From NCBI GenBank assembly GCA_963693285.1, contig OY848923.1, positions 6,776,920-6,840,919 on the forward strand: a stretch of 64,000 bases of DNA, written 5' to 3'. Both the position numbers and the translations under genes were made by a program. The stretch is from Xestospongia muta (taxonomy: Eukaryota > Porifera > Demospongiae > Haplosclerida > Petrosiidae). The notes below the pieces were generated by a model. It saw only the letters and a program-made list of their open reading frames with translations, did no database searches and had not been told where the DNA came from. This document shows, in pieces, positions 1 through 64,000 of the stretch. Positions within the stretch are counted from its first letter, which is position 1. Every line of letters begins with the position of its first letter.

Positions 1-70
1 GGTCCCACCTGGTACTGTATATTTCCCTGAACCAGTATGGAGTACATTTAATGAATTTAGACAGATCAAC
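1..70 (-). pseudogene. Fragment of a family V first exon
   Basis: The first 70 bases match the interior of the short first exon seen intact at 34804-34927 and 57646-57769, including the V-P-x-G-T codons on the minus strand. Similarity stops abruptly near base 70, where the sequence switches to unrelated DNA, so the start codon side is missing. The window edge removes the other side. It is a broken copy created by a rearrangement. Confidence 0.6.
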
Positions 71-470
71 CAATTGACATCAATTTATTTTTACAACGAT
101 AATTATACTACCATGTTTTGATAGCATTTGATGATATCTCTAAAACACCCCACTTGTCACACTCAGACTGGTGTTATGGTATGATTATGTGCAGAGAAAG
201 GTGACAATTTATCTCTTTTTCCATTTGTACTTTCATTCCAACATACAATGTTTCAAGGATAAACAAATAATTATATTAACAGAACAAAAAAGTACGGTGA
301 CAAACAGATAAAGAAATACAATATTATATTTGCACATGTAGTGTGAACTTTTCAACATTACTGTAATAAATTACTACAAGCAACAAGACACTAGACTTTC
401 CTTAGATATAAACTTTGATGGTGTGAAAATAAAATTCTTAAAGGTCTCATGTCCTACAACATAAGCACTT
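70..470. other. Gene-free stretch with family-wide repeat similarity
   Basis: No coding exon is supported here. Bases 80-340 resemble 36500-36760, 42960-43220 and 58200-58390, the DNA upstream of D genes. Bases 340-470 resemble 11520-11690. The stretch is therefore a mosaic of duplicated noncoding DNA from the array. Confidence 0.5.
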
Positions 471-479
471 GTTACACAA

Positions 480-970
480 TCAATAGTGGCTGTTACCACT
501 GAGTGAACACAATAGATAACACCTTATTGAATAGTCATTTCTTAAAGTGCACAAATTATAATTTTGTAGTAACTATAGCAATTGAAACAGTATTACTTTA
601 TATGAGACATTAAACTATTACATTAGTACTACTGTCAATAGTAAATTATTATAATACCATTACACTACTGTCAGTAGTATATTACTATATGAAAACGTTG
701 TGATGCTTACAACCTCTCAGTTACTTATCATGTATTGTATGTTAATTGAATGAACATTGATTGGACAAATTAACCAATCCATTCAAACATAAATATAAAA
801 ATCTCAAATATTCATATGTTAATGATTTCATTATTACCCAAATATTTTGGCAAAAAAAGGAAAGAATATTTCCTAAAGTACGAATAACAATCTCAAATGA
901 ATTTAATTTATCTTTTAGAAATATAGAAAGAATATACTATACATGCCAGACACTAATAAATTGAGTCAGC
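480..970. repeat. Array-specific repeat block R with paired small hairpins
   Basis: This block recurs at about 11690-12060, 13860-14440 and 21785-22260, and inverted at 63540-63800. It lies on the 3-prime side of V genes, downstream of the exon that ends F/L-G-x-x-Y-M. It holds two short imperfect inverted repeats (ACTACTGTCA-GTAGT type) about 50 bases apart. No open frame is conserved between copies, so it is treated as 3-prime noncoding DNA or an old short element carried along by duplication. Confidence 0.6.
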
Positions 971-1073
971 TAAACACACATGACAAAATATATCATTTTA
1001 ATCTTCAATGTGGTGGCATAACTCTATAAAAAGGTCATTATAATTATTTGATATTGAAAGGATACATACTTAC

Positions 1074-2746
1074 ATATAATCACGACCAAAATATAGACTT
1101 ATGTTCAAGTAAACATTTTCGACAGTTATTTCTACTCCCAATATTTGACAATCGAATCCAATCAGTTGTGAGTCAGGAGGTGAGACAGTGTGAGGAATAG
1201 ATTCTACCTCATACACATGATAAACAATTGGCTGTGGAGATGTTGACTGATAAGTCTATGGTATGTAGAAAAACAAGTAATAATATATAGTTTCTTCTCT
1301 AATGATGTACTTGTTGTAGAAAGTCAGCAATGTTATCAGTGTTGAAAAGTGAGGTGTCTCTTATTTTAAAATAGCATATCAAATACACTGTCAATAATGG
1401 ATTGACTCTCATGTCTATAAAAATAAAATAAACATTGTTCTTAAAACATTAAATTTAGAGGAAAGCCTACAAAAACAATAGTGTGTCAAAACTTAAATCA
1501 ATTTCTTAAATAGAAAAGATTACCATGTATAATTTATATATACATATCTAACACATCTTGAAGAGACATATGTACATGTGTGATAGAAATCTGTCAATGC
1601 TGTTTATTTTCAATTATCACATTAAAATGTCATGAGAAGGATTAGTGACATTTACTGTTTTAGTACACTCGGTATAGAAGTGACTGAGTATACTCAAAGT
1701 GGTTGTTTTATAAATTATATTAGTCTACATATTAGATTGTACATAAAGGATACATGCTAATTCAAATATTTAATAATTACAAATCATTACCTCTTTTTAA
1801 TATAAAAGGAGAAACATTAGCTGTAAAGACATCGACATCCTCTACATGTGTATAACTCAATGTAACATCTTCTGTTGTAGCATAAACTTGACAACGCTTC
1901 TCCTGACTCTCATCATCTATAGAGATAGTATAAAATATATGTATAAATTTTTTACACTATATCGTGTGTTATCAATAAAATTTTTGAGCTCACCATCGGA
2001 CAGATACAGAATGAAACCAGTTCCTTTAGGGACTACATAATCAGTTCCATTTGAAGTAAGAGTTATCTCCTCACTTATCAAAATGCCCTTTATGCAATTA
2101 TGATCTCGGATTGGTTCTATCATATCTAGTCTGGTAGGATACGTAATTTTATAGCATACACTTATTGAGACAATTCACTTGTATTCTGGTCCAAGGTAAT
2201 TGGCTATAGCTTGATGTATTTCTTCATGTGTTATATTTATTCCATATACATTAATATCAAGTGTAATTATGTTAGATGCACTCAATGTCTTTCCTGCTTG
2301 ATTCTCTGTAGTACCAAGTACATAAACATTTATTTGAAGTTGTCCTTCCGATTGAAACTTCTGTACAATGTCAAGTTATCAGTAACTAATAATAAACTAC
2401 AATTTACCTCTTCTAGAACATGACGTATCTTGTCTGAATCCAGTTTTGTTGTACCATCAGTAAAGGAACAGGTCATATAGACAGTGATGAGTTTTGTGCT
2501 AGTGGTAGGCTCCCAGTCATTCTCTATAACAGTGGTAATAACATAATATATTGTGTATTACATGTGACACTTACCAGTGATCAGTACAAACTTTGTTCCA
2601 AATGGCACAGTACACATCCCAGAATTCTGATCACAACTGAGCACTACCTCAACACTAACCAACCTTCCTTTAAATTTAACATCAACATTATCAGAAACAG
2701 CTTCAATTTTAGATGGTCCAACAGGTTGGGGAGTCTTGTTGCCCAT
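1074..2746 (-). CDS. Family V gene V1: two-module protein of unknown function
   Basis: I do not recognise this family. Seven minus-strand exons join in phase: 2575-2746, 2408-2523, 2179-2360, 1994-2130, 1791-1916, 1311-1414 and 1074-1255. They give at least 340 residues with no stop. Module 1 (residues 1-156) has a VPFGT hairpin, a strand with TCSF, then a helical exon ending YLGPEYK. Module 2 (157-340) has VPKGTGF, an extra strand exon, CYF and an end at FGRDYM. The two module-ending exons are both 182 nt. No signal peptide or membrane segment is visible, so a soluble intracellular protein is likely. The first ATG (MGNKTP) follows a conserved acceptor at 2757, so an upstream noncoding exon ending near 2868 is possible. 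The last short exon was not located. V2 and V3 are close paralogues. Confidence 0.6.
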
Positions 2747-2939
2747 ATTAGTTATACTATATCAACAGAAGACCGAAGATAATAGCTTTGACACAACTAT
2801 ATAGTATATACAGGAAGAACTAACCTCTTTACATATATAGATACACATAGAAAACAATTTTATTTACCTTTTAACAGAACCAATTGACAGACGAAGAATT
2901 AAAATTTAATAAATACGTATTGTGTTTAGATAGGATCAC

Positions 2940-3660
2940 GTTATCAGAGTGATTTTCCCCCCTAAAGTGTCCCCGGGAACATATTGCACTAGTGCAAAAC
3001 GTCCCCGGGGATATTCTGTACTAGTGTAATGTTCATGTAGGACAGCTGGCACTAGTGCAGATTGTCCCCTCTCAGTACAAAGTGTCTCCTTAAACTCCTA
3101 AATAAGTATCTGCTCAATGACAATGAATGAAAAAATTATAATAATGAATTTGAAAATAATAATACAACCTATGAACAACTGTCACAAAATCATTCTAAAT
3201 TTCTCTTTTTCCATGCTTCTTTCGGAGCATTCACACAAACTTTGTGGAACCATTTATTACACAAACTGTAACATATCATTCCACCACTCTCTGGTAGCTG
3301 GCAAACACAATAGATGTTGTAACTTATTTGACAATTCATCTGAGCTTTCACATTTAGTGAACCCGTTTGGGTACCTATGGTAATGAGGAAAGTCATAAAG
3401 GAAGTCATAATTGTCTTCATTGGCGGCCATCTCTCTGTCTAGTAGCTAGATCTATATCTCGATCTTAAAAGTGTGAAGAATGTGTTTTTAGTTGATTTTA
3501 TACAGTTAAGCTTTAACTGCAAAGAATTTACCTGTTTCTGTTCATCCATTGATTGGGAGACATTTCACACTAACTTGGACAATTTGCATTAATGCAGAAT
3601 GTCTGGGGGGGGGGGGGGGGGGGGGACAGTCTCCACTCTGTCAACGGCAGATGACAACTG
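2940..3660. mobile_element. Decayed GC-rich short element carrying a PHD-finger scrap
   Basis: The stretch contains repeated CACTAGTGC-type boxes beside runs such as GTCCCCGGGG, unlike the AT-rich surroundings, and a 21-base G tract at 3605-3625. A second copy lies at about 16325-17030 in the same position next to V2. The edges could not be fixed because no clean target duplication was found. It probably is a nonautonomous element or the end of a larger one that was duplicated with the locus. Confidence 0.45.
3190..3430 (-). pseudogene. PHD-finger fragment (broken)
   Basis: The minus strand encodes a zinc-finger core of the PHD type: C-x-C, then C-x2-C near the end, with W-F-H-x2-C (NKWFHKVCV). 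PHD fingers usually bind histone tails. Only about half a finger plus flank is left, and the part upstream of the first cysteines is in another frame. The paralogue at 16567-16803 keeps the upstream frame but has lost the first C-x-C, so each copy is broken at a different point. No splice context supports a functional gene. Confidence 0.55.
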
Positions 3661-3720
3661 ATTGCAGTAGTAGTAGGTTCATATTTATCATGTCTTGATC
3701 ACATTTTCATATCGTATATA

Positions 3721-3746
3721 CACTGTAAAAAAACTAGTGTACATTG
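3721..3746 (+). repeat. Left terminal inverted repeat of the transposon
   Basis: The terminus begins CACTGTAAAAA, abuts TA at 3719-3720 and pairs imperfectly with 9124-9149. Confidence 0.75.
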
Positions 3747-3878
3747 TACACTTATATGTTAGCACACCGCTGGTGTCCCATTTCGAAAGGTGTGTTAATC
3801 ACACTTGTTACCAACTTGTTACTTGTGTCTTGAGCACACTTCATGAGTGTACAGTACTCCAAACTTTTATTTACACAT

Positions 3879-6854
3879 TTATGACACAATGACATGATAT
3901 TTTAAGGTAACAAAGTCAGTGGTCTTCTTATATATGGCAAGAACAGAATGATCAACTAAATCAGATTGCTTTACAAAAACAAAAGATGGAGAGGTATGAT
4001 GACAGATCTCATAGCTATGAAAGTGGAAATTGAAACAGATGGTATGAAGGGTTTCACAGACAAGAAAATAGTTGTCAACATCAAGAATTATAATATCTGA
4101 GATAAGGCCAAAGTTTGGAAGAAGGTTAACTGAAAGAACAACTATACCACCACACTTATAACGTGTCCCCAAGACTTCAATCCAATTCAATCTATTGACA
4201 AAAATGTATGTATTATCAAAGATAGAATGTAAGTACCTTGTAACAAGTTTCTCTGGATCAGCAAGTTCAGAAAAAGTTTGAGTTAGTTGAGAGTAGTAGG
4301 CAAAACTAGCTGAATGCACTTTTGAGGCTAGTGCAATGAAGACAATTATACACTATAAAACTATTGTTCTGTCACTTAATTTACTTACCAGGACCAGTGG
4401 AAATATTTTTCAGAAGTAAATGATCATCAATAGAATTAGAGTACAAACAGGACAGCCTTTGATGATGGTTTGCCAGAGTTTGAGGTATGTTCTTGAAACA
4501 TCGAACTCGATGAGCAAGCTCTTTAAAGTAATTATGTTTGCTCTCATATCTCATACACCAAAATCTAGTTAAAGGTCCACACCTTCAAAAAGATTATTAA
4601 TCACATATTTAAATACAACCATGTTGTGTTACCTGCTAATCCATTTAGGGTAGTGTAACATATAATGAAGTTTTGGAGTAATATTACAAGATGGGTAGAG
4701 CTGAGAAAAGGATAAATGGTGCTCCTCAATTAGAAATGCAAGATAAGCAATATCATCTTGTGACAACACTGGAGCAAAAAGTAGATCAATAATTTCAAGA
4801 AGTCGAAGAAAATTCTGCCACCTAATATCAGTCTCTGGGATGCTATCACCAATCATCAATGGCAAAAGTCGACATAAACACCACATTTGGGCAGCTGTGT
4901 TACAATGATAATGCTATGAATACCTACATAGATTAGTACCTTTTTGTTTAAGTGAATGATCCGCTGAATGAAAAGTTGTTGAAGAAATCACCGCAGGTTT
5001 ATTTCGAGCATCCAAAGAAGAGTATGGAAAGTGTTGAATTTGGTCATTGATTTGATCCAAAGTAACGATCTGTTGGCTAATTAAGTACTTTAGAAGTTCT
5101 TTCACAGTATAAGGAGCATACCCTTCCAGCACATCATGCATTATATCAGGCACAAGTCCATCAACAACATGAAAATACTTGGAGCTATTCAAAATAGAGT
5201 CTCTTACAATGCCATATGTGGTAGCTGAATGATCATGAAGAGGACCCTCCAAAAACGTGCAGTGATGAGCATGGGTCTGAAGTGTCCGTAGAGTAAATAA
5301 ACTTTCATTAAACTACACAACAAGATTTGATAGTGTGCTTTTATTAATGTATTGTCCATACTTTTGTCTGCGCATCATCAGAAGTTGCCATACAGTGCCT
5401 ACAAATTCGAAGAGCACCTGAAGGTGCTTTGTACCCTCCAAGTAAATGGGATGACAAGTTGTCACCAGATGACAAAGATATTGTGCCCTTAAGACACACA
5501 GTTTGTCCATTATTGACAACTGTGATGCCATCCTAAATTAATTTCAAATAACTTTATAAAAATGTAAGTTCATTTTACCTCTTCCAAAATTCGTAACTCC
5601 TTCATGAACGGCTCTAAAATGGTATCAATTCCATACTTATTAATAACAGTGGTCTTAGCAACTGCCAAAAGTTGTATTGAAATCAACTGTGAACGTAAAT
5701 AAGGACTCAAATTACCAATGGTATAGTAGAAGAGGCCTACATGTATAAGAAATGTTTTTAATTAATACAGTAGATATAAACATACCAAGTTTATGATGTT
5801 TGACTTTGGTTCCCAAAGGATTACAGACTTCAACATCATCATAATATATCATGACTTGTAAGGAATTTTTTTCCCGAGAGTACAATGGATGACACAGAAA
5901 GTCTGATCCATCACAGTAGTCAGCCAGAAGTCCATCTGTACGCCTATGTCCACGCATGACCTAAGTGTATAATAGTAACAATGGAATAATACCACAATGG
6001 CACGTGTGCATATGTACATGTATGTGTATGGTATACCTCTTCAAATACTAATGATTGCTTTAGTAAAGCATGAAGTGATTTGAGGAAAGGAATTTGGTAC
6101 ACACAATCATGAACAAATGTCAAAAATGGCCTGGATACATTATGGGCAAGAGCTATCCTTCTTCCAACCTTTTGTTTTGTTGGTTCCTACATTATGTGGA
6201 TACAGGATGGTGATTAATGATCCCATGGATACTGACCAAAAGATCAAGGTGGTCTTTGTAAAACTTTTCTTGTAGGTACTTTGACTCAAGCTGTGTAAAT
6301 GGATAGAGTTTAAGAGGATCAGAAAACAGTTCCAGTAGTCCATTTATGTTTGTGAAGTTCAAACCATATTCTTGTAAACATGTACTAACATCATTCTGGA
6401 GATGAGAAATCACTTGCTGAATTATCAAAGTGAAGTCACACAAAAGCCCATCAATTGCTGTTTGAGATACTTTCCTGACTTCTTTTAACTTGAGAAGGAA
6501 AAGTGCCATTTGCTTCTTGTGACGTGATTGTTGTACACTAGTTGGTACTCCTGTCTCACACGAGCTAGTTGGTTCTTCATACATGTATTCAGTGTCATGA
6601 AGTGGGCTACTGGGATCTTGAGGAAGTGAAGTTACAGTTGCAGAAGGACCAATCATGTCTAAATCCTCACGATGTTTCCTGTAAAGATGCTTCTTGAAGG
6701 AATAAAAGTTGGAGTATGTTCTAGAACATCCTCGAATACCACAACAAACATGGAATCGTGGATCATGAGCGTGAGCTACTGCCATGTGCCTTACTACTCC
6801 TTTCAAAGTTGGAGCAGCAGCACTGTAACATACCCAACACACACACTTGTTCAT
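3879..6854 (-). CDS. Putative CMC-like transposase, nine exons, open
   Basis: Nine exons join in phase to 846 residues with no stop: 6237-6854, 6037-6186, 5786-5960, 5579-5736, 5362-5532, 4940-5312, 4633-4894, 4389-4582 and 3879-4318. The N-terminus (about residues 3-60) has C2H2-type zinc-finger spacing (C-x2-C with H-x4-H, then C-x4-C with H-x4-H). The middle carries the block VPDIMHDVLEG, resembling the D-x-M-H segment of CACTA-type transposases. It is followed by QMWCLCRLLPLMIG and the conserved HYPKWI and YESKHNYFKE blocks. It should act in the nucleus on the element's own termini. It faces the companion gene across a 124-bp divergent promoter gap. A decayed second copy lies at 30955-32030. 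Family assignment comes from motif memory and element structure, so the exact superfamily is uncertain. Confidence 0.7.
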
Positions 6855-6978
6855 GATTCAACCTCCAAATAATGCACACTAAGATGTGACCACACCTTTT
6901 ATTAGCACGTGGTCGTGTTGAGAACGAGGGTGAAAATTTGAGCTATCTGTTAGCAACACTAAATTATAGACCTTCAAG
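6855..6978. promoter_or_regulatory. Divergent intergenic promoter of the transposon
   Basis: Only 124 bases separate the two start codons, so both promoters must lie here or overlap the first exons. No clear TATA box is visible. Confidence 0.4.
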
Positions 6979-8893
6979 ATGAAAGTGGTGATGCTGTCCT
7001 ACCTTGAAAGGAACAAAATCATTAAAATACCTGAAACTTTTGAGGGCAATGAACTGGAATATTTAGAGGAGGAATTTCGAAAGAACTTTTCCTACCAAGG
7101 AAACGTGTCCATTTGTATTTCTTTTCACAAATATGATGCTGATTGGGATGACTACATTGAGGTAGAAAAGGACACAGTAATAGAAAACAAGGATAAGTTA
7201 AAGGTCATTGTGACCCCACAACTAATGACACCTGTCTCCAGTGCTGACTCTTCTGTGAATAATAACCTCAGTTCACCTCAAGTTTTCTCGTCCACTCCAT
7301 CAGGATCTAAGGGACTTGAACTTCATCCCAGAGTCTTGCCAGATGAATATTTACCTGTACGAAAGAGGCGACCTCAAGTACTAGATGATGTGAGTGATGA
7401 TGAGTCTGCTGGAGGTTCTACAGTCATTCTAGATTCTGAAGAAGCTGTGGATGAAGTCGAGGTCATTGTATCATCAAAGAAGCTGAAGGCTGTGAAAGAA
7501 GAAGATGATGCCATTCCTCTTCCTAATCCATTCCCTTTACCTAATCATTATCGTTCTGAAGTTGAGACTGCACTGAAGCTAGGTAGATTAAGTAATGTCA
7601 CAAGGCAGGCTTTTATAGCCAGAATAGCTTCATTAATGCTCAATTACAAAAGATATCCCAGCAGTGAGGATTATGCTAACATTGGTCAGGCTATTATAAT
7701 GAAATATCCTTTTCTTAAGTCACCTGTTGGTTCTCCTGCCGTATGTTTTTATTTTTTAGTGTGTGTTTTTAAATGTTCTTAACTTTTAGGGTGCCATCAT
7801 AACATCTCTGAAAAATTCTTTTAAAGAATTCCGAAGAGATAAGGGTAAGAAGAGGAGGCCACAATCTTCATTGCAACCTCGTTCTGAGAAGAAAAAAGTG
7901 CCTGGGAGCTCAGTTTTGTTATCACCTCCAATTGTTCAGTCAGGTTTGTTTATGTCAATTATTATGTGCTTAATACCTTTTACTGCAGGAGAGGATGATG
8001 TATCTTTTTTGAGGAATGTGAAAGCACTACAAACAGAATACAAGAAGATGCGTCATAATCCACAGATTGTCGATGAACTAATGATATCAACATTTCCAAA
8101 GCGCCGAGAAGATATCACTATGAACCCTTATGATCTCTGCACTTTATTTGAAAAATATCCATTTTTGAATGATACTAACCAGGTAATAAATAGTACATAC
8201 ATGTGATGTAATTACAGTAACTATTATAATGTTTATAGATAATGTTGGAGATGTCTAGGATTGTTTGTGATGTAAACTGGGCTAAGAAAGGACAGGTTAC
8301 GTGGAATGAGACTATTAAGAAAATACTGGAACAAGCTAGTGTGGAGGTTACTCATAATAAACGACTGAGAGATAAACTAGATGAAGTAGGAGAAGAAGGT
8401 AAATTTATACTTTCACTGATTTGATGCAGAATATTAATTAACAGCTGATAAGTCCCTTTTATCAATTGTGGTGTTGACCTATTTGTTACCAGATGTGAGA
8501 AGCAAACCAGACAGTGACAAAATTGTTTACTTTACAAATGTGAGTTACACATCACACTTAGTATCATCATGTTCTGTGTCTATTATGTAGGCCACTACTA
8601 ACCTGAACTCTATTATTGCAGAGAGGAAACAGCCTCAACCTTTTGTTCTCGTTACCGGAGACATCTGCTCACCTGACCAAGCTTTTCTTGTTGTTGATTG
8701 TCAGTTAGTTGGGGAAGTAGATATGAAAACTATTCCACTGAGTGTTTTGGCTGCGTACTTCGTATTCAATATTTGCTATATCAAAGGTTGCCACAACATA
8801 TTCTCTTATTTCGAAGTCATATTTCTCAATGCTAATTGTGACAGAGTTCCGTCATCTGTTAAATATTTCATGGCAGCCTTGAAAAATTTCTGA
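6979..8893 (+). CDS. Companion gene of the transposon (PB1-like N-terminus, SAMD3-like core)
   Basis: Six exons join in phase to 555 residues: 6979-7740, 7790-7943, 7989-8182, 8239-8398, 8445-8539 and 8591-8893. Residues 1-80 resemble a PB1-type beta-grasp domain, with an acidic loop YDADWDDYIEV. A region of charged low-complexity sequence follows. Then comes a block recalling SAMD3-like transposon-associated proteins (YPSSEDYANIGQAI, KYPFL), a basic stretch KKRRP, a second KYPFL-like segment and a C-terminal YFVFNICY block. The role is unknown; association with the transposase is inferred from shared element boundaries and divergent arrangement. No stop or frameshift was found. Confidence 0.65.
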
Positions 8894-9123
8894 CACTAGT
8901 CATCTTTTTCTGACACTTTAATCAATTCTTCAATTGTTTTTGTCATTTTCATTTCATATTTTGATAGTTATGAAATGTTAATTAAGTGTGTCAAATACAC
9001 TTTACAGTGCGTCTTCAGGACACTCTGTGCAGTGTACTCAGTATACCATGTAGTGTAAGTGTACATTGGACTCCAAAATAAGTGTCCGTATTGGGACAAG
9101 GCTCGGACACCATATTTGGTGTC

Positions 9124-9149
9124 CACAGTACACTTTACTTTTTACAATG
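9124..9149 (-). repeat. Right terminal inverted repeat of the transposon
   Basis: Read on the minus strand the terminus begins CATTGTAAAAA. It is followed by TA at 9150-9151 and then by DNA continuous with 17390 onward. Confidence 0.75.
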
Positions 9150-9566
9150 TATCACTTGATTAGTATGTCATTCACTATCCATATAAGAAGACCCTTTTGA
9201 TCATTCAATTCACATTTCTTGTATTATTTGATTATTAATTCTTTCATCACCAATTATCACTTATAATATATTATGTATCCAGATTTATTTAAACTGTTCA
9301 TAATGAATTGTAATAAATGTGATTGACTGATTTGAATTGAGGAAATGCTATATAATGTATCAGTCATTAAAATTTGAGTGATTTTCTTTTTTTACCATAT
9401 ATATATATATATGTGATGTATGATGAATGTATTTCTTCATTCAGATAGGTTGGGGTGTACGATGATCAATTCAAGTTTTTGCAGGGCAGAGAGTGATATG
9501 GTTCACCTTCATATTTTAGATCAGCCACATATTTGTATTCATCATCATTGGTATCATACTTCTCGT
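9150..9566 (-). pseudogene. Paralogue of the 17.4-17.8 kb segment, cut off at 9566
   Basis: The sequence is nearly continuous with 17388-17795, including the 3-prime portion of the acidic-tail gene described at 17694-17977. Similarity ends at 9566, where V-type exon sequence begins. The junction is a recombination scar that fused the end of that gene to relic V4. Confidence 0.55.
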
Positions 9567-10700
<1,134 letters not shown>

Positions 10701-10743
10701 TTTGTATATAAAATATTGAAACATTTTAAAGCATCATGTAATA

Positions 10744-11227
10744 AAAATGCATTAAAGTGCTTAACCTCTCTGCGGTGCCCAGTGTAAATCTATACTGCAG
10801 AGTACATGTACATGTACATTTAAGATCGGACAAGGTGTTGTCATATTATTGATGGGTCAAGTGATGCACATTACAAACTGTTGTTTGATGACTCAGCATT
10901 TCTCTTCAATCAAAGGGAAAAAAGTTTTGTTGTTTACTGGGTACTTCTGTACTCTGATTGACATGTCTGTGAAGCTGTAACTGAGTAAGTAATAGTATCA
11001 TTCAATTGCCAAGCAAAATTAAGTGCTAGATTCGTAAACAACAAAGCTTTTTTCCCTTTGATTGAAGAGAAATGCTGAGTCATCAAACAACAATTTGTGA
11101 TGTGTATCACGTGATCCTATCAATAATTTGACCACACCTTGTCCACTCTAAATGTACTTATACATGCACTCTGCAGTATAGATTTACACTGGGCACCGCA
11201 GCGAGGTTAAGCACATTAGTGCATTTT
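10744..11227. mobile_element. Foldback element with about 190-bp inverted arms
   Basis: The left arm (10744-10936) and right arm (about 11034-11227) are imperfect reverse complements over almost their full length, starting TGCATTAAAGTGCTTAACCT on the left. They are separated by a unique spacer of about 100 bases. Fragments of the same family are at 35388-35850 and 56980-57420. No coding capacity is present. A target duplication could not be fixed. It is likely a nonautonomous foldback or MITE. Confidence 0.75.
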
Positions 11228-11232
11228 ATGTA

Positions 11233-12248
11233 TACTGTGTGAAGAGCCCTACTTTTTACTGTGTGAAGAGGATCACTATATGTCGTGCTTTCTATCTTTT
11301 CTACCAGATTCTCATGTAAACCCCTGAAATAATTGCTTGTTTTAACATCAAGGATCATTCTTTTGTCTAACTAATAAGATTTTAAACTGAATCTTTATAG
11401 CTCTGACAATGAACTGTATGACTGACTATACATAAATTAGTGTGTAAATTTGAAACAGTTTCATTTATATAATTTTCAGCATCTCATCCTGTATTATGTA
11501 TCCAATTCAACCAATTGAAATAGGAAAATTACAATATTATATTTCCACATGTAGCGTGAACTTTTCAGCATTATTGTACTCAATTACTACAAGCAACAAG
11601 ACACTAGACTTACTTTAGATATAAACCTTGATGCTGTCAAAATAAAATTCTTAAAAATCTCATGTCCTACAACATAAGCACTTGTTACACAATCAATAGT
11701 GGCTGTTACCACTGAGTGAACACAATAGACACACCTTATTGAATAGTCATTTCTTTAAGTGCACAAACTACAATTTTGTAGTAACTATAGTAATTGAAAC
11801 AGTATTACTTTATATGAGACATTAAACTATTACACTAGTACTACTGTCAATAGTAAATTACTATAATACCATTACACTACTGTCAGTAGTATATTACTAT
11901 TAATTAAAACTTTGTGATGCTTACTACCTCTCATTAACTTATCATGTATTATATGTTAAATAAATAAACATTGATTGGACAAATTAACCAATCCATTTGA
12001 ATATAAATCAAAGAATCTCAAAAATGTTAAAATTAATTCATTGTTATTGAAATAGGTTTGTCAAAAAAAAACATCTTCACAATGATTTCTAATATATCAA
12101 AATAATACCTTATAAGGTAAGCATGCCCCACTTTATACTGAGAAGAGGCCCACTTTATGATGTTCTGTAATGATCAACACTTATTATAATTAGTCTACAG
12201 AACATTCTAGAACACAACTAGACAACAGAACCAGACACCTATTCATGT
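11233..12248. other. Mosaic of array noncoding DNA, no gene supported
   Basis: Bases 11233-11510 resemble 42700-42940 and 57960-58190. Bases 11520-11690 resemble 340-480 and include a minus-strand exon-like piece with a donor at 11607. Bases 11690-12060 are block R. Bases 12110-12240 share sequence with 35220-35350 and 36060-36170. I see no conserved open frame. Confidence 0.5.
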
Positions 12249-12541
12249 GTACGGAAGCTGAAGGCGGACATCCAAATCTATTTCGAATTTCATATACTCT
12301 TCTTTGAAGTTTGCCAAACACATGGAATTCTACTTTGTAGCTTTCCAAAAACATTCCAATTCTATTTTCTATCCTTCAATGGAATGGTTAACAACTAAAA
12401 TCCTATAACCCCACCCTAATCAGAAACATGTTGCTTTGCTCCATTCTAAGGGACAGCTCGTGGTGCTCGCGCTTCACGCTTTACTTCAATGAGCGATGGA
12501 AAGTAGATTTGGAATTTGATGTCCGCCTTCAGCTTCCGTAC
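12249..12541. mobile_element. 293-bp MITE with a clean empty site
   Basis: Terminal inverted repeats of about 45 bases start GTACGGAAGCTGAAGGCGGA on the left and mirror this on the right. Flanking ATGT at 12245-12248 and 12542-12545 forms a 4-bp target duplication. The related DNA at about 35350-35375 reads through without the insert. No open frame. Confidence 0.75.
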
Positions 12542-12697
12542 ATGTGGGTAATGGACAATCAACACTTGTTATAGTTAGTCTACAGAAGATCTAGAACATC
12601 ATAATTGTATCCATTATCTGTGAATGAATAGTCAATTCATAGTACATTAAATGGTACTGTGTAATGGTACTGGTATTATGTATTTCCACAGTATAGA

Positions 12698-12735
12698 GTG
12701 GGCTATGATTACCTTATAAGGTAATCGTGGCCCAC
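12698..12735. repeat. 38-bp palindrome unit
   Basis: A near-perfect palindrome of the GTGGGCCATGATTACCTTA half-site family followed by CTTTATACTGTGTGAAGAG. A second unit at 12847-12884 has only one base mismatched. Confidence 0.85.
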
Positions 12736-12846
12736 TTTATACTGTGTGAAGAGCTCATTATATATCGATCTTATCTATATCTGATTCTCATGTAAACTAT
12801 TGAAATAATTAGATGTACAAGATATATATATATATATATAGAGTGA

Positions 12847-12884
12847 GTGGGCCATGATTACCTTATAAGGTAATCATGACCCAC
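12847..12884. repeat. 38-bp palindrome unit
   Basis: The half-site GTGGGCCATGATTACCTTA and its reverse complement meet at a central TATA, with a single mismatch. Confidence 0.85.
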
Positions 12885-13007
12885 TTTATATTGTATGTAA
12901 GGACCCACTTTATACTGTAATAATTCGTATATGCATTGTGTTTTGTCTATGAGCAGAATGTCTGGCTTCAAGAGCTATAGTAAAAACTGTACTTTATATG
13001 ATTTTAC

Positions 13008-13260
13008 CTTTTGTAAGCTTTCAAAAGAGAGGATTGTTCTTCTTTAACATCACATTTGAAGTGACATACTATATCCACAACAATAACTAAACAAAGAATA
13101 ATAGCTACAAACCAATGTATTATGTATAATCTGTACCTTTAGCAGATGAAACTAGCAAAAAATTGGTCCCACTTGGTACTGTATATTTCCCTGAACCAGT
13201 ATGGAGTACATTTAATGAGTTTAGACAGATCAAATGTTGTACTTCTTTGCTCTCTGCCAT
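13008..13260 (-). pseudogene. Family V first two exons, frameshifted orphan
   Basis: Exon 1 (13137-13260) is the 124-nt type starting MAESKEVQ and carrying VPSGTNF. Exon 2 (13008-13086) is 79 nt, one less than the 80 nt of V6 and V9, so the frame is lost just before its donor. No later V exon follows on the minus strand before 12000. The TATA-like box at 13306-13318 is intact, so the fragment may still be transcribed. Confidence 0.6.
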
Positions 13261-13305
13261 AATGATTGTTGCACTGTTTACTAAAATTAGCACACTGTTA
13301 CACTG

Positions 13306-13318
13306 CCTTATATATAAA
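13306..13318 (-). promoter_or_regulatory. TATA-like box of V first exon
   Basis: TTTATATATAAGG on the minus strand lies 46-58 bases upstream of the ATG at 13260. The same box and spacing occur at 34973-34985 and 57815-57827. Confidence 0.55.
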
Positions 13319-13329
13319 GCAGTCGTACA

Positions 13330-13600
13330 TTAGAAATAATTAGATGTACAAGATAAATATATATAGTGAGTGTGCCATGATTACCTTATAAGGTAATCAT
13401 AGCCCACTTTATACTGTGTGAAAAAGCCAGCTATATATCGTGCTTTCTATCTTATCTACCAGATTCTCATGTAAACTATTGAAATAATTAGATGCACAAG
13501 ATAAATATATATAGTGAGTGGGTCATGATTACCTTATAAGGTAATCATGGCCCACTTTATTTTGTATGAAGGGACCCACTTTATACTGTAATAATTCGTA
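13330..13600. repeat. Two tandem 148-bp units containing the palindrome
   Basis: Palindromes at 13370-13407 and 13518-13555 are spaced by 148 bases. Each unit also contains ATTAGATGTACAAGATA and a CTTTCTATCTTATCTACCAG segment. The array lies just upstream of the V first exon at 13260. Confidence 0.8.
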
Positions 13601-13683
13601 TATGCATTACATTTTGTCTGTGAGCAGAATGTCTGGCTTCAATAGCTATATTAAAAACTGTACTTTATATGTGTTTACCTTTG

Positions 13684-13845
13684 TTAAAGCTTTCAAAAGA
13701 GAGGATTATTCTTCTTTAACATCATATTTGAAGTGACAGTCTATATCCACAACAATAACTAAACAAAGAGTTATAGCTACAAACCAATGCATTATGTATA
13801 ATCTGTACCTTTAGCAGATGAATTCTTAAAAGTCTCATGTCCTAC
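13684..13845 (-). pseudogene. Chimeric V exon scrap
   Basis: A copy of V exon 2 (about 13684-13760) carries a CAA to TAA stop relative to the 13.0 kb copy. The preceding piece (13808-13845) fuses an unrelated exon-like segment (seen intact at about 11630-11680) to the last codons of V exon 1. It marks an unequal exchange between two noncoding neighbours of V genes. Confidence 0.5.
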
Positions 13846-14462
13846 AACATAAGCACTTGTTACACAATCAATAGTGGCTGTTACCACTGAGTGAACACAA
13901 TAGACACACCTTATTGAATAGTCATTTTTTAAAGTGCACAAACTACAATTTTGTAGTAACTATAGCAATTGAAACAATATTACTTTATATGAGACATTAA
14001 ACTATTACACTAGTACTACTGTCAATAGTAAATTACTATAATACCATTACACTACTGTCAGTAGTATATTACTATTTAAAAAAACATTATGATGCTTACT
14101 ACCTCTCAGTTACTTATCATGTATTGGATGTTAATTAAATGAACATTGATTGGACAAATTAACCAACCCATTCAAACATAAATACAAAAATCTCAAATAT
14201 TCATATATTAATGATTTCATTATTACCCAAATATATTGGCAAAAAAAGGAAAGAATATTTCCTAAAGTATGAATAACAATCTCAAATGAATTTAATTTAT
14301 CTTTTAGAAATATAGAAAGAATATACTATACATGCTAGACACTAATAAATTGAGTCAGCTAAACACACATTACAAAATATATCATTTTAATCTTCAATGT
14401 GGTGGCATAACTCTATAAAAAGGTCATTATAATTATTTGATATTGAAAGGATACGTACTTAC

Positions 14463-16123
14463 ATATAATCAGAACCAAAATATAGACTTATGTTCAAGTA
14501 AACATCTTCGACAGTTATTTCTACTCCCAATATTTGACAATCGAATCCAATCAGTTGTGAGTCAGGAGGTGAGACAGTGTGAGGAATAGATTCTACCTCA
14601 TACACATGATAAACAATTGGCTGTGGAGATGTTGACTGATAAGTCTATGGAATGTAGAAAAACAAGTAATAATATATAGTTTCTTCTCTGATAATGTACT
14701 TGTTGTAGAAAGTCAGCAATGTTATCAGTGTTGAAAAGTGAGGTGTCTGTTATTTCAAAATAGCATATCAAATACACTGTCAAGAATGGATCGACAGTCA
14801 TGTCTATAAAAATAAAATAAACATTGTTGTTAATATTAGCTTAATGACAATATTTAAAACAATAGTGTGTCAAAACGTATAGCAATTTCTTGAATAGAAA
14901 AGATTACCATGTATAATTTATATATACATCTAACACATCTTGAAGAGAAATATGTACATGTGTGATAGAAATCTGTTAATGCTGTTTATTTTCAATTATC
15001 ACATTAAAATGTCATGAGAAGGATTTGTGACATTTACTGTTTTAGTACACTTGGTATAGAAGTGACTGAGTACTCAAAGTGGTTGTTTTATAAATTATAT
15101 TAGTCTACATATTAGGTTGTGCATAAAGTATACATGCTAATTCAAATATTTAATAATTACAAATCATTACCTCTTTTTAATATAAAAGGAGAAACATTAG
15201 CTGTAAAGACATCGACATCCTCTACATGTGAATAACTCAATGTAACATCTTCTGTTGTAGCATAAACTTGACAACGCTTCTCCTGACTCTCATCATCTAT
15301 AGAGATAGTATAAAATATATGTATAAATTTTTTACACTATATCGTGTGTTATCAATAAAATTTTTGAGCTCACCATCGGACAGATACAGAATGAAACCAG
15401 TTCCTTTAGGTACTACATAATCAGTTCCATTTTTAGTAAGAGTTACTTCCTCACTTATCAAAATGCCCTTTATGCAATCATGATCTCGGATTGGTCCTAT
15501 CATATCTAGTCTGGTAAGATACATAATTTTATACCATATACTTATTGAGACAATTCACTTGTATTCTGGTCCAAGGTAAGTGGCTATAGCTTGATGTATT
15601 TCTTCATGTGTTATATTTATTCCATATACATTAATATCAAGTGTAATTATGTTGGATGTACTCAATGTCATTCCTGCTTGACTCTCTGTAGTACCAAGTA
15701 CATAAACATTTATTTGAAGTTGTCCTTCCGATTGAAACTTCTGTACAATGTCAAGTTATCAGTAACTAATAACAAACTACAATTTACCTCTTCTAGAAAA
15801 TGACGTATCTTATCTGAATCCAGTTTTGTTGTACCATCAGTAAAGGAACAGGTCATATAGACAGTGATGAGTTTTGTGCTAGTGGTAGGCTCCCAGTCAT
15901 TCTCTTTAACAGTGGTAATAACATATATTGTGTATTACACATGACACTTACCAGTGTGCAGTACAAACTTTGTTCCAAATGGCACAGTACACTTCCCAGA
16001 ATTCTGATCACAACTGAGCACTACCTCAACACTAAGCAATCTACCTTTAAATTTAACATCAACATTATCAGAAACAGCTTCAATTTCAAATGGTCGAACA
16101 GGTTGGGGAGTCTTGTTGCCCAT
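14463..16123 (-). CDS. Family V gene V2
   Basis: Seven exons at 15952-16123, 15788-15903, 15559-15740, 15374-15510, 15171-15296, 14700-14803 and 14463-14644 have the same lengths and phases as V1 and no stop. Key motifs are kept: VPFGTKF in exon 1, a C-S-F strand, YLGPEYK, VPKGTGF and FGSDYM. The ATG at 16123 follows an acceptor at 16134, so a 5-prime noncoding exon ending near 16246 is possible. The final exon after 14463 was not identified. Protein at least 340 residues, no signal peptide or membrane helix, function unknown. It is a tandem duplicate of V1; the flanking PHD scrap and short element are duplicated too. Confidence 0.6.
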
Positions 16124-16324
16124 ATTAATTATACTATATGTCAACAGAAGACCGAAGATAATAGCTTTGACACAACTATATACTATATACAGGAAAAGCT
16201 AACCTCTTTGCATATATAGATACACATAGAAAACAATTTTATTTACCTTTCAAGAGAACCGATTGACAGACGAAGAATTAAAATTTAAAAAAGGAGTATT
16301 GTGTTTAGATAGGATCACGTTGTC

Positions 16325-17030
16325 AAAGTGATTTGGCCCCCCTAAATTTGTCCCGGGGAACAATAACACTAGTGCAAACGTCTCCGGGAATATAGTTTAA
16401 TACGTCCATGTAGGACAGGCTGGCACTAGTGCAGATTGTCCCCTCTCAGTACAAAGTGTCCCCCTAAACTCCTAAATAAGTATCTGCTCAATGATAATGA
16501 ATGAAAAAATTATAATAATGTATTTGAAAATAATAATACAACCTGTGAACAACTGTCACAAAGTCATTCTAAATTTCTCTTTTTCCATGGTTCTTTTGGA
16601 GTGTTCACACAAACATCGTGGTACCATTTATTACACAAACTGCAACATATCATTCTACCACTCTCTGTAGCTGGCAACACAATTAGATGTTGTATGTTAT
16701 TTGACAATTCATCTGAGCTTTCACATTTAGTGAACACATTTGGGTACCTATGGTAACGAAGAAAGTCATAAAGGAAATTGTAATTGTCTTCATTGGCAGC
16801 CATCTCTCTGTCTAGTAGCTAGATCTAGATCTTGATCTTAAAAGTGTGAACAACGTGTTTCTGGTTGATTTTATACAGTTAAGCTTTAACTGCAAAGAAT
16901 TTACCTGTATTAGTAGTAGTTTATATTCATTCATTGATTGGGAAACATTTCACACTAACTTGGACAATTTGCACTAATGCAGAATGTCGGGGGGGGGGGA
17001 CAGTCTCCACTCCGTCAACGTAACAGAAAT
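16325..17030. mobile_element. Second copy of the GC-rich short element with PHD scrap
   Basis: It matches 2940-3660, with a shorter G tract at 16989-16999 and separate indels. It then runs into a segment (17025-17100) that also occurs at about 24235-24300. Edges are unresolved. Confidence 0.4.
16567..16803 (-). pseudogene. PHD-finger fragment, second copy
   Basis: The frame opens MAANEDNYNF and ends in the zinc-binding block ICCSLCNKWYHDVCV. A C-terminal half of a PHD finger is visible (C-x2-C, W-Y-H-x2-C), but the first C-x-C pair is lost by an indel after NNIQH. It runs about 79 residues and has no partner exon in view. Confidence 0.5.
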
Positions 17031-17039
17031 TCACGGAGT

Positions 17040-17690
17040 GGTTGACAGAAGTCTATCCTATTGGTGAACCCTCACAATAAAAATGAGATGCCTTGATGGA
17101 CGAGTATAGGGCATACTGTTACAATTAAGATATTAGTGTGGAATCTTGTGACAATCCTGTGTTACTTGATAAATATGTCATTCATGAATGATATAAATGA
17201 AGAGTCATCTGTTCCTACTTTTAACAATGATGGATTTGAAGATCTTTATTTTAAGATTTTTATTGTAAGTACATTAGCCAACATAACTTTTTTATTAATG
17301 AACACATTATATTATACAGATGACAACTGATTGCAGTAGTAGTAGGTTCATATTTATCACGTCTTGATCACATTTTCATATCGCATATATCACTTGATTA
17401 GTATGTCATTCACCATCCATATAAGAAGACCCTTTTGATCATTCAATTCACATTTCTTGTATTATTTGATTATTAATTCTTTCATCACCAATTATCACTT
17501 ATAATATATTATGTATCCAGATTTATTTAAACTGTTCATAATGAATTGTAATAAATGTGATTGACTGATTTGAATTGAGGAAATGCTAATAATTTATCAG
17601 TCATTAAAATTTGAGTGATTTTCTTTTTTTACTATAAATATATATGATGCATGATGAATGTATTTCTTCATTCAGATAGGTTGGGGTGTA
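17040..17690. other. Intergenic DNA including the transposon's empty site
   Basis: The plus-strand frame at 17136-17330 has no family support and is not called. TA at 17388-17389 is the unoccupied site matching 3719/9150. The minus strand at about 17521-17530 reads AATAAA and would serve the gene at 17694-17977. Confidence 0.6.
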
Positions 17691-17693
17691 CGA

Positions 17694-17977
17694 TGATCAA
17701 TTCAAGTTTTTGCAGGGCAGAGAGTGATATGGTTCACCTTCATATTTTAGATCAGCCACATATTTGTATTCGTCATCATTGGTATCATACTTTTCGTTTT
17801 CAGAACTCTTGTCTTTCTCTGCATATTCATTATTATTGTCCTCTTCAGCCAAATTTTCTTATACTTGTTCAATACAGACAATAACACTATAACATACATA
17901 GAAATAGCCAGAATACTTGAGTAGTTATAATTATTGATATACAATGGATGACTGATATTGTTACAACAAGATTCCAT
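17694..17977 (-). pseudogene. Fragment of a single-pass membrane protein with an acidic tail
   Basis: The minus strand encodes a hydrophobic segment (SSILAISMYVIVLLSV) followed, in another frame, by an acidic tail rich in D, E, N and Y that ends HSLPCKNLN before a stop at about 17694. The frame change falls at a plausible short intron or a frameshift near 17850. A polyadenylation signal lies downstream near 17525. The 3-prime half recurs at 9420-9566. I do not recognise the family, and upstream exons were not found. Confidence 0.35.
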
Positions 17978-17999
17978 TGTAGTAACACTCTGATTTTTT

Positions 18000-18720
18000 A
18001 ATCTTAGTGAGGTCTGTGGATTTGTCGCTTGATTAAATAATTAATAATTATTTAGAAATCCCCGCCCCCTAAATACTGATCACAAGTACAGTATGTACTT
18101 GCGGCTTGAAAATGTTAGTGGGCAGTTGATTACAAATGGTGATGTCAAATATTCTTCCTAACAGTGTTGGAAGAGTTGCAAGTCCTTAACACCATTGAAG
18201 ACTGTACTAAATTCTAACACCACTCACAAATACATGTGTATAAAGTTATATTCCTCCTCCATTTAGTATAAAATTGTCAAAACGTGTTCTGATGGATTAA
18301 TTATAGTTGCAAATCAATGGTGGAATTTGTAAAGTTACTTGTGTTCTAATTATTCAATAATATTAATTATCACTTTAATCACTTTAAAAAATTGTTCACA
18401 AAACATTACTAGCAAATATCATATATTTTATTACATTAGCTACCACATATAATGAATGAATATTAATATTTATTGTGTGAATTCAATGACTTCTCTATTA
18501 TTTTGGACTATTTATAATTGCTAATCAATGGTAGATTCTGCAAGGCATTTATGAGATATTATTTATTCAATACCATGTGCAGTCTTAAATTAGTTCCTAC
18601 CTCCATACTTAATAATATTCATAGCTCATTTTTCATCCTTAGGTACACAGAAACGATTCACCAGATCTATTATTCGCTATTGTTGTAGGTCTGGATACGA
18701 GACTAGCTCCTACTGTCCAG
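18000..18720. other. Noncoding DNA upstream of pseudogene D1
   Basis: No exon is supported. Bases 18380-18520 resemble 25195-25305 upstream of D2, so this is duplicated promoter-side DNA of the D family. Confidence 0.5.
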
Positions 18721-18722
18721 TA

Positions 18723-21107
18723 ATGACATCTGCACAGTCAGATCTTTACTTCAAGAGAGCGTTAACATTTCAGCTTGTCAACATTGAACCTGGTGTTAGT
18801 GAACATCAATTCCACTCTCCTTAACTGGCTTGCTTCCTCCTGGATATATCAAGACAACGACTAGAGAGAGAATGCTGACACATATATAGACCTCTATCAA
18901 CTGTTAGAGCACAAGATGCCTCACATGCACCCTCACTGATATATCAGATGCTTATTCTCATAGGATTTCCTAAACCACTTTTAAAAGGTTTGCTACCATT
19001 TGTTAACATGAAGATTGATTTGGAACAAAATCAGTTGATGGACTTAACTTTGACTTTGTCTTTTGTTTGGGAGAAATCTCAGAAAAAAAATATCAAAAAT
19101 TTAAAGAACTAGCTCGACTCACATTTCTTCCTGAGTATCATACATTTCGAATCTTGTCATGCTCACATCTTTTAGAACTGTTACAAGATAGGAATGTTCT
19201 TATTCTGAATCATCTGGTTTATATATTGGCATGGCTTGAAGCAGCTGGTTGTCCTTTACAAGTTGAATATCTTCGAGAATTTTGTGTCCGTCAAAGCCTC
19301 ATAGTACCAGATTGGAGTAAATTACAATTACCAGAATTAGGTGAGTTTATTTATAAGGAGTTATATATTAAACAGTTAAAAGATTTTAACTTCCATAAAT
19401 AGATTGTCCACTGTCAGTTCAATTATTTTGCTGCTTACTTAGGGATATATATATATGACCACATTTCCACTACTCTTTTGTACTTTCAGCATTGCTCTAT
19501 ACCCACAATGTTTACACAATTAATAATACAAATAAGATTAGATTAAATGTTGATATCACTGCTAACTGACTTTTCTTCATATAATATGTCAAATTTAAAG
19601 TACATTTTTCATGCAAAATTGATACAATTAAACTGATATCTACATTAACATTGATATCTTTGGATTGTATACCGCTTTAAAAATTAATGTGGTTTTTTAA
19701 ACAACTAACTTGTACTAGTTTGCATAAATAGATTACTATACATGGAATTTGGAACCATAATTAATGTTAATTTGTTGCTTTGTAATAGTATAGCATACCA
19801 AAAAATTGTATAGTGAGTAATTCACATTATAAATCTAAATTCCATTGTTATCTTCCTACATGTTAGCTACAAACTGGTTGTTAAAACAACTGATGTTTTT
19901 ACACGAAAAATATATTCATTGACTTAATTTTGATGTGATTTCTTATATAAATAGATGATGACTTTGAATCTGATACTGTTGAAATAGACAGCTCTAAAAT
20001 TGACAGGTTTATCTTGGAAATAGTCTCAAAACAAAGATGTGAGTTACTAATAATAAACATGATATAACATGTTATCTACAAACTGTTTTGTAGGTCTTTT
20101 CTGTAAAATAAAATTTGCCATATATTCTGTATTGTTAGTAGTCATACCACTGCTTTTAACAATCCTCTCTATTAGTGGTTTTGTTGTTTTTTACAATGGT
20201 CTACAACACACTTCTTTACATTCAGTCCATGACATTTGAGGTAATACATCAGTGATTATAGAACCCAATTGTTATAACACACTTTGGATTAAAGAAGTTA
20301 CTATCAGTAATGTTAAAGGATACGAAAACTATCCAGTAAAAGTAACTCTTTATAAAACAAGTAAAGGTACTCTTGACTATATAGCACAACAACCAAAACA
20401 AGTAAACTTAAAATATAATCCAGTTTATATAAATTATTGTACACCTTTTAACATTCTGTATGGTGATGCACCAATCTATTCAGTTGGTAATGGTACACTT
20501 ATGTATACCTTCAGTTTCAGAGCTGATGTTAATTTCACTGTTTGTCCTCTTGAGCTACACATTTTTGATAATTACAAAAATTATAATCATTACTTATCCT
20601 CTACAGATAGACTGAACAGTCATACTACTAGCAAAGATTGTACTATCAGTTCAGTGAATACCACACTTCAAAAGCACATTGTCCTCTACCATCTCTATCC
20701 AAATACCTTCTACTACTTTGCTGTAGGGTTAGCAAGACATCTTTATGTCAGTGTAACAATCACAGGAAAGTTGGAAGAGTATGATAACTCTGATCTGACT
20801 TCAGAGAAATGTGTTCTGACTTTTAATGTCACTTCATGTATGGTCCGTGTCACTGATTCTATCATAAGTGATACGCAAGACTACATCTGTCTTCTGGCAA
20901 GATCTAGCAGTGAAAATCGAGGAAATATTACAAGTAGATGTAACTCCAGCCAACTGGAACATTGGTAGTGTAACTTGTCTTTTCTTTAGTACCATAACTA
21001 CTTTGTTCACAGTATGTGTCATCATATCTATAGTTCTATATATAATAAGACATGTTAGAAAAGAGTCTGATGTTATTTCTCAATACACTGACTTGTTGAC
21101 AGACTGA
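18723..21107 (+). pseudogene. Family D pseudogene D1 (tandem DED, two-pass membrane)
   Basis: All three exons are recognisable (about 18723-19340, 19955-20038 and 20094-21107) with normal splice sites. The gene is dead: an in-frame TAA at 18822-18824, a 4-bp insertion near 18865, a 1-bp loss near 18925 and another near 19060. In exon 3 there is a TGA at 20237-20239 and an extra base near 20935. The ectodomain otherwise keeps its six cysteines and both membrane segments, and its sequence is closest to D2. Confidence 0.8.
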
Positions 21108-21295
21108 TATATGATTATGTTATTAATATAACTTATTAGAGAGTGCTAACAATTTATTGCATTATTCATATTTATCATGTTACTATTTTAACAATTATAA
21201 TTGCATTTTTAAGTAATAGTTACAATCCTGAGTATGAAGGCTGTTACTATGGAATCAATACTTAGATATGTTGGGGATACACTCTTGACTGTCAT

Positions 21296-21545
21296 TATCA
21301 AGTGTTACTTAACTTGTATGTATTCTGTTGTGTTAATTTACTAAGCTTATTAATAACCTGCATTTGATCATGTATGTGGGTTTGTTTCATCCTACCCAAT
21401 TTTATGTGTTCTAGAATGTTCTTGAATTACTTAGTGTATAAAAACCATTGATTTTGTATTGTTTTGTTTAGTCGAGATAGTTGTTGTTGAACTTAGCTAC
21501 ACAGGAGGAAAATTCGATCAAGATACACCTTATTTATTATACAGA
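21296..21545. mobile_element. Possible solo LTR, duplicated at 28505-28755
   Basis: This 250-bp block downstream of D1 and D2 has a TATA-like GTGTATAAAAACC, a TCGAGATAGTTGTTGTTG segment and an end TTATTATACA. That layout recalls an LTR, but no target duplication or inner sequence was found. It could equally be 3-prime flank of the D gene. Confidence 0.25.
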
Positions 21546-21665
21546 TACGATTAGATTAAATGTTGACATCACTGCTAACTAGTTAGAAAAGAGTCTGCTG
21601 TTATTTCTTGATACACTGACTTGTTGACAGACTGATGTATGATTATGTTATTAATATAACTTATT
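21545..21665 (+). pseudogene. Scrap of a further D copy (intron 1 joined to tail)
   Basis: Bases 21545-21580 match D intron 1 (compare 19530-19575), and 21582-21645 match the last codons of D exon 3 with an in-frame TGA. Everything between has been deleted. Confidence 0.6.
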
Positions 21666-21784
21666 ATAGAATGCTATGATTGTTAATTCAACTAATACCT
21701 CTATTGCATCATTCATATGTATCATGTTATTATTTTAAAAATCATAATTGCATTTTTATCTTGCAACTACATTCATGAGTGTGA

Positions 21785-22260
21785 TGAAGACTGTTACCAC
21801 TGAATGAACACAATAAACACACCTTATTGATTAGTCATTTCTTAGAGTGCACAAATTATAATTTGTAGTAACTGTAGCAATTGAAACAATATTACTTTAT
21901 ATGAAACATTAAACTATTACACTAGTACTACTGTCAATAGTAAATTATTATAATACCATTACACTACTGTCTGTAGTATTTTACTATTATTAAATGAACA
22001 TTGATTAGACAAATTAACCAACCAATTCAAACATAAATACAAAAATCTCAAATATTTGCATATTAATGATTTCATTATTACCCAAATATATTGGCAAAAA
22101 AGGAAAGAATATTTCTATAAATACTAATATAAACTTAAATTAATTTAATTATTTTTTTAGAAATATAGAAACAATATACTATACATGCTAGACACTAATA
22201 AATTGAGTCAGTTAAACACTCATGACTGAATATATCACTTTAATCTTCAATGTGGTGGCA
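21785..22260. repeat. Block R, another copy
   Basis: Same sequence type as 480-970, with a truncated second hairpin. It sits on the 3-prime side of V3. Confidence 0.6.
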
Positions 22261-22315
22261 TAACTCTATAAAAAGGTCATTATAATTATTTGATATTGAA
22301 AGGAAACATACTTAC

Positions 22316-24013
22316 ATATAACCACGACCAAAATATTGACTTATTTTCAAATAAACATTTTCGACAGTTATTGGTAATCCCAATATTTGACAATCGAATC
22401 CAATCAGTTGTGAGTCAGGAGGTGAGACAGTGTGAGGAATAGATTCTACCTCATACACATGACAATCAATTGGCTCTGGAGATTCTGGCTGATAAGTCTA
22501 TGGTATGTAGAAAAACAAGTAATAATATATAGTTTCTTCTCTGATGATATACTTGTTGCAGAAAGTCAGCAATGTTATCAGTGTTGAAAAGTGAGGTGTC
22601 TCTTATTTTAAAATAGCATATCAAATACACTATCAATAATGGATGGTCACTCTTGTCTATAAAAATAAAAAAAACATTGTTGTTAATATAAGCTTAATGA
22701 CAATATTTAAATAAAACATTAAATTTAGAGGAAAGCCTACGAAAACAATAGTGTGTCAAAACTTAGAGCAATTTCTTGAATAGAAAAGATTACCATGTAT
22801 AATTTATATATACACATCTAACACATCTTGAAGAGATATATGTACATGTGTGATAGAAATCTGTTAATGCTGTTTATTTTCAATTATCACATTAAAATGT
22901 CATGAGAAGGATTAGTGACATTTACTGTTTTAGTACACTCGGTATAGAAGTGACTGAGTATACTCAAAGTGGTTGTTTTATAAATTATATTAGTCTACAT
23001 ATTAGATTGTACATAAAGGATACATGCTAATTGAAATATTTAATAATTACAAATCATTACCTCTTTTTAATATAAAAGGAGAAACATTAGCTGTAAAGAC
23101 ATCGACACCCTCTACATGTGTATAACTCAATGTAACATCTTCTGTTGTAGCATAAACTTGACAACGCTTCTCCTGACTCTCATCATCTATAGAGATAGTA
23201 TAAAATATATGTATAAATTTTTTACACTATATTGTGTGTGATCAATAAAATTTTTGAGCTCACATTCAGACGGATACAGAATGAAACCAGTTCCATTAGG
23301 TACTACATAATCAGTTCCATTTGATGTAAGAGTTACCTCCTCACTTATCAAAGTGCCCTTTATGCAATTACGATCTCGGATTGGTTCTATTATATCTAGT
23401 CTGGTAAGATACATAATTTTATATTATATACTTATTGAGACAATTCACTTGTATTCTGGTCCAAGGTAAGTGGCTATAGCTTGATGTATTTCTTCATGTG
23501 TTATATTTATTCCATATACATTAATATCAAGTGTAATTATGTTGGATGTATTCAATGTCTTTCCTGCTTGACTCTCTGTAGTACCAAGTACATAAACATT
23601 TATTTGAAGTTGTCCTTCCAATTGAAACTTCTGTACAATGTCAAGTTAACAGTAACTAATAATAAACTACAATTTACCTCTTCTAGAACATGACGTATCT
23701 TATCTGAATCCAGTTTGGTTGTACCATCAGTAAAGGAACAGTTCATATAGACAGTGATGACTTTTGCACTAGTGGTAGGCTCCCAGTCTTTCTCTATAAT
23801 AGTGGTAATAACATACATTGTGTATTACACGTGACACTTACCAGTGATCAGTACAAACTTTGTTCCAAATGGCACAGTACACTCCACAGCATTCTGATCA
23901 CAACTGAGAACTACCTCAAGATTAAGCAATCTACCTTTAAATTTAACATCAACATTATCAGAAACAGCTTCAATTTTAGATGGTCGAACAGGTCGGGGAG
24001 TCTTGTTGCCCAT
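22316..24013 (-). CDS. Family V gene V3
   Basis: Seven exons: 23842-24013, 23678-23793, 23449-23630, 23264-23400, 23061-23186, 22553-22656 and 22316-22497. Lengths and phases equal V1 and V2, with no stop. Motifs are VPFGTKF, MNCSF, YLGPEYK, VPNGTGF, ICYF and FGRGYM. Exon 4 ends in T rather than G before its donor, and the C-x-F exon has donor GTATATC. The upstream acceptor (24024) and a possible noncoding exon ending near 24137 are conserved with V1 and V2. It encodes an intracellular-looking two-module protein of at least 340 residues, function unknown. The final exon is not located. Confidence 0.6.
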
Positions 24014-24139
24014 ATTAGTTATACTGCGTCAACAGGAGACCGAAGATAATAGCTTTGACACAACTATGTACTATATACAGGAAGAACTAACCTCTTTGTA
24101 TCGATACACATAGAAAACAATTTTATTTACCTTTCAAGA

Positions 24140-26305
24140 GAACCGATTGACAGACGAAGACCCGTCGCTCTTCAACTCAAATTACTCAAAATCTAAAATT
24201 TAAAAAAGGGTATTGTGTTGGGATCATGTAACAAAAATTCACGGAGTAGTTAACAGAAGTCAATTCTATTGGTGAACCCTCACGAGAAGAATGTTTTCTT
24301 CATCACCAGCATATCATCTATATGATGTAAGCCCAATATTGAGCTTCCACAAAGCCAAACTGGTGTAACTCACTATATATAATTAAATTCAACTAGAAGC
24401 CAAATAGTACTCTTTGTAGTTTATGTTCGGTAACTGAAACTATGAGGGAGAGGTAAATACTATTTCAACTTAACAACTGAATTAGTTTTAGTTGAAACAA
24501 TATCTAGCTATAGCTTCAATTGAAGCTATGATCAATTACTATAGCAAAGTGGTTGTATAAGCAATGTGGTTGTAGATACAACTTAGTTGGGTTTATGCAT
24601 ATTAAGTTACACTAGTTTTGGCCTTGTAACAACTTAGAATGTGTTTACATCATATTGATGAAATTATGGTAACAAAGACCTCAGTTAAAATGACAAAAAA
24701 CTTTTTTCACTGTTGTCAATAATATTGTGTCACTCAATACTCCTTAATATGTGGATATCCTTACAACTTAAATTTGATTGTTGGTTTAAAGTGTTAAATT
24801 CTTTAAAACTATAGTAGTTATACATGTTATATGTTATAAAAATCAGAGGTAGAAATATAGATGAAAATAATAATAATAAATGAGTCCAATATAACAGGTT
24901 GCTAAAATATTTGAAGTTAGAGAGAAACTCTGGAGAACAAGAGAGAGAGAGAGAGAGAAAGAGAATTAGGAAACTCATGTGCACTATACCTGCTAAAGAT
25001 GGTTGATCACCTCAACATTGTATTTGTTTAGTGTGTTTTATCTCATGATCAGAGATATGATATATTATATGTATACTATACATGTATTGTTTTAAAAATA
25101 CATTTCTTGATATTTCTGTTAGTTGGTTTCACGTTATGGTTGTCTAGACTAATGATATCAATTATGTCATACAAAAGTCCCATTAAAGCATTATTTACAA
25201 AACATTACTAACAAATATCATATACTTTATTACATTAGCTACAACAAAAGAATTTAATATTAGTATTTCCTTGTTTGTATTCAATGGCTTCTCTATTATT
25301 TTAGCCTCAGTTGGAATGACTTTTTAGTTTTCTTTCCATAAGAACACTAGTTTTGGCATGGTAGCAACTTAGAATGGATTTACATCACATAGGTGGATGA
25401 GGCACTTATATTTTGGGGGGGGGGGGGGGCTCACACCATAACTGTGATGAATATGCAGACACGAATGTACCCATAATGCAGAATATATGTTTGATATAAT
25501 CACAATCAGTATTACCAACATTAATTTAAAATGTACCAAAGTATTTCCTTTACCCATCATTTACTATAACAAATTCCTTAGCTATTTCAAATTCCTTAGC
25601 TATTTTATGCATTTGTGTACATGAAGGACCAGACAATTGTTAATCCATTTTTGCGTCATTATGGCCTGCAAATATGTCAAAACTTTTGACAGTTTCATCA
25701 ACACCAATAAGATTAACTTCGGTTCTTTTTGTGGGGTAAGTAGCAAGCAATAAAAATTTGGGGGCTGAGCCCCCTCTTTCTAAACATTGGGGGGCTCTAG
25801 CCCCTCCAGCCCCCCCCCCCCTTTCAGCCTCCCATGCATCATGATTGAAAAGTCTTAAGGGAAGGGGTAATAGATGTGAAAGGACTTTTTACATCATGTT
25901 GATGAAACTGTGGTAATAAAGATCTCAATTAGTTACAAAAATGATTTTTCAGTGTTGTCAATAACATTATTGTGTGTGTATGATGCTATTTCGAAGCAAA
26001 AAGTAATTATTGAGCCACGTGCGTGGGTGGGCCAGGCTAAGACTACTACACCTTTTTCGTTATATCTTCGTACAAATGCAGTCAAGACCATTGTGGGAGT
26101 AGGTGAAGTGTCTCCACCCAGCATAAACGGAAAATATTGAAAACAATTTTTTGCTGACTATGACATCAAGAATAGTGTTAATTATTTTAGGTGGGTGAAA
26201 CATCATAATTATTAAAATGCATAATGTATAAACAAGCCACTAACTTCCTCTTCCTTAAAATTTCGTGAGTGCAAGCTTTTAATTTTTGAATTATTTGTAA
26301 CTCAA
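24140..26305. other. Long intergenic stretch before D2
   Basis: No gene is supported in these 2.1 kb. It holds a perfect 20-bp palindrome (ATAGCTTCAATTGAAGCTAT) near 24510, a short (GA)n tract near 24942 and a G tract near 25418. A GC-rich patch at about 25740-25835 has runs of G and C and a GGGGCT/AGCCCC pairing, and a less AT-rich patch lies at 25985-26120. Bases 25195-25305 match DNA upstream of D1. Small open frames here have no paralogue in the window. Confidence 0.5.
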
Positions 26306-26309
26306 AGTG

Positions 26310-28317
26310 ATGGAATTTACTAAGTCAAATTCTGATATAAAGAGAGCATTAGGAATCCAGCTTGTCAACATTGAACCTGGTCTTAGTGATCACCAATTAC
26401 ACTCTCTTAAACTGGCTTGCTTCCTCCTGGATATACCAAGACAACAACTAGAGAATGCTGACACATTTATAGACCTCTATCAATTGATAGAACACAAGAT
26501 GCCTCAACATGCACCCTCACTGATCTATCAGATGCTTATTCTTGTTGGATTTCCTAAACCACTTTTAAGAGGTTTGCTACCATTTGTTAACATGGAGATT
26601 CAATTGGAAGAAAACCAAATAATTGACTTAACTTTGACTATCTCATTTATATTGGGAGAAATCTCAGAAAAGAGTTATCAAAAATTCAAAGAACTGTCTC
26701 GATTGACATTTCTTCCTGAGTATCATACATCTCGAATCTCATCACGCTCACATCTTTTAGAACTATTACAAGATAGGAATGTTCTTACTCCAAATAATCT
26801 GATTTATATGTTTGCATGGCTTCAGGCAGCTGGTTGTCCTCTACAAGTTGAATATCTTCGAGAATTTTGTGCTCGCCAAAGTCTCACAGTACCTGATTGG
26901 AGTGAATTACAATTACCAGAATTAGGTGAGTTTATGTGTATAATTATAAAGATAAGTTATTTACTAATTACATAATAATGTAAATTCTATAAAGTCATTT
27001 TCCTTTTAGAGATTTGTTTACTAACAAAATAATTAAATTAATGTCCCTCCTACCTTGTTTTCATTGTTGTTTTCAAGTATAATTTACCACGCCTATAAGT
27101 TAAGAATTGGTACACAATCACCCAAATAGTCTGTTTGATATTTATTTTAAAATTAGGTAATGATTTTGAAGATTATAATGTTGAAACTGATGGTGCTAAA
27201 ATTGACAGGTTTATCTTTGAAGTCATGACAAAACATCAAAGATGTAAGTACATTACATTAATATTAGAGTTTATATATACTGTGCATATGCAACCATTTT
27301 GTAGGTCTTTTCTGTACTATGAAATGCACCATATGTTCTGTGTTGTTAGTGGTCCTACCACTGCTTTTAACAATCCTGTCTATTAGTGGTTTTGTTGTTT
27401 TTTACAATGGTCTACAGCACATTTCTTTACATTCAGTCCATGATATTGGAGGTAATACATCAGTGATTATAGAACCCAGTTGTTACAACACACTTTGGAT
27501 TAAAGAAGTTACTATCAGTAATGTTAAAGGATATGAAAATGATCCAGTAAAAATAACTCTTCATAAAACGAGTAAAGATACTCTTGACTATATAGCAAAA
27601 CAACCAAAACAGGTAAACTTTAAGTATAAACCAGTTCGTATAAATCAACGTACATCCTTCAACATTCTGTATGGTAATGCACCAATCTATTCAGCTGGTA
27701 ATGGTACACTTACGTATACCTTCAGTTTCAGAGCTGATGTTAATTTTACTGTTTGTCCTCTTGAGCTACACATTTTTGATAATTACAAAAATTATAACCA
27801 TTACTTATCCTCTACAAATAGACAGAACAGTCCTACTTCTAGCAAAGATTGTACTATCAGTTCAGTGAATACCACACTTCAAAAACACATTATCGTCTAC
27901 CACCTCTATCCAAATAGCTTCTACTACTTTGCTGTAGGGTTAACAAGATATCTTTACGTCAATGTAACAATCACAGGAATGTTGGAAGAGTATGACATAT
28001 CTAATCTGACTTCAGAGAAATGTGTTCTGACTTCTAATGTCACTTCATGTACTGTCCCTGTCACTGATTCTACCATAAGTGATACACAAGACTACATCTG
28101 TCTTCTGGCAAGATCTAGCAATAAAAATCGAGGAAATATTACAGTAGATGTAACTCCAGCCAACTGGAACATTGGTAGTGTAACTTGTCTTTTCTTTAGT
28201 ACCATAACTACTTTGTTCACAGTATGTGTCATCATATCTATAGTTCTATATATAATAAGACATGTTAGAAAAGAGTCTGATGTTATTTCTCAATACACTG
28301 ACTTGTTGACAGACTGA
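26310..28317 (+). CDS. Family D gene D2: tandem-DED two-pass membrane protein
   Basis: Three exons (26310-26925, 27157-27243, 27305-28317) join to 571 residues. Residues about 12-92 and 105-187 each fit a death effector domain: hydrophobic helix starts, LKLACFLLDIP and FKELSRLTFLP as helix 2-3 equivalents, and LLELLQDR in DED2. An acidic linker (exon 2) leads to a juxtamembrane cysteine cluster and a first membrane segment near 244-268. Next come a luminal or extracellular region of about 260 residues with many N-x-S/T sites and six conserved cysteines, a second membrane segment and the tail QYTDLLTD. With no signal peptide, both ends should be cytosolic. DEDs normally bind other DEDs in caspase-8/FADD-type complexes. 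The start is ATG at 26310, giving exon 1 the family length of 616 nt. Confidence 0.75.
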
Positions 28318-28504
28318 TATATGATTATGTTATTAATATAACTTATAGAGAGTGCTAACAATTTATTGCATTATTCATATTTATCATGTTACTATTTTAA
28401 CAATTATAATTGCATTTTTAAGTAATAGTTACAATCCTGAGTATAAAGGCTGTTACTATGGAATCAATACTTAGATATGTTGGGGATACACTCTTGACTG
28501 TCAT

Positions 28505-28755
28505 TATCAAGTGTTACTTAACTTGTATGTATTCTGTTGTGTTAATTTACTGAGCTTATTAATAACCTGTATTTGATTATGTATGTGGGTTTTGTTTCAT
28601 CCTACACAATGTTATGTGTTCTAGAATGTTCTTGAATTACTTAGTGTATAAAAACCATTGATTTTGTATTGTTTTTGTTCAGTCGAGATAGTTGTTGTTG
28701 AACTTAGCTACACAGGAGGAAAATTCGATCAAGATACACCTTATTTATTATACAG
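28505..28755. mobile_element. Possible solo LTR, second copy
   Basis: Nearly identical to 21296-21545 and placed identically after the D2 gene, so it was duplicated with the gene rather than inserted twice. Confidence 0.25.
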
Positions 28756-29305
28756 ATACGATTAGATTAAATGTTGACATCACTGCTAACTAGTTGTCTA
28801 CATAATATGTCCAAATTAAGTTGCATTTTTCATACAGGACTTACACAATCAAACTGATATCTACCTTTACTTTGACATCTTTGTATTGTATACTGCTGTG
28901 AAAGTTAATATGTAACTAATGTGTACTAGCTTACAATGATAGATTACTATCCATGGAATATGGAATTCATAGTTCGTGTTAATTTGTTTAATTTTAGTAG
29001 TATAATGAACCAATAAATTGTACGTATACAGTGAGTAATTGACATTAAGTCTTTAAACATTTTGTACAACAAGTACCGATCTATTGAACTATTAATAGTA
29101 GAATTATGTATACCTTCAGTTTCATGATCAGAACTGATATTAATTTTACTGTTTGTCCTCTTGAACTACATTACTTTTCCTCTACAGATAGACAGAACAG
29201 TCCTACTACTAGCAAAGATTGTACTATCAGTTCAGTGAATACCACACTTCAAAAGCACACTGTAGTCTACCATCTCTATCTAAATACCTTCTACTACTAT
29301 GCCCA
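28755..29305 (+). pseudogene. Truncated D copy: intron 1 joined to ectodomain
   Basis: Bases 28755-29090 match D1 intron 1 (19520-19860). Bases 29106-29305 match the middle of the ectodomain, with an internal deletion before the LELHYF codons. Similarity stops at 29305, where the V exon 7 sequence starts. DEDs, linker and both membrane segments are lost. Confidence 0.7.
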
Positions 29306-29600
29306 AGTAAATATTTTCGACAGTTATTGGTAATACCACTATTTAACAATTGAATCCAATCAGTTTTGAGTCAGGAAGTGAGATAGTTTGAGGAATAGAT
29401 TCTATCTTGGGCTGTGGAGATCTTGATTGATAAATCTATAATGTATAAAAAACAAGTAATAATATATAGTTTCTTCTCTGATGATGTACCTGCTTTAGAA
29501 AGGTAACAATGGTATCAGTCTTGAAATGTAATTTGTCTTTTGGTATTGTAAAATAGCATATTAAATACACTGTTAAGATTGGACTGACTGTCAGGACTAT
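29305..29600 (-). pseudogene. Family V relic V5
   Basis: The minus strand keeps most of the module-2 end exon (29305-29441) and the C-x-F exon (about 29493-29597). The end exon lacks its terminal L/F-G-x-x-Y because it is fused to the D scrap at 29305, and it has an internal deletion. The 29600-29960 stretch upstream has splice-like signals but no recognised exon. Confidence 0.55.
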
Positions 29601-30120
29601 ATCAACAAAATAAACATTGTCCTCACTGTAAAAATAGTTTTGTCATCTCAACAAATTTTTCACAAATGAAAAAGGATGGTATGTAATACCATTTATTTTA
29701 ATCCATGCGGATCTATAAGGAAGACAAAAAGAACATTGGAGAAACAAAAGATAATTAATTCAAATCCTCAATATAAACTATATTTACCTATAAACAGAGT
29801 CAGTATCCAAAATATTTGATATGAATTGCATAATACTTATCTTGTACTCAGTTGATAGTGAGGAAAACAATGTTGAATCTTTAGCTATAAAAATATATAA
29901 ACAAAGAACATCATAAACATATTTGTTATGGTATTATTGGTATCATTCATTCATCCATGCAATCAGGAATGAATAACAAGAAAGGAAAGTACATGTGAAC
30001 TGACTCCTTCAAGAGCTCTCCAAAGTTATGTTATTATATTTAGGTTAATAACTTTATTAACTCATAAATATTAATATAGCAGTTGTGGGTAAGAGCTACA
30101 TGTAATCATTATCAATACAT

Positions 30121-30181
30121 TTATATCTATCTATCTATCTATCTATCTATCCATTCATCCATCCATCCATCCATCTCTCTG

Positions 30182-30279
<98 letters not shown>

Positions 30280-30406
30280 CATCCAATCCATCCATCCATC
30301 CATCCATCCATCCATCCATCCATCCATCCATCCATCCATCCATCCATCCATCCATCCATCCATCCATCCATCCATCCATCTATCTATCTATCTATATATA
30401 TATATA
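30121..30406 (+). repeat. Compound (ATCT)n(ATCC)n microsatellite
   Basis: Alternating blocks of ATCT and ATCC units, with short CATTCATCC and AATCC interruptions, end in (TA)n. The open frames inside are translation of the repeat, not genes. Confidence 0.95.
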
Positions 30407-30409
30407 ATA

Positions 30410-30950
30410 TTTATATAGTTATGTTGTACTTTTTATTATGTCATTTAAAAGTCATAAAGTTACTCTTAAGCCTATCAGAGATATTTTCTTAGAAGTTTGC
30501 ATTTTCCTTCTCTGTTGCATTACAAGGTCATATACCAATTACAATGCATGCTAGTCCAAATATAATAACACAACTCCAACAACTAGCATTTAAATCATTT
30601 TTGTGAGAGTTCCATACTCTATTTACAATAATGAATGCACCATATTTATGCATATAGTTATATATTCATAATGCAAACTTGAAAGAACATAGCTGATTGA
30701 GAAACTAAAGAGTCTATGTCCGAAAATGTAAGTATTAAAATGAGTTTTATTTCAATACTTTAACCTCACTTATTATTGTTAAACATGAATATTTGACCTA
30801 AAATATGTTTTACAACATAAATTTGCTTATATTTATATTATTCTGTTATTAAACATTCTTAAACAATTGCTAGTTCTAGAATTTTAAAGTTTTCTATCAA
30901 TATCCTGTTTCTATGATATTTTTGATGTCTGTATTTTCATGTTGCAAACT
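30410..30950. other. AT-rich DNA, nothing recognised
   Basis: No open frame, paralogue or repeat structure was seen in this stretch. Confidence 0.5.
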
Positions 30951-30954
30951 TTCA

Positions 30955-32030
30955 ACTACCTCAAGACATTATGCATGTGATGCTTGAAGGTGTCATACCC
31001 TATGAGATGAAGCTAATGCTGTAACAATTTATAAATAATGAACATTACTTCACCCTCAGTGTTCTAAATGACAGGATACTATGTTTTCCATACAGTCCAG
31101 AAGAGATTTATGAAAAACCACCACCAATAAAAGCAGAACATTCAATAGCAGGGAATAAATCAAAATTTCAACATTCTGGTTTGTGTGGAATTAGAAATAT
31201 TATTACCAGTTTTAATTTATTTACTTACATAGCTGCTCAAATGTGGACATTGGCAAGGTACTTGCCATTGATCATTGGTAATAAAGTTCCAACAAATAAT
31301 CAGCTGTGGGATTGCTATCTAATGCTGCTAGACATTTTAGAAATTTGTACTGCAAGTGTATTGTCTGTTGGTTTAGTTAATTACTTGAGTGCTTTGATTG
31401 AAGACCATCATGTTATGTTCTGTTCAACCAACCTCCTTTACCACTAATAATTTAATTTAGTTATGAATATTACTTCACAGCATTCTTCAAAGACATGATG
31501 TTGTTGTTGTTTTGGAATAGCCATTCTTAAACCTACTATTAACAATTAACACCATTCTATTGAAACAGTTTGGAGCAAAAGAAATAATATCTTATTATGT
31601 TTTGATGATTTCTTTTACTGCATACGCTTTTGGTGAAGTGCCTTTATTTTTATTTTCATTGACACAGCATGGAACTCCCCCAGCTGAGGCAACAGATCGA
31701 GCCAACAATCAACCACACATTGTGGTATTTACAGATGACGATGCTGTAGATGATCCAATGAACCAGTACTTTTTATAGCAGTGGAACAAACTCTATTAAA
31801 TGCAGTGCAGTAATACCATTTCAGCAATCTTCTTCTTGTTGGCCGCTCACTATATTTTTAATAAGGCATACCATCTTAAGACAAATGATATTCTAACATT
31901 CCTCCAGCATAAAGTGGCAAACCTACCACTACAAGTAGACCATAAGTGGGGCACAGTACCTGGTACCCATATTGCTGGATTGGATTGCCAATACAAATCT
32001 TTCATCACAGAGGAGATGGACATTTGACCT
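30955..32030 (+). pseudogene. Decayed copy of the CMC-like transposase, 3-prime half
   Basis: The plus strand retains the block equivalent to VPDIMHDVLEG (QDIMHVMLEGVIPYEMKLML followed by a stop). It is followed by a conserved exon with AAQMWTLARYLPLIIG (31214 onward) and the IEDHHVMF segment, then further fragments to about 32030. Frames change repeatedly and termini are not visible. It is clearly diverged from the 3.9-6.9 kb gene, so it is an older insertion. Confidence 0.65.
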
Positions 32031-32564
32031 AGAATCCTGCTGTTCTATTGATTATTTGTTTCACTTTGATATGATTTTGACAATTTCTTTGTTATAAATA
32101 AGTTGTAAAAAATACCTATGACAAAAATCAATATGACAATTTAAAAGGCAACTTGTTGTCTAAACAATAATAGCATGCTAAACAAGCAACAATGAAATAC
32201 AAACTGTGATCACATAGGTTCAGTTAACAAGTTTCAACATTTGTTTCACAAACTCACTTGTCATTTTAACACAACATCTGTCATTGTAATTCTTCTGTTA
32301 TATCAACAAATAATGGAGCTGTTGTTTGAAACTCATTGCCCACACAAACAAAGTTTGTTAAAATAACAATATTTTATTTATAGTGCCCATTATTGAAATC
32401 TTAGCAGATATGACAGTAGAAATGGTTGTAGTTAGCTCATTCCTTAATAGGCTATGTTTCTTTAGTATAATATATAAATTGCCCAAAACAATAACAAAAT
32501 AATAGCAAAATAATCAAATTATCAATTTATTGTAATACAACCTACAAGTTCCAGCTTGACATTA

Positions 32565-34927
32565 TTAAGATGTAACACTACAAGGAAGATAAAGAAATTA
32601 CTATAAGATCATTAATATGAAGAAATGTTTATTGCTAATATACACTAGAACTAACACACACAACCTTTATATAAATCATAGGAGACTTACATATAATTGC
32701 TTCCTAGGTATTCCTGCAAAAATGTAGCAATATCCTGATTATTAGTTCCAGGAATGTTACAAATTAGGATGCTGAGCCCGACAGAAAGGAGTTCAGGAGG
32801 AGAACCTGATGGATAAATATGATCCCATTTTGTATAGCTTAATGTAAACACGCTGACATAACAGTTAAATGGGTTATACTGTTGTAGATGCTGTAAAAAT
32901 GCTTTCAATAACAAATATAAACATGATATCTTCCATATACTTGCTGAATTTGTTGATTGATGTTACTTGCGGTAAGAGCGGTGTGACCAGTAATATCAAA
33001 ACAACAACTTAGTCATATAGAAATAGACTTGGATGTATCTATAAACAAACAAGATACCAAAATGTATCAATGTCAAATCAATATATTTAACTCAGAGACA
33101 TATAGTCTAATGAATTTAATCAGATATTAACCAGAAAATGCTTTTGTATAAAGAAAGAATTTATATGTATTGAAAAACCTTTAATACATGCAAGAACCCT
33201 CGTGTCTTGAGTTACATAATTGATTATGTATGTAGATAAAGTCACATAGTTAGCACAAAAGGTTTTAGTAATATTAACAATTATCATAAATCTCACCTTT
33301 CAAATCTACATTTTGAGTTAAGCTGTAGACACAGGTACCAGTATCAGATATGCGATGAAAAGTGGCTTCCTGTTGCGTTGTGAAGGACATGATACTGCCT
33401 TTATTAAAGAAAAATTGTAGGTAATAAAATTCATGTTTCCATTACAGACCTGGTTGATAGGCTTGGAATACAGTTCCTTTTGGAATTGAAAGGCTATTTG
33501 AAAAATCCAATTTTGTAACATCTCCGATAAAGTGTTTAACCTGAGTTTGCTGTAGACTGATGCAGACGAATAAAAAAAATTATTTAATTTTTTAAACATT
33601 AACATACATATCTAACAAACAATCATTTTTATTTTCAATACTCACATGTAGCTTGAACCAAGATATTTACTCACAGCATCGTAGATATCTTGGTATGTTA
33701 CTTGACTCTCACCAATAATACTAATATTGATGTCACCAGGTTTTTTATCAGATGGCAGGTTATCTGGAACATCACCTTGCTCCACAATTGCTTTAAAATG
33801 TTCATCCTTGAAAGCCTATAGAATTACAACCTGCAATAAATCATTGTCTTATTAATGCTATAAATACAAGTAACTGGCTTCCTCATTTTAAAGAAAATAT
33901 GTTTTTTCCATGCGTTAATTTAGATCACACATGATGAAGCCCTTATCTCTGCCTAAGATTATCTTAGAACCTAGGCTGGAATTGTGTGTGGTGGGTTTGT
34001 GGAGGCAGGAATCTGTGAGGCAAGGATGACCCTTTTGACGATATCGATTGATGAACAGTAGATACTTAACATACACTACCTTAGTAGTGCATGGTAAAAC
34101 ATAATACAAATGCCAAGTGAACTATGTTAACATTGTGCCTGTGCTTGTGTCTGTGTGAGTGTCTGCATTATTCAAACAAGCATTAATATTTCAATGGCTA
34201 AATTTTGGGTAGTTCGCACTATTTTAACAGCGTGTTGATTTCCCCAATTACGGTATATAGTTTATACATATCATGAGTACTTGTGAGAACTTGGCAGTAT
34301 AGCAGTAGTCTTGGCCTCAGACCTATATGCAAAAGTCTGGATTTGTGTGTAGGTCTGAGACTGAGACTGTAGTTTAACACTTTATATTAGCAAGTCCACC
34401 AAATTATCTATAGAGTTTTTAGAATCAGTTTCATCTTTTTCTCATTGATCAGGCTTAGTGTGAACTTCATTTCAAAGCTATCAGCCTGTTTTAAAATGTG
34501 GCAAAGTTTGTGATGAGGTTTAAAATATATAAGTTTATATATTCAGCACCTTTTATGGCAAAAACATGATTGATGTGCAACCTATGTAATAATTGGTATA
34601 TGCATTGTGTTTTTCTATGAGCAGAATGTCTGGCTTCAAGAGCTATATTAAAACTGTACTTTATATGAATTTACCTTTTGTAAAGCTTTCAAAAGAGAGG
34701 ATTGTTCAGCTTCAACATCACATTTGAAGTGACAGTCTATATTCACAACAATAACTAAACAAAGAGTAATAGCTAGAAACAATGCATTATGTGTAATATG
34801 TACCTTTAGCAGATGAAACTAACAAAAACTTGGTCCCAGCTGGAACTGTATACTTCCCTGAACCAGTATTGTGTACATTTAATGAGTTTAGACAGACCAG
34901 ATATTGTACTTCTTTGTTCTCTGCCAT
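32565..34927 (-). pseudogene. Family V gene V6, complete structure with one nonsense codon
   Basis: Eight exons: 34804-34927, 34675-34754, 33646-33815, 33450-33556, 33297-33398, 32941-33038, 32691-32890 and 32565-32577. Together they total 894 nt, exactly 298 codons. Module 1 has VPAGTKF, C-H-F and YLGSSY; module 2 has IPKGTVF, CCF and YLGSNY. The last exon adds only IVTS and a stop, with AATAAA close behind. Exon 6 has TGA at 33013-33015 where V9 has CGG, so the product would end before the second helix exon. All other exons are clean, so decay is recent or the short form is used. A TATA-like box lies upstream. Confidence 0.65.
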
Positions 34928-34972
34928 ACTGATTGTTGCACTGTCTACTAAAATTAGCACACTTCTACACTG

Positions 34973-34985
34973 CCTTATATATAAA
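34973..34985 (-). promoter_or_regulatory. TATA-like box of V6
   Basis: TTTATATATAAGG on the minus strand lies 46-58 bases before the ATG and is conserved with V9 and the 13.3 kb copy. Confidence 0.55.
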
Positions 34986-34994
34986 GCAGTCAGT

Positions 34995-35153
34995 GCATTA
35001 GATGTACAAGATATATATATATAGTGAGTGGGGCATGATTACCTTATAAGGTAACTGTGGCCCACTTTATACTGTGTGAAGAAGCCCACTATATATTGTG
35101 CTTTCTATCTTATCTGCCAAATTCTCATATAAACCTCTGAAATAATTAGATGT

Positions 35154-35199
<46 letters not shown>

Positions 35200-35290
35200 G
35201 TGGGCCATGAGTACCTTATAAGGTAACCATGGCCCACTTTATACTCTGTAAAGAGGCCAACTTTATGTCATTCTATAATGTATCTACACT
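34995..35290. repeat. Two palindrome units plus (TA)n upstream of V6
   Basis: Degenerate 38-bp palindromes at 35028-35065 and 35200-35237 flank a (TA)n tract at 35157-35194. They sit about 100-310 bases upstream of the V6 start. Confidence 0.75.
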
Positions 35291-35387
35291 TATTATAATT
35301 AGTCTAGAGAACATTCTAGAACATAATTAGACAACAGAACCAGGCATCTATTCATGTGTGCAATGGGCAATCAACACTTGTTATAAT

Positions 35388-35860
35388 AAAAATGCACTAC
35401 CTCAGTGCAATGCACAGTGTAGATCTATACTGCAGAGTGCACATATATGTACATTTAAGATTCCATGTGAAGTGATCAAATTATTGATGGATGATTATTG
35501 ATGACTCAGTATTACTCTTCAATCAAAGGGAAATAGAAGCTTTGCTGTTTACTGAGTACTTTGCACTCTAATTGACAAAAGTCCAATACTTTCCAACTTC
35601 TTAGTAAAAGTTATAGATTCTTCAATGACAGCTATCATGATAGTATTTTTAGTTCATGTTCAATGTATCAACAAAGATAACTGCCAAAAGTTAGTAAAAC
35701 TGTCATAACTTTCCAAAGAAGTAATTTTTCAAAAATTCTCACTTTAAAAAGTTGGAAAATGTCATTAGCTGTATGCAGCAGCTTCTTATTGAATTCTCAA
35801 GTCTTCACTTAAAGATGTGCTTTTTTTCAAAGGTTTTTCAGACTTTTAAAGCTTTATCTT
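35388..35860. mobile_element. Truncated foldback element
   Basis: Bases 35388-35550 match one arm of the foldback element at 10744-11227. Bases 35570-35850 match, in reverse orientation, 57000-57300, a segment absent from the 10.7 kb copy. This suggests a larger family member with an internal region. Confidence 0.55.
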
Positions 35861-35905
35861 ATCTACCAAATTCTCATGTAAACCACTGAAATAATTAGAT
35901 GTACA

Positions 35906-36035
<130 letters not shown>

Positions 36036-36059
36036 AGGTAACCATGGCCCACTTTATAC

Positions 36060-37190
36060 TGTGTGAAGAGGCCCTCTTTATGTCATTCTATAATGTATCA
36101 ACACTTATTATAATTAGTCTACAGAACATTCTAGAACATAATTAGACAACAGAACCAGGCACCTATTATGTGTGCAATGGACAATCAACATTTGTAAAAT
36201 TAGTCTATAGAACATTCTAAAACATTTCATGTTACATGATATATAAATAAAATAATTTATTTTGAAACAGATATATAATACTTTGTTAGTTTTTGTTATT
36301 GTGGATCAAGTCATTTTGTTACATACACACATATATGTAGTGAGTGGGCAATGACTACCTTATAAGATATTAATGGCCCACTTTATATTGTGTCAAGACA
36401 ACCACTATTTATAGTGCTTTCTATCTAAGTTTGATTCATATAAATTTCAGTATCTAAATCTGTATTATGTATGCCAGTTGACCACAGATTAGTTAATTTA
36501 TTTCTGCAATGATAATTATACTACCATGTTTTGATAGCATTTGATCATGTCTCTAAAACATCCCTCTGGTCACTCTCAGAGTGGCTTTGTGTAGTGATTA
36601 TGTGCAGAGAAAGGTGACAATTATTTGTTTTTCCATTTGTATTTTCATTCTAACATACAATGATTCTGAATGAAAGGATAAACAAAAAATTATGTTAACA
36701 GAACAAAAAGTGCTGTGACAAACAGATAAGGAAATACAATACATTAGTCAATATCAACAATCATGTGACATCAATGAATACATTTAGGAACATGAGCTTT
36801 TCAGTATTATTATAAGTAACTACTAGAAGCAACAAGACACCAGACTTACCTTTGATAAAAAAAACTGGATGTTCTCAAAATAAAAATTTTTTTTAACAAC
36901 AGTAAAATTAAAATTTCTCAGAAATATGATATCATGAGGTCATTATAATGAATCTGTAACACTGCATAGCATTATACAGTAATTTTGAAGCTTTTCTTTT
37001 TGTAGAAAGGCAATATTTTTGTTGATTTTAAAAGAGAATTGATCAATATCATTTTGTATTGGTCTGACAATTATTATGATCAGGCCTTTTAGAACAACCA
37101 AGAGAGTTATTGCACTCAGAATTAGTAGAAGGAAAAATTAATGTTTATGAATATAATTACATACTAGGTGTGTCTTCAACAAGTATTAGA
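36060..37190. promoter_or_regulatory. 5-prime flank of D3, shared with D4 and D5
   Basis: A degenerate palindrome unit lies near 36354. Bases 36430-37196 align with 42880-43671 and 58130-58817. A minus-strand donor-like ATCAAAG|GTAAGTC at 36851 is conserved in all three (43325, 58465), hinting at a divergent minus-strand transcript starting between it and the D gene. No TATA box stands out for D. Confidence 0.4.
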
Positions 37191-37196
37191 ATCATC

Positions 37197-39479
37197 ATGA
37201 AATCTGCACAGTCGAATCTTCAGTTCAAGAGAACATTAGGAATCCAGCTTGTCAACATTGAACCTGGTCTTAGTGATCACCAATTACACTCTCTCAAACT
37301 GGCTTGCTTCCTCCTGGATATACCAAGACAACAACTAGAGAATGCTGACACATTTATTGACCTCTACCAATTGATAGAACATAAGATGCCTCAGCACGCA
37401 CCCTCACTGGTCTATCAGATGCTTATTCTTGTTGGGTTTCCTAAATCACATTTACAAGGCTTGCTACCATTTGTTGAAATGAAGATTCGTTTGGAGAAAA
37501 ATCTGGTTATGGATTTAACTTTGACATTGTCATTTATACTGGGAGATATATCAGAAAAAAGTTATCAAAAATTTAAGGAACTAGCTCGACTTATGTTTCT
37601 TCCAGAATATCATACATCTCGAATCTTGTCACGTTCACATCTTTTAGAACTGTTACAAGATAGGAACACTCTCATTCCAGATCATCTGGTTTATATGTTT
37701 GCATGGCTTGAAGCAGCTGGTTGTCCTCTACAAGTGGAATATCTTCGAGAATTTTGTGTTCGTCAAAGTCTCACAGTCCCAGATTGGAGTGAATTACAGC
37801 TACCAGAATTAGGTGAGTTTCTATATTGCTGCACTATTCCACTAAACTAGATTTTTTATTTATTTAATCAAATTAATTAAACCAAATTGGCTGGCATGTG
37901 GTTAATATCAGAGCTATGGAAATTCTAGTTATCATCTCATTAATATTAGTTAAACGGAAATTTTAATTGATGTTAGTTCAGATGCATATTTAATAGCCTG
38001 CATGTCACTATCATATTGTAATAGTATAGCTCTCCATAACACATACACCATTTTTAATAAGTCATTTGTTAAGCAATCATATAATGTTAATAATACTTTG
38101 TAAGTATGCAACATAAGTAACACAACACAATGTTAACCAATCTCTTTAACAATGATACTACAACTTCACATTGTAATGAAATTAGTTATGTCCTATTCAT
38201 ACATGCATATAATGTCTTCATTATATTTATTCAGTATAGTACAACCACGTGTGTCTTATATAAATTATTGGTCAAATATGCTACTGTGATCTCAGTTCAT
38301 TTTTACTGTTTGCTCATGAAATAGGTGCTGATTATGAAGATGATGCTGTTGATATAGATGGTGCTAGAATTGACAGATTTATTCTTGAAGTCATGGCAAA
38401 ACGTCAAAGATGTAAGTCTGTGAATTATCAGAATTTTGATGCATAGCACTCCATCATTTGTAGGTCGTTTCTGTACAGTGAAATGTACCATATGTTCTAT
38501 ATTATTAATAGTCTTACCACTGCTTATAACAATCGTCTCTATTAGTGGTTTTGGAGTATTTTACATTGGTTTAAAAGCTATTTCTTTACATTCAGTTCGC
38601 GACATCGGTAGTAATACATCAGTAATTATCGAACCTAACTGTTACAAGTCTTTTTGGACAAAAAAGCTTATTATCAGTAACACAAAAGGATATAGTAATG
38701 ATCCTGTGACAGTTACCTTTTATAAGACAAATGCGAATACCCTTCACTTAATAGCAAAACAATTGAAAGGAAGAAACGAGACATATAATCCAACCGGTGT
38801 TACTATTCGCAAAGGTATGAACTATTTAGTTGATGCCCCAATTTATTCAGCTGGTAATAGTACACTTACTTATACCTTCAGTTTCAAAGCTGATATTAAC
38901 TTTACTACTTGTCCTCTTGAACTACATATGTTTGATGACTATCAGAAATATTGTCACTATCTACTACATCCTTATGATCAACATAATGGTCCTATTTCTA
39001 GTCCGAATTGTACTCTTAATTCAGTGAATTCTACACTTCAAAGCCACATTGTAAACTTTTCTCTCCATCCAAATACATTCTACTACTTTGCTGTAGGGTT
39101 AACAAAAGATTTATATGTTAATATAACAATTGGTGGAAAGTTAGAAGAGTTTCAAGTCTCTGATCTGACTCCAGAAAAATGTGTTCTGAATGTTGACACA
39201 CCTTCCTGTACTTTTCCAATTGCTTATTCGAGTTTAAGCTTTGCACAAGACTCTATCTGTCTACTTGCTCAATCTAACAGCAACAATCAAAAAAATGTTA
39301 CAGTAGATGTCACTCTGGCCAACTGGAATGGTGGTAGTGTCACTTGTCTTTTATTTAGTGCTGCCACTGGTTTTATTACAGTATGTATCATCTTAACGCT
39401 AGTTCTATTTATAGTCTGGCATATAAGAAAAGAGTCAGCTGTTATTTCTCAATATACTGACTTGTTGACTGGTGATTAG
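37197..39479 (+). CDS. Family D gene D3: tandem-DED two-pass membrane protein
   Basis: Exons 37197-37812, 38325-38411 and 38464-39479 give 572 residues. DED1 is about 12-92 (LKLACFLLDIP, LYQLIEHKMP, LILVGFP); DED2 is about 105-187 (FKELARLMFLPEYH, LLELLQDR, YMFAWLEAAG). The exon 2 linker is acidic. Residues 235-245 hold four cysteines (CRFCTVKCTIC) just before membrane segment 244-268. The ectodomain carries eight or more N-x-S/T sites, the six family cysteines and one extra cysteine (YQKYCHYLL) where D4 and D5 have histidine. Membrane segment 2 is about 531-555, and the tail ends YTDLLTGD. A longer in-frame start at 37110 exists, but the ATG at 37197 matches D2. AATAAA is at 39678-39683. Confidence 0.8.
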
Positions 39480-40170
39480 GTTATTTTTTAGATAGCACTA
39501 AGGCTATTATTGTATTGACATGTGCTGTTATTCTATTTACTGCAGATTTTAATTTTTTAACATAACAAAAATTATATTTTTACTAGTTATAAAGTACTAT
39601 CAATGTTGTTTTTATAAGTAGTGAATGCAAATTATTTATACTTGCTGAGATCCAGTTTTAAATTTTTAATTTGCTGAAATAAACATATTTAAATTTGGGG
39701 GGTATATATGCAATATTTCAGTATGAAATCCAATCAGTCTTTGAGTACACAGGAAAGAATTTAAAAATTCCTAATGTATCAAATCCTTTGGCTGGTTATA
39801 TTCAGTTCAAATAGTGGTAAAAACAGTTATTTACCCTAAACTTAAGTGCAAATTAATTTATTTTATAAATTAACAGTTTTAACGTAAACTTAACTTGAGA
39901 TTTAATGGCAATACACATAGCACATGAGAGTTATCCTTAGGTCAGGGTTCTACTTATAGTGACCCATGCTATTATTGATATAGCTTCCCATGCACTCTTT
40001 GCAAAAATGCAACAAAATTTTTAGAATATTAACAAAATGTATAGCCTATACTATGAAATACTATTAGTTTTTATAAATCGTTTTACATAAAAACAAAAAG
40101 ACACAACAGTTAAGTAATATAATAGCATTTATTTAGGACTACTTTTTTTAAAAATTTGACTATGTGGCAA
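39480..40170. other. Convergent 3-prime region between D3 and V7
   Basis: It holds the D3 3-prime UTR with AATAAA at 39678-39683 and, on the minus strand, AATAAA near 40128-40136 for V7. The same layout recurs after D4 and D5, so D and V genes end towards each other. Confidence 0.6.
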
Positions 40171-40177
40171 CTTCACC

Positions 40178-41590
40178 ATCAGACAAAACTATAAAAGTGA
40201 ACAACATGTATTACTACATAAACAATACACTGTCATTGTACTCACATGTATTCAAAACCAAGACAATGTTGTAGCTGTTCTATCATGCACTGTAGTGTAA
40301 TACCAGTAATTCCAATTACCATTACATGAGCTCCAACAAGTTTAAAGTCAATTGTAGTAGTAATATCACTTTCATCATCAATAGTAGTAGTGTGATGGTC
40401 TTCCATAGGGTAATAACAAGGTGCATTGTTACTGATGAAGACAAATAATCCATGAGAATTAAAGTAACTTATCATGTATCATATGAAAATAAATGAACAT
40501 TAATCTTCAATGTGGTGGTATAACTTTATAAAAAAAATTGACTATAATGACTTGATATTGAAAGGACACATACTTACACATAATAGTACCATAATTAGAA
40601 CCAAACTATTGGCAAATGTTCAAGTAAACTTTTTTGACAATAATCATTGGTAATCCCATAATTGACAATTGAATCCAATCAGTTTTGAGTCAGGAGATGA
40701 GGTATGTTGAGGAATAGATTCCACCTCATACACATTATAAGTAATTAGTTTTTGAGATGTTGGCTAATAAATCTATTTTATGTGGATAAACATGTAATAA
40801 TGAATAAAGTTAGTAATGGTAACAGTGTTAAAAATATGAGGGTCTATTAGACTAAAAGAGTAAATAGTTTCATCTGTTTTAGAAATGCAGCAATGACATC
40901 AGTGTTGAAAAGTGATAAATCTGTTACACTAAAATAGCAAATCAAATACACTGTCAAAGACAGAGCAGGTCTATAAAAACAAAATAAATATTGTCCGATA
41001 TTATAGTCTTAATGTTATACTTAAATAAAACATTTAATCTAGAGTTAAGCCTACACTAGCAATAGTTTTGCAAAGTTATAGCAATTAATTTTTATGACCA
41101 TGCATATTCTAGGACATCTTGAAGAAACAAATTCATTGGTATATATTAATACATTTATGATAGAAGTCAGTTAATGCTGTTTACTTTAAAATATCACTCT
41201 TAAGAGAATGATTAGTAAAAAATATCTAATTATATAAATTTTTGTCATATCATATGTTTTAAATTCAATTTTTAGCTCACCATCAGACAGATACAGAATG
41301 AAACCAGTTCCTTCAGGCACTACATGATCACTTTCTTTTGAAGTAAGAAATACCTCTGAAGTTATCAAAATGATGCCCTTTGTGCAATTATGATCTCAGA
41401 TTGGTTTTATCATATCTAGTCTGGTAGGAAATATACATTTATAGCATACAATTATTGAAACAATTCACTTGTATTCTGGTCCAAGGTAAGTGGCTATAGC
41501 TTGACGTATTTCTTCATGTGTTATATTTATGTCATATACATTAATACCAAGTTTGATTATATTGAATGCACTCAATGCCTTTCCTGCTTG
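40178..41590 (-). pseudogene. Family V relic V7
   Basis: The 3-prime part is open: an exon with PCYYPMEDHHTTT and an end HCLGFEY (40247 to about 40444), then a short last exon (40178-40188) adding IFV and a stop. Upstream pieces are dead. The end exon at 40585-40775 opens with TAG where intact genes have CAG. The hairpin exon (about 41276-41430) and module-1 end exon (41459-41590) are truncated. The 5-prime edge of the 40.2-40.4 kb exon differs from V10 and lacks a phase-compatible acceptor, so it was fused in by recombination. Confidence 0.55.
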
Positions 41591-41799
41591 ATCCAAAGAC
41601 CAAAGATAGTAGCTTTGACACAACTATATACTGCATGCTGTTGTTCAGGTAGTTATTTACTTTGTTTAGTGACTGCTCAGTCAATTTAGTTAATAACGTG
41701 GGAGTTCAGTTCCTAGTAGATTACTGTCACATCTGTTAACATCTGCTATGATAGTAATTATGATAATCAACATTATAACACAATCATGACAAGCATGTT

Positions 41800-42060
41800 C
41801 CCCCATTATTGAAATCTTAGCAGATATGACAGTAGAAATGGTTGTAGTTAGCTGATTCCTTAATAGGCTATGTTTCTTTAGTAAAATATATTAATTGCCC
41901 AAAATAATAGCAAAATAATCAAATTATCAATTTATTGCAATACAAACTACAAGTTCCAACTTGACATCGTTAAAATGTAACACTACAAGGAAGATAAAGA
42001 AATTACTATAAGGTCATCAATATGAAGAAATGTTTATTGCTAATATAAACATTTGACAAA
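41800..42060 (-). pseudogene. Detached 3-prime end of a V6/V9-type gene
   Basis: The sequence matches 32390-32630 and 54930-55150, including the acceptor and last-exon codons near 41980. Similarity stops at 42050 before the exon that should precede it. Confidence 0.5.
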
Positions 42061-42309
42061 ATTCGCAACTGGTTTGTGTAAGAAAGCAAACAATGTCTGT
42101 TTGTTGATAAAATTCTACTAAATTAGCAATTTTCGTACACCCCTACATTTTGAACTATAACGTGAAAAATAAAACTTTTATTGCTGTCATACTCTTCATG
42201 CAAGTAGTGCAATGAAAGGGCTTTTGGATAATATCTGGGACATGGAATTTTGTTGTTTAATATTGGAGCTATTACCGTCCGAATTGAGATTTATCCGAGT
42301 ATTGGTTTT

Positions 42310-42760
42310 TCACTCTACAAGATAAATATATATAGTGAGTGGGTCATGATTACCTTATAAGGTAACCATAGCCCACTTTATACTGTGTGAAGTAGCCCAC
42401 TATATATTGTGCTTTCTATCTTATCTACCAGATTCTCATGTAAACTATTAAAATAATTAGATTTACAAGATAAATATATATAGTGAGTGGGTCATGATTA
42501 CCTTATAAGGTAACCATAGCCCACTTTATACTGTGTGAAGTAGCCCACTATATATTGTGCTTTCTATCTTATCTACCAGATTCTCATGTAAACCACTGAA
42601 ATAAATAGATGTACAAGATGTACACATATATATATATAGTGGGCAATGATTACCTAATAAGATATTCGTGGTCCATTTTATACTGAGTGAAGAAGCCCAC
42701 TATATATCATGCTTTCTATCTTATCTACCAGATTGTCATGTAAACCACTGAAATAATTAG
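42310..42760. repeat. Three tandem units of about 150 bp with the palindrome
   Basis: Palindromes at 42339-42376, 42487-42524 and 42639-42676 are spaced 148 and 152 bases apart. Each is followed by CTTTCTATCTTATCTACCAG and ATTAGATGTACAAGAT-like sequence. No V first exon adjoins this array. Confidence 0.85.
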
Positions 42761-42769
42761 TTGTTTTAA

Positions 42770-43670
42770 CTGAGTATGTTTTAATATCAATGATAATGTT
42801 TTTGTCTAACTAATAACAGATTAAACAGAATCTTTATGACTCTGACAATGAACTGTATGACATCATGTGCATCAATTAGTGTGTGTATTTGAAAAGTTTG
42901 ATTCATATAATTTTCAGTATCTCATCCTGTATTATGTATGTAAATTCAAACCAATTGACCACAGATTACTTAATTTATTTATACAATGATAATAATACTA
43001 CCATGTTTTGATAACATTTGATGATATCTCTAAAACATCCCACTGGTCACTCTCAGACTGGTGTTTTAGTGTGATTATGTGCAGAGAAAGGTGACAATTA
43101 TTTCTTTTTCCATTTGTATTTTCATTCTAACATACAATGATTCTGAATGAAAGGATAAACAAAAAATTATGTTAACAAAACAAAAAGTGCTCAGACAAAC
43201 AGATAAGGAAATACAATGCATTAGTCAATATCAACAATCGTGTGACATCAATGAATACATTTAGGAACATGAGCTTTTCAGTATTATTATAATTAACTAC
43301 TAGAAGCAACAAGACACCAGACTTACCTTTGATAAAAAACTGGATGTTGTCAAAATAAAATTTCTTTTTAACAACAGTAAAATTAAAATTTCTCAGAAAT
43401 ATGATATCATGAGGTCATTATAATGAATCTGTAACATTGTATAACATTGTACTGTAATTTTGAAGCTTTTCTTTTTGTAGAAAGGCAATATTTTTGTTGA
43501 TTTTAAAAGAGAATCAATCAATATCATTCTGTATTAGTCTAACAATTATTATGATCAGGCCTTTTAGAACAACCAAGATAGTTATTGCACTCAGAATTAG
43601 TAGAAAGAAAGATTAATGTTAATGAATATAATTATATACTAGGTGTGTCTTCAACAAGTATTAGAATCAT
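42770..43670. promoter_or_regulatory. 5-prime flank of D4
   Basis: Nearly identical to the D3 and D5 flanks, including the minus-strand donor-like site at about 43325. No independent gene was seen. Confidence 0.4.
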
Positions 43671-43671
43671 C

Positions 43672-46027
43672 ATGAAATCTGCACAATCGAATCTTCAGTT
43701 CAAGAGAACATTAGGAATCCAGCTTGTCAACATTGAACCTGGTCTTAGTGATCACCAATTACACTCTCTCAAACTGGCTTGCTTCCTCCTGGATATACCA
43801 AGACAACAACTAGAGAATGCTGACACATTTATTGACCTCTACCAACTGATAGAACACAAGATGCCTCAGCACGCACCCTCACTGATCTATCAGATGCTTA
43901 TTCTTGTTGGATTTCCTAAATCACATTTACAAGGCTTGCTACCATTTGTTGAAATGAAGATTCGTTTAGAGAAAAACCTGGTTATGGACTTAACTTTGAC
44001 ATTGTCATTTATACTAGGAGATATATCAGAAAGAAGTTATCAAAAATTTAAGGAACTAGCTCGACTTACGTTTCTTCCAGAGTATCATATATCTCGAATC
44101 TTGTCACGTTCACATCTTTTAGAACTGTTACAAGATAGGAACACTCTCATTCCAGATCATCTGGTTTATATGTTTGCATGGCTTGAAGTAGCTGGTTGTC
44201 CTCTACAAGTTGAGTATCTTCAAGAATTTTGTGTCCGTCAAAGTCTCACGGTGCCAGATTGGAGTGAATTACAGCTACCAGAATTAGGTGAGTTTCTATA
44301 TTGCTGCACTATTCCACTAAACTAGATTGATTAATTTACTTAACCAATGGTCATTCAATCTACACATAATAAAAGATGAGACACAGAGAAGTAATAAATA
44401 TTGCACTGTTTCATTATATAATATGCTGATTAAAATTTGGGTGGCATGTCGTTAATTGTCAGAACTATGGTAATTCTATTAATCATCTCATTAGTTAGAC
44501 GAAACTTTTAAATTGATGTTAGTTCAGATGCATATTTAATAGACCTGCATGTCACTATCATATTGTAATAGTATAGCTCTCCATAACACACACACCATTT
44601 TTAATAAGTCATTTGTTAAGGAATCATATAATGTTAATAATACTTTGTAAGTATGCAACATAAGTAACACAACACAATGTTAACCAATCTCTTTAACAAT
44701 GATACTACAACTTCACATTGTAATGAAATTAGTTATGTCCTATTCATACATGCATATAATGTCTTCATTATATTTATTCAGTATAGTACAACCATGTGTG
44801 TCTTATATAAATTATTGGTCAAATACGACTCTGTGATCTCAGTTCATTTTTACTATTTGCTCATGAAATAGGTGCTGATTATGAAGATGATACTGTTGAT
44901 ATAGATGGTGCTAAAATTGACAGATTTATTCTTGAAGTCATGGCAAAACGTCAAAGATGTAAGTCTGTGAATTAGCAGAATCTTGATGCATAGCACTCTA
45001 TCATTTTGTAGGCCGTTTCTGTACAGTGAAATGTACTATATGTTCTATACTATTAATAGTCTTACCACTGGTTTTAACAATCGTCTCTATTAGTGGTTTT
45101 GGAGTATTTTACATTGGTTTAAAAGATATTTCTTTACATTCAGTTCACAACATCGGAAGTAATACATCAGTAATTATTGAACCTAACTGTTACGACTCTT
45201 TTTGGACAAAAAATGTCATTATCAGTAACACAAAAGGATATAGTAATAATCCTGTGACAGTTACCTTTTATAAGACAAATGTGAATACCCTTCACTTAAT
45301 AGCAAAACAATTGAAAGGAAGAAACGAGACATATAATCCAAATGGTGTTAATTATCGCGAAGGTATGAACTATTTAGTTGATGCCCCAATTTATTCAGCT
45401 GGTAATAGTACACTTACTTACACCTTCAGTTTCAGAGCTGATGTTAACTTTACTACTTGTCCTCTTGAACTACATATGTTTGATGACTATCAGAAATATC
45501 ATCACTATCTACTACATCCTTATGATCAACGTAATGGTCCTATTTCTAGTCCAAATTGTAGTCTTAATTCAGTGAATTCCACACTTCAAAGCCACATTGT
45601 AAACTTTCATCTCCATCCAAATACCTTCTATTACTTTGCTGTAGGGTTAGCAAAAGATTTATATGTTAATATAACAATTGGTGGAAAGTTAGAAGAGTTT
45701 CAAGTCTCTGATCTGACTCCAGAAAAATGTGTCCTGAATGTTGACACACCTTCCTGTACTATCCCAATTGCTTATTCGAGTTTAAGTTTTGCACAAGACT
45801 CTATCTGTCTACTTGCTCAATCTAACAGCAACAATCAAAAAAATGTTACAGTAGATGTCACTCTGGCCAACTGGAATGCTGGTAGTGTCACTTGTCTTTC
45901 ATTTAGTGCTGCGACTGGTTTTATTACAATATGTATCATCTTAACACTAGTTCTATTTATAGTCTGGCATATAAGAAAAGAGTCAGCTGTTATTTCTCAA
46001 TATACTGACTTGTTGACTGGTGATTAG
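43672..46027 (+). CDS. Family D gene D4: tandem-DED two-pass membrane protein
   Basis: Exons 43672-44287, 44872-44958 and 45012-46027 give 572 residues, the same exon lengths as D3. The two DEDs differ from D3 at only a few positions (for example SERSYQ for SEKSYQ, and WLEVAG for WLEAAG). All six ectodomain cysteines and both membrane segments are kept. The tail ends YTDLLTGD with the YTDL sorting-type motif. AATAAA is at 46225-46230. It is followed convergently by relic V8. Copies D3, D4 and D5 are recent duplicates; D2 is more distant. Confidence 0.8.
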
Positions 46028-46029
46028 GT

Positions 46030-46680
46030 TATTTTATAAATAGCACTGAGGCTATTATTGTATTGGCGTGTGCTGTTATTTTATTTACTGCTGATTTTAA
46101 TTTTTTAACATAACAAAAATTATATTTTTAATTGTTATAAAGTATCACCAACGTTGTTTTATAAGTAGTGAATACAAATTATTTATACTCGCTGAGATCC
46201 AGTTTTAAATTTTAAATTTGCTGAAATAAACGTTTTTAAAATTGGGGGGTATATATGCAATATTTCAGTATGAAATCCAATCAGTCTTTGAGTACACAGG
46301 AGAGACAAGTTAATATTTCCTAATGTATAAAATCCTTTGGCAGGTTAGATCCAGTTCAAATAGTAGTAAAAACAGTTATTTACCCTAAACTTAAGTGCAA
46401 ATTAATTTATTTTATAAATTAACAGTTTTAACTTAAACTTAACTTCAGATATAATGGCTATACAAATAGCACATGAGATTATAGTGACCCATGTTATAAT
46501 TGACATAGCTTCCCACTCTATGCAAAAAGGAACAAAATTTTGAGAATATTATCAAAGTGTATATACTATGAAACACTTTTAATTTGATAAATGGTTTTAC
46601 ATAATAAGCAAAGACACAACAGTTAAGTAATTTAATATCATTTATTTAGGACTACTTTTTAAAAAATTTGACTATGTGGC
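46030..46680. other. Convergent 3-prime region between D4 and V8
   Basis: D4 UTR and the minus-strand polyadenylation region of V8, colinear with 39480-40170. Confidence 0.55.
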
Positions 46681-46689
46681 AACTTCACC

Positions 46690-47960
46690 ATCAGACAAAA
46701 CTATAAAAGTGAACAACATGTATTACTACATAAACAATACATTGTCATTGTACTCACATGTATTCAAGACCAAGACAATGTTGTAGCTGTTCTATCATGC
46801 TCTGTAGAGTAATACCAGTAATTCCAATCACCATTACATGAGCTCCAATGAGTTTAAAATCAAATGTAGTAGTAATATCACTTTCATCATCAATAGTGGT
46901 GTGATGGTCTTCCATAGGGTAATAACAAGGTGCATTGTTACTGATGAAGACAAATAATCCATGAGAATTAAAGTAACTAATCATGTATCATATGAAAATA
47001 AATGAACATTGATTGGATAAATTAACAAACCCATGCAAATATAGATATAAATCAAGAAATCTCAAATATTTGTACGTTAATAATTTCATTGTTACAAAAT
47101 AGTTTGACGAAAAAAACAAGAATACTTTCTAAATACTAATATAAACTTAAATTAATTTTTTTAAAAATAGAGAAACAATATACTATACATGCTAGGTACC
47201 AAAATTGAGTCAGCTAAGCACACATGACAAAATATAGCACTTTAATCTTCAATGTGGTGGCATAACTCTATGAAAAAATTTCTTTATAATGACTTGATAT
47301 TGAAAGGACCCATACTTACACATAATAGTACCATAATTAGAACCAATTTATTGACAAATGTTCAAGTAAACTTTTTTGACAGTAATCATTGGTGATCCCA
47401 CTATTTGACAATTGAATCCAATCAGTTTTGAGTCAGGAGATGAGGTATGTTGAGGAATAGATTCCACGTCATACACATTACAAGTAATTAGTTTTTGAGA
47501 TGTTGGCTAATAAATTTATTTTATGTGGATAAACATGTAATAATGAATAAAGTTAGTAATGGTAACAATGTTAAAACATGAGGGGTCTATTACACTAAAC
47601 TAGTAAATCAAATACACTGTCAAGTATGGAGCAGGTCTCAGATCTATAAAAACAAATAAATATTGTCCGATATTATAATTTTAATGTTATACTTAAATAA
47701 AACATTTAATCTAGAGTTAAGTCTACAGAAGCAATAGTGTTGCAAAACTTATAGCAATTAATTTTCATGGAAAAGATTACCATATATTACCATATTACCA
47801 TATTCTAGTACATCTTGAAGAGACAAATTCATTAGTATATATTAATACATTTATGATAGAAGTCATTTAATGCTGTTTACTTTCAAATATCACTCTTAAG
47901 AGTCACGAGAATGATTAAAACTGTTTTAGTGCTCTCAGTATAAAAAAAATTGAGTATTCA
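46690..47960 (-). pseudogene. Family V relic V8, 3-prime part (split by Ty3)
   Basis: It is colinear with V7: an open last coding exon ending HCLGLEY (from 46757), a short terminal exon near 46690-46705 and a dead end exon at 47332-47515 that carries the same TAG as V7. A C-x-F exon remnant is near 47560-47650. The rest continues beyond the retrotransposon at 54092. Confidence 0.55.
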
Positions 47961-47973
47961 AAGTGGTTGTTGT

Positions 47974-48154
47974 TGTAATAATTTGTGTGTTTAATTACTT
48001 ATTATTCATTATGTAATGATTATGTGATGATTATGTTTTTTTGTGAGCATGCGCTTAGAGCATGTGTCGAGCTAGTCATTCCATTCTTGTAAATAAGTTG
48101 TTGTCAATCTTCTCTAATCTTGGTTGTTCGTTAGCGTGGTCTCAGGCTACCTCA
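47974..48154 (+). repeat. 5-prime LTR
   Basis: It starts TGTAATAATTTGTGTG and ends CTACCTCA. It differs from the 3-prime LTR by a handful of substitutions and small indels. Confidence 0.9.
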
Positions 48155-48182
48155 TTTGGCGACGAGGGTAAAAACCTATTCG

Positions 48183-48695
48183 ATGCCTGTTCACGGGAGA
48201 GTTGAGTGTTTTGATCCAGCAACCGACGATTGGTCTACTTATATTGAGAGGTTAGAACATTTACTTTATCGCGAATGACATAACAATGGAAGCCAAGCGT
48301 CGATCTACCTTGTTAACAGTAGGTGGTCCAGAGGTATATTCATTAGCTTGTAATCTAGTAACACTAGACAAACCAGGTGATAAATCGTATGACCTCGTGG
48401 CACTTATCAAGAAACATTACTCCCCCACACCATCGTTATCGTTCAGCGGTACAAGTTTCATACGCGAGTACGGAATCAAGGTGAATCGATAGCAAATTTT
48501 GTTGCCGACTTACGCAACATAGCCAAGCATTGTGAGTTTAACGATGCTTTGGACGATATGCTCCATGACCGATTAGTTTGGGGCGTTAAAGAGCCAAAGA
48601 TACAAAAAAGACTTCTGGCTGAACCTAAATTAACTTTGACGTCAGCATTTGATTTAACACAAGCCTTAGAAACAGCCAGCAAGGACCTTTAGATA
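48183..48695 (+). pseudogene. Ty3 gag (capsid region), frameshifted
   Basis: The reading frame starts MPVHGRVECFDP at the first ATG after the primer-binding region. Gag-like sequence follows (EAKRRSTLLTV, VALIKKHYSPTPS, DRLVWGVKEPKIQKRLL). A frame change near 48270 and another near 48450 break it. It would form the particle shell of the element. Confidence 0.7.
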
Positions 48696-48759
48696 TACAA
48701 CTGTCACAAGCTCAGCCCTTAGTTGGAGATGTTTCCATTCACCAGGTGCAAGATAAAAA

Positions 48760-49222
48760 GCAAGGAACTGCTTGTTATCGTTGTGGACATCTTCCTACAG
48801 GTTGTCGATTTAAGGACTACTAATGCCATTATTGTGGTAAAACAGGGCACTTACAGAAGGTGTGTCGTAAGAAGAAGAATGGTCATAGGAAGACACAACA
48901 ACAGCGTTCACAAAAAAGACAGCAACGTGATTTAGAAACCAAAACACTTACTGTTGTATCAGATGATGGTGAGCCGGAAACAGAGTTTCTCACTATGTAC
49001 CCAGTGAAAATGACATCTGTGAAGCCAATTCGGGTGTCAGTGGTGATTAATGGTCAAAGTTTGGATATGGAACTCGACACTGGTGCATCTGTATCACTTA
49101 TAAGTGAGTCAACATACTTCAAATTGTGGAATTCTGATAGCCTACCAACACTCAAGCCATCAAAAGTTCGTTTAAAGACATACAAGAAGCGTGGTGGAAG
49201 TTGTTGGTGTACTAAATGTTGA
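48760..49222 (+). pseudogene. Ty3 nucleocapsid zinc knuckles and protease
   Basis: Two CCHC-like knuckles (CYRCGHLPTGC and CHYCGKTGHLQKVC) are separated by a TAA. An aspartic protease core with LDTGAS (active-site D at 49076-49078) follows. The frame ends early at 49222. Confidence 0.75.
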
Positions 49223-49247
49223 AGCTAGTTACTAGGATCAAAACAAA

Positions 49248-50230
49248 GTGGTACAACTACATGTTGTAAAGGGGGATGGACCTAGTTTATTAGGCAGAGA
49301 CTGGCTCCAGGTAATCAAATTGAATTGGGCTCAAATAAATCTAGTATCAAGCCCCTCTCCTGCTTTAGACAAGTTACTGGACAAGCATGCTGCACTATTC
49401 CAGGAAGGACTAGGTTTACTTAAAGATGTCACTGTCAAGTTACATGTTCGTCCAGATTGTGTTCCCAAATTCCACAAGCCTCGTCCGGTACCATTTGCAC
49501 TTAGAGAAGGAGTTGAGAAAGAGTTGGAAAGACTACAGAGTCTGGGAGTAATCAAGCCAGTTGCTACATCAGACTGGGCAGCACCAATAGTGCTTCTGGT
49601 TAAAAGAGATCATTCAATTAGAGTGTGTGGAGATTACAAACTGACTATTAATCAAGCTAGTAACACAGAAACTTACCCTCTACCTTGTATAGAGGAAATA
49701 TTTGCATCACTTTCAGGTGGTAAAACTTTTACAAAGTTGGATTTACAGAATGCGTAACAACAGCTATTGTTACAGGAGAAGAGTCAAGAACTGGTAACAA
49801 TAAACACACACAGGGGGTTGTTCCAATATACACGGCTACCCTTCAGGATAGCTTCTGCACCTGCAATTTTCCAAAGGACTATGGAAACAGTGTTACAAGG
49901 CTTCCCGGGTGTATGTGTATACTTGGACGACATTCTAGTTACAGGAGCATCTGAAAAGGAGTACTTGGAACACCTGAAATTAGTGTTGCAGAGATTAGAA
50001 GGTGTTGGTTTACGGCTAAGGAGAAGTAAATGTCAGTTTATGGTGTCTCATGTAGAGTACCTTGGCCATCGCATTGACCAAGAGGGATTACATCCAACAG
50101 CTGGAAAGGTAGAAGCGATACAGAAAGCTCCAGCTCCAACTAACAAGACTCAGCTCAAAGCATTTCTTGGTTTGGTAAATTATTATTGCAAATTCTTACC
50201 TCATTTGTCTTCTAGGTTGTCACCACTCTA
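49248..50230 (+). pseudogene. Ty3 reverse transcriptase
   Basis: RT motifs are seen in order: VIKPVATSDWAAPIVLL, RVCGDYKLTIN, FTKLDLQNA, then the catalytic YLDD box near 49919-49930 and LGLVNYYCKFLP. A TAA at 49756-49758, where a tyrosine codon is expected, interrupts the domain, so the polymerase cannot be made in one piece. Confidence 0.85.
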
Positions 50231-50319
50231 TTTGTTGCTCAGGAAGAACAGTTGGTGGTGTTTGATTAAAGCGCAAGAGAATGCATTTCAAGCTGTCAAG
50301 TCAGGATTGTCTTCAGATC

Positions 50320-51925
50320 TGTTGTTAGTTCATTTTGACCCAAACAAGAAGATTGTTTTGACCTGTGATGCCTCACCATATGGGGTGGGGGCGGTCATAT
50401 CTCATCTCATGAATGATGGCACAGAACGTCCAATTTCTTTTGTCTTTAGGACATTGTCACAGGCAGAGCGTAACTATGCTCATATAGAGAAGGAAGGATT
50501 AGCCATAATATTTGGTCTATGGCATTTCCATTCTTATCTGTTTGGGAGACATTTTACTATTTGCTCTGACCATCAACCACTAAGGTATCTCTTTGGAGAG
50601 AATAAAGCAGTGCCAACACTAGCATCTGCTCGTATTCAATGCTGGGCACTGATTTTGAGTTCATATAGTTATACCGTGTTATACAAACCGGGTAGTCAAA
50701 CACCTCATGCGGATGCACTGAGTAGGTTACCACAAGATGTCCCAACACCCTCCACAGTTGAACCACAAGAAGAGGAAGTATTTTTGTTTGCAGACCACCA
50801 AGGTTCAATGGTAGTCACTAGTAAACAAGTCAAGTATTTTACAGCTCATGATCCTGTCTTATCAGCAGTAGTTAGGTTTATTCTCCAAGGTTGGGCTACC
50901 AAATTAGACAATCAGGGCTTACAGCCATATTGGTGTAGATGTCCAGAACTGACTGTGATTGATAATTGTTTATTGTGGGGCTCAAGGGTTGTTATACCTC
51001 CACAAATTCAGGATTCAGTGTTAAAAGAGCTTCATGATATGCATATTGGTATATCAAGAATGAAGTCCCTCACTTGTAGTTATGTCTGGTGGCCTTCACT
51101 TAATAAAGATATTGAAACAATGGTTAGGACTTGTATACCTTGTCAAAGTTTGTTCAATGCACCTGCTGCTGTTCCACTACACCCGTGGGAGTGGCCACAA
51201 CGTCTTTGGTGCAGGTTGCATTTGGACTATGCGGGACCATTCATGGGGAAGATGTTTTTAGTTGTTGTGGACACCCTCTCAAAATGGCTAGAAATCAAGA
51301 TGGTATCTAGAGCAACATCAAAAGCCACCATAGTATGCATGTCTTCAGTCAATATATGCCACACATGGTCTTTCAGAGAGAGTGGTAACGGATAATGGTA
51401 GCCTGTTCACTAGTGAGGAGTTTAAGGCATTTTTAGAAGCAAATGGTATTGCTCATTCTACTAGCTCCCCATACCATCCAGCCTCTAATGGGTTGGGAGA
51501 GAGGGCAGTCCAGAGTTTTAAGCAGTCTATGAGGAAGTTCACCAGTGGATCAATTGAGTCCAAGCTGTCACGGTTCTTATTTACTTACTGGCTCACTCCT
51601 CATGCTACCACATCACAGTCTCCAGCAGAGGTGTTATTTAAACGTCGCCCACAGTCCAGATTAGATATCCTGGTTCCTAGTATTGAGCAAGTGGTTGAAC
51701 AACCGACGTCAGGACAATCAGAAGAAAAGTCATGATATTCATAGTGCTACTCGTGTGTTTGCTATAGGTGACTCAATTTTTATTAAGGACTTCCGTCCTG
51801 GCAGTAAACATTGGCTGTCTGGAAAGATAGTAGAATTGTTGGGTCCGGTGTCAGCTCGAGTCAAGTTGTTGAATGGAGAATTTCATAGACGTCATTTGAC
51901 CATATACGAATGTGTCAAGTAGCAG
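50320..51925 (+). pseudogene. Ty3 RNase H and integrase, first copy
   Basis: RNase H begins with the acidic motif LTCDASPYGVGA. Integrase has H-x3-H with C-x2-C (HDMHIG and CIPCQ), a catalytic core with LDYAGP, VTDNGS and NGLGERAVQ, and a C-terminal GPVSARVKL segment. A 4-nt insertion near 51335 shifts the frame between the first and second core acidic residues, and another shift lies near 51710. Confidence 0.85.
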
Positions 51926-52076
51926 ACCAAGACTATTCACCTGTAACGTCAGTTGATAGCAGGGTTGTTGTAATCAGTAGTTGTAATTGTAATGATTATT
52001 AATAATTACATTATCTCAAAGAAATTGTAATGTAATTACACTAAGTAATTGTAATCAATTAGTAATTCAGTGCCAT

Positions 52077-53618
52077 CTCATGAATGATGGCACAGAACGT
52101 CCAATTTCTTTTGTCTCTAGGACATTGTCACAGGCAGAGCGTAACTATGCTCACATAGAGAAGGAAGGATCAGCCATAATATTTGGTGTACGACGTTTCC
52201 ATTCTTATTTGTTCGGGAGACATTTTACTATTTGCTCTGACCATCAACTACTAAGGTTACCGTATCTCTTTGGAGAAAATAAAGCAGTGCCAACACTAGC
52301 ATCTGCTCATATTCAAAACTGGGCACTGATTTTGAGTTCATATAGTTACACCGTGTCATACAAACTGGGTAGTCAAATACCTCATGCGGATGCACTGAGT
52401 AGGTTACCACAAGATGTCCCAACGCCCTCCACAGTTGAAGCACAAGCAGAGGAAGTATTTTTTTTGCAGAACACCAAGGTCCAATGGTAGTCACTAGTAA
52501 ACAAGTCAAGTATTTTACAGCTGGTGATCCTGTCTTATCAGCAGTAGTTAGGTTTACTCTCCAAGGTTGGCCTACCAAAATGGACAATCAGGGCTTACAT
52601 CCATATTGGTGTAGACGTCCAGAACTGACTGTGATTGATAATTGTTTATTGTGGGGCTCAAGGGTTGTTATACCTCCACAAATTTGGGATTCAGTGTTAA
52701 AAGAGCTTCATGATACGCATATTGGTATATCAAGAATGAAGTCCCTCACTCGTAGTTATGTCTGGTGGCCTTCACTTAATAAAGATATTGAAACAACAGT
52801 TCGGACTTGTATACCTTGTCAAAGTTTGCTCAGTGCACCTGCTGCAGTTCCACTACACCCGTGGGAGTGGCCACAACGTCCTTGGTGCAGGTTGCATTTG
52901 GACTATGCGGGACCATTCATGGGGAAGATGTTTTTAATTGTTGGGGACGCCCACTCAAAATGGCTAGAAGTCAAGATGGTACCTGCAGCAATGTCAAAAG
53001 CCAGCATAGTATGTCTTCAGTCAATATTTGCCACACATGGTCTTCCAGAGAGAGTGGTAACGGATAACAGTAGCATGTTCACTAGTGAGGAGTTTAAGGC
53101 ATTTCTAGAAGCAAATGGTATTGCTCATTCTACTAGCTCCCCATACCATCCAGCCTCTAATGGGTTAGCAGAGAGGGCAGTCCAGAGTTTTAAGCAGTCT
53201 ATGAGGAAGTTCACCAGTGGATCAATTTAGTCCAAGCTGTCACGGTTCTTATTTACTTACTGCCTCACTCCTCATGCTATCACATCACAGTCTCCAGCAG
53301 AGGTGTTATTTAAACGTCGCCCATGGTCCAGATTAGATATCCTGGTTCCTAGTATTGAGCAAGTGGTTGAATGAACGACGTCAGGACAATCAGAAGAAAA
53401 GTCATGATATTCATAGTGCTACTCGTGTGTTTGCTATAGGTGACTCAGTTTTTATTAAGGACATCCGTCCTGGCAGTAAACATTGGCTGCCTGGAAAGAT
53501 AGTAGAATTGTTGGGTCCGGTGTCAGCTCGAGTCAAGTTGTTGAATGGAGAATTTCATAGATGTCATTTTGACCATATACGAATGTCTCAAGTACCAGAC
53601 CAGACTATTCACCTGTAA
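52077..53618 (+). pseudogene. Ty3 RNase H and integrase, duplicated second copy
   Basis: This stretch repeats 50398-51939 in the same orientation at an offset of about 1679 bases, starting in mid RNase H (MNDGTERPISF). It lacks the 4-nt insertion of copy 1, but has a frameshift near 52475, TAG near 53228 and TGA near 53370. The 51960-52076 joint is AT-rich with repeated GTAATTA motifs. Confidence 0.85.
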
Positions 53619-53907
53619 CGTCAGTTGATAGTAATACCGAAGTTTGGACATCTAGCGTCCCTATACCAGTTGATTAACAGTTGGTGGACTCAGGTGGTAC
53701 CTCTACACTCGCTTGCCCACCCACATCAAATGATCCAGCAACATCCATTGGTGCAACAGTTTGTCGTTCTACACGTCAATGTACAGCACCCAATAGATGG
53801 GACCCAAGTTTCAAGTAACTACTATAACCTGTATATTGGTTTGTGAGTTAATGTTTACTCTTATGATTTGTGTAGTTATTGAATAATCCCACCGAATTAG
53901 GGGGAAG

Positions 53908-54086
53908 TGTAATAATTTGTGTGTTTAATTACTTAATATTCATTATGTAATGATTATGTGATAATTATGTTTTTTGTAAGCATGCGCTTAGAGCACGAGT
54001 CGAGCTAGTCATTCCTTCTTGTAAATAAGTTGTTGTTAATCTTCTCTAATCTTGATTGTTCGTTAGCGTGGTCTCAGGTTACATCA
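53908..54086 (+). repeat. 3-prime LTR
   Basis: It starts TGTAATAATTTGTGTG, ends TTACATCA and is followed by the GTTGT target duplicate. Confidence 0.9.
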
Positions 54087-54091
54087 GTTGT

Positions 54092-54725
54092 ATAAATTAT
54101 ATTAATCTACATATTGGGTTTACACATAAAGCACAAAGATCAATTGAAATACTTAATGAGCACACACATTACCTCCTAGTAAAAAAGCGTGAATGAATAC
54201 TGTAAAGATATGGACATCCTCTACATATGTATGACTCAAGCTAACATCTTTTGTTGTGGAAAAAACTTGACAATGTTTCTCTTGATTATCATCATCTACT
54301 GAGATAGTAAAAAATATATAATTATATAAATTTATGCCATATCATATGTTTTAAATTCAATTTTTAGCTCACCATCAGACAGATACAGAATGAAACCAGT
54401 TCCTTCAGTACTACATGATCAGTTCCATTTCAAGTAAGAAATACCAGTTATCAAAGTTACTTCCTGACTAATCAAATGCCCCTTATGCAATTATGATCTC
54501 GGATTGGTTCTATCATATCTAGTCTGGTAGGAAATATACATTTATAGCATACAATTAATGAAACAAATCACTTGTATTCTGGTCCAAGGTAAGTGGCTAT
54601 AGCTTGATGTATTTCTTCATGTGTTATATTTATGTCATATACATTAATACCAAGTTTGATTATATTGAATGCACTCAATGTCTTTCCTGCTTGATCCAAA
54701 GACTGAAGATAGACACAACTATATA
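54092..54725 (-). pseudogene. Family V relic V8, 5-prime part
   Basis: Remains of the extra strand exon (about 54180-54300), the hairpin exon (about 54375-54520, with indels in and after the V-P-x-G-T codons) and the module-1 end exon (54565-54720). It continues the 46.7-47.9 kb relic across the retrotransposon. Confidence 0.55.
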
Positions 54726-55081
54726 CTGCATGCTGTTGTTCAGGTAATTATTTACTTTGTTTAGTGACTGCTCAGTCAATTTAGTTAACTTTACTATTTA
54801 TTTAATAATGTGGGACTTCAGTTCCCAGTAGATTACTGTCGCATCTGTTAACATCTGCTATGATAGATAGTAATTATGATAATTAACATTATAACACAAT
54901 CATAGCAAGCATGTACACCCATTTTTGAAATCTTAGCAGATATGACAAAAGAACTGGTTGTAGTTAGCTGATTCCTTAATAGGCTATGTTTCTTTAGTAT
55001 AATATATAAATTGATCAAATAATAACAAAATCAAATTATCAATTTATTGTAATACAAACTACAAGTTCCAACTTGACATCA

Positions 55082-56825
55082 TTAAAATGCAACACTACAA
55101 GGAAGATGAAGAAATTACTATAAGATCATTAATATGAAGAAGTGTTTATTACAAATATACACTAGAACTAACACACACAACCTTTATATAAATCATAGGA
55201 GTCTTACATATAATTGCTTCCTAGGTATTCCTGCAAAAGTGTAGAAATGTCCTGATTACTGGTTTCAGGAATGTTACGAATTAGGATACTGAGCCCAACA
55301 GAAAGGAGTTCAGAAGAACCTGATGAATAACTATGATCCCATTCCGTATAGGTTAATGTAAACACGCTGACATAACTGTTAAACGGCTGATAGTCTTGTA
55401 GATGCTGTAAAAATGCTTTCAATAACAAATATAAACATGATATCTTCCATATACTTGCTGAATTTGTTGATTGATGTTACTTGCAATAAGATGTTCATGA
55501 CCAGTAATATCAAAACAACAACTTAGCCGTATAGCAATAGACTTGGTTGTATCTATGAACAAACAAGATACCAAAATGTATCGATGTCAAATTAATATAT
55601 TTAACTCAGAGACATATAGTCTAATGAATTTAAGCAGATATTAACCAGAAAATGCTATTGTATAAGAACAAATTTATATGTATTGAAAAACCTTTAATAC
55701 ATGCAAGAACCCTCATGTCTTGAGTTACATAATTGATCATATAAGTAGGTAAAGCCACATGGTTAGTATAAGAGGTTTTAGTAATATTAAAAATTATAAT
55801 AAGTCTCACTTTCCAAATCTACTTTTTGAGTTAGGCGGTAGACACAGGTACCAGTATCAGATATGTGACGAAAAGTGGCTTCTTGTTGTGTTGTGAAGGA
55901 CATGATACTGCCTTTATTAAAGAAAAATTATAGGTATTAGAATTCATGTTTCTATCATTTACAGACCTTGATGATAGGCTTGGAATACATTTCCATTTGC
56001 AATAGAAAGGCCATTTGAAAAATTCAAGTCTGTAACGTCTCCGATAAATTGTTTAACATGGTTTTTGCGTAGACTGATAAAGAAAAGTCAAAAAATTTAT
56101 TTAATTTTTTAAACATTAACATACATATCTAACAAACACTCATTTTTATTTTCAATACTCACATGTATCTTGAACCAAGATATTCACTTACAGCATCGTA
56201 AATATCTTGGTATGTTACTTGACTCTCACCAATAATACTAATACTGATGTCAACAGTTTTTTTACCAGATGGCAGGTTATTTGGGACATCACCTTGCTCC
56301 ACAATTGCTTTAAAATGTTCATCCTTGAAAGCCTATAGAATTAAAGCATGCAATAAATCGTTGCAATTTTTTTTGCCTTAGTTGGTCAGTCTTATGTAGT
56401 CTGTATATATAGTTTATTCGTATCATGAGTAGTCGTGAAAACTTGGCAGTACAGCAGTTTAGTCTTGACCTTAGACCTATATGCAAAAGATTTGTGTGTA
56501 GGTCTGGGACTGAGACTATAGTTTAACACTTTATATTTGTTTGTCCACCACATTATCTAAAAGGTTTTTAGAAATAATTTCATCTTTTTCTCATTGATCA
56601 GGCTTAAGCTTAGTTTGAACCTGGCAACCTCATTCAAAGCTATCAGACTGTTTTAAAATGTGGCAAAGTTTGTGATGAGGCTTAAAATAATATATAAGTC
56701 TATATATTCAGCGACTTGTATGGCAAAAAACATGATTGATGTCTGCAACCTATATAGTAATGAACCTCACTGTGCGTTGGTGCATAGCGAGGGTACTGTA
56801 GCCTGTCAGTGTGTGTATGTGTGTG

Positions 56826-56858
<33 letters not shown>

Positions 56859-57769
56859 TTGTGTGTGTGAGTGTGTGTGAGTGTGTGTGTGTGTGTTACC
56901 CGGGCAAATGGCTTTGAACTCCTTTAACTCGACAAACACGGCACTGGTAGCAACCAAACTGTATAGTGGACGTTAGCAAAACTTCTGTACTTCTTAAGAA
57001 TACTGCTAAAAGGAGCTTCAAACGAAAAAAGCTTTAAAAATCTGAAAAACTTTTTTTAAAAATCACAGCTTTCAGTGAAGACTCGAGAATTCAATAAAAC
57101 CTCCTGCATACAGCTTATGACATTTTCCAACTTTTTAAAGTGAGAATTTTTGCAAAAATACTTCTTTGGAAAGTTATGACAGTTTTACTAACTTTTGGCA
57201 GTTATTTTTGCTGATACATTGAGCGCGAAATAAAAATACTAGCACCATAGCTGTCATTGGAGAATCACTAACTTTTACTAAGAAGTTGGAAAGTATATAT
57301 TAAACCTTTTGTCGATGCAATTAGAGTGCAAAGTACCCAGTAGACGTACCAAAAAACGTTAATCTTTCCCTTTGATTGAAGAGATAGATCTACACTGCAC
57401 ACCACAGCGAGGTTAAGCACTTTCATTGGTATATCATATATGCATTGTGTTTTTCTATGAGGAGAATGTCTGGCTTCAAGAGCTATAGTAAAAACTGTAC
57501 TTTATATGAATTTACCTTTTGTAAAGCTTTCAAAAGAGAGGATTGTTCAGCTTCAACATCACGTTTGAAGTGACAGACTATATCCACAACAATAACTAAA
57601 CAAAGAGTAATAGCTACAAACCAATGCATTATGTATAATCTGTACCTTTAGCAGATGAAACTAGCAAAAAATTGGTCCCAGCTGGAACTGTATACTTCCC
57701 TGAACCAGTATTGTATACATTTAATGTGTTTAGACAGATCAGATGTTGTACTTCTTTGCTCTCTGCCAT
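55082..57769 (-). CDS. Family V gene V9, eight exons, fully open
   Basis: Exons 57646-57769, 57516-57595, 56163-56332, 55967-56073, 55810-55911, 55455-55552, 55208-55404 and 55082-55094 total 891 nt: 296 residues and a stop, all in phase. Module 1 (1-124): hairpin VPAGTNF, then IVCHFKRD, then an exon of 170 nt ending AVSEYLGSRY. Module 2 (125-292): hairpin whose usual I-P-x-G-T reads IANGNVF, a strand exon, SCCFDIT, then an exon ending QEYLGSNY. The last exon adds IVAF. Predicted order in each module is strand-strand-strand-helix-strand-helix. No signal peptide or membrane helix. Intron 2 is about 1.2 kb and holds the GT tract and foldback fragment. A TATA-like box lies upstream. Function unknown; best reference copy of the family. 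Confidence 0.7.
56809..56897 (+). repeat. (GT)n microsatellite
   Basis: An imperfect GT tract with TATGT and GAGT interruptions, inside V9 intron 2. Cysteine/valine-rich frames across it are repeat translations. Confidence 0.95.
56980..57420. mobile_element. Truncated foldback element inside V9 intron 2
   Basis: It matches 35388-35860 in reverse orientation. One arm end (CTTTGATTGAAGAGATAGATC to AGCGAGGTTAAGCACTTT) also matches 11050-11220. Confidence 0.55.
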
Positions 57770-57814
57770 AATAATTGTTGCACTGTCTACTAAAATTAGC
57801 AGACTGCTACACTG

Positions 57815-57827
57815 CCTTATATATAAA
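57815..57827 (-). promoter_or_regulatory. TATA-like box of V9
   Basis: TTTATATATAAGG on the minus strand, 46-58 bases upstream of the ATG at 57769. A degenerate palindrome unit follows at about 57885-57925. Confidence 0.55.
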
Positions 57828-57989
57828 GCAGTCAGTGCATTAGATGTACAAGATATATAGTATATAGTGAGTATATATATATATGTATATATACCTTATA
57901 AGGTAACCATTGTCCACTTTATATTGTGTGAAGAGGTCCACTATTATATCATGCTTTCTATCTTATCTACCAGATTGTCATGTAAACCA

Positions 57990-58817
57990 CTGAAATAATT
58001 AGTTGTTTTAACTGAGTATGTTTTAATATCAATGATAATGTTTTTGTCTAACTAATAAGACTTTAAACAGAATCTTTATGACTCTGACAATGAACTGTAT
58101 GACATCATGTGCATCAATTAGTGTGTGTATTTGAAAAGTTTGATTCATATAATTTTCAGTATCTCATCCTGTATTATGTATGTAAATTCAAACCAATTGA
58201 CCACAGATTACTTAATTTATTTATACAATGATAATTATACTACCATGTTTTGATAACATTTGATGATATCTCTAAAACATCCCACTGGTCACTCTCAGAC
58301 TGGTGTTTTAGTGTGATTATGTGCAGAGAAAGGTGACAATTATTTCTTTTTCCATTTGTATTTTCATTCTAACATACAATGATTCTGTGACAAACAGATA
58401 CACTTAGGACATGACCTTTTCAGTATTATTATAATTAACTACTAGAAGCAACAAGACACCAGACTTACCTTAGATAAAATACTGGGTGTTGTCAAAATGA
58501 TATTTCTTTTTAACAACAGTAAAATTAAAATTTCTCAGAAATATGATATCATGAGGTCATTATAATAAATCTGTAACACTGCATAATGTTATACTGTAAT
58601 TTTGAAACGTTTCTATTTGTAGAAAGGCAATATTTTTGTTGATTTTTAAAAGGGAATTGATCAATATCATTCTGTATTAGTCTGACAATTATTATGATCA
58701 GGCCTTTTAGAACAACCAAGATAGTTATTGCATCCAGAATTAGTAGTAGAAGGGAAGATTAATGTTTATGAATATAATTACATACTAGGTGTGTCTTCGA
58801 CAAGTATTAGAATCATC
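57990..58817. promoter_or_regulatory. 5-prime flank of D5
   Basis: Colinear with the D3 and D4 flanks, but with a deletion of about 100 bases near 58390. The conserved minus-strand donor-like site is near 58465. No gene seen. Confidence 0.4.
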
Positions 58818-61099
58818 ATGAAATCTGCACAGTCGAATCTTCAGTTCAAGAGAACATTAGGAATCCAGCTTGTCAACATTGAACCTGGTCTTAGTGATCA
58901 CCAATTTCACTCTCTCAAACTGGCTTGCTTCCTCCTGGATATACCAAGACAACAACTAGAGAATGCTGACACATTTACTGACCTCTACCAATTGATAGAA
59001 CATAAGATGCCTCAACACGCACCCTCACTGATCTATCAGATGCTTATTCTTGTTGGGTTTCCTAAATCACATTTACAAGGCTTGCTACCATTTGTTGAAA
59101 TGAAGATTCGTTTGGAGAAAAATCTGGTTATGGATTTAACTTTGACATTGTCATTTATACTGGGAGATATATCAGAAAAAAGTTATCAAAAATTTAAGGA
59201 ACTAGCTCGACTTATGTTTCTTCCAGAATATCATACATCTCGAATCTTGTCACGTTCACATCTTTTAGAACTGTTACAAGATAGGAACACTCTCATTCCA
59301 GATCATCTGGTTTATATGTTTGCATGGCTTGAAGCAGCTGGTTGTCCTCTACAAGTTGAATATCTTAGAGAATTTTGTGTCCGTCAAAGTCTCACAGTGC
59401 CAGATTGGAGTGAATTACAGCTACCAGAATTAGGTGAGTTTCTATATTACTGCACTATTCCACTAAACTAGATTTTTATTTATTTAACCAAATTAATTAA
59501 TCAGATTGGCTGGCATGTGGTTAATATCATAGCTATGGAAATTCTATTTATCATCTCATTAATATTAGTTAAACGAAAATTTTAATTGATGTTAGTTCAG
59601 ATGCATATTTAATAGACCTGCATGTCACTATCATATTGTAATAGTATAGTTCTCCATAACACATACACCATTTTTAATAAGTCATTTGTTAAGCAATCAT
59701 ATAATGTTAATAATACTTTGTAAGTATGCAACATAAGTAACACAACACAATGTTAACCAATCTCTTTAACAATGATACTACAACTTCACATTGTAATGAA
59801 ATTAGTTATGTCCTATTCATACATGCACATAATGTCTTCATTATATTTATTCAGTATAGTACAACCACATGTGTCTTATATAAATTATTAGTCAAATATG
59901 CTACTGTGATCTCAGTTCATTTTTACTGTTTGCACATGATATAGGTGCTGATTATGAAGATGATACTGTTGATATAGATGGTGCTAGAATTGACAGATTT
60001 ATTCTTGAAGTCATGGCAAAACGTCAAAGATGTAAGTCTATGAATTATCAGAATTTTGATGCATAGCACTCCATCATTTGTAGGTCGTTTCTGTACAGTG
60101 AAATGTACCATATGTTCTATATTATTAATAGTCTTAGCACTTCTTATAACAATCGTCTCTATTAGTGGTTTTGGAGTCTTTTACATTGGTTTGAAAGATA
60201 TTTCTTTACATTCAGTTCACAACATCGGAAGTAATACATCAGTAATTATTGAACCTAACTGTTACAAGTCTTTTTGGACAAAAAATGTCATTATTAGTAA
60301 CACAAAAGGATATAGTAATGATCCTGTGACAGTTACCTTTTATAAGACAAATGTGAATACCCTTCACTTAATAGCAAAACAATTGAAAGGAAGAAACGAG
60401 ACATATAATCCAAATGGTGTTAATTATCGCGAAGGTATGAACTATTTAGTTGATTCCCCAATTTATTCAGCTGGTAATAGTACACTTACTTATACCTTCA
60501 GTTTCAGAGCTGATATTAACTTTACTACTTGTCCTCTTGAACTACATATGTTTGATGACTATCAGAAATATCATCACTATCTATTACATCCTTATGATCA
60601 ACATAATGGTCCTATTTCTAGTCCGAATTGTACTCTTAATTCAGTGAATTCTACACTTCAAAGCTACATTGTAAACTTTCATCTCCATCCAAATACATTC
60701 TACTACTTTGCTGTAGGGTTAGCAAAAGATTTATATGTTAATTTAACAATTGGTGGAAAGTTAGAAGAGTTTCGAGTCTCTGATCTGACTCCAGAAAAAT
60801 GTGTTCTGAACATTGACACACCTTCCTGTACTTTTCCAATTGCTTATTCGAGTTTAAGCTTTGCACAAAACTCTATCTGTCTACTTGCTCAATCTAACAG
60901 CAACAATCAAAACAATCTTACAGTAGATGTCACTCTGGCCAACTGGAATGGTGGTAGTGTCACTTGTCTTTTATTTAGTGCTGCCACTGGTTTTATTACA
61001 GTATGTATCATCTTAACGCTAGTTCTATTTATAGTCTGGCATATAAGAAAAGAGTCAGCTGTTATTTCTCAATATACTGACTTGTTGACTGGTGATTAG
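58818..61099 (+). CDS. Family D gene D5: tandem-DED two-pass membrane protein
   Basis: Exons 58818-59433, 59945-60031 and 60084-61099 give 572 residues with no stop. The tandem DEDs (12-92 and 105-187), acidic linker, cysteine-rich juxtamembrane segment, first membrane helix (244-268), ectodomain with six cysteines and second membrane helix (531-555) match D3 and D4. Differences cluster in the ectodomain and the first helix (LALLITIVSI). The intron 1 and 2 sequences are nearly the same as in D3, so D3 and D5 are closest relatives even though D4 lies between them. AATAAA is at 61298-61303. Confidence 0.8.
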
Positions 61100-61790
61100 G
61101 TTATTTTTTAGATAGCACTAAGGCTATTATTGTATTGGTGTGTGCTGTTATTCTATTTACTGCAGATTTTAATTTTTTTACATAACAAAAATTATATTTT
61201 TACTAGTTATAAAGTACTATCAATGTTGTTTTTATAAGTAGTGAATACAAATTATTTATAGTTGCTGAGATCCTGTTTTAAATTTTTAATTTGCTGAAAT
61301 AAACATATTTAAAATTGGGGGGTATATATGCAATATTTCAGTATGAAATCCAATCAGTCTTTGAGTACACAGGAGAGAATTTAAAAATTCCTAATGTATC
61401 AAATCCTTTGGCTGGTTATATTCAGTTCAAATAGTGGTGAAAACAGTTATTTACCCTAAACTTAAGTGCAGATTAATTTATTTTATAAATTAACAGTTTT
61501 AACGTAAACTTAACTTGAGATTTAATGGCAATACACATAGCACATGAGAGTTATCCTTAGGTCAGGGTTCTATTTATAGTGACCCATGCTATAATTGATA
61601 TAGCTTCCCATGCACTCTTTGCAAAAATGCAACAAAATGTTTAGAATATTAACAAAATGTATAGCCTATACTATGAAATACTATTAGTTTTTATAAATCG
61701 TTTTACATAAAAACAAAAAGACACAACAGTTAAGTAATTTAATAGCATTTATTTAGGACTATTTTTTTTTTAAATTTGACTATGTGGGAA
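61100..61790. other. Convergent 3-prime region between D5 and V10
   Basis: Colinear with 39480-40170, with the D5 polyadenylation signal and, on the minus strand, a signal near 61745 for V10. Confidence 0.55.
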
Positions 61791-61798
61791 CTTCACCA

Positions 61799-62253
61799 TC
61801 AGACAAAACTATAAAAGTGAACAACATGTATTACAACATAAACAATACATTGTCATTGTACTCACATGTATTCAAAACCAAGACAATGTTGTAACTGTTC
61901 TATCATGCTCTGTAGTGTAATACCAGTAATTCCAATCACCATTACATGAGCTCCAACAAGTTTAAAATCAATTGTAGTAGTAATATCACTTTCATCATCA
62001 ATAGTAATTGTGTGGTGCTCTTCTATAGGGAAATAACAAGGTGCGTTGTTATTAATGAAGACAAATATGTCAGAATGAAGTCTTTAGCACAGGGTTGTAC
62101 CAACTATTAAAAATTAAGGAGTAAAGTTTGTGTACACTTAAACACTACATATGTCATACTTGTCTAATCTGTTTGTTAAATTGCTTAGTTTGAGCTTGTT
62201 ATCTGATGGCACAAAATGACAAGACAAACGAACTGCAATAAACTTCATTGATC
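61799..62253 (-). pseudogene. Family V partial gene V10 (last three exons)
   Basis: Exons 62160-62253 (SMKFIAVRLSCHFVP), 61866-62081 (HSDIFVFINNNAPCYFP to HCLGFEY) and 61799-61808 (IFV, stop) join in phase and are open. This copy has the original acceptor for the long exon, which V7 and V8 have lost. All upstream exons are missing because the locus is cut at about 62300, where an inverted V copy begins. Confidence 0.6.
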
Positions 62254-62324
62254 CTACAAAGGAAATTGTTAAAAAGTACATTAGTAATATCACTCATATG
62301 ATTATATATATAATTACAATCGGA

Positions 62325-63465
62325 AGGACAACTTCAAATAAATGTTTATTAACTGGTACTACCTACAGAGAATCAACCAGGAAAGACATTGAGTACATCC
62401 AACATAACTACACTTGATATTAATGTATGTGGAATAAATATAACACATGAAGAAATACATCAAGCTATAGCCACTTACCTTGGACCAGAATACAAGTGAA
62501 TTGTCTGAATTATAAATGTATGTATCCTACCAGGCTAGATGTGATAGAATCAATCCGAGATCATGATTGGATAAAGGGTATTTGATTAGTCAGGAAGTAA
62601 CTCTTACATCAAATGGAACTGATTATGTAGTTCCTGAAGGAACTAGGTTCAATTTGTATCTGTCTGATGGTCAGTTCATATAGCATAAATAATATTTATA
62701 TATTATATTTTGTACTATTGCTATAAATGATGAGACTCAGGAGATATGTTAGTTTATGTTACTACAGAAAATGTTAAATTGAGTTATACACATGTAGAGG
62801 ATGTCCATACTTTTATAGCTAATTTTTCACCCTTTATTTTACAAAATGGTAAAAGTTTGCAATTTTTAACTATTTCAACTGACTTGCTTGCTACAAACCT
62901 ATTATGTAGATTAATATAATTTATACAACAACCAATTTGAATACTCAATTGTTTCTATGCTGAGAGCACTACAACAGTTCTAATCCTTCTCATTACTCTT
63001 AAAATTGAAAGTAAACAGCATTAACTGACTTCTATCATAAACGTATTAATATATACCAATGAATTTGTTTCTTCAAGATGTGTTACATGCAAATATATAT
63101 ATCCATGTTTTTATTTTTATTTTTACAGAATGAGACCCAGTCCGTTCTTGGCAGTGTATTTGATATGCTATTTCATAATACTAGAGACCTTGCATTTTAA
63201 CACTGATACTATTGGTAACTGTCTAAAACAGATATATCATCAGAGAAGAAACTATATCATTGAATGTTTTTCCACATACTATTGACTTATCAGCTGATAT
63301 CTCAGAAACCAATTGTTTGTCATGTGTATGAGATAGAATCTATTCCTCAAACTATCTCACCTTCTGGCACAAAACTGATTGGACTTAATTGTTTCTTTAT
63401 TTCTAAAAAAGTTAATGTTAAATTAATTAAACGTTATATTAATAATTTAAAAATTATTCTTGTCT
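62325..63465 (+). pseudogene. Family V relic V11, inverted orientation
   Basis: Plus-strand V exons appear in order: module-1 end exon (62327-62497, ending YLGPEYK), hairpin exon (about 62534-62670, VPEGTRF, with a frameshift after IKG and a poor GTCAG donor), strand exon (about 62722-62852), C-x-F exon (about 63128-63228) and module-2 end exon (about 63283-63465). It is the only V copy facing this way. Confidence 0.65.
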
Positions 63466-63539
63466 TTTTTGCCAAACCTGTTTTGGTAACAATGAAATCA
63501 TCAGCATACAAATATTTGAGATAATTTAAATTTATATTT

Positions 63540-63805
63540 GAATTAGTTTGTTAATTTATCAATGTTCATTTATTTTACATATAATACATGATAAGTTACT
63601 GAGATGTAGTAAGCATCACAAAATATTTCATTATAGTAATATACTACTAGTATTAGTGTAATGGCATTATAGTGATATACTATTGACAGTACATAGTACT
63701 AGTGTAATAGTTTAATGTCTCGTATAAAGTAATACTGTTTCAATTGTCATAGTAGAAGTAATACCATTTTAATTGCTCTAATTACTACAGAATTGTACCA
63801 TTTGT
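63540..63805 (-). repeat. Block R, inverted copy
   Basis: Reverse-complement match to 480-800. It follows V11 just as block R follows V1, so a whole V locus was inverted. Confidence 0.6.
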
Positions 63806-63857
63806 GTACTTTAACAAATGACTACTCAATATATTTCTATTTATAAAAAGAAACTCA

Positions 63858-64000
63858 CCTAATTCTGGTAGCTGTAACTTATTCCAATTTGGTACTGTGA
63901 GACTTTGATGTGCAAAAACATCTCAAATATTCAACTTGGACAGGATAACCAGGTACTTGAAGTCATGCAAACATATAGATCAAATACAGAACAATTGGTA
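63858..64000 (-). pseudogene. Family D relic D6 (end of DED2)
   Basis: The minus strand matches the last 45 or so codons of D exon 1 up to its donor at about 63858. An in-frame TGA replaces the tryptophan of YMFAW, and other indels follow. It continues beyond the window. Confidence 0.7.

What the first reader, a model, noticed from the sequence alone, without database searches (positions are those of the whole stretch)
26310..61099. A family of membrane-embedded tandem death-effector-domain proteins
Four open genes and one pseudogene share one architecture: DED-DED, acidic linker, membrane helix, large glycosylated six-cysteine ectodomain, membrane helix, short tail. Seen in sequence: exon 1 is 616 nt and exon 2 is 87 nt in all four open copies. 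Known: tandem DEDs occur in soluble initiator caspases, FLIP proteins and their viral relatives. I know of no receptor-like protein with tandem cytosolic DEDs on a two-pass ectodomain. If real, it would couple an outside signal directly to DED assembly without a FADD-type adaptor.
Basis: partly seen in the sequence, partly recalled or inferred. Interest (0 to 1): 0.88.

Follow-up and report, generated by a model that had tools for sequence, protein, structure and literature searches.

The report
Two-pass membrane proteins bearing tandem DEDs
An animal genome carries a cluster of genes whose proteins appear to fuse a caspase-8-like pair of death-effector domains inside the cell to a glycosylated domain outside it, which would give that animal a possible one-piece surface sensor for the cell-death machinery; nothing about its function has been tested.

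The parts
18723..21104 (+). D1, decayed copy (exon 1, 2 and 3 pieces, with in-frame stops and frame changes)
   Evidence: tblastn pieces; translations with stops shown
26310..26925 (+). D2 exon 1, tandem DED module (616 nt)
   Evidence: Pfam DED E 1.9e-7, below cut-off; donor GTGAGT
27157..27243 (+). D2 exon 2, linker (87 nt)
27305..28317 (+). D2 exon 3, TM1, ectodomain, TM2, tail
29058..29303 (+). ectodomain fragment with a stop, between D2 and D3
   Evidence: tblastn; translation
37197..37812 (+). D3 exon 1, tandem DED module
   Evidence: structure model m2a0f64db4103 pLDDT 92.2
38325..38411 (+). D3 exon 2, linker
38464..39479 (+). D3 exon 3, TM1, ectodomain, TM2, tail
   Evidence: structure model ma4f5f793dadf pLDDT 80.5
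43672..44287 (+). D4 exon 1, tandem DED module
   Evidence: Pfam DED E 3.7e-5, below cut-off
44872..44958 (+). D4 exon 2, linker
45012..46027 (+). D4 exon 3, TM1, ectodomain, TM2, tail; no in-frame ATG before TM1
58818..59433 (+). D5 exon 1, tandem DED module
   Evidence: Pfam DED E 1.6e-4, below cut-off
59945..60031 (+). D5 exon 2, linker
60084..61099 (+). D5 exon 3, TM1, ectodomain, TM2, tail
63857..63986 (-). exon-1 fragment (end of DED2), opposite strand, in two frames
   Evidence: tblastn

Best explanation
A tandem-duplicated family of two-pass membrane proteins with both ends in the cytosol. Shown by sequence and model: an N-terminal pair of DEDs packed as in caspase-8 and FLIPs, a linker, a juxtamembrane cysteine cluster, TM1, a beta-sandwich ectodomain with six cysteines and many glycosylation sequons, TM2, and a short tail ending, in near copies, in a conserved Y-x-D-L motif. 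Inferred mechanism: ligand, cell contact or crowding clusters the ectodomains, which brings the cytosolic DED pairs together; these nucleate or capture soluble DED-bearing partners, such as a caspase-8-like protease, without a Death-domain receptor and FADD step. The tail tyrosine motif would govern internalisation. Varied, recombining ectodomains on a conserved DED pair suggest a surveillance role (microbe, damage or self/non-self). I put the anatomy at about 0.9 and the recruitment mechanism at about 0.45; the nature of the ligand is a guess.
Confidence: 0.5

Rival explanations
1. Membrane-tethered FLIP-like inhibitor. The DED pair lacks a caspase domain and the usual R-x-D-L contacts, so it caps or sequesters DED caspases at membranes and restrains death; expansion would tune tolerance, for example of symbionts.
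For: No protease domain in the four window genes; nearest solved folds include c-FLIP and viral FLIP MC159; R-x-D-L absent from helix 6 in 30 of 30.
Against: An inhibitor would not obviously need a large, varied ectodomain. Some activating DEDs also depart from the motif (recalled).
Confidence: 0.25
2. Membrane scaffold or trafficking protein whose DED pair serves non-death partners (as PEA-15 binds ERK2), perhaps on endosomes; the tail Y-x-D-L is a sorting signal.
For: Tail motif conserved in near copies; PEA-15 DED in complex with ERK2 is among the fold matches.
Against: PEA-15 has one DED; both DEDs are kept here, and exon 1 (0.31 bits per site, 15 near copies) is more conserved than the ectodomain (0.82 bits, 20 near copies).
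Confidence: 0.15
3. Exon 1 and exon 3 belong to separate genes, or exon 1 is also spliced to make a soluble tandem DED.
For: No RNA evidence here; D2 has an in-frame Met just before TM1 in exon 3; D3 and D5 have an in-frame ATG within intron 2; the C3 copy lacks an ectodomain.
Against: Ungapped 87-nt exon 2 with matching phase-1 junctions; D4 has no in-frame ATG before TM1; pairing kept in 11 of 12 copies.
Confidence: 0.07

Closest known systems
Caspase-8 / c-FLIP / viral FLIP tandem DED (MC159)
   Same: Two DEDs packed in tandem; best solved-structure matches over both domains
   Different: Those are soluble (recalled); here the pair sits on a two-pass membrane protein, with no caspase or pseudocaspase domain and no R-x-D-L in helix 6
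Oyster (Crassostrea virginica) ectodomain-TM-DED-TRADD-N expansion (PMC8195603, section 10 read)
   Same: Multigene family with a Cys-rich ectodomain, TM and cytosolic DED
   Different: One TM, one DED after the TM, followed by TRADD-N and variable domains; here two DEDs precede TM1 and there is a second TM
Amphioxus TNFR-caspase fusion (PMC2575513, section 9 read)
   Same: Same idea: a surface domain wired directly to the death machinery; cDNA-backed
   Different: TNFR ectodomain and a caspase domain, no DED pair described
TNF-receptor-type death receptors (Fas, TRAIL receptors)
   Same: Ectodomain linked to a death-fold module at the membrane
   Different: They carry a C-terminal Death domain and need FADD; unrelated ectodomain and topology (recalled)
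CD36 / SCARB two-pass scavenger receptors (recalled)
   Same: Both ends cytosolic, one glycosylated six-cysteine ectodomain between two TM helices, cytosolic cysteines near the membrane
   Different: Not compared directly; Pfam finds no CD36 family match in exon 3; no DEDs; a likeness of topology only

Membership tests
DED (Pfam PF01335) | death fold of six helices, most like DEDs | tested here: met
DED (Pfam PF01335) | score over the curated profile cut-off | tested here: inconclusive
   Four window copies 22.2-31.7 bits against 35.9; 12 of 12 copies match at E up to 0.01; 11 of 26 homologues carry a precomputed PF01335
DED (Pfam PF01335) | R-x-D-L assembly motif in helix 6 (typical, not a defining or universal feature; recalled) | tested here: not met
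   0 of 30 sequences at helix 6 of either DED; one sequence (P0036) has R-L-D-L elsewhere
tandem-DED proteins (caspase-8, c-FLIP, vFLIP) | two DEDs in tandem packed as one unit | tested here: met
   Alignments run through model residues 12-193 to whole tandem-DED chains
tandem-DED proteins (caspase-8, c-FLIP) | C-terminal caspase or pseudocaspase domain | tested here: not met
   The 571-572 aa are accounted for by DEDs, linker, TMs, ectodomain and tail; no peptidase match in the exon-1 and exon-3 frames
TNFR-type death receptor | cytosolic Death domain and Cys-rich TNFR repeats | tested here: not met
   Pfam scan of the four exon-1 and four exon-3 frames finds neither at E up to 1
oyster TM-DED-TRADD-N receptors | single DED plus TRADD-N after one TM | tested here: not met
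   Two DEDs before TM1; the tail after TM2 is about 15 residues
DED-initiated signalling receptor | ectodomain clustering drives DED assembly and caspase recruitment | not testable with these tools
   needs cell experiments

The most novel reading that the evidence does not exclude
A self-contained receptor class in an early-branching animal: a varied, recombining ectodomain is fused in one polypeptide to a filament-forming DED pair, so ligand or cell contact seeds caspase-8-type assemblies directly, with no Death-domain receptor and no FADD. It could serve self/non-self or microbe recognition, with paralogs trading ectodomains under a constant death module.
Probability: 0.3. Interest if true: 0.85.

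Novelty: new variant of a known kind. Interest (0 to 1): 0.63.

Why it matters
Death receptors are usually thought to reach DED caspases through a Death domain and FADD. A family that places a caspase-8-like DED pair directly under an ectodomain would give a simpler wiring for extrinsic cell death, and a testable clue to how such pathways arose. A constant DED exon with diverging, recombining ectodomains in a tandem cluster is what one looks for in recognition systems of animals without adaptive immunity.

Full report
What is there. The window lies at C7:6776920-6840919 of a 158-Mb genome in 28 contigs. Four open genes share three exons: exon 1 of 616 nt, exon 2 of 87 nt, exon 3 of 1013-1016 nt, with GT-AG splice sites and phase-1 junctions, giving proteins of 571 or 572 residues (the script started from the stated lengths and checked sites and frame). 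A decayed copy lies at 18723-21104, an ectodomain fragment at 29058-29303 and an opposite-strand exon-1 fragment at 63857-63986. D2 is the useful comparison, because D3 against D4 and D5 still have introns 94-98% alike. Between D2 and D3 the three exons align nearly end to end (87, 83 and 75%), while the first intron and both flanks look like shuffled sequence; the short second intron (61 and 52 nt) is 80% alike over 49 positions. That pattern is hard to explain unless the three pieces are spliced together. In D3-D5 the first in-frame methionine of exon 3 is residue 353, well inside the ectodomain; D2 has one at residue 240, just before TM1. D3 and D5 have an in-frame ATG within intron 2; D4 does not. 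So for D4 at least, TM1 cannot be reached without the upstream exons or an unusual start.

The family in the genome. Exon 1 gives 15 matched rows: 12 open copies plus three rows from decayed D1. Eleven open copies lie at C7:6.744-6.884 Mb and one on C3. All eleven C7 copies have, 0.3 to 3.2 kb downstream on the same strand, a long frame with a hydrophobic segment at each end (hydropathy). One of these, near C7:6853888, ends right after TM2 without the tail and has no start codon directly before exon 1, so it may be decaying. The most distant copies are telling. The minus-strand gene at C7:6744280 has exon 1 at 56% and ectodomain at 32% identity to D3. L020, with 40-42% identical DEDs, is followed by linker-like frames and then a TM-ectodomain-TM frame in L072, which pairwise search did not link to the window but profile comparison does (26% identity, probability 99.2). 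For L020 and L021 I did not model the exon joins. The C3 copy has no ectodomain within the 8 kb downstream that I read, and none was matched on C3; it sits among Death-domain and other exons. The ectodomain family is larger than the DED family: further copies reach to about C7:7.11 Mb, with one place on C6 and fragments with stops on C1, and one of them seems to have a short N terminus without DEDs. So the DED pair was probably joined to, or lost from, an existing two-pass ectodomain family.

How it evolves. Exon 1 has pairwise dN/dS 0.11-0.24 among D2-D5 and exon 3 has 0.32-0.73, so the DEDs are more constrained. Site variability is 0.31 bits in exon 1 (15 near copies of 30) and 0.82 in the ectodomain (20 near copies of 32), but TM2 is higher still at 1.17, so the ectodomain is not singled out. 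The exon-1 and exon-3 trees of nine genes (of the 11 with both exons) reject each other (AU p 1.25e-4 and 9e-57). For example, D2's DED exon is closest to the gene at 6746971 (dS 0.116), whose ectodomain is far away (dS 0.689), while D2's ectodomain is closest to that at 6765394 (dS 0.100; its DED exon 0.232). Conversion or exon exchange among paralogs is the simplest cause.

How it may work. The genome has 106 caspase-fold matches, and a tandem DED frame on C6 lies about 1.6 kb upstream of a caspase domain on the same strand, which looks like a caspase-8-type gene. The simplest reading of the anatomy is a surface protein whose clustering presents paired DEDs to such caspases. The main rival is an inhibitor tethered to the membrane, in the manner of FLIPs, which the missing R-x-D-L would suit. 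Sequence cannot decide between them.

What is known. In my searches of open-access full text (listings, plus passages of the papers named here) I saw no tandem DED on a two-pass ectodomain. I did find membrane DED receptors: an oyster family of about 50 proteins with Cys-rich ectodomain, TM, DED and TRADD-N (PMC8195603, section 10 read whole), and a cDNA-backed TNFR-caspase fusion in amphioxus (PMC2575513, section 9 read whole). PMC4704026 notes many DED proteins in two haplosclerid sponges, and PMC12909245 lists 7 DED proteins in Dysidea avara (passages only). PMC5094078, PMC11797021, PMC2246300 and PMC4021871 were seen in passages only; other papers in search listings only. So the kind, a membrane receptor with a DED, is known; the tandem, N-terminal, two-pass arrangement is a new variant as far as these searches show.

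Corrected: helix counts of the second DED, the D2 methionine, the list of distant homologues, the C6 motif counts, the capsid rows and the TM2 variability. Hydropathy of the other copies was added.

Noticed in passing
window 48824-53230: Frames for a Ty3/gypsy-like retrotransposon (protease-, reverse transcriptase-, RNase H- and integrase-like reading, recalled) in two partly repeated pieces between D4 and D5; only listed.
   Followed up: no
window 6192-6857 (-): Frame with a C2H2 zinc finger match (PF24757, 26.1 bits, cut-off 25).
   Followed up: partly
window, about 10150-10540: Long tetranucleotide repeat that reads as a run of S-I-Y-L in all three + frames.
   Followed up: no
C3:11851001-11861332 (L073, L017): The C3 tandem-DED exon sits in a repeated set of exons; a neighbouring unit has a Death domain (PF00531, E 1e-8) where this one has the DED pair, which suggests swapping of adaptor exons.
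   Followed up: partly
C7:6883884-6888650 (L021, L035, L038): Behind a distant DED-DED copy and its ectodomain lies a second ectodomain frame with its own ATG and no exon-1 match of its own.
   Followed up: partly
C7:6856883-6857899 (L028): Open ectodomain exon on the minus strand with no exon-1 match upstream; a possible DED-less copy.
   Followed up: partly
C6:580964-582247 (L002): A 475-residue open frame with four DED matches, not part of this family.
   Followed up: no
P0002-P0005, P0007, P0009-P0012: Nine of 12 ectodomain homologues match the best of 13 genome copies compared at only 80-88%, while three match at over 99%; they may come from another haplotype, individual or species, so copy content may vary.
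   Followed up: partly
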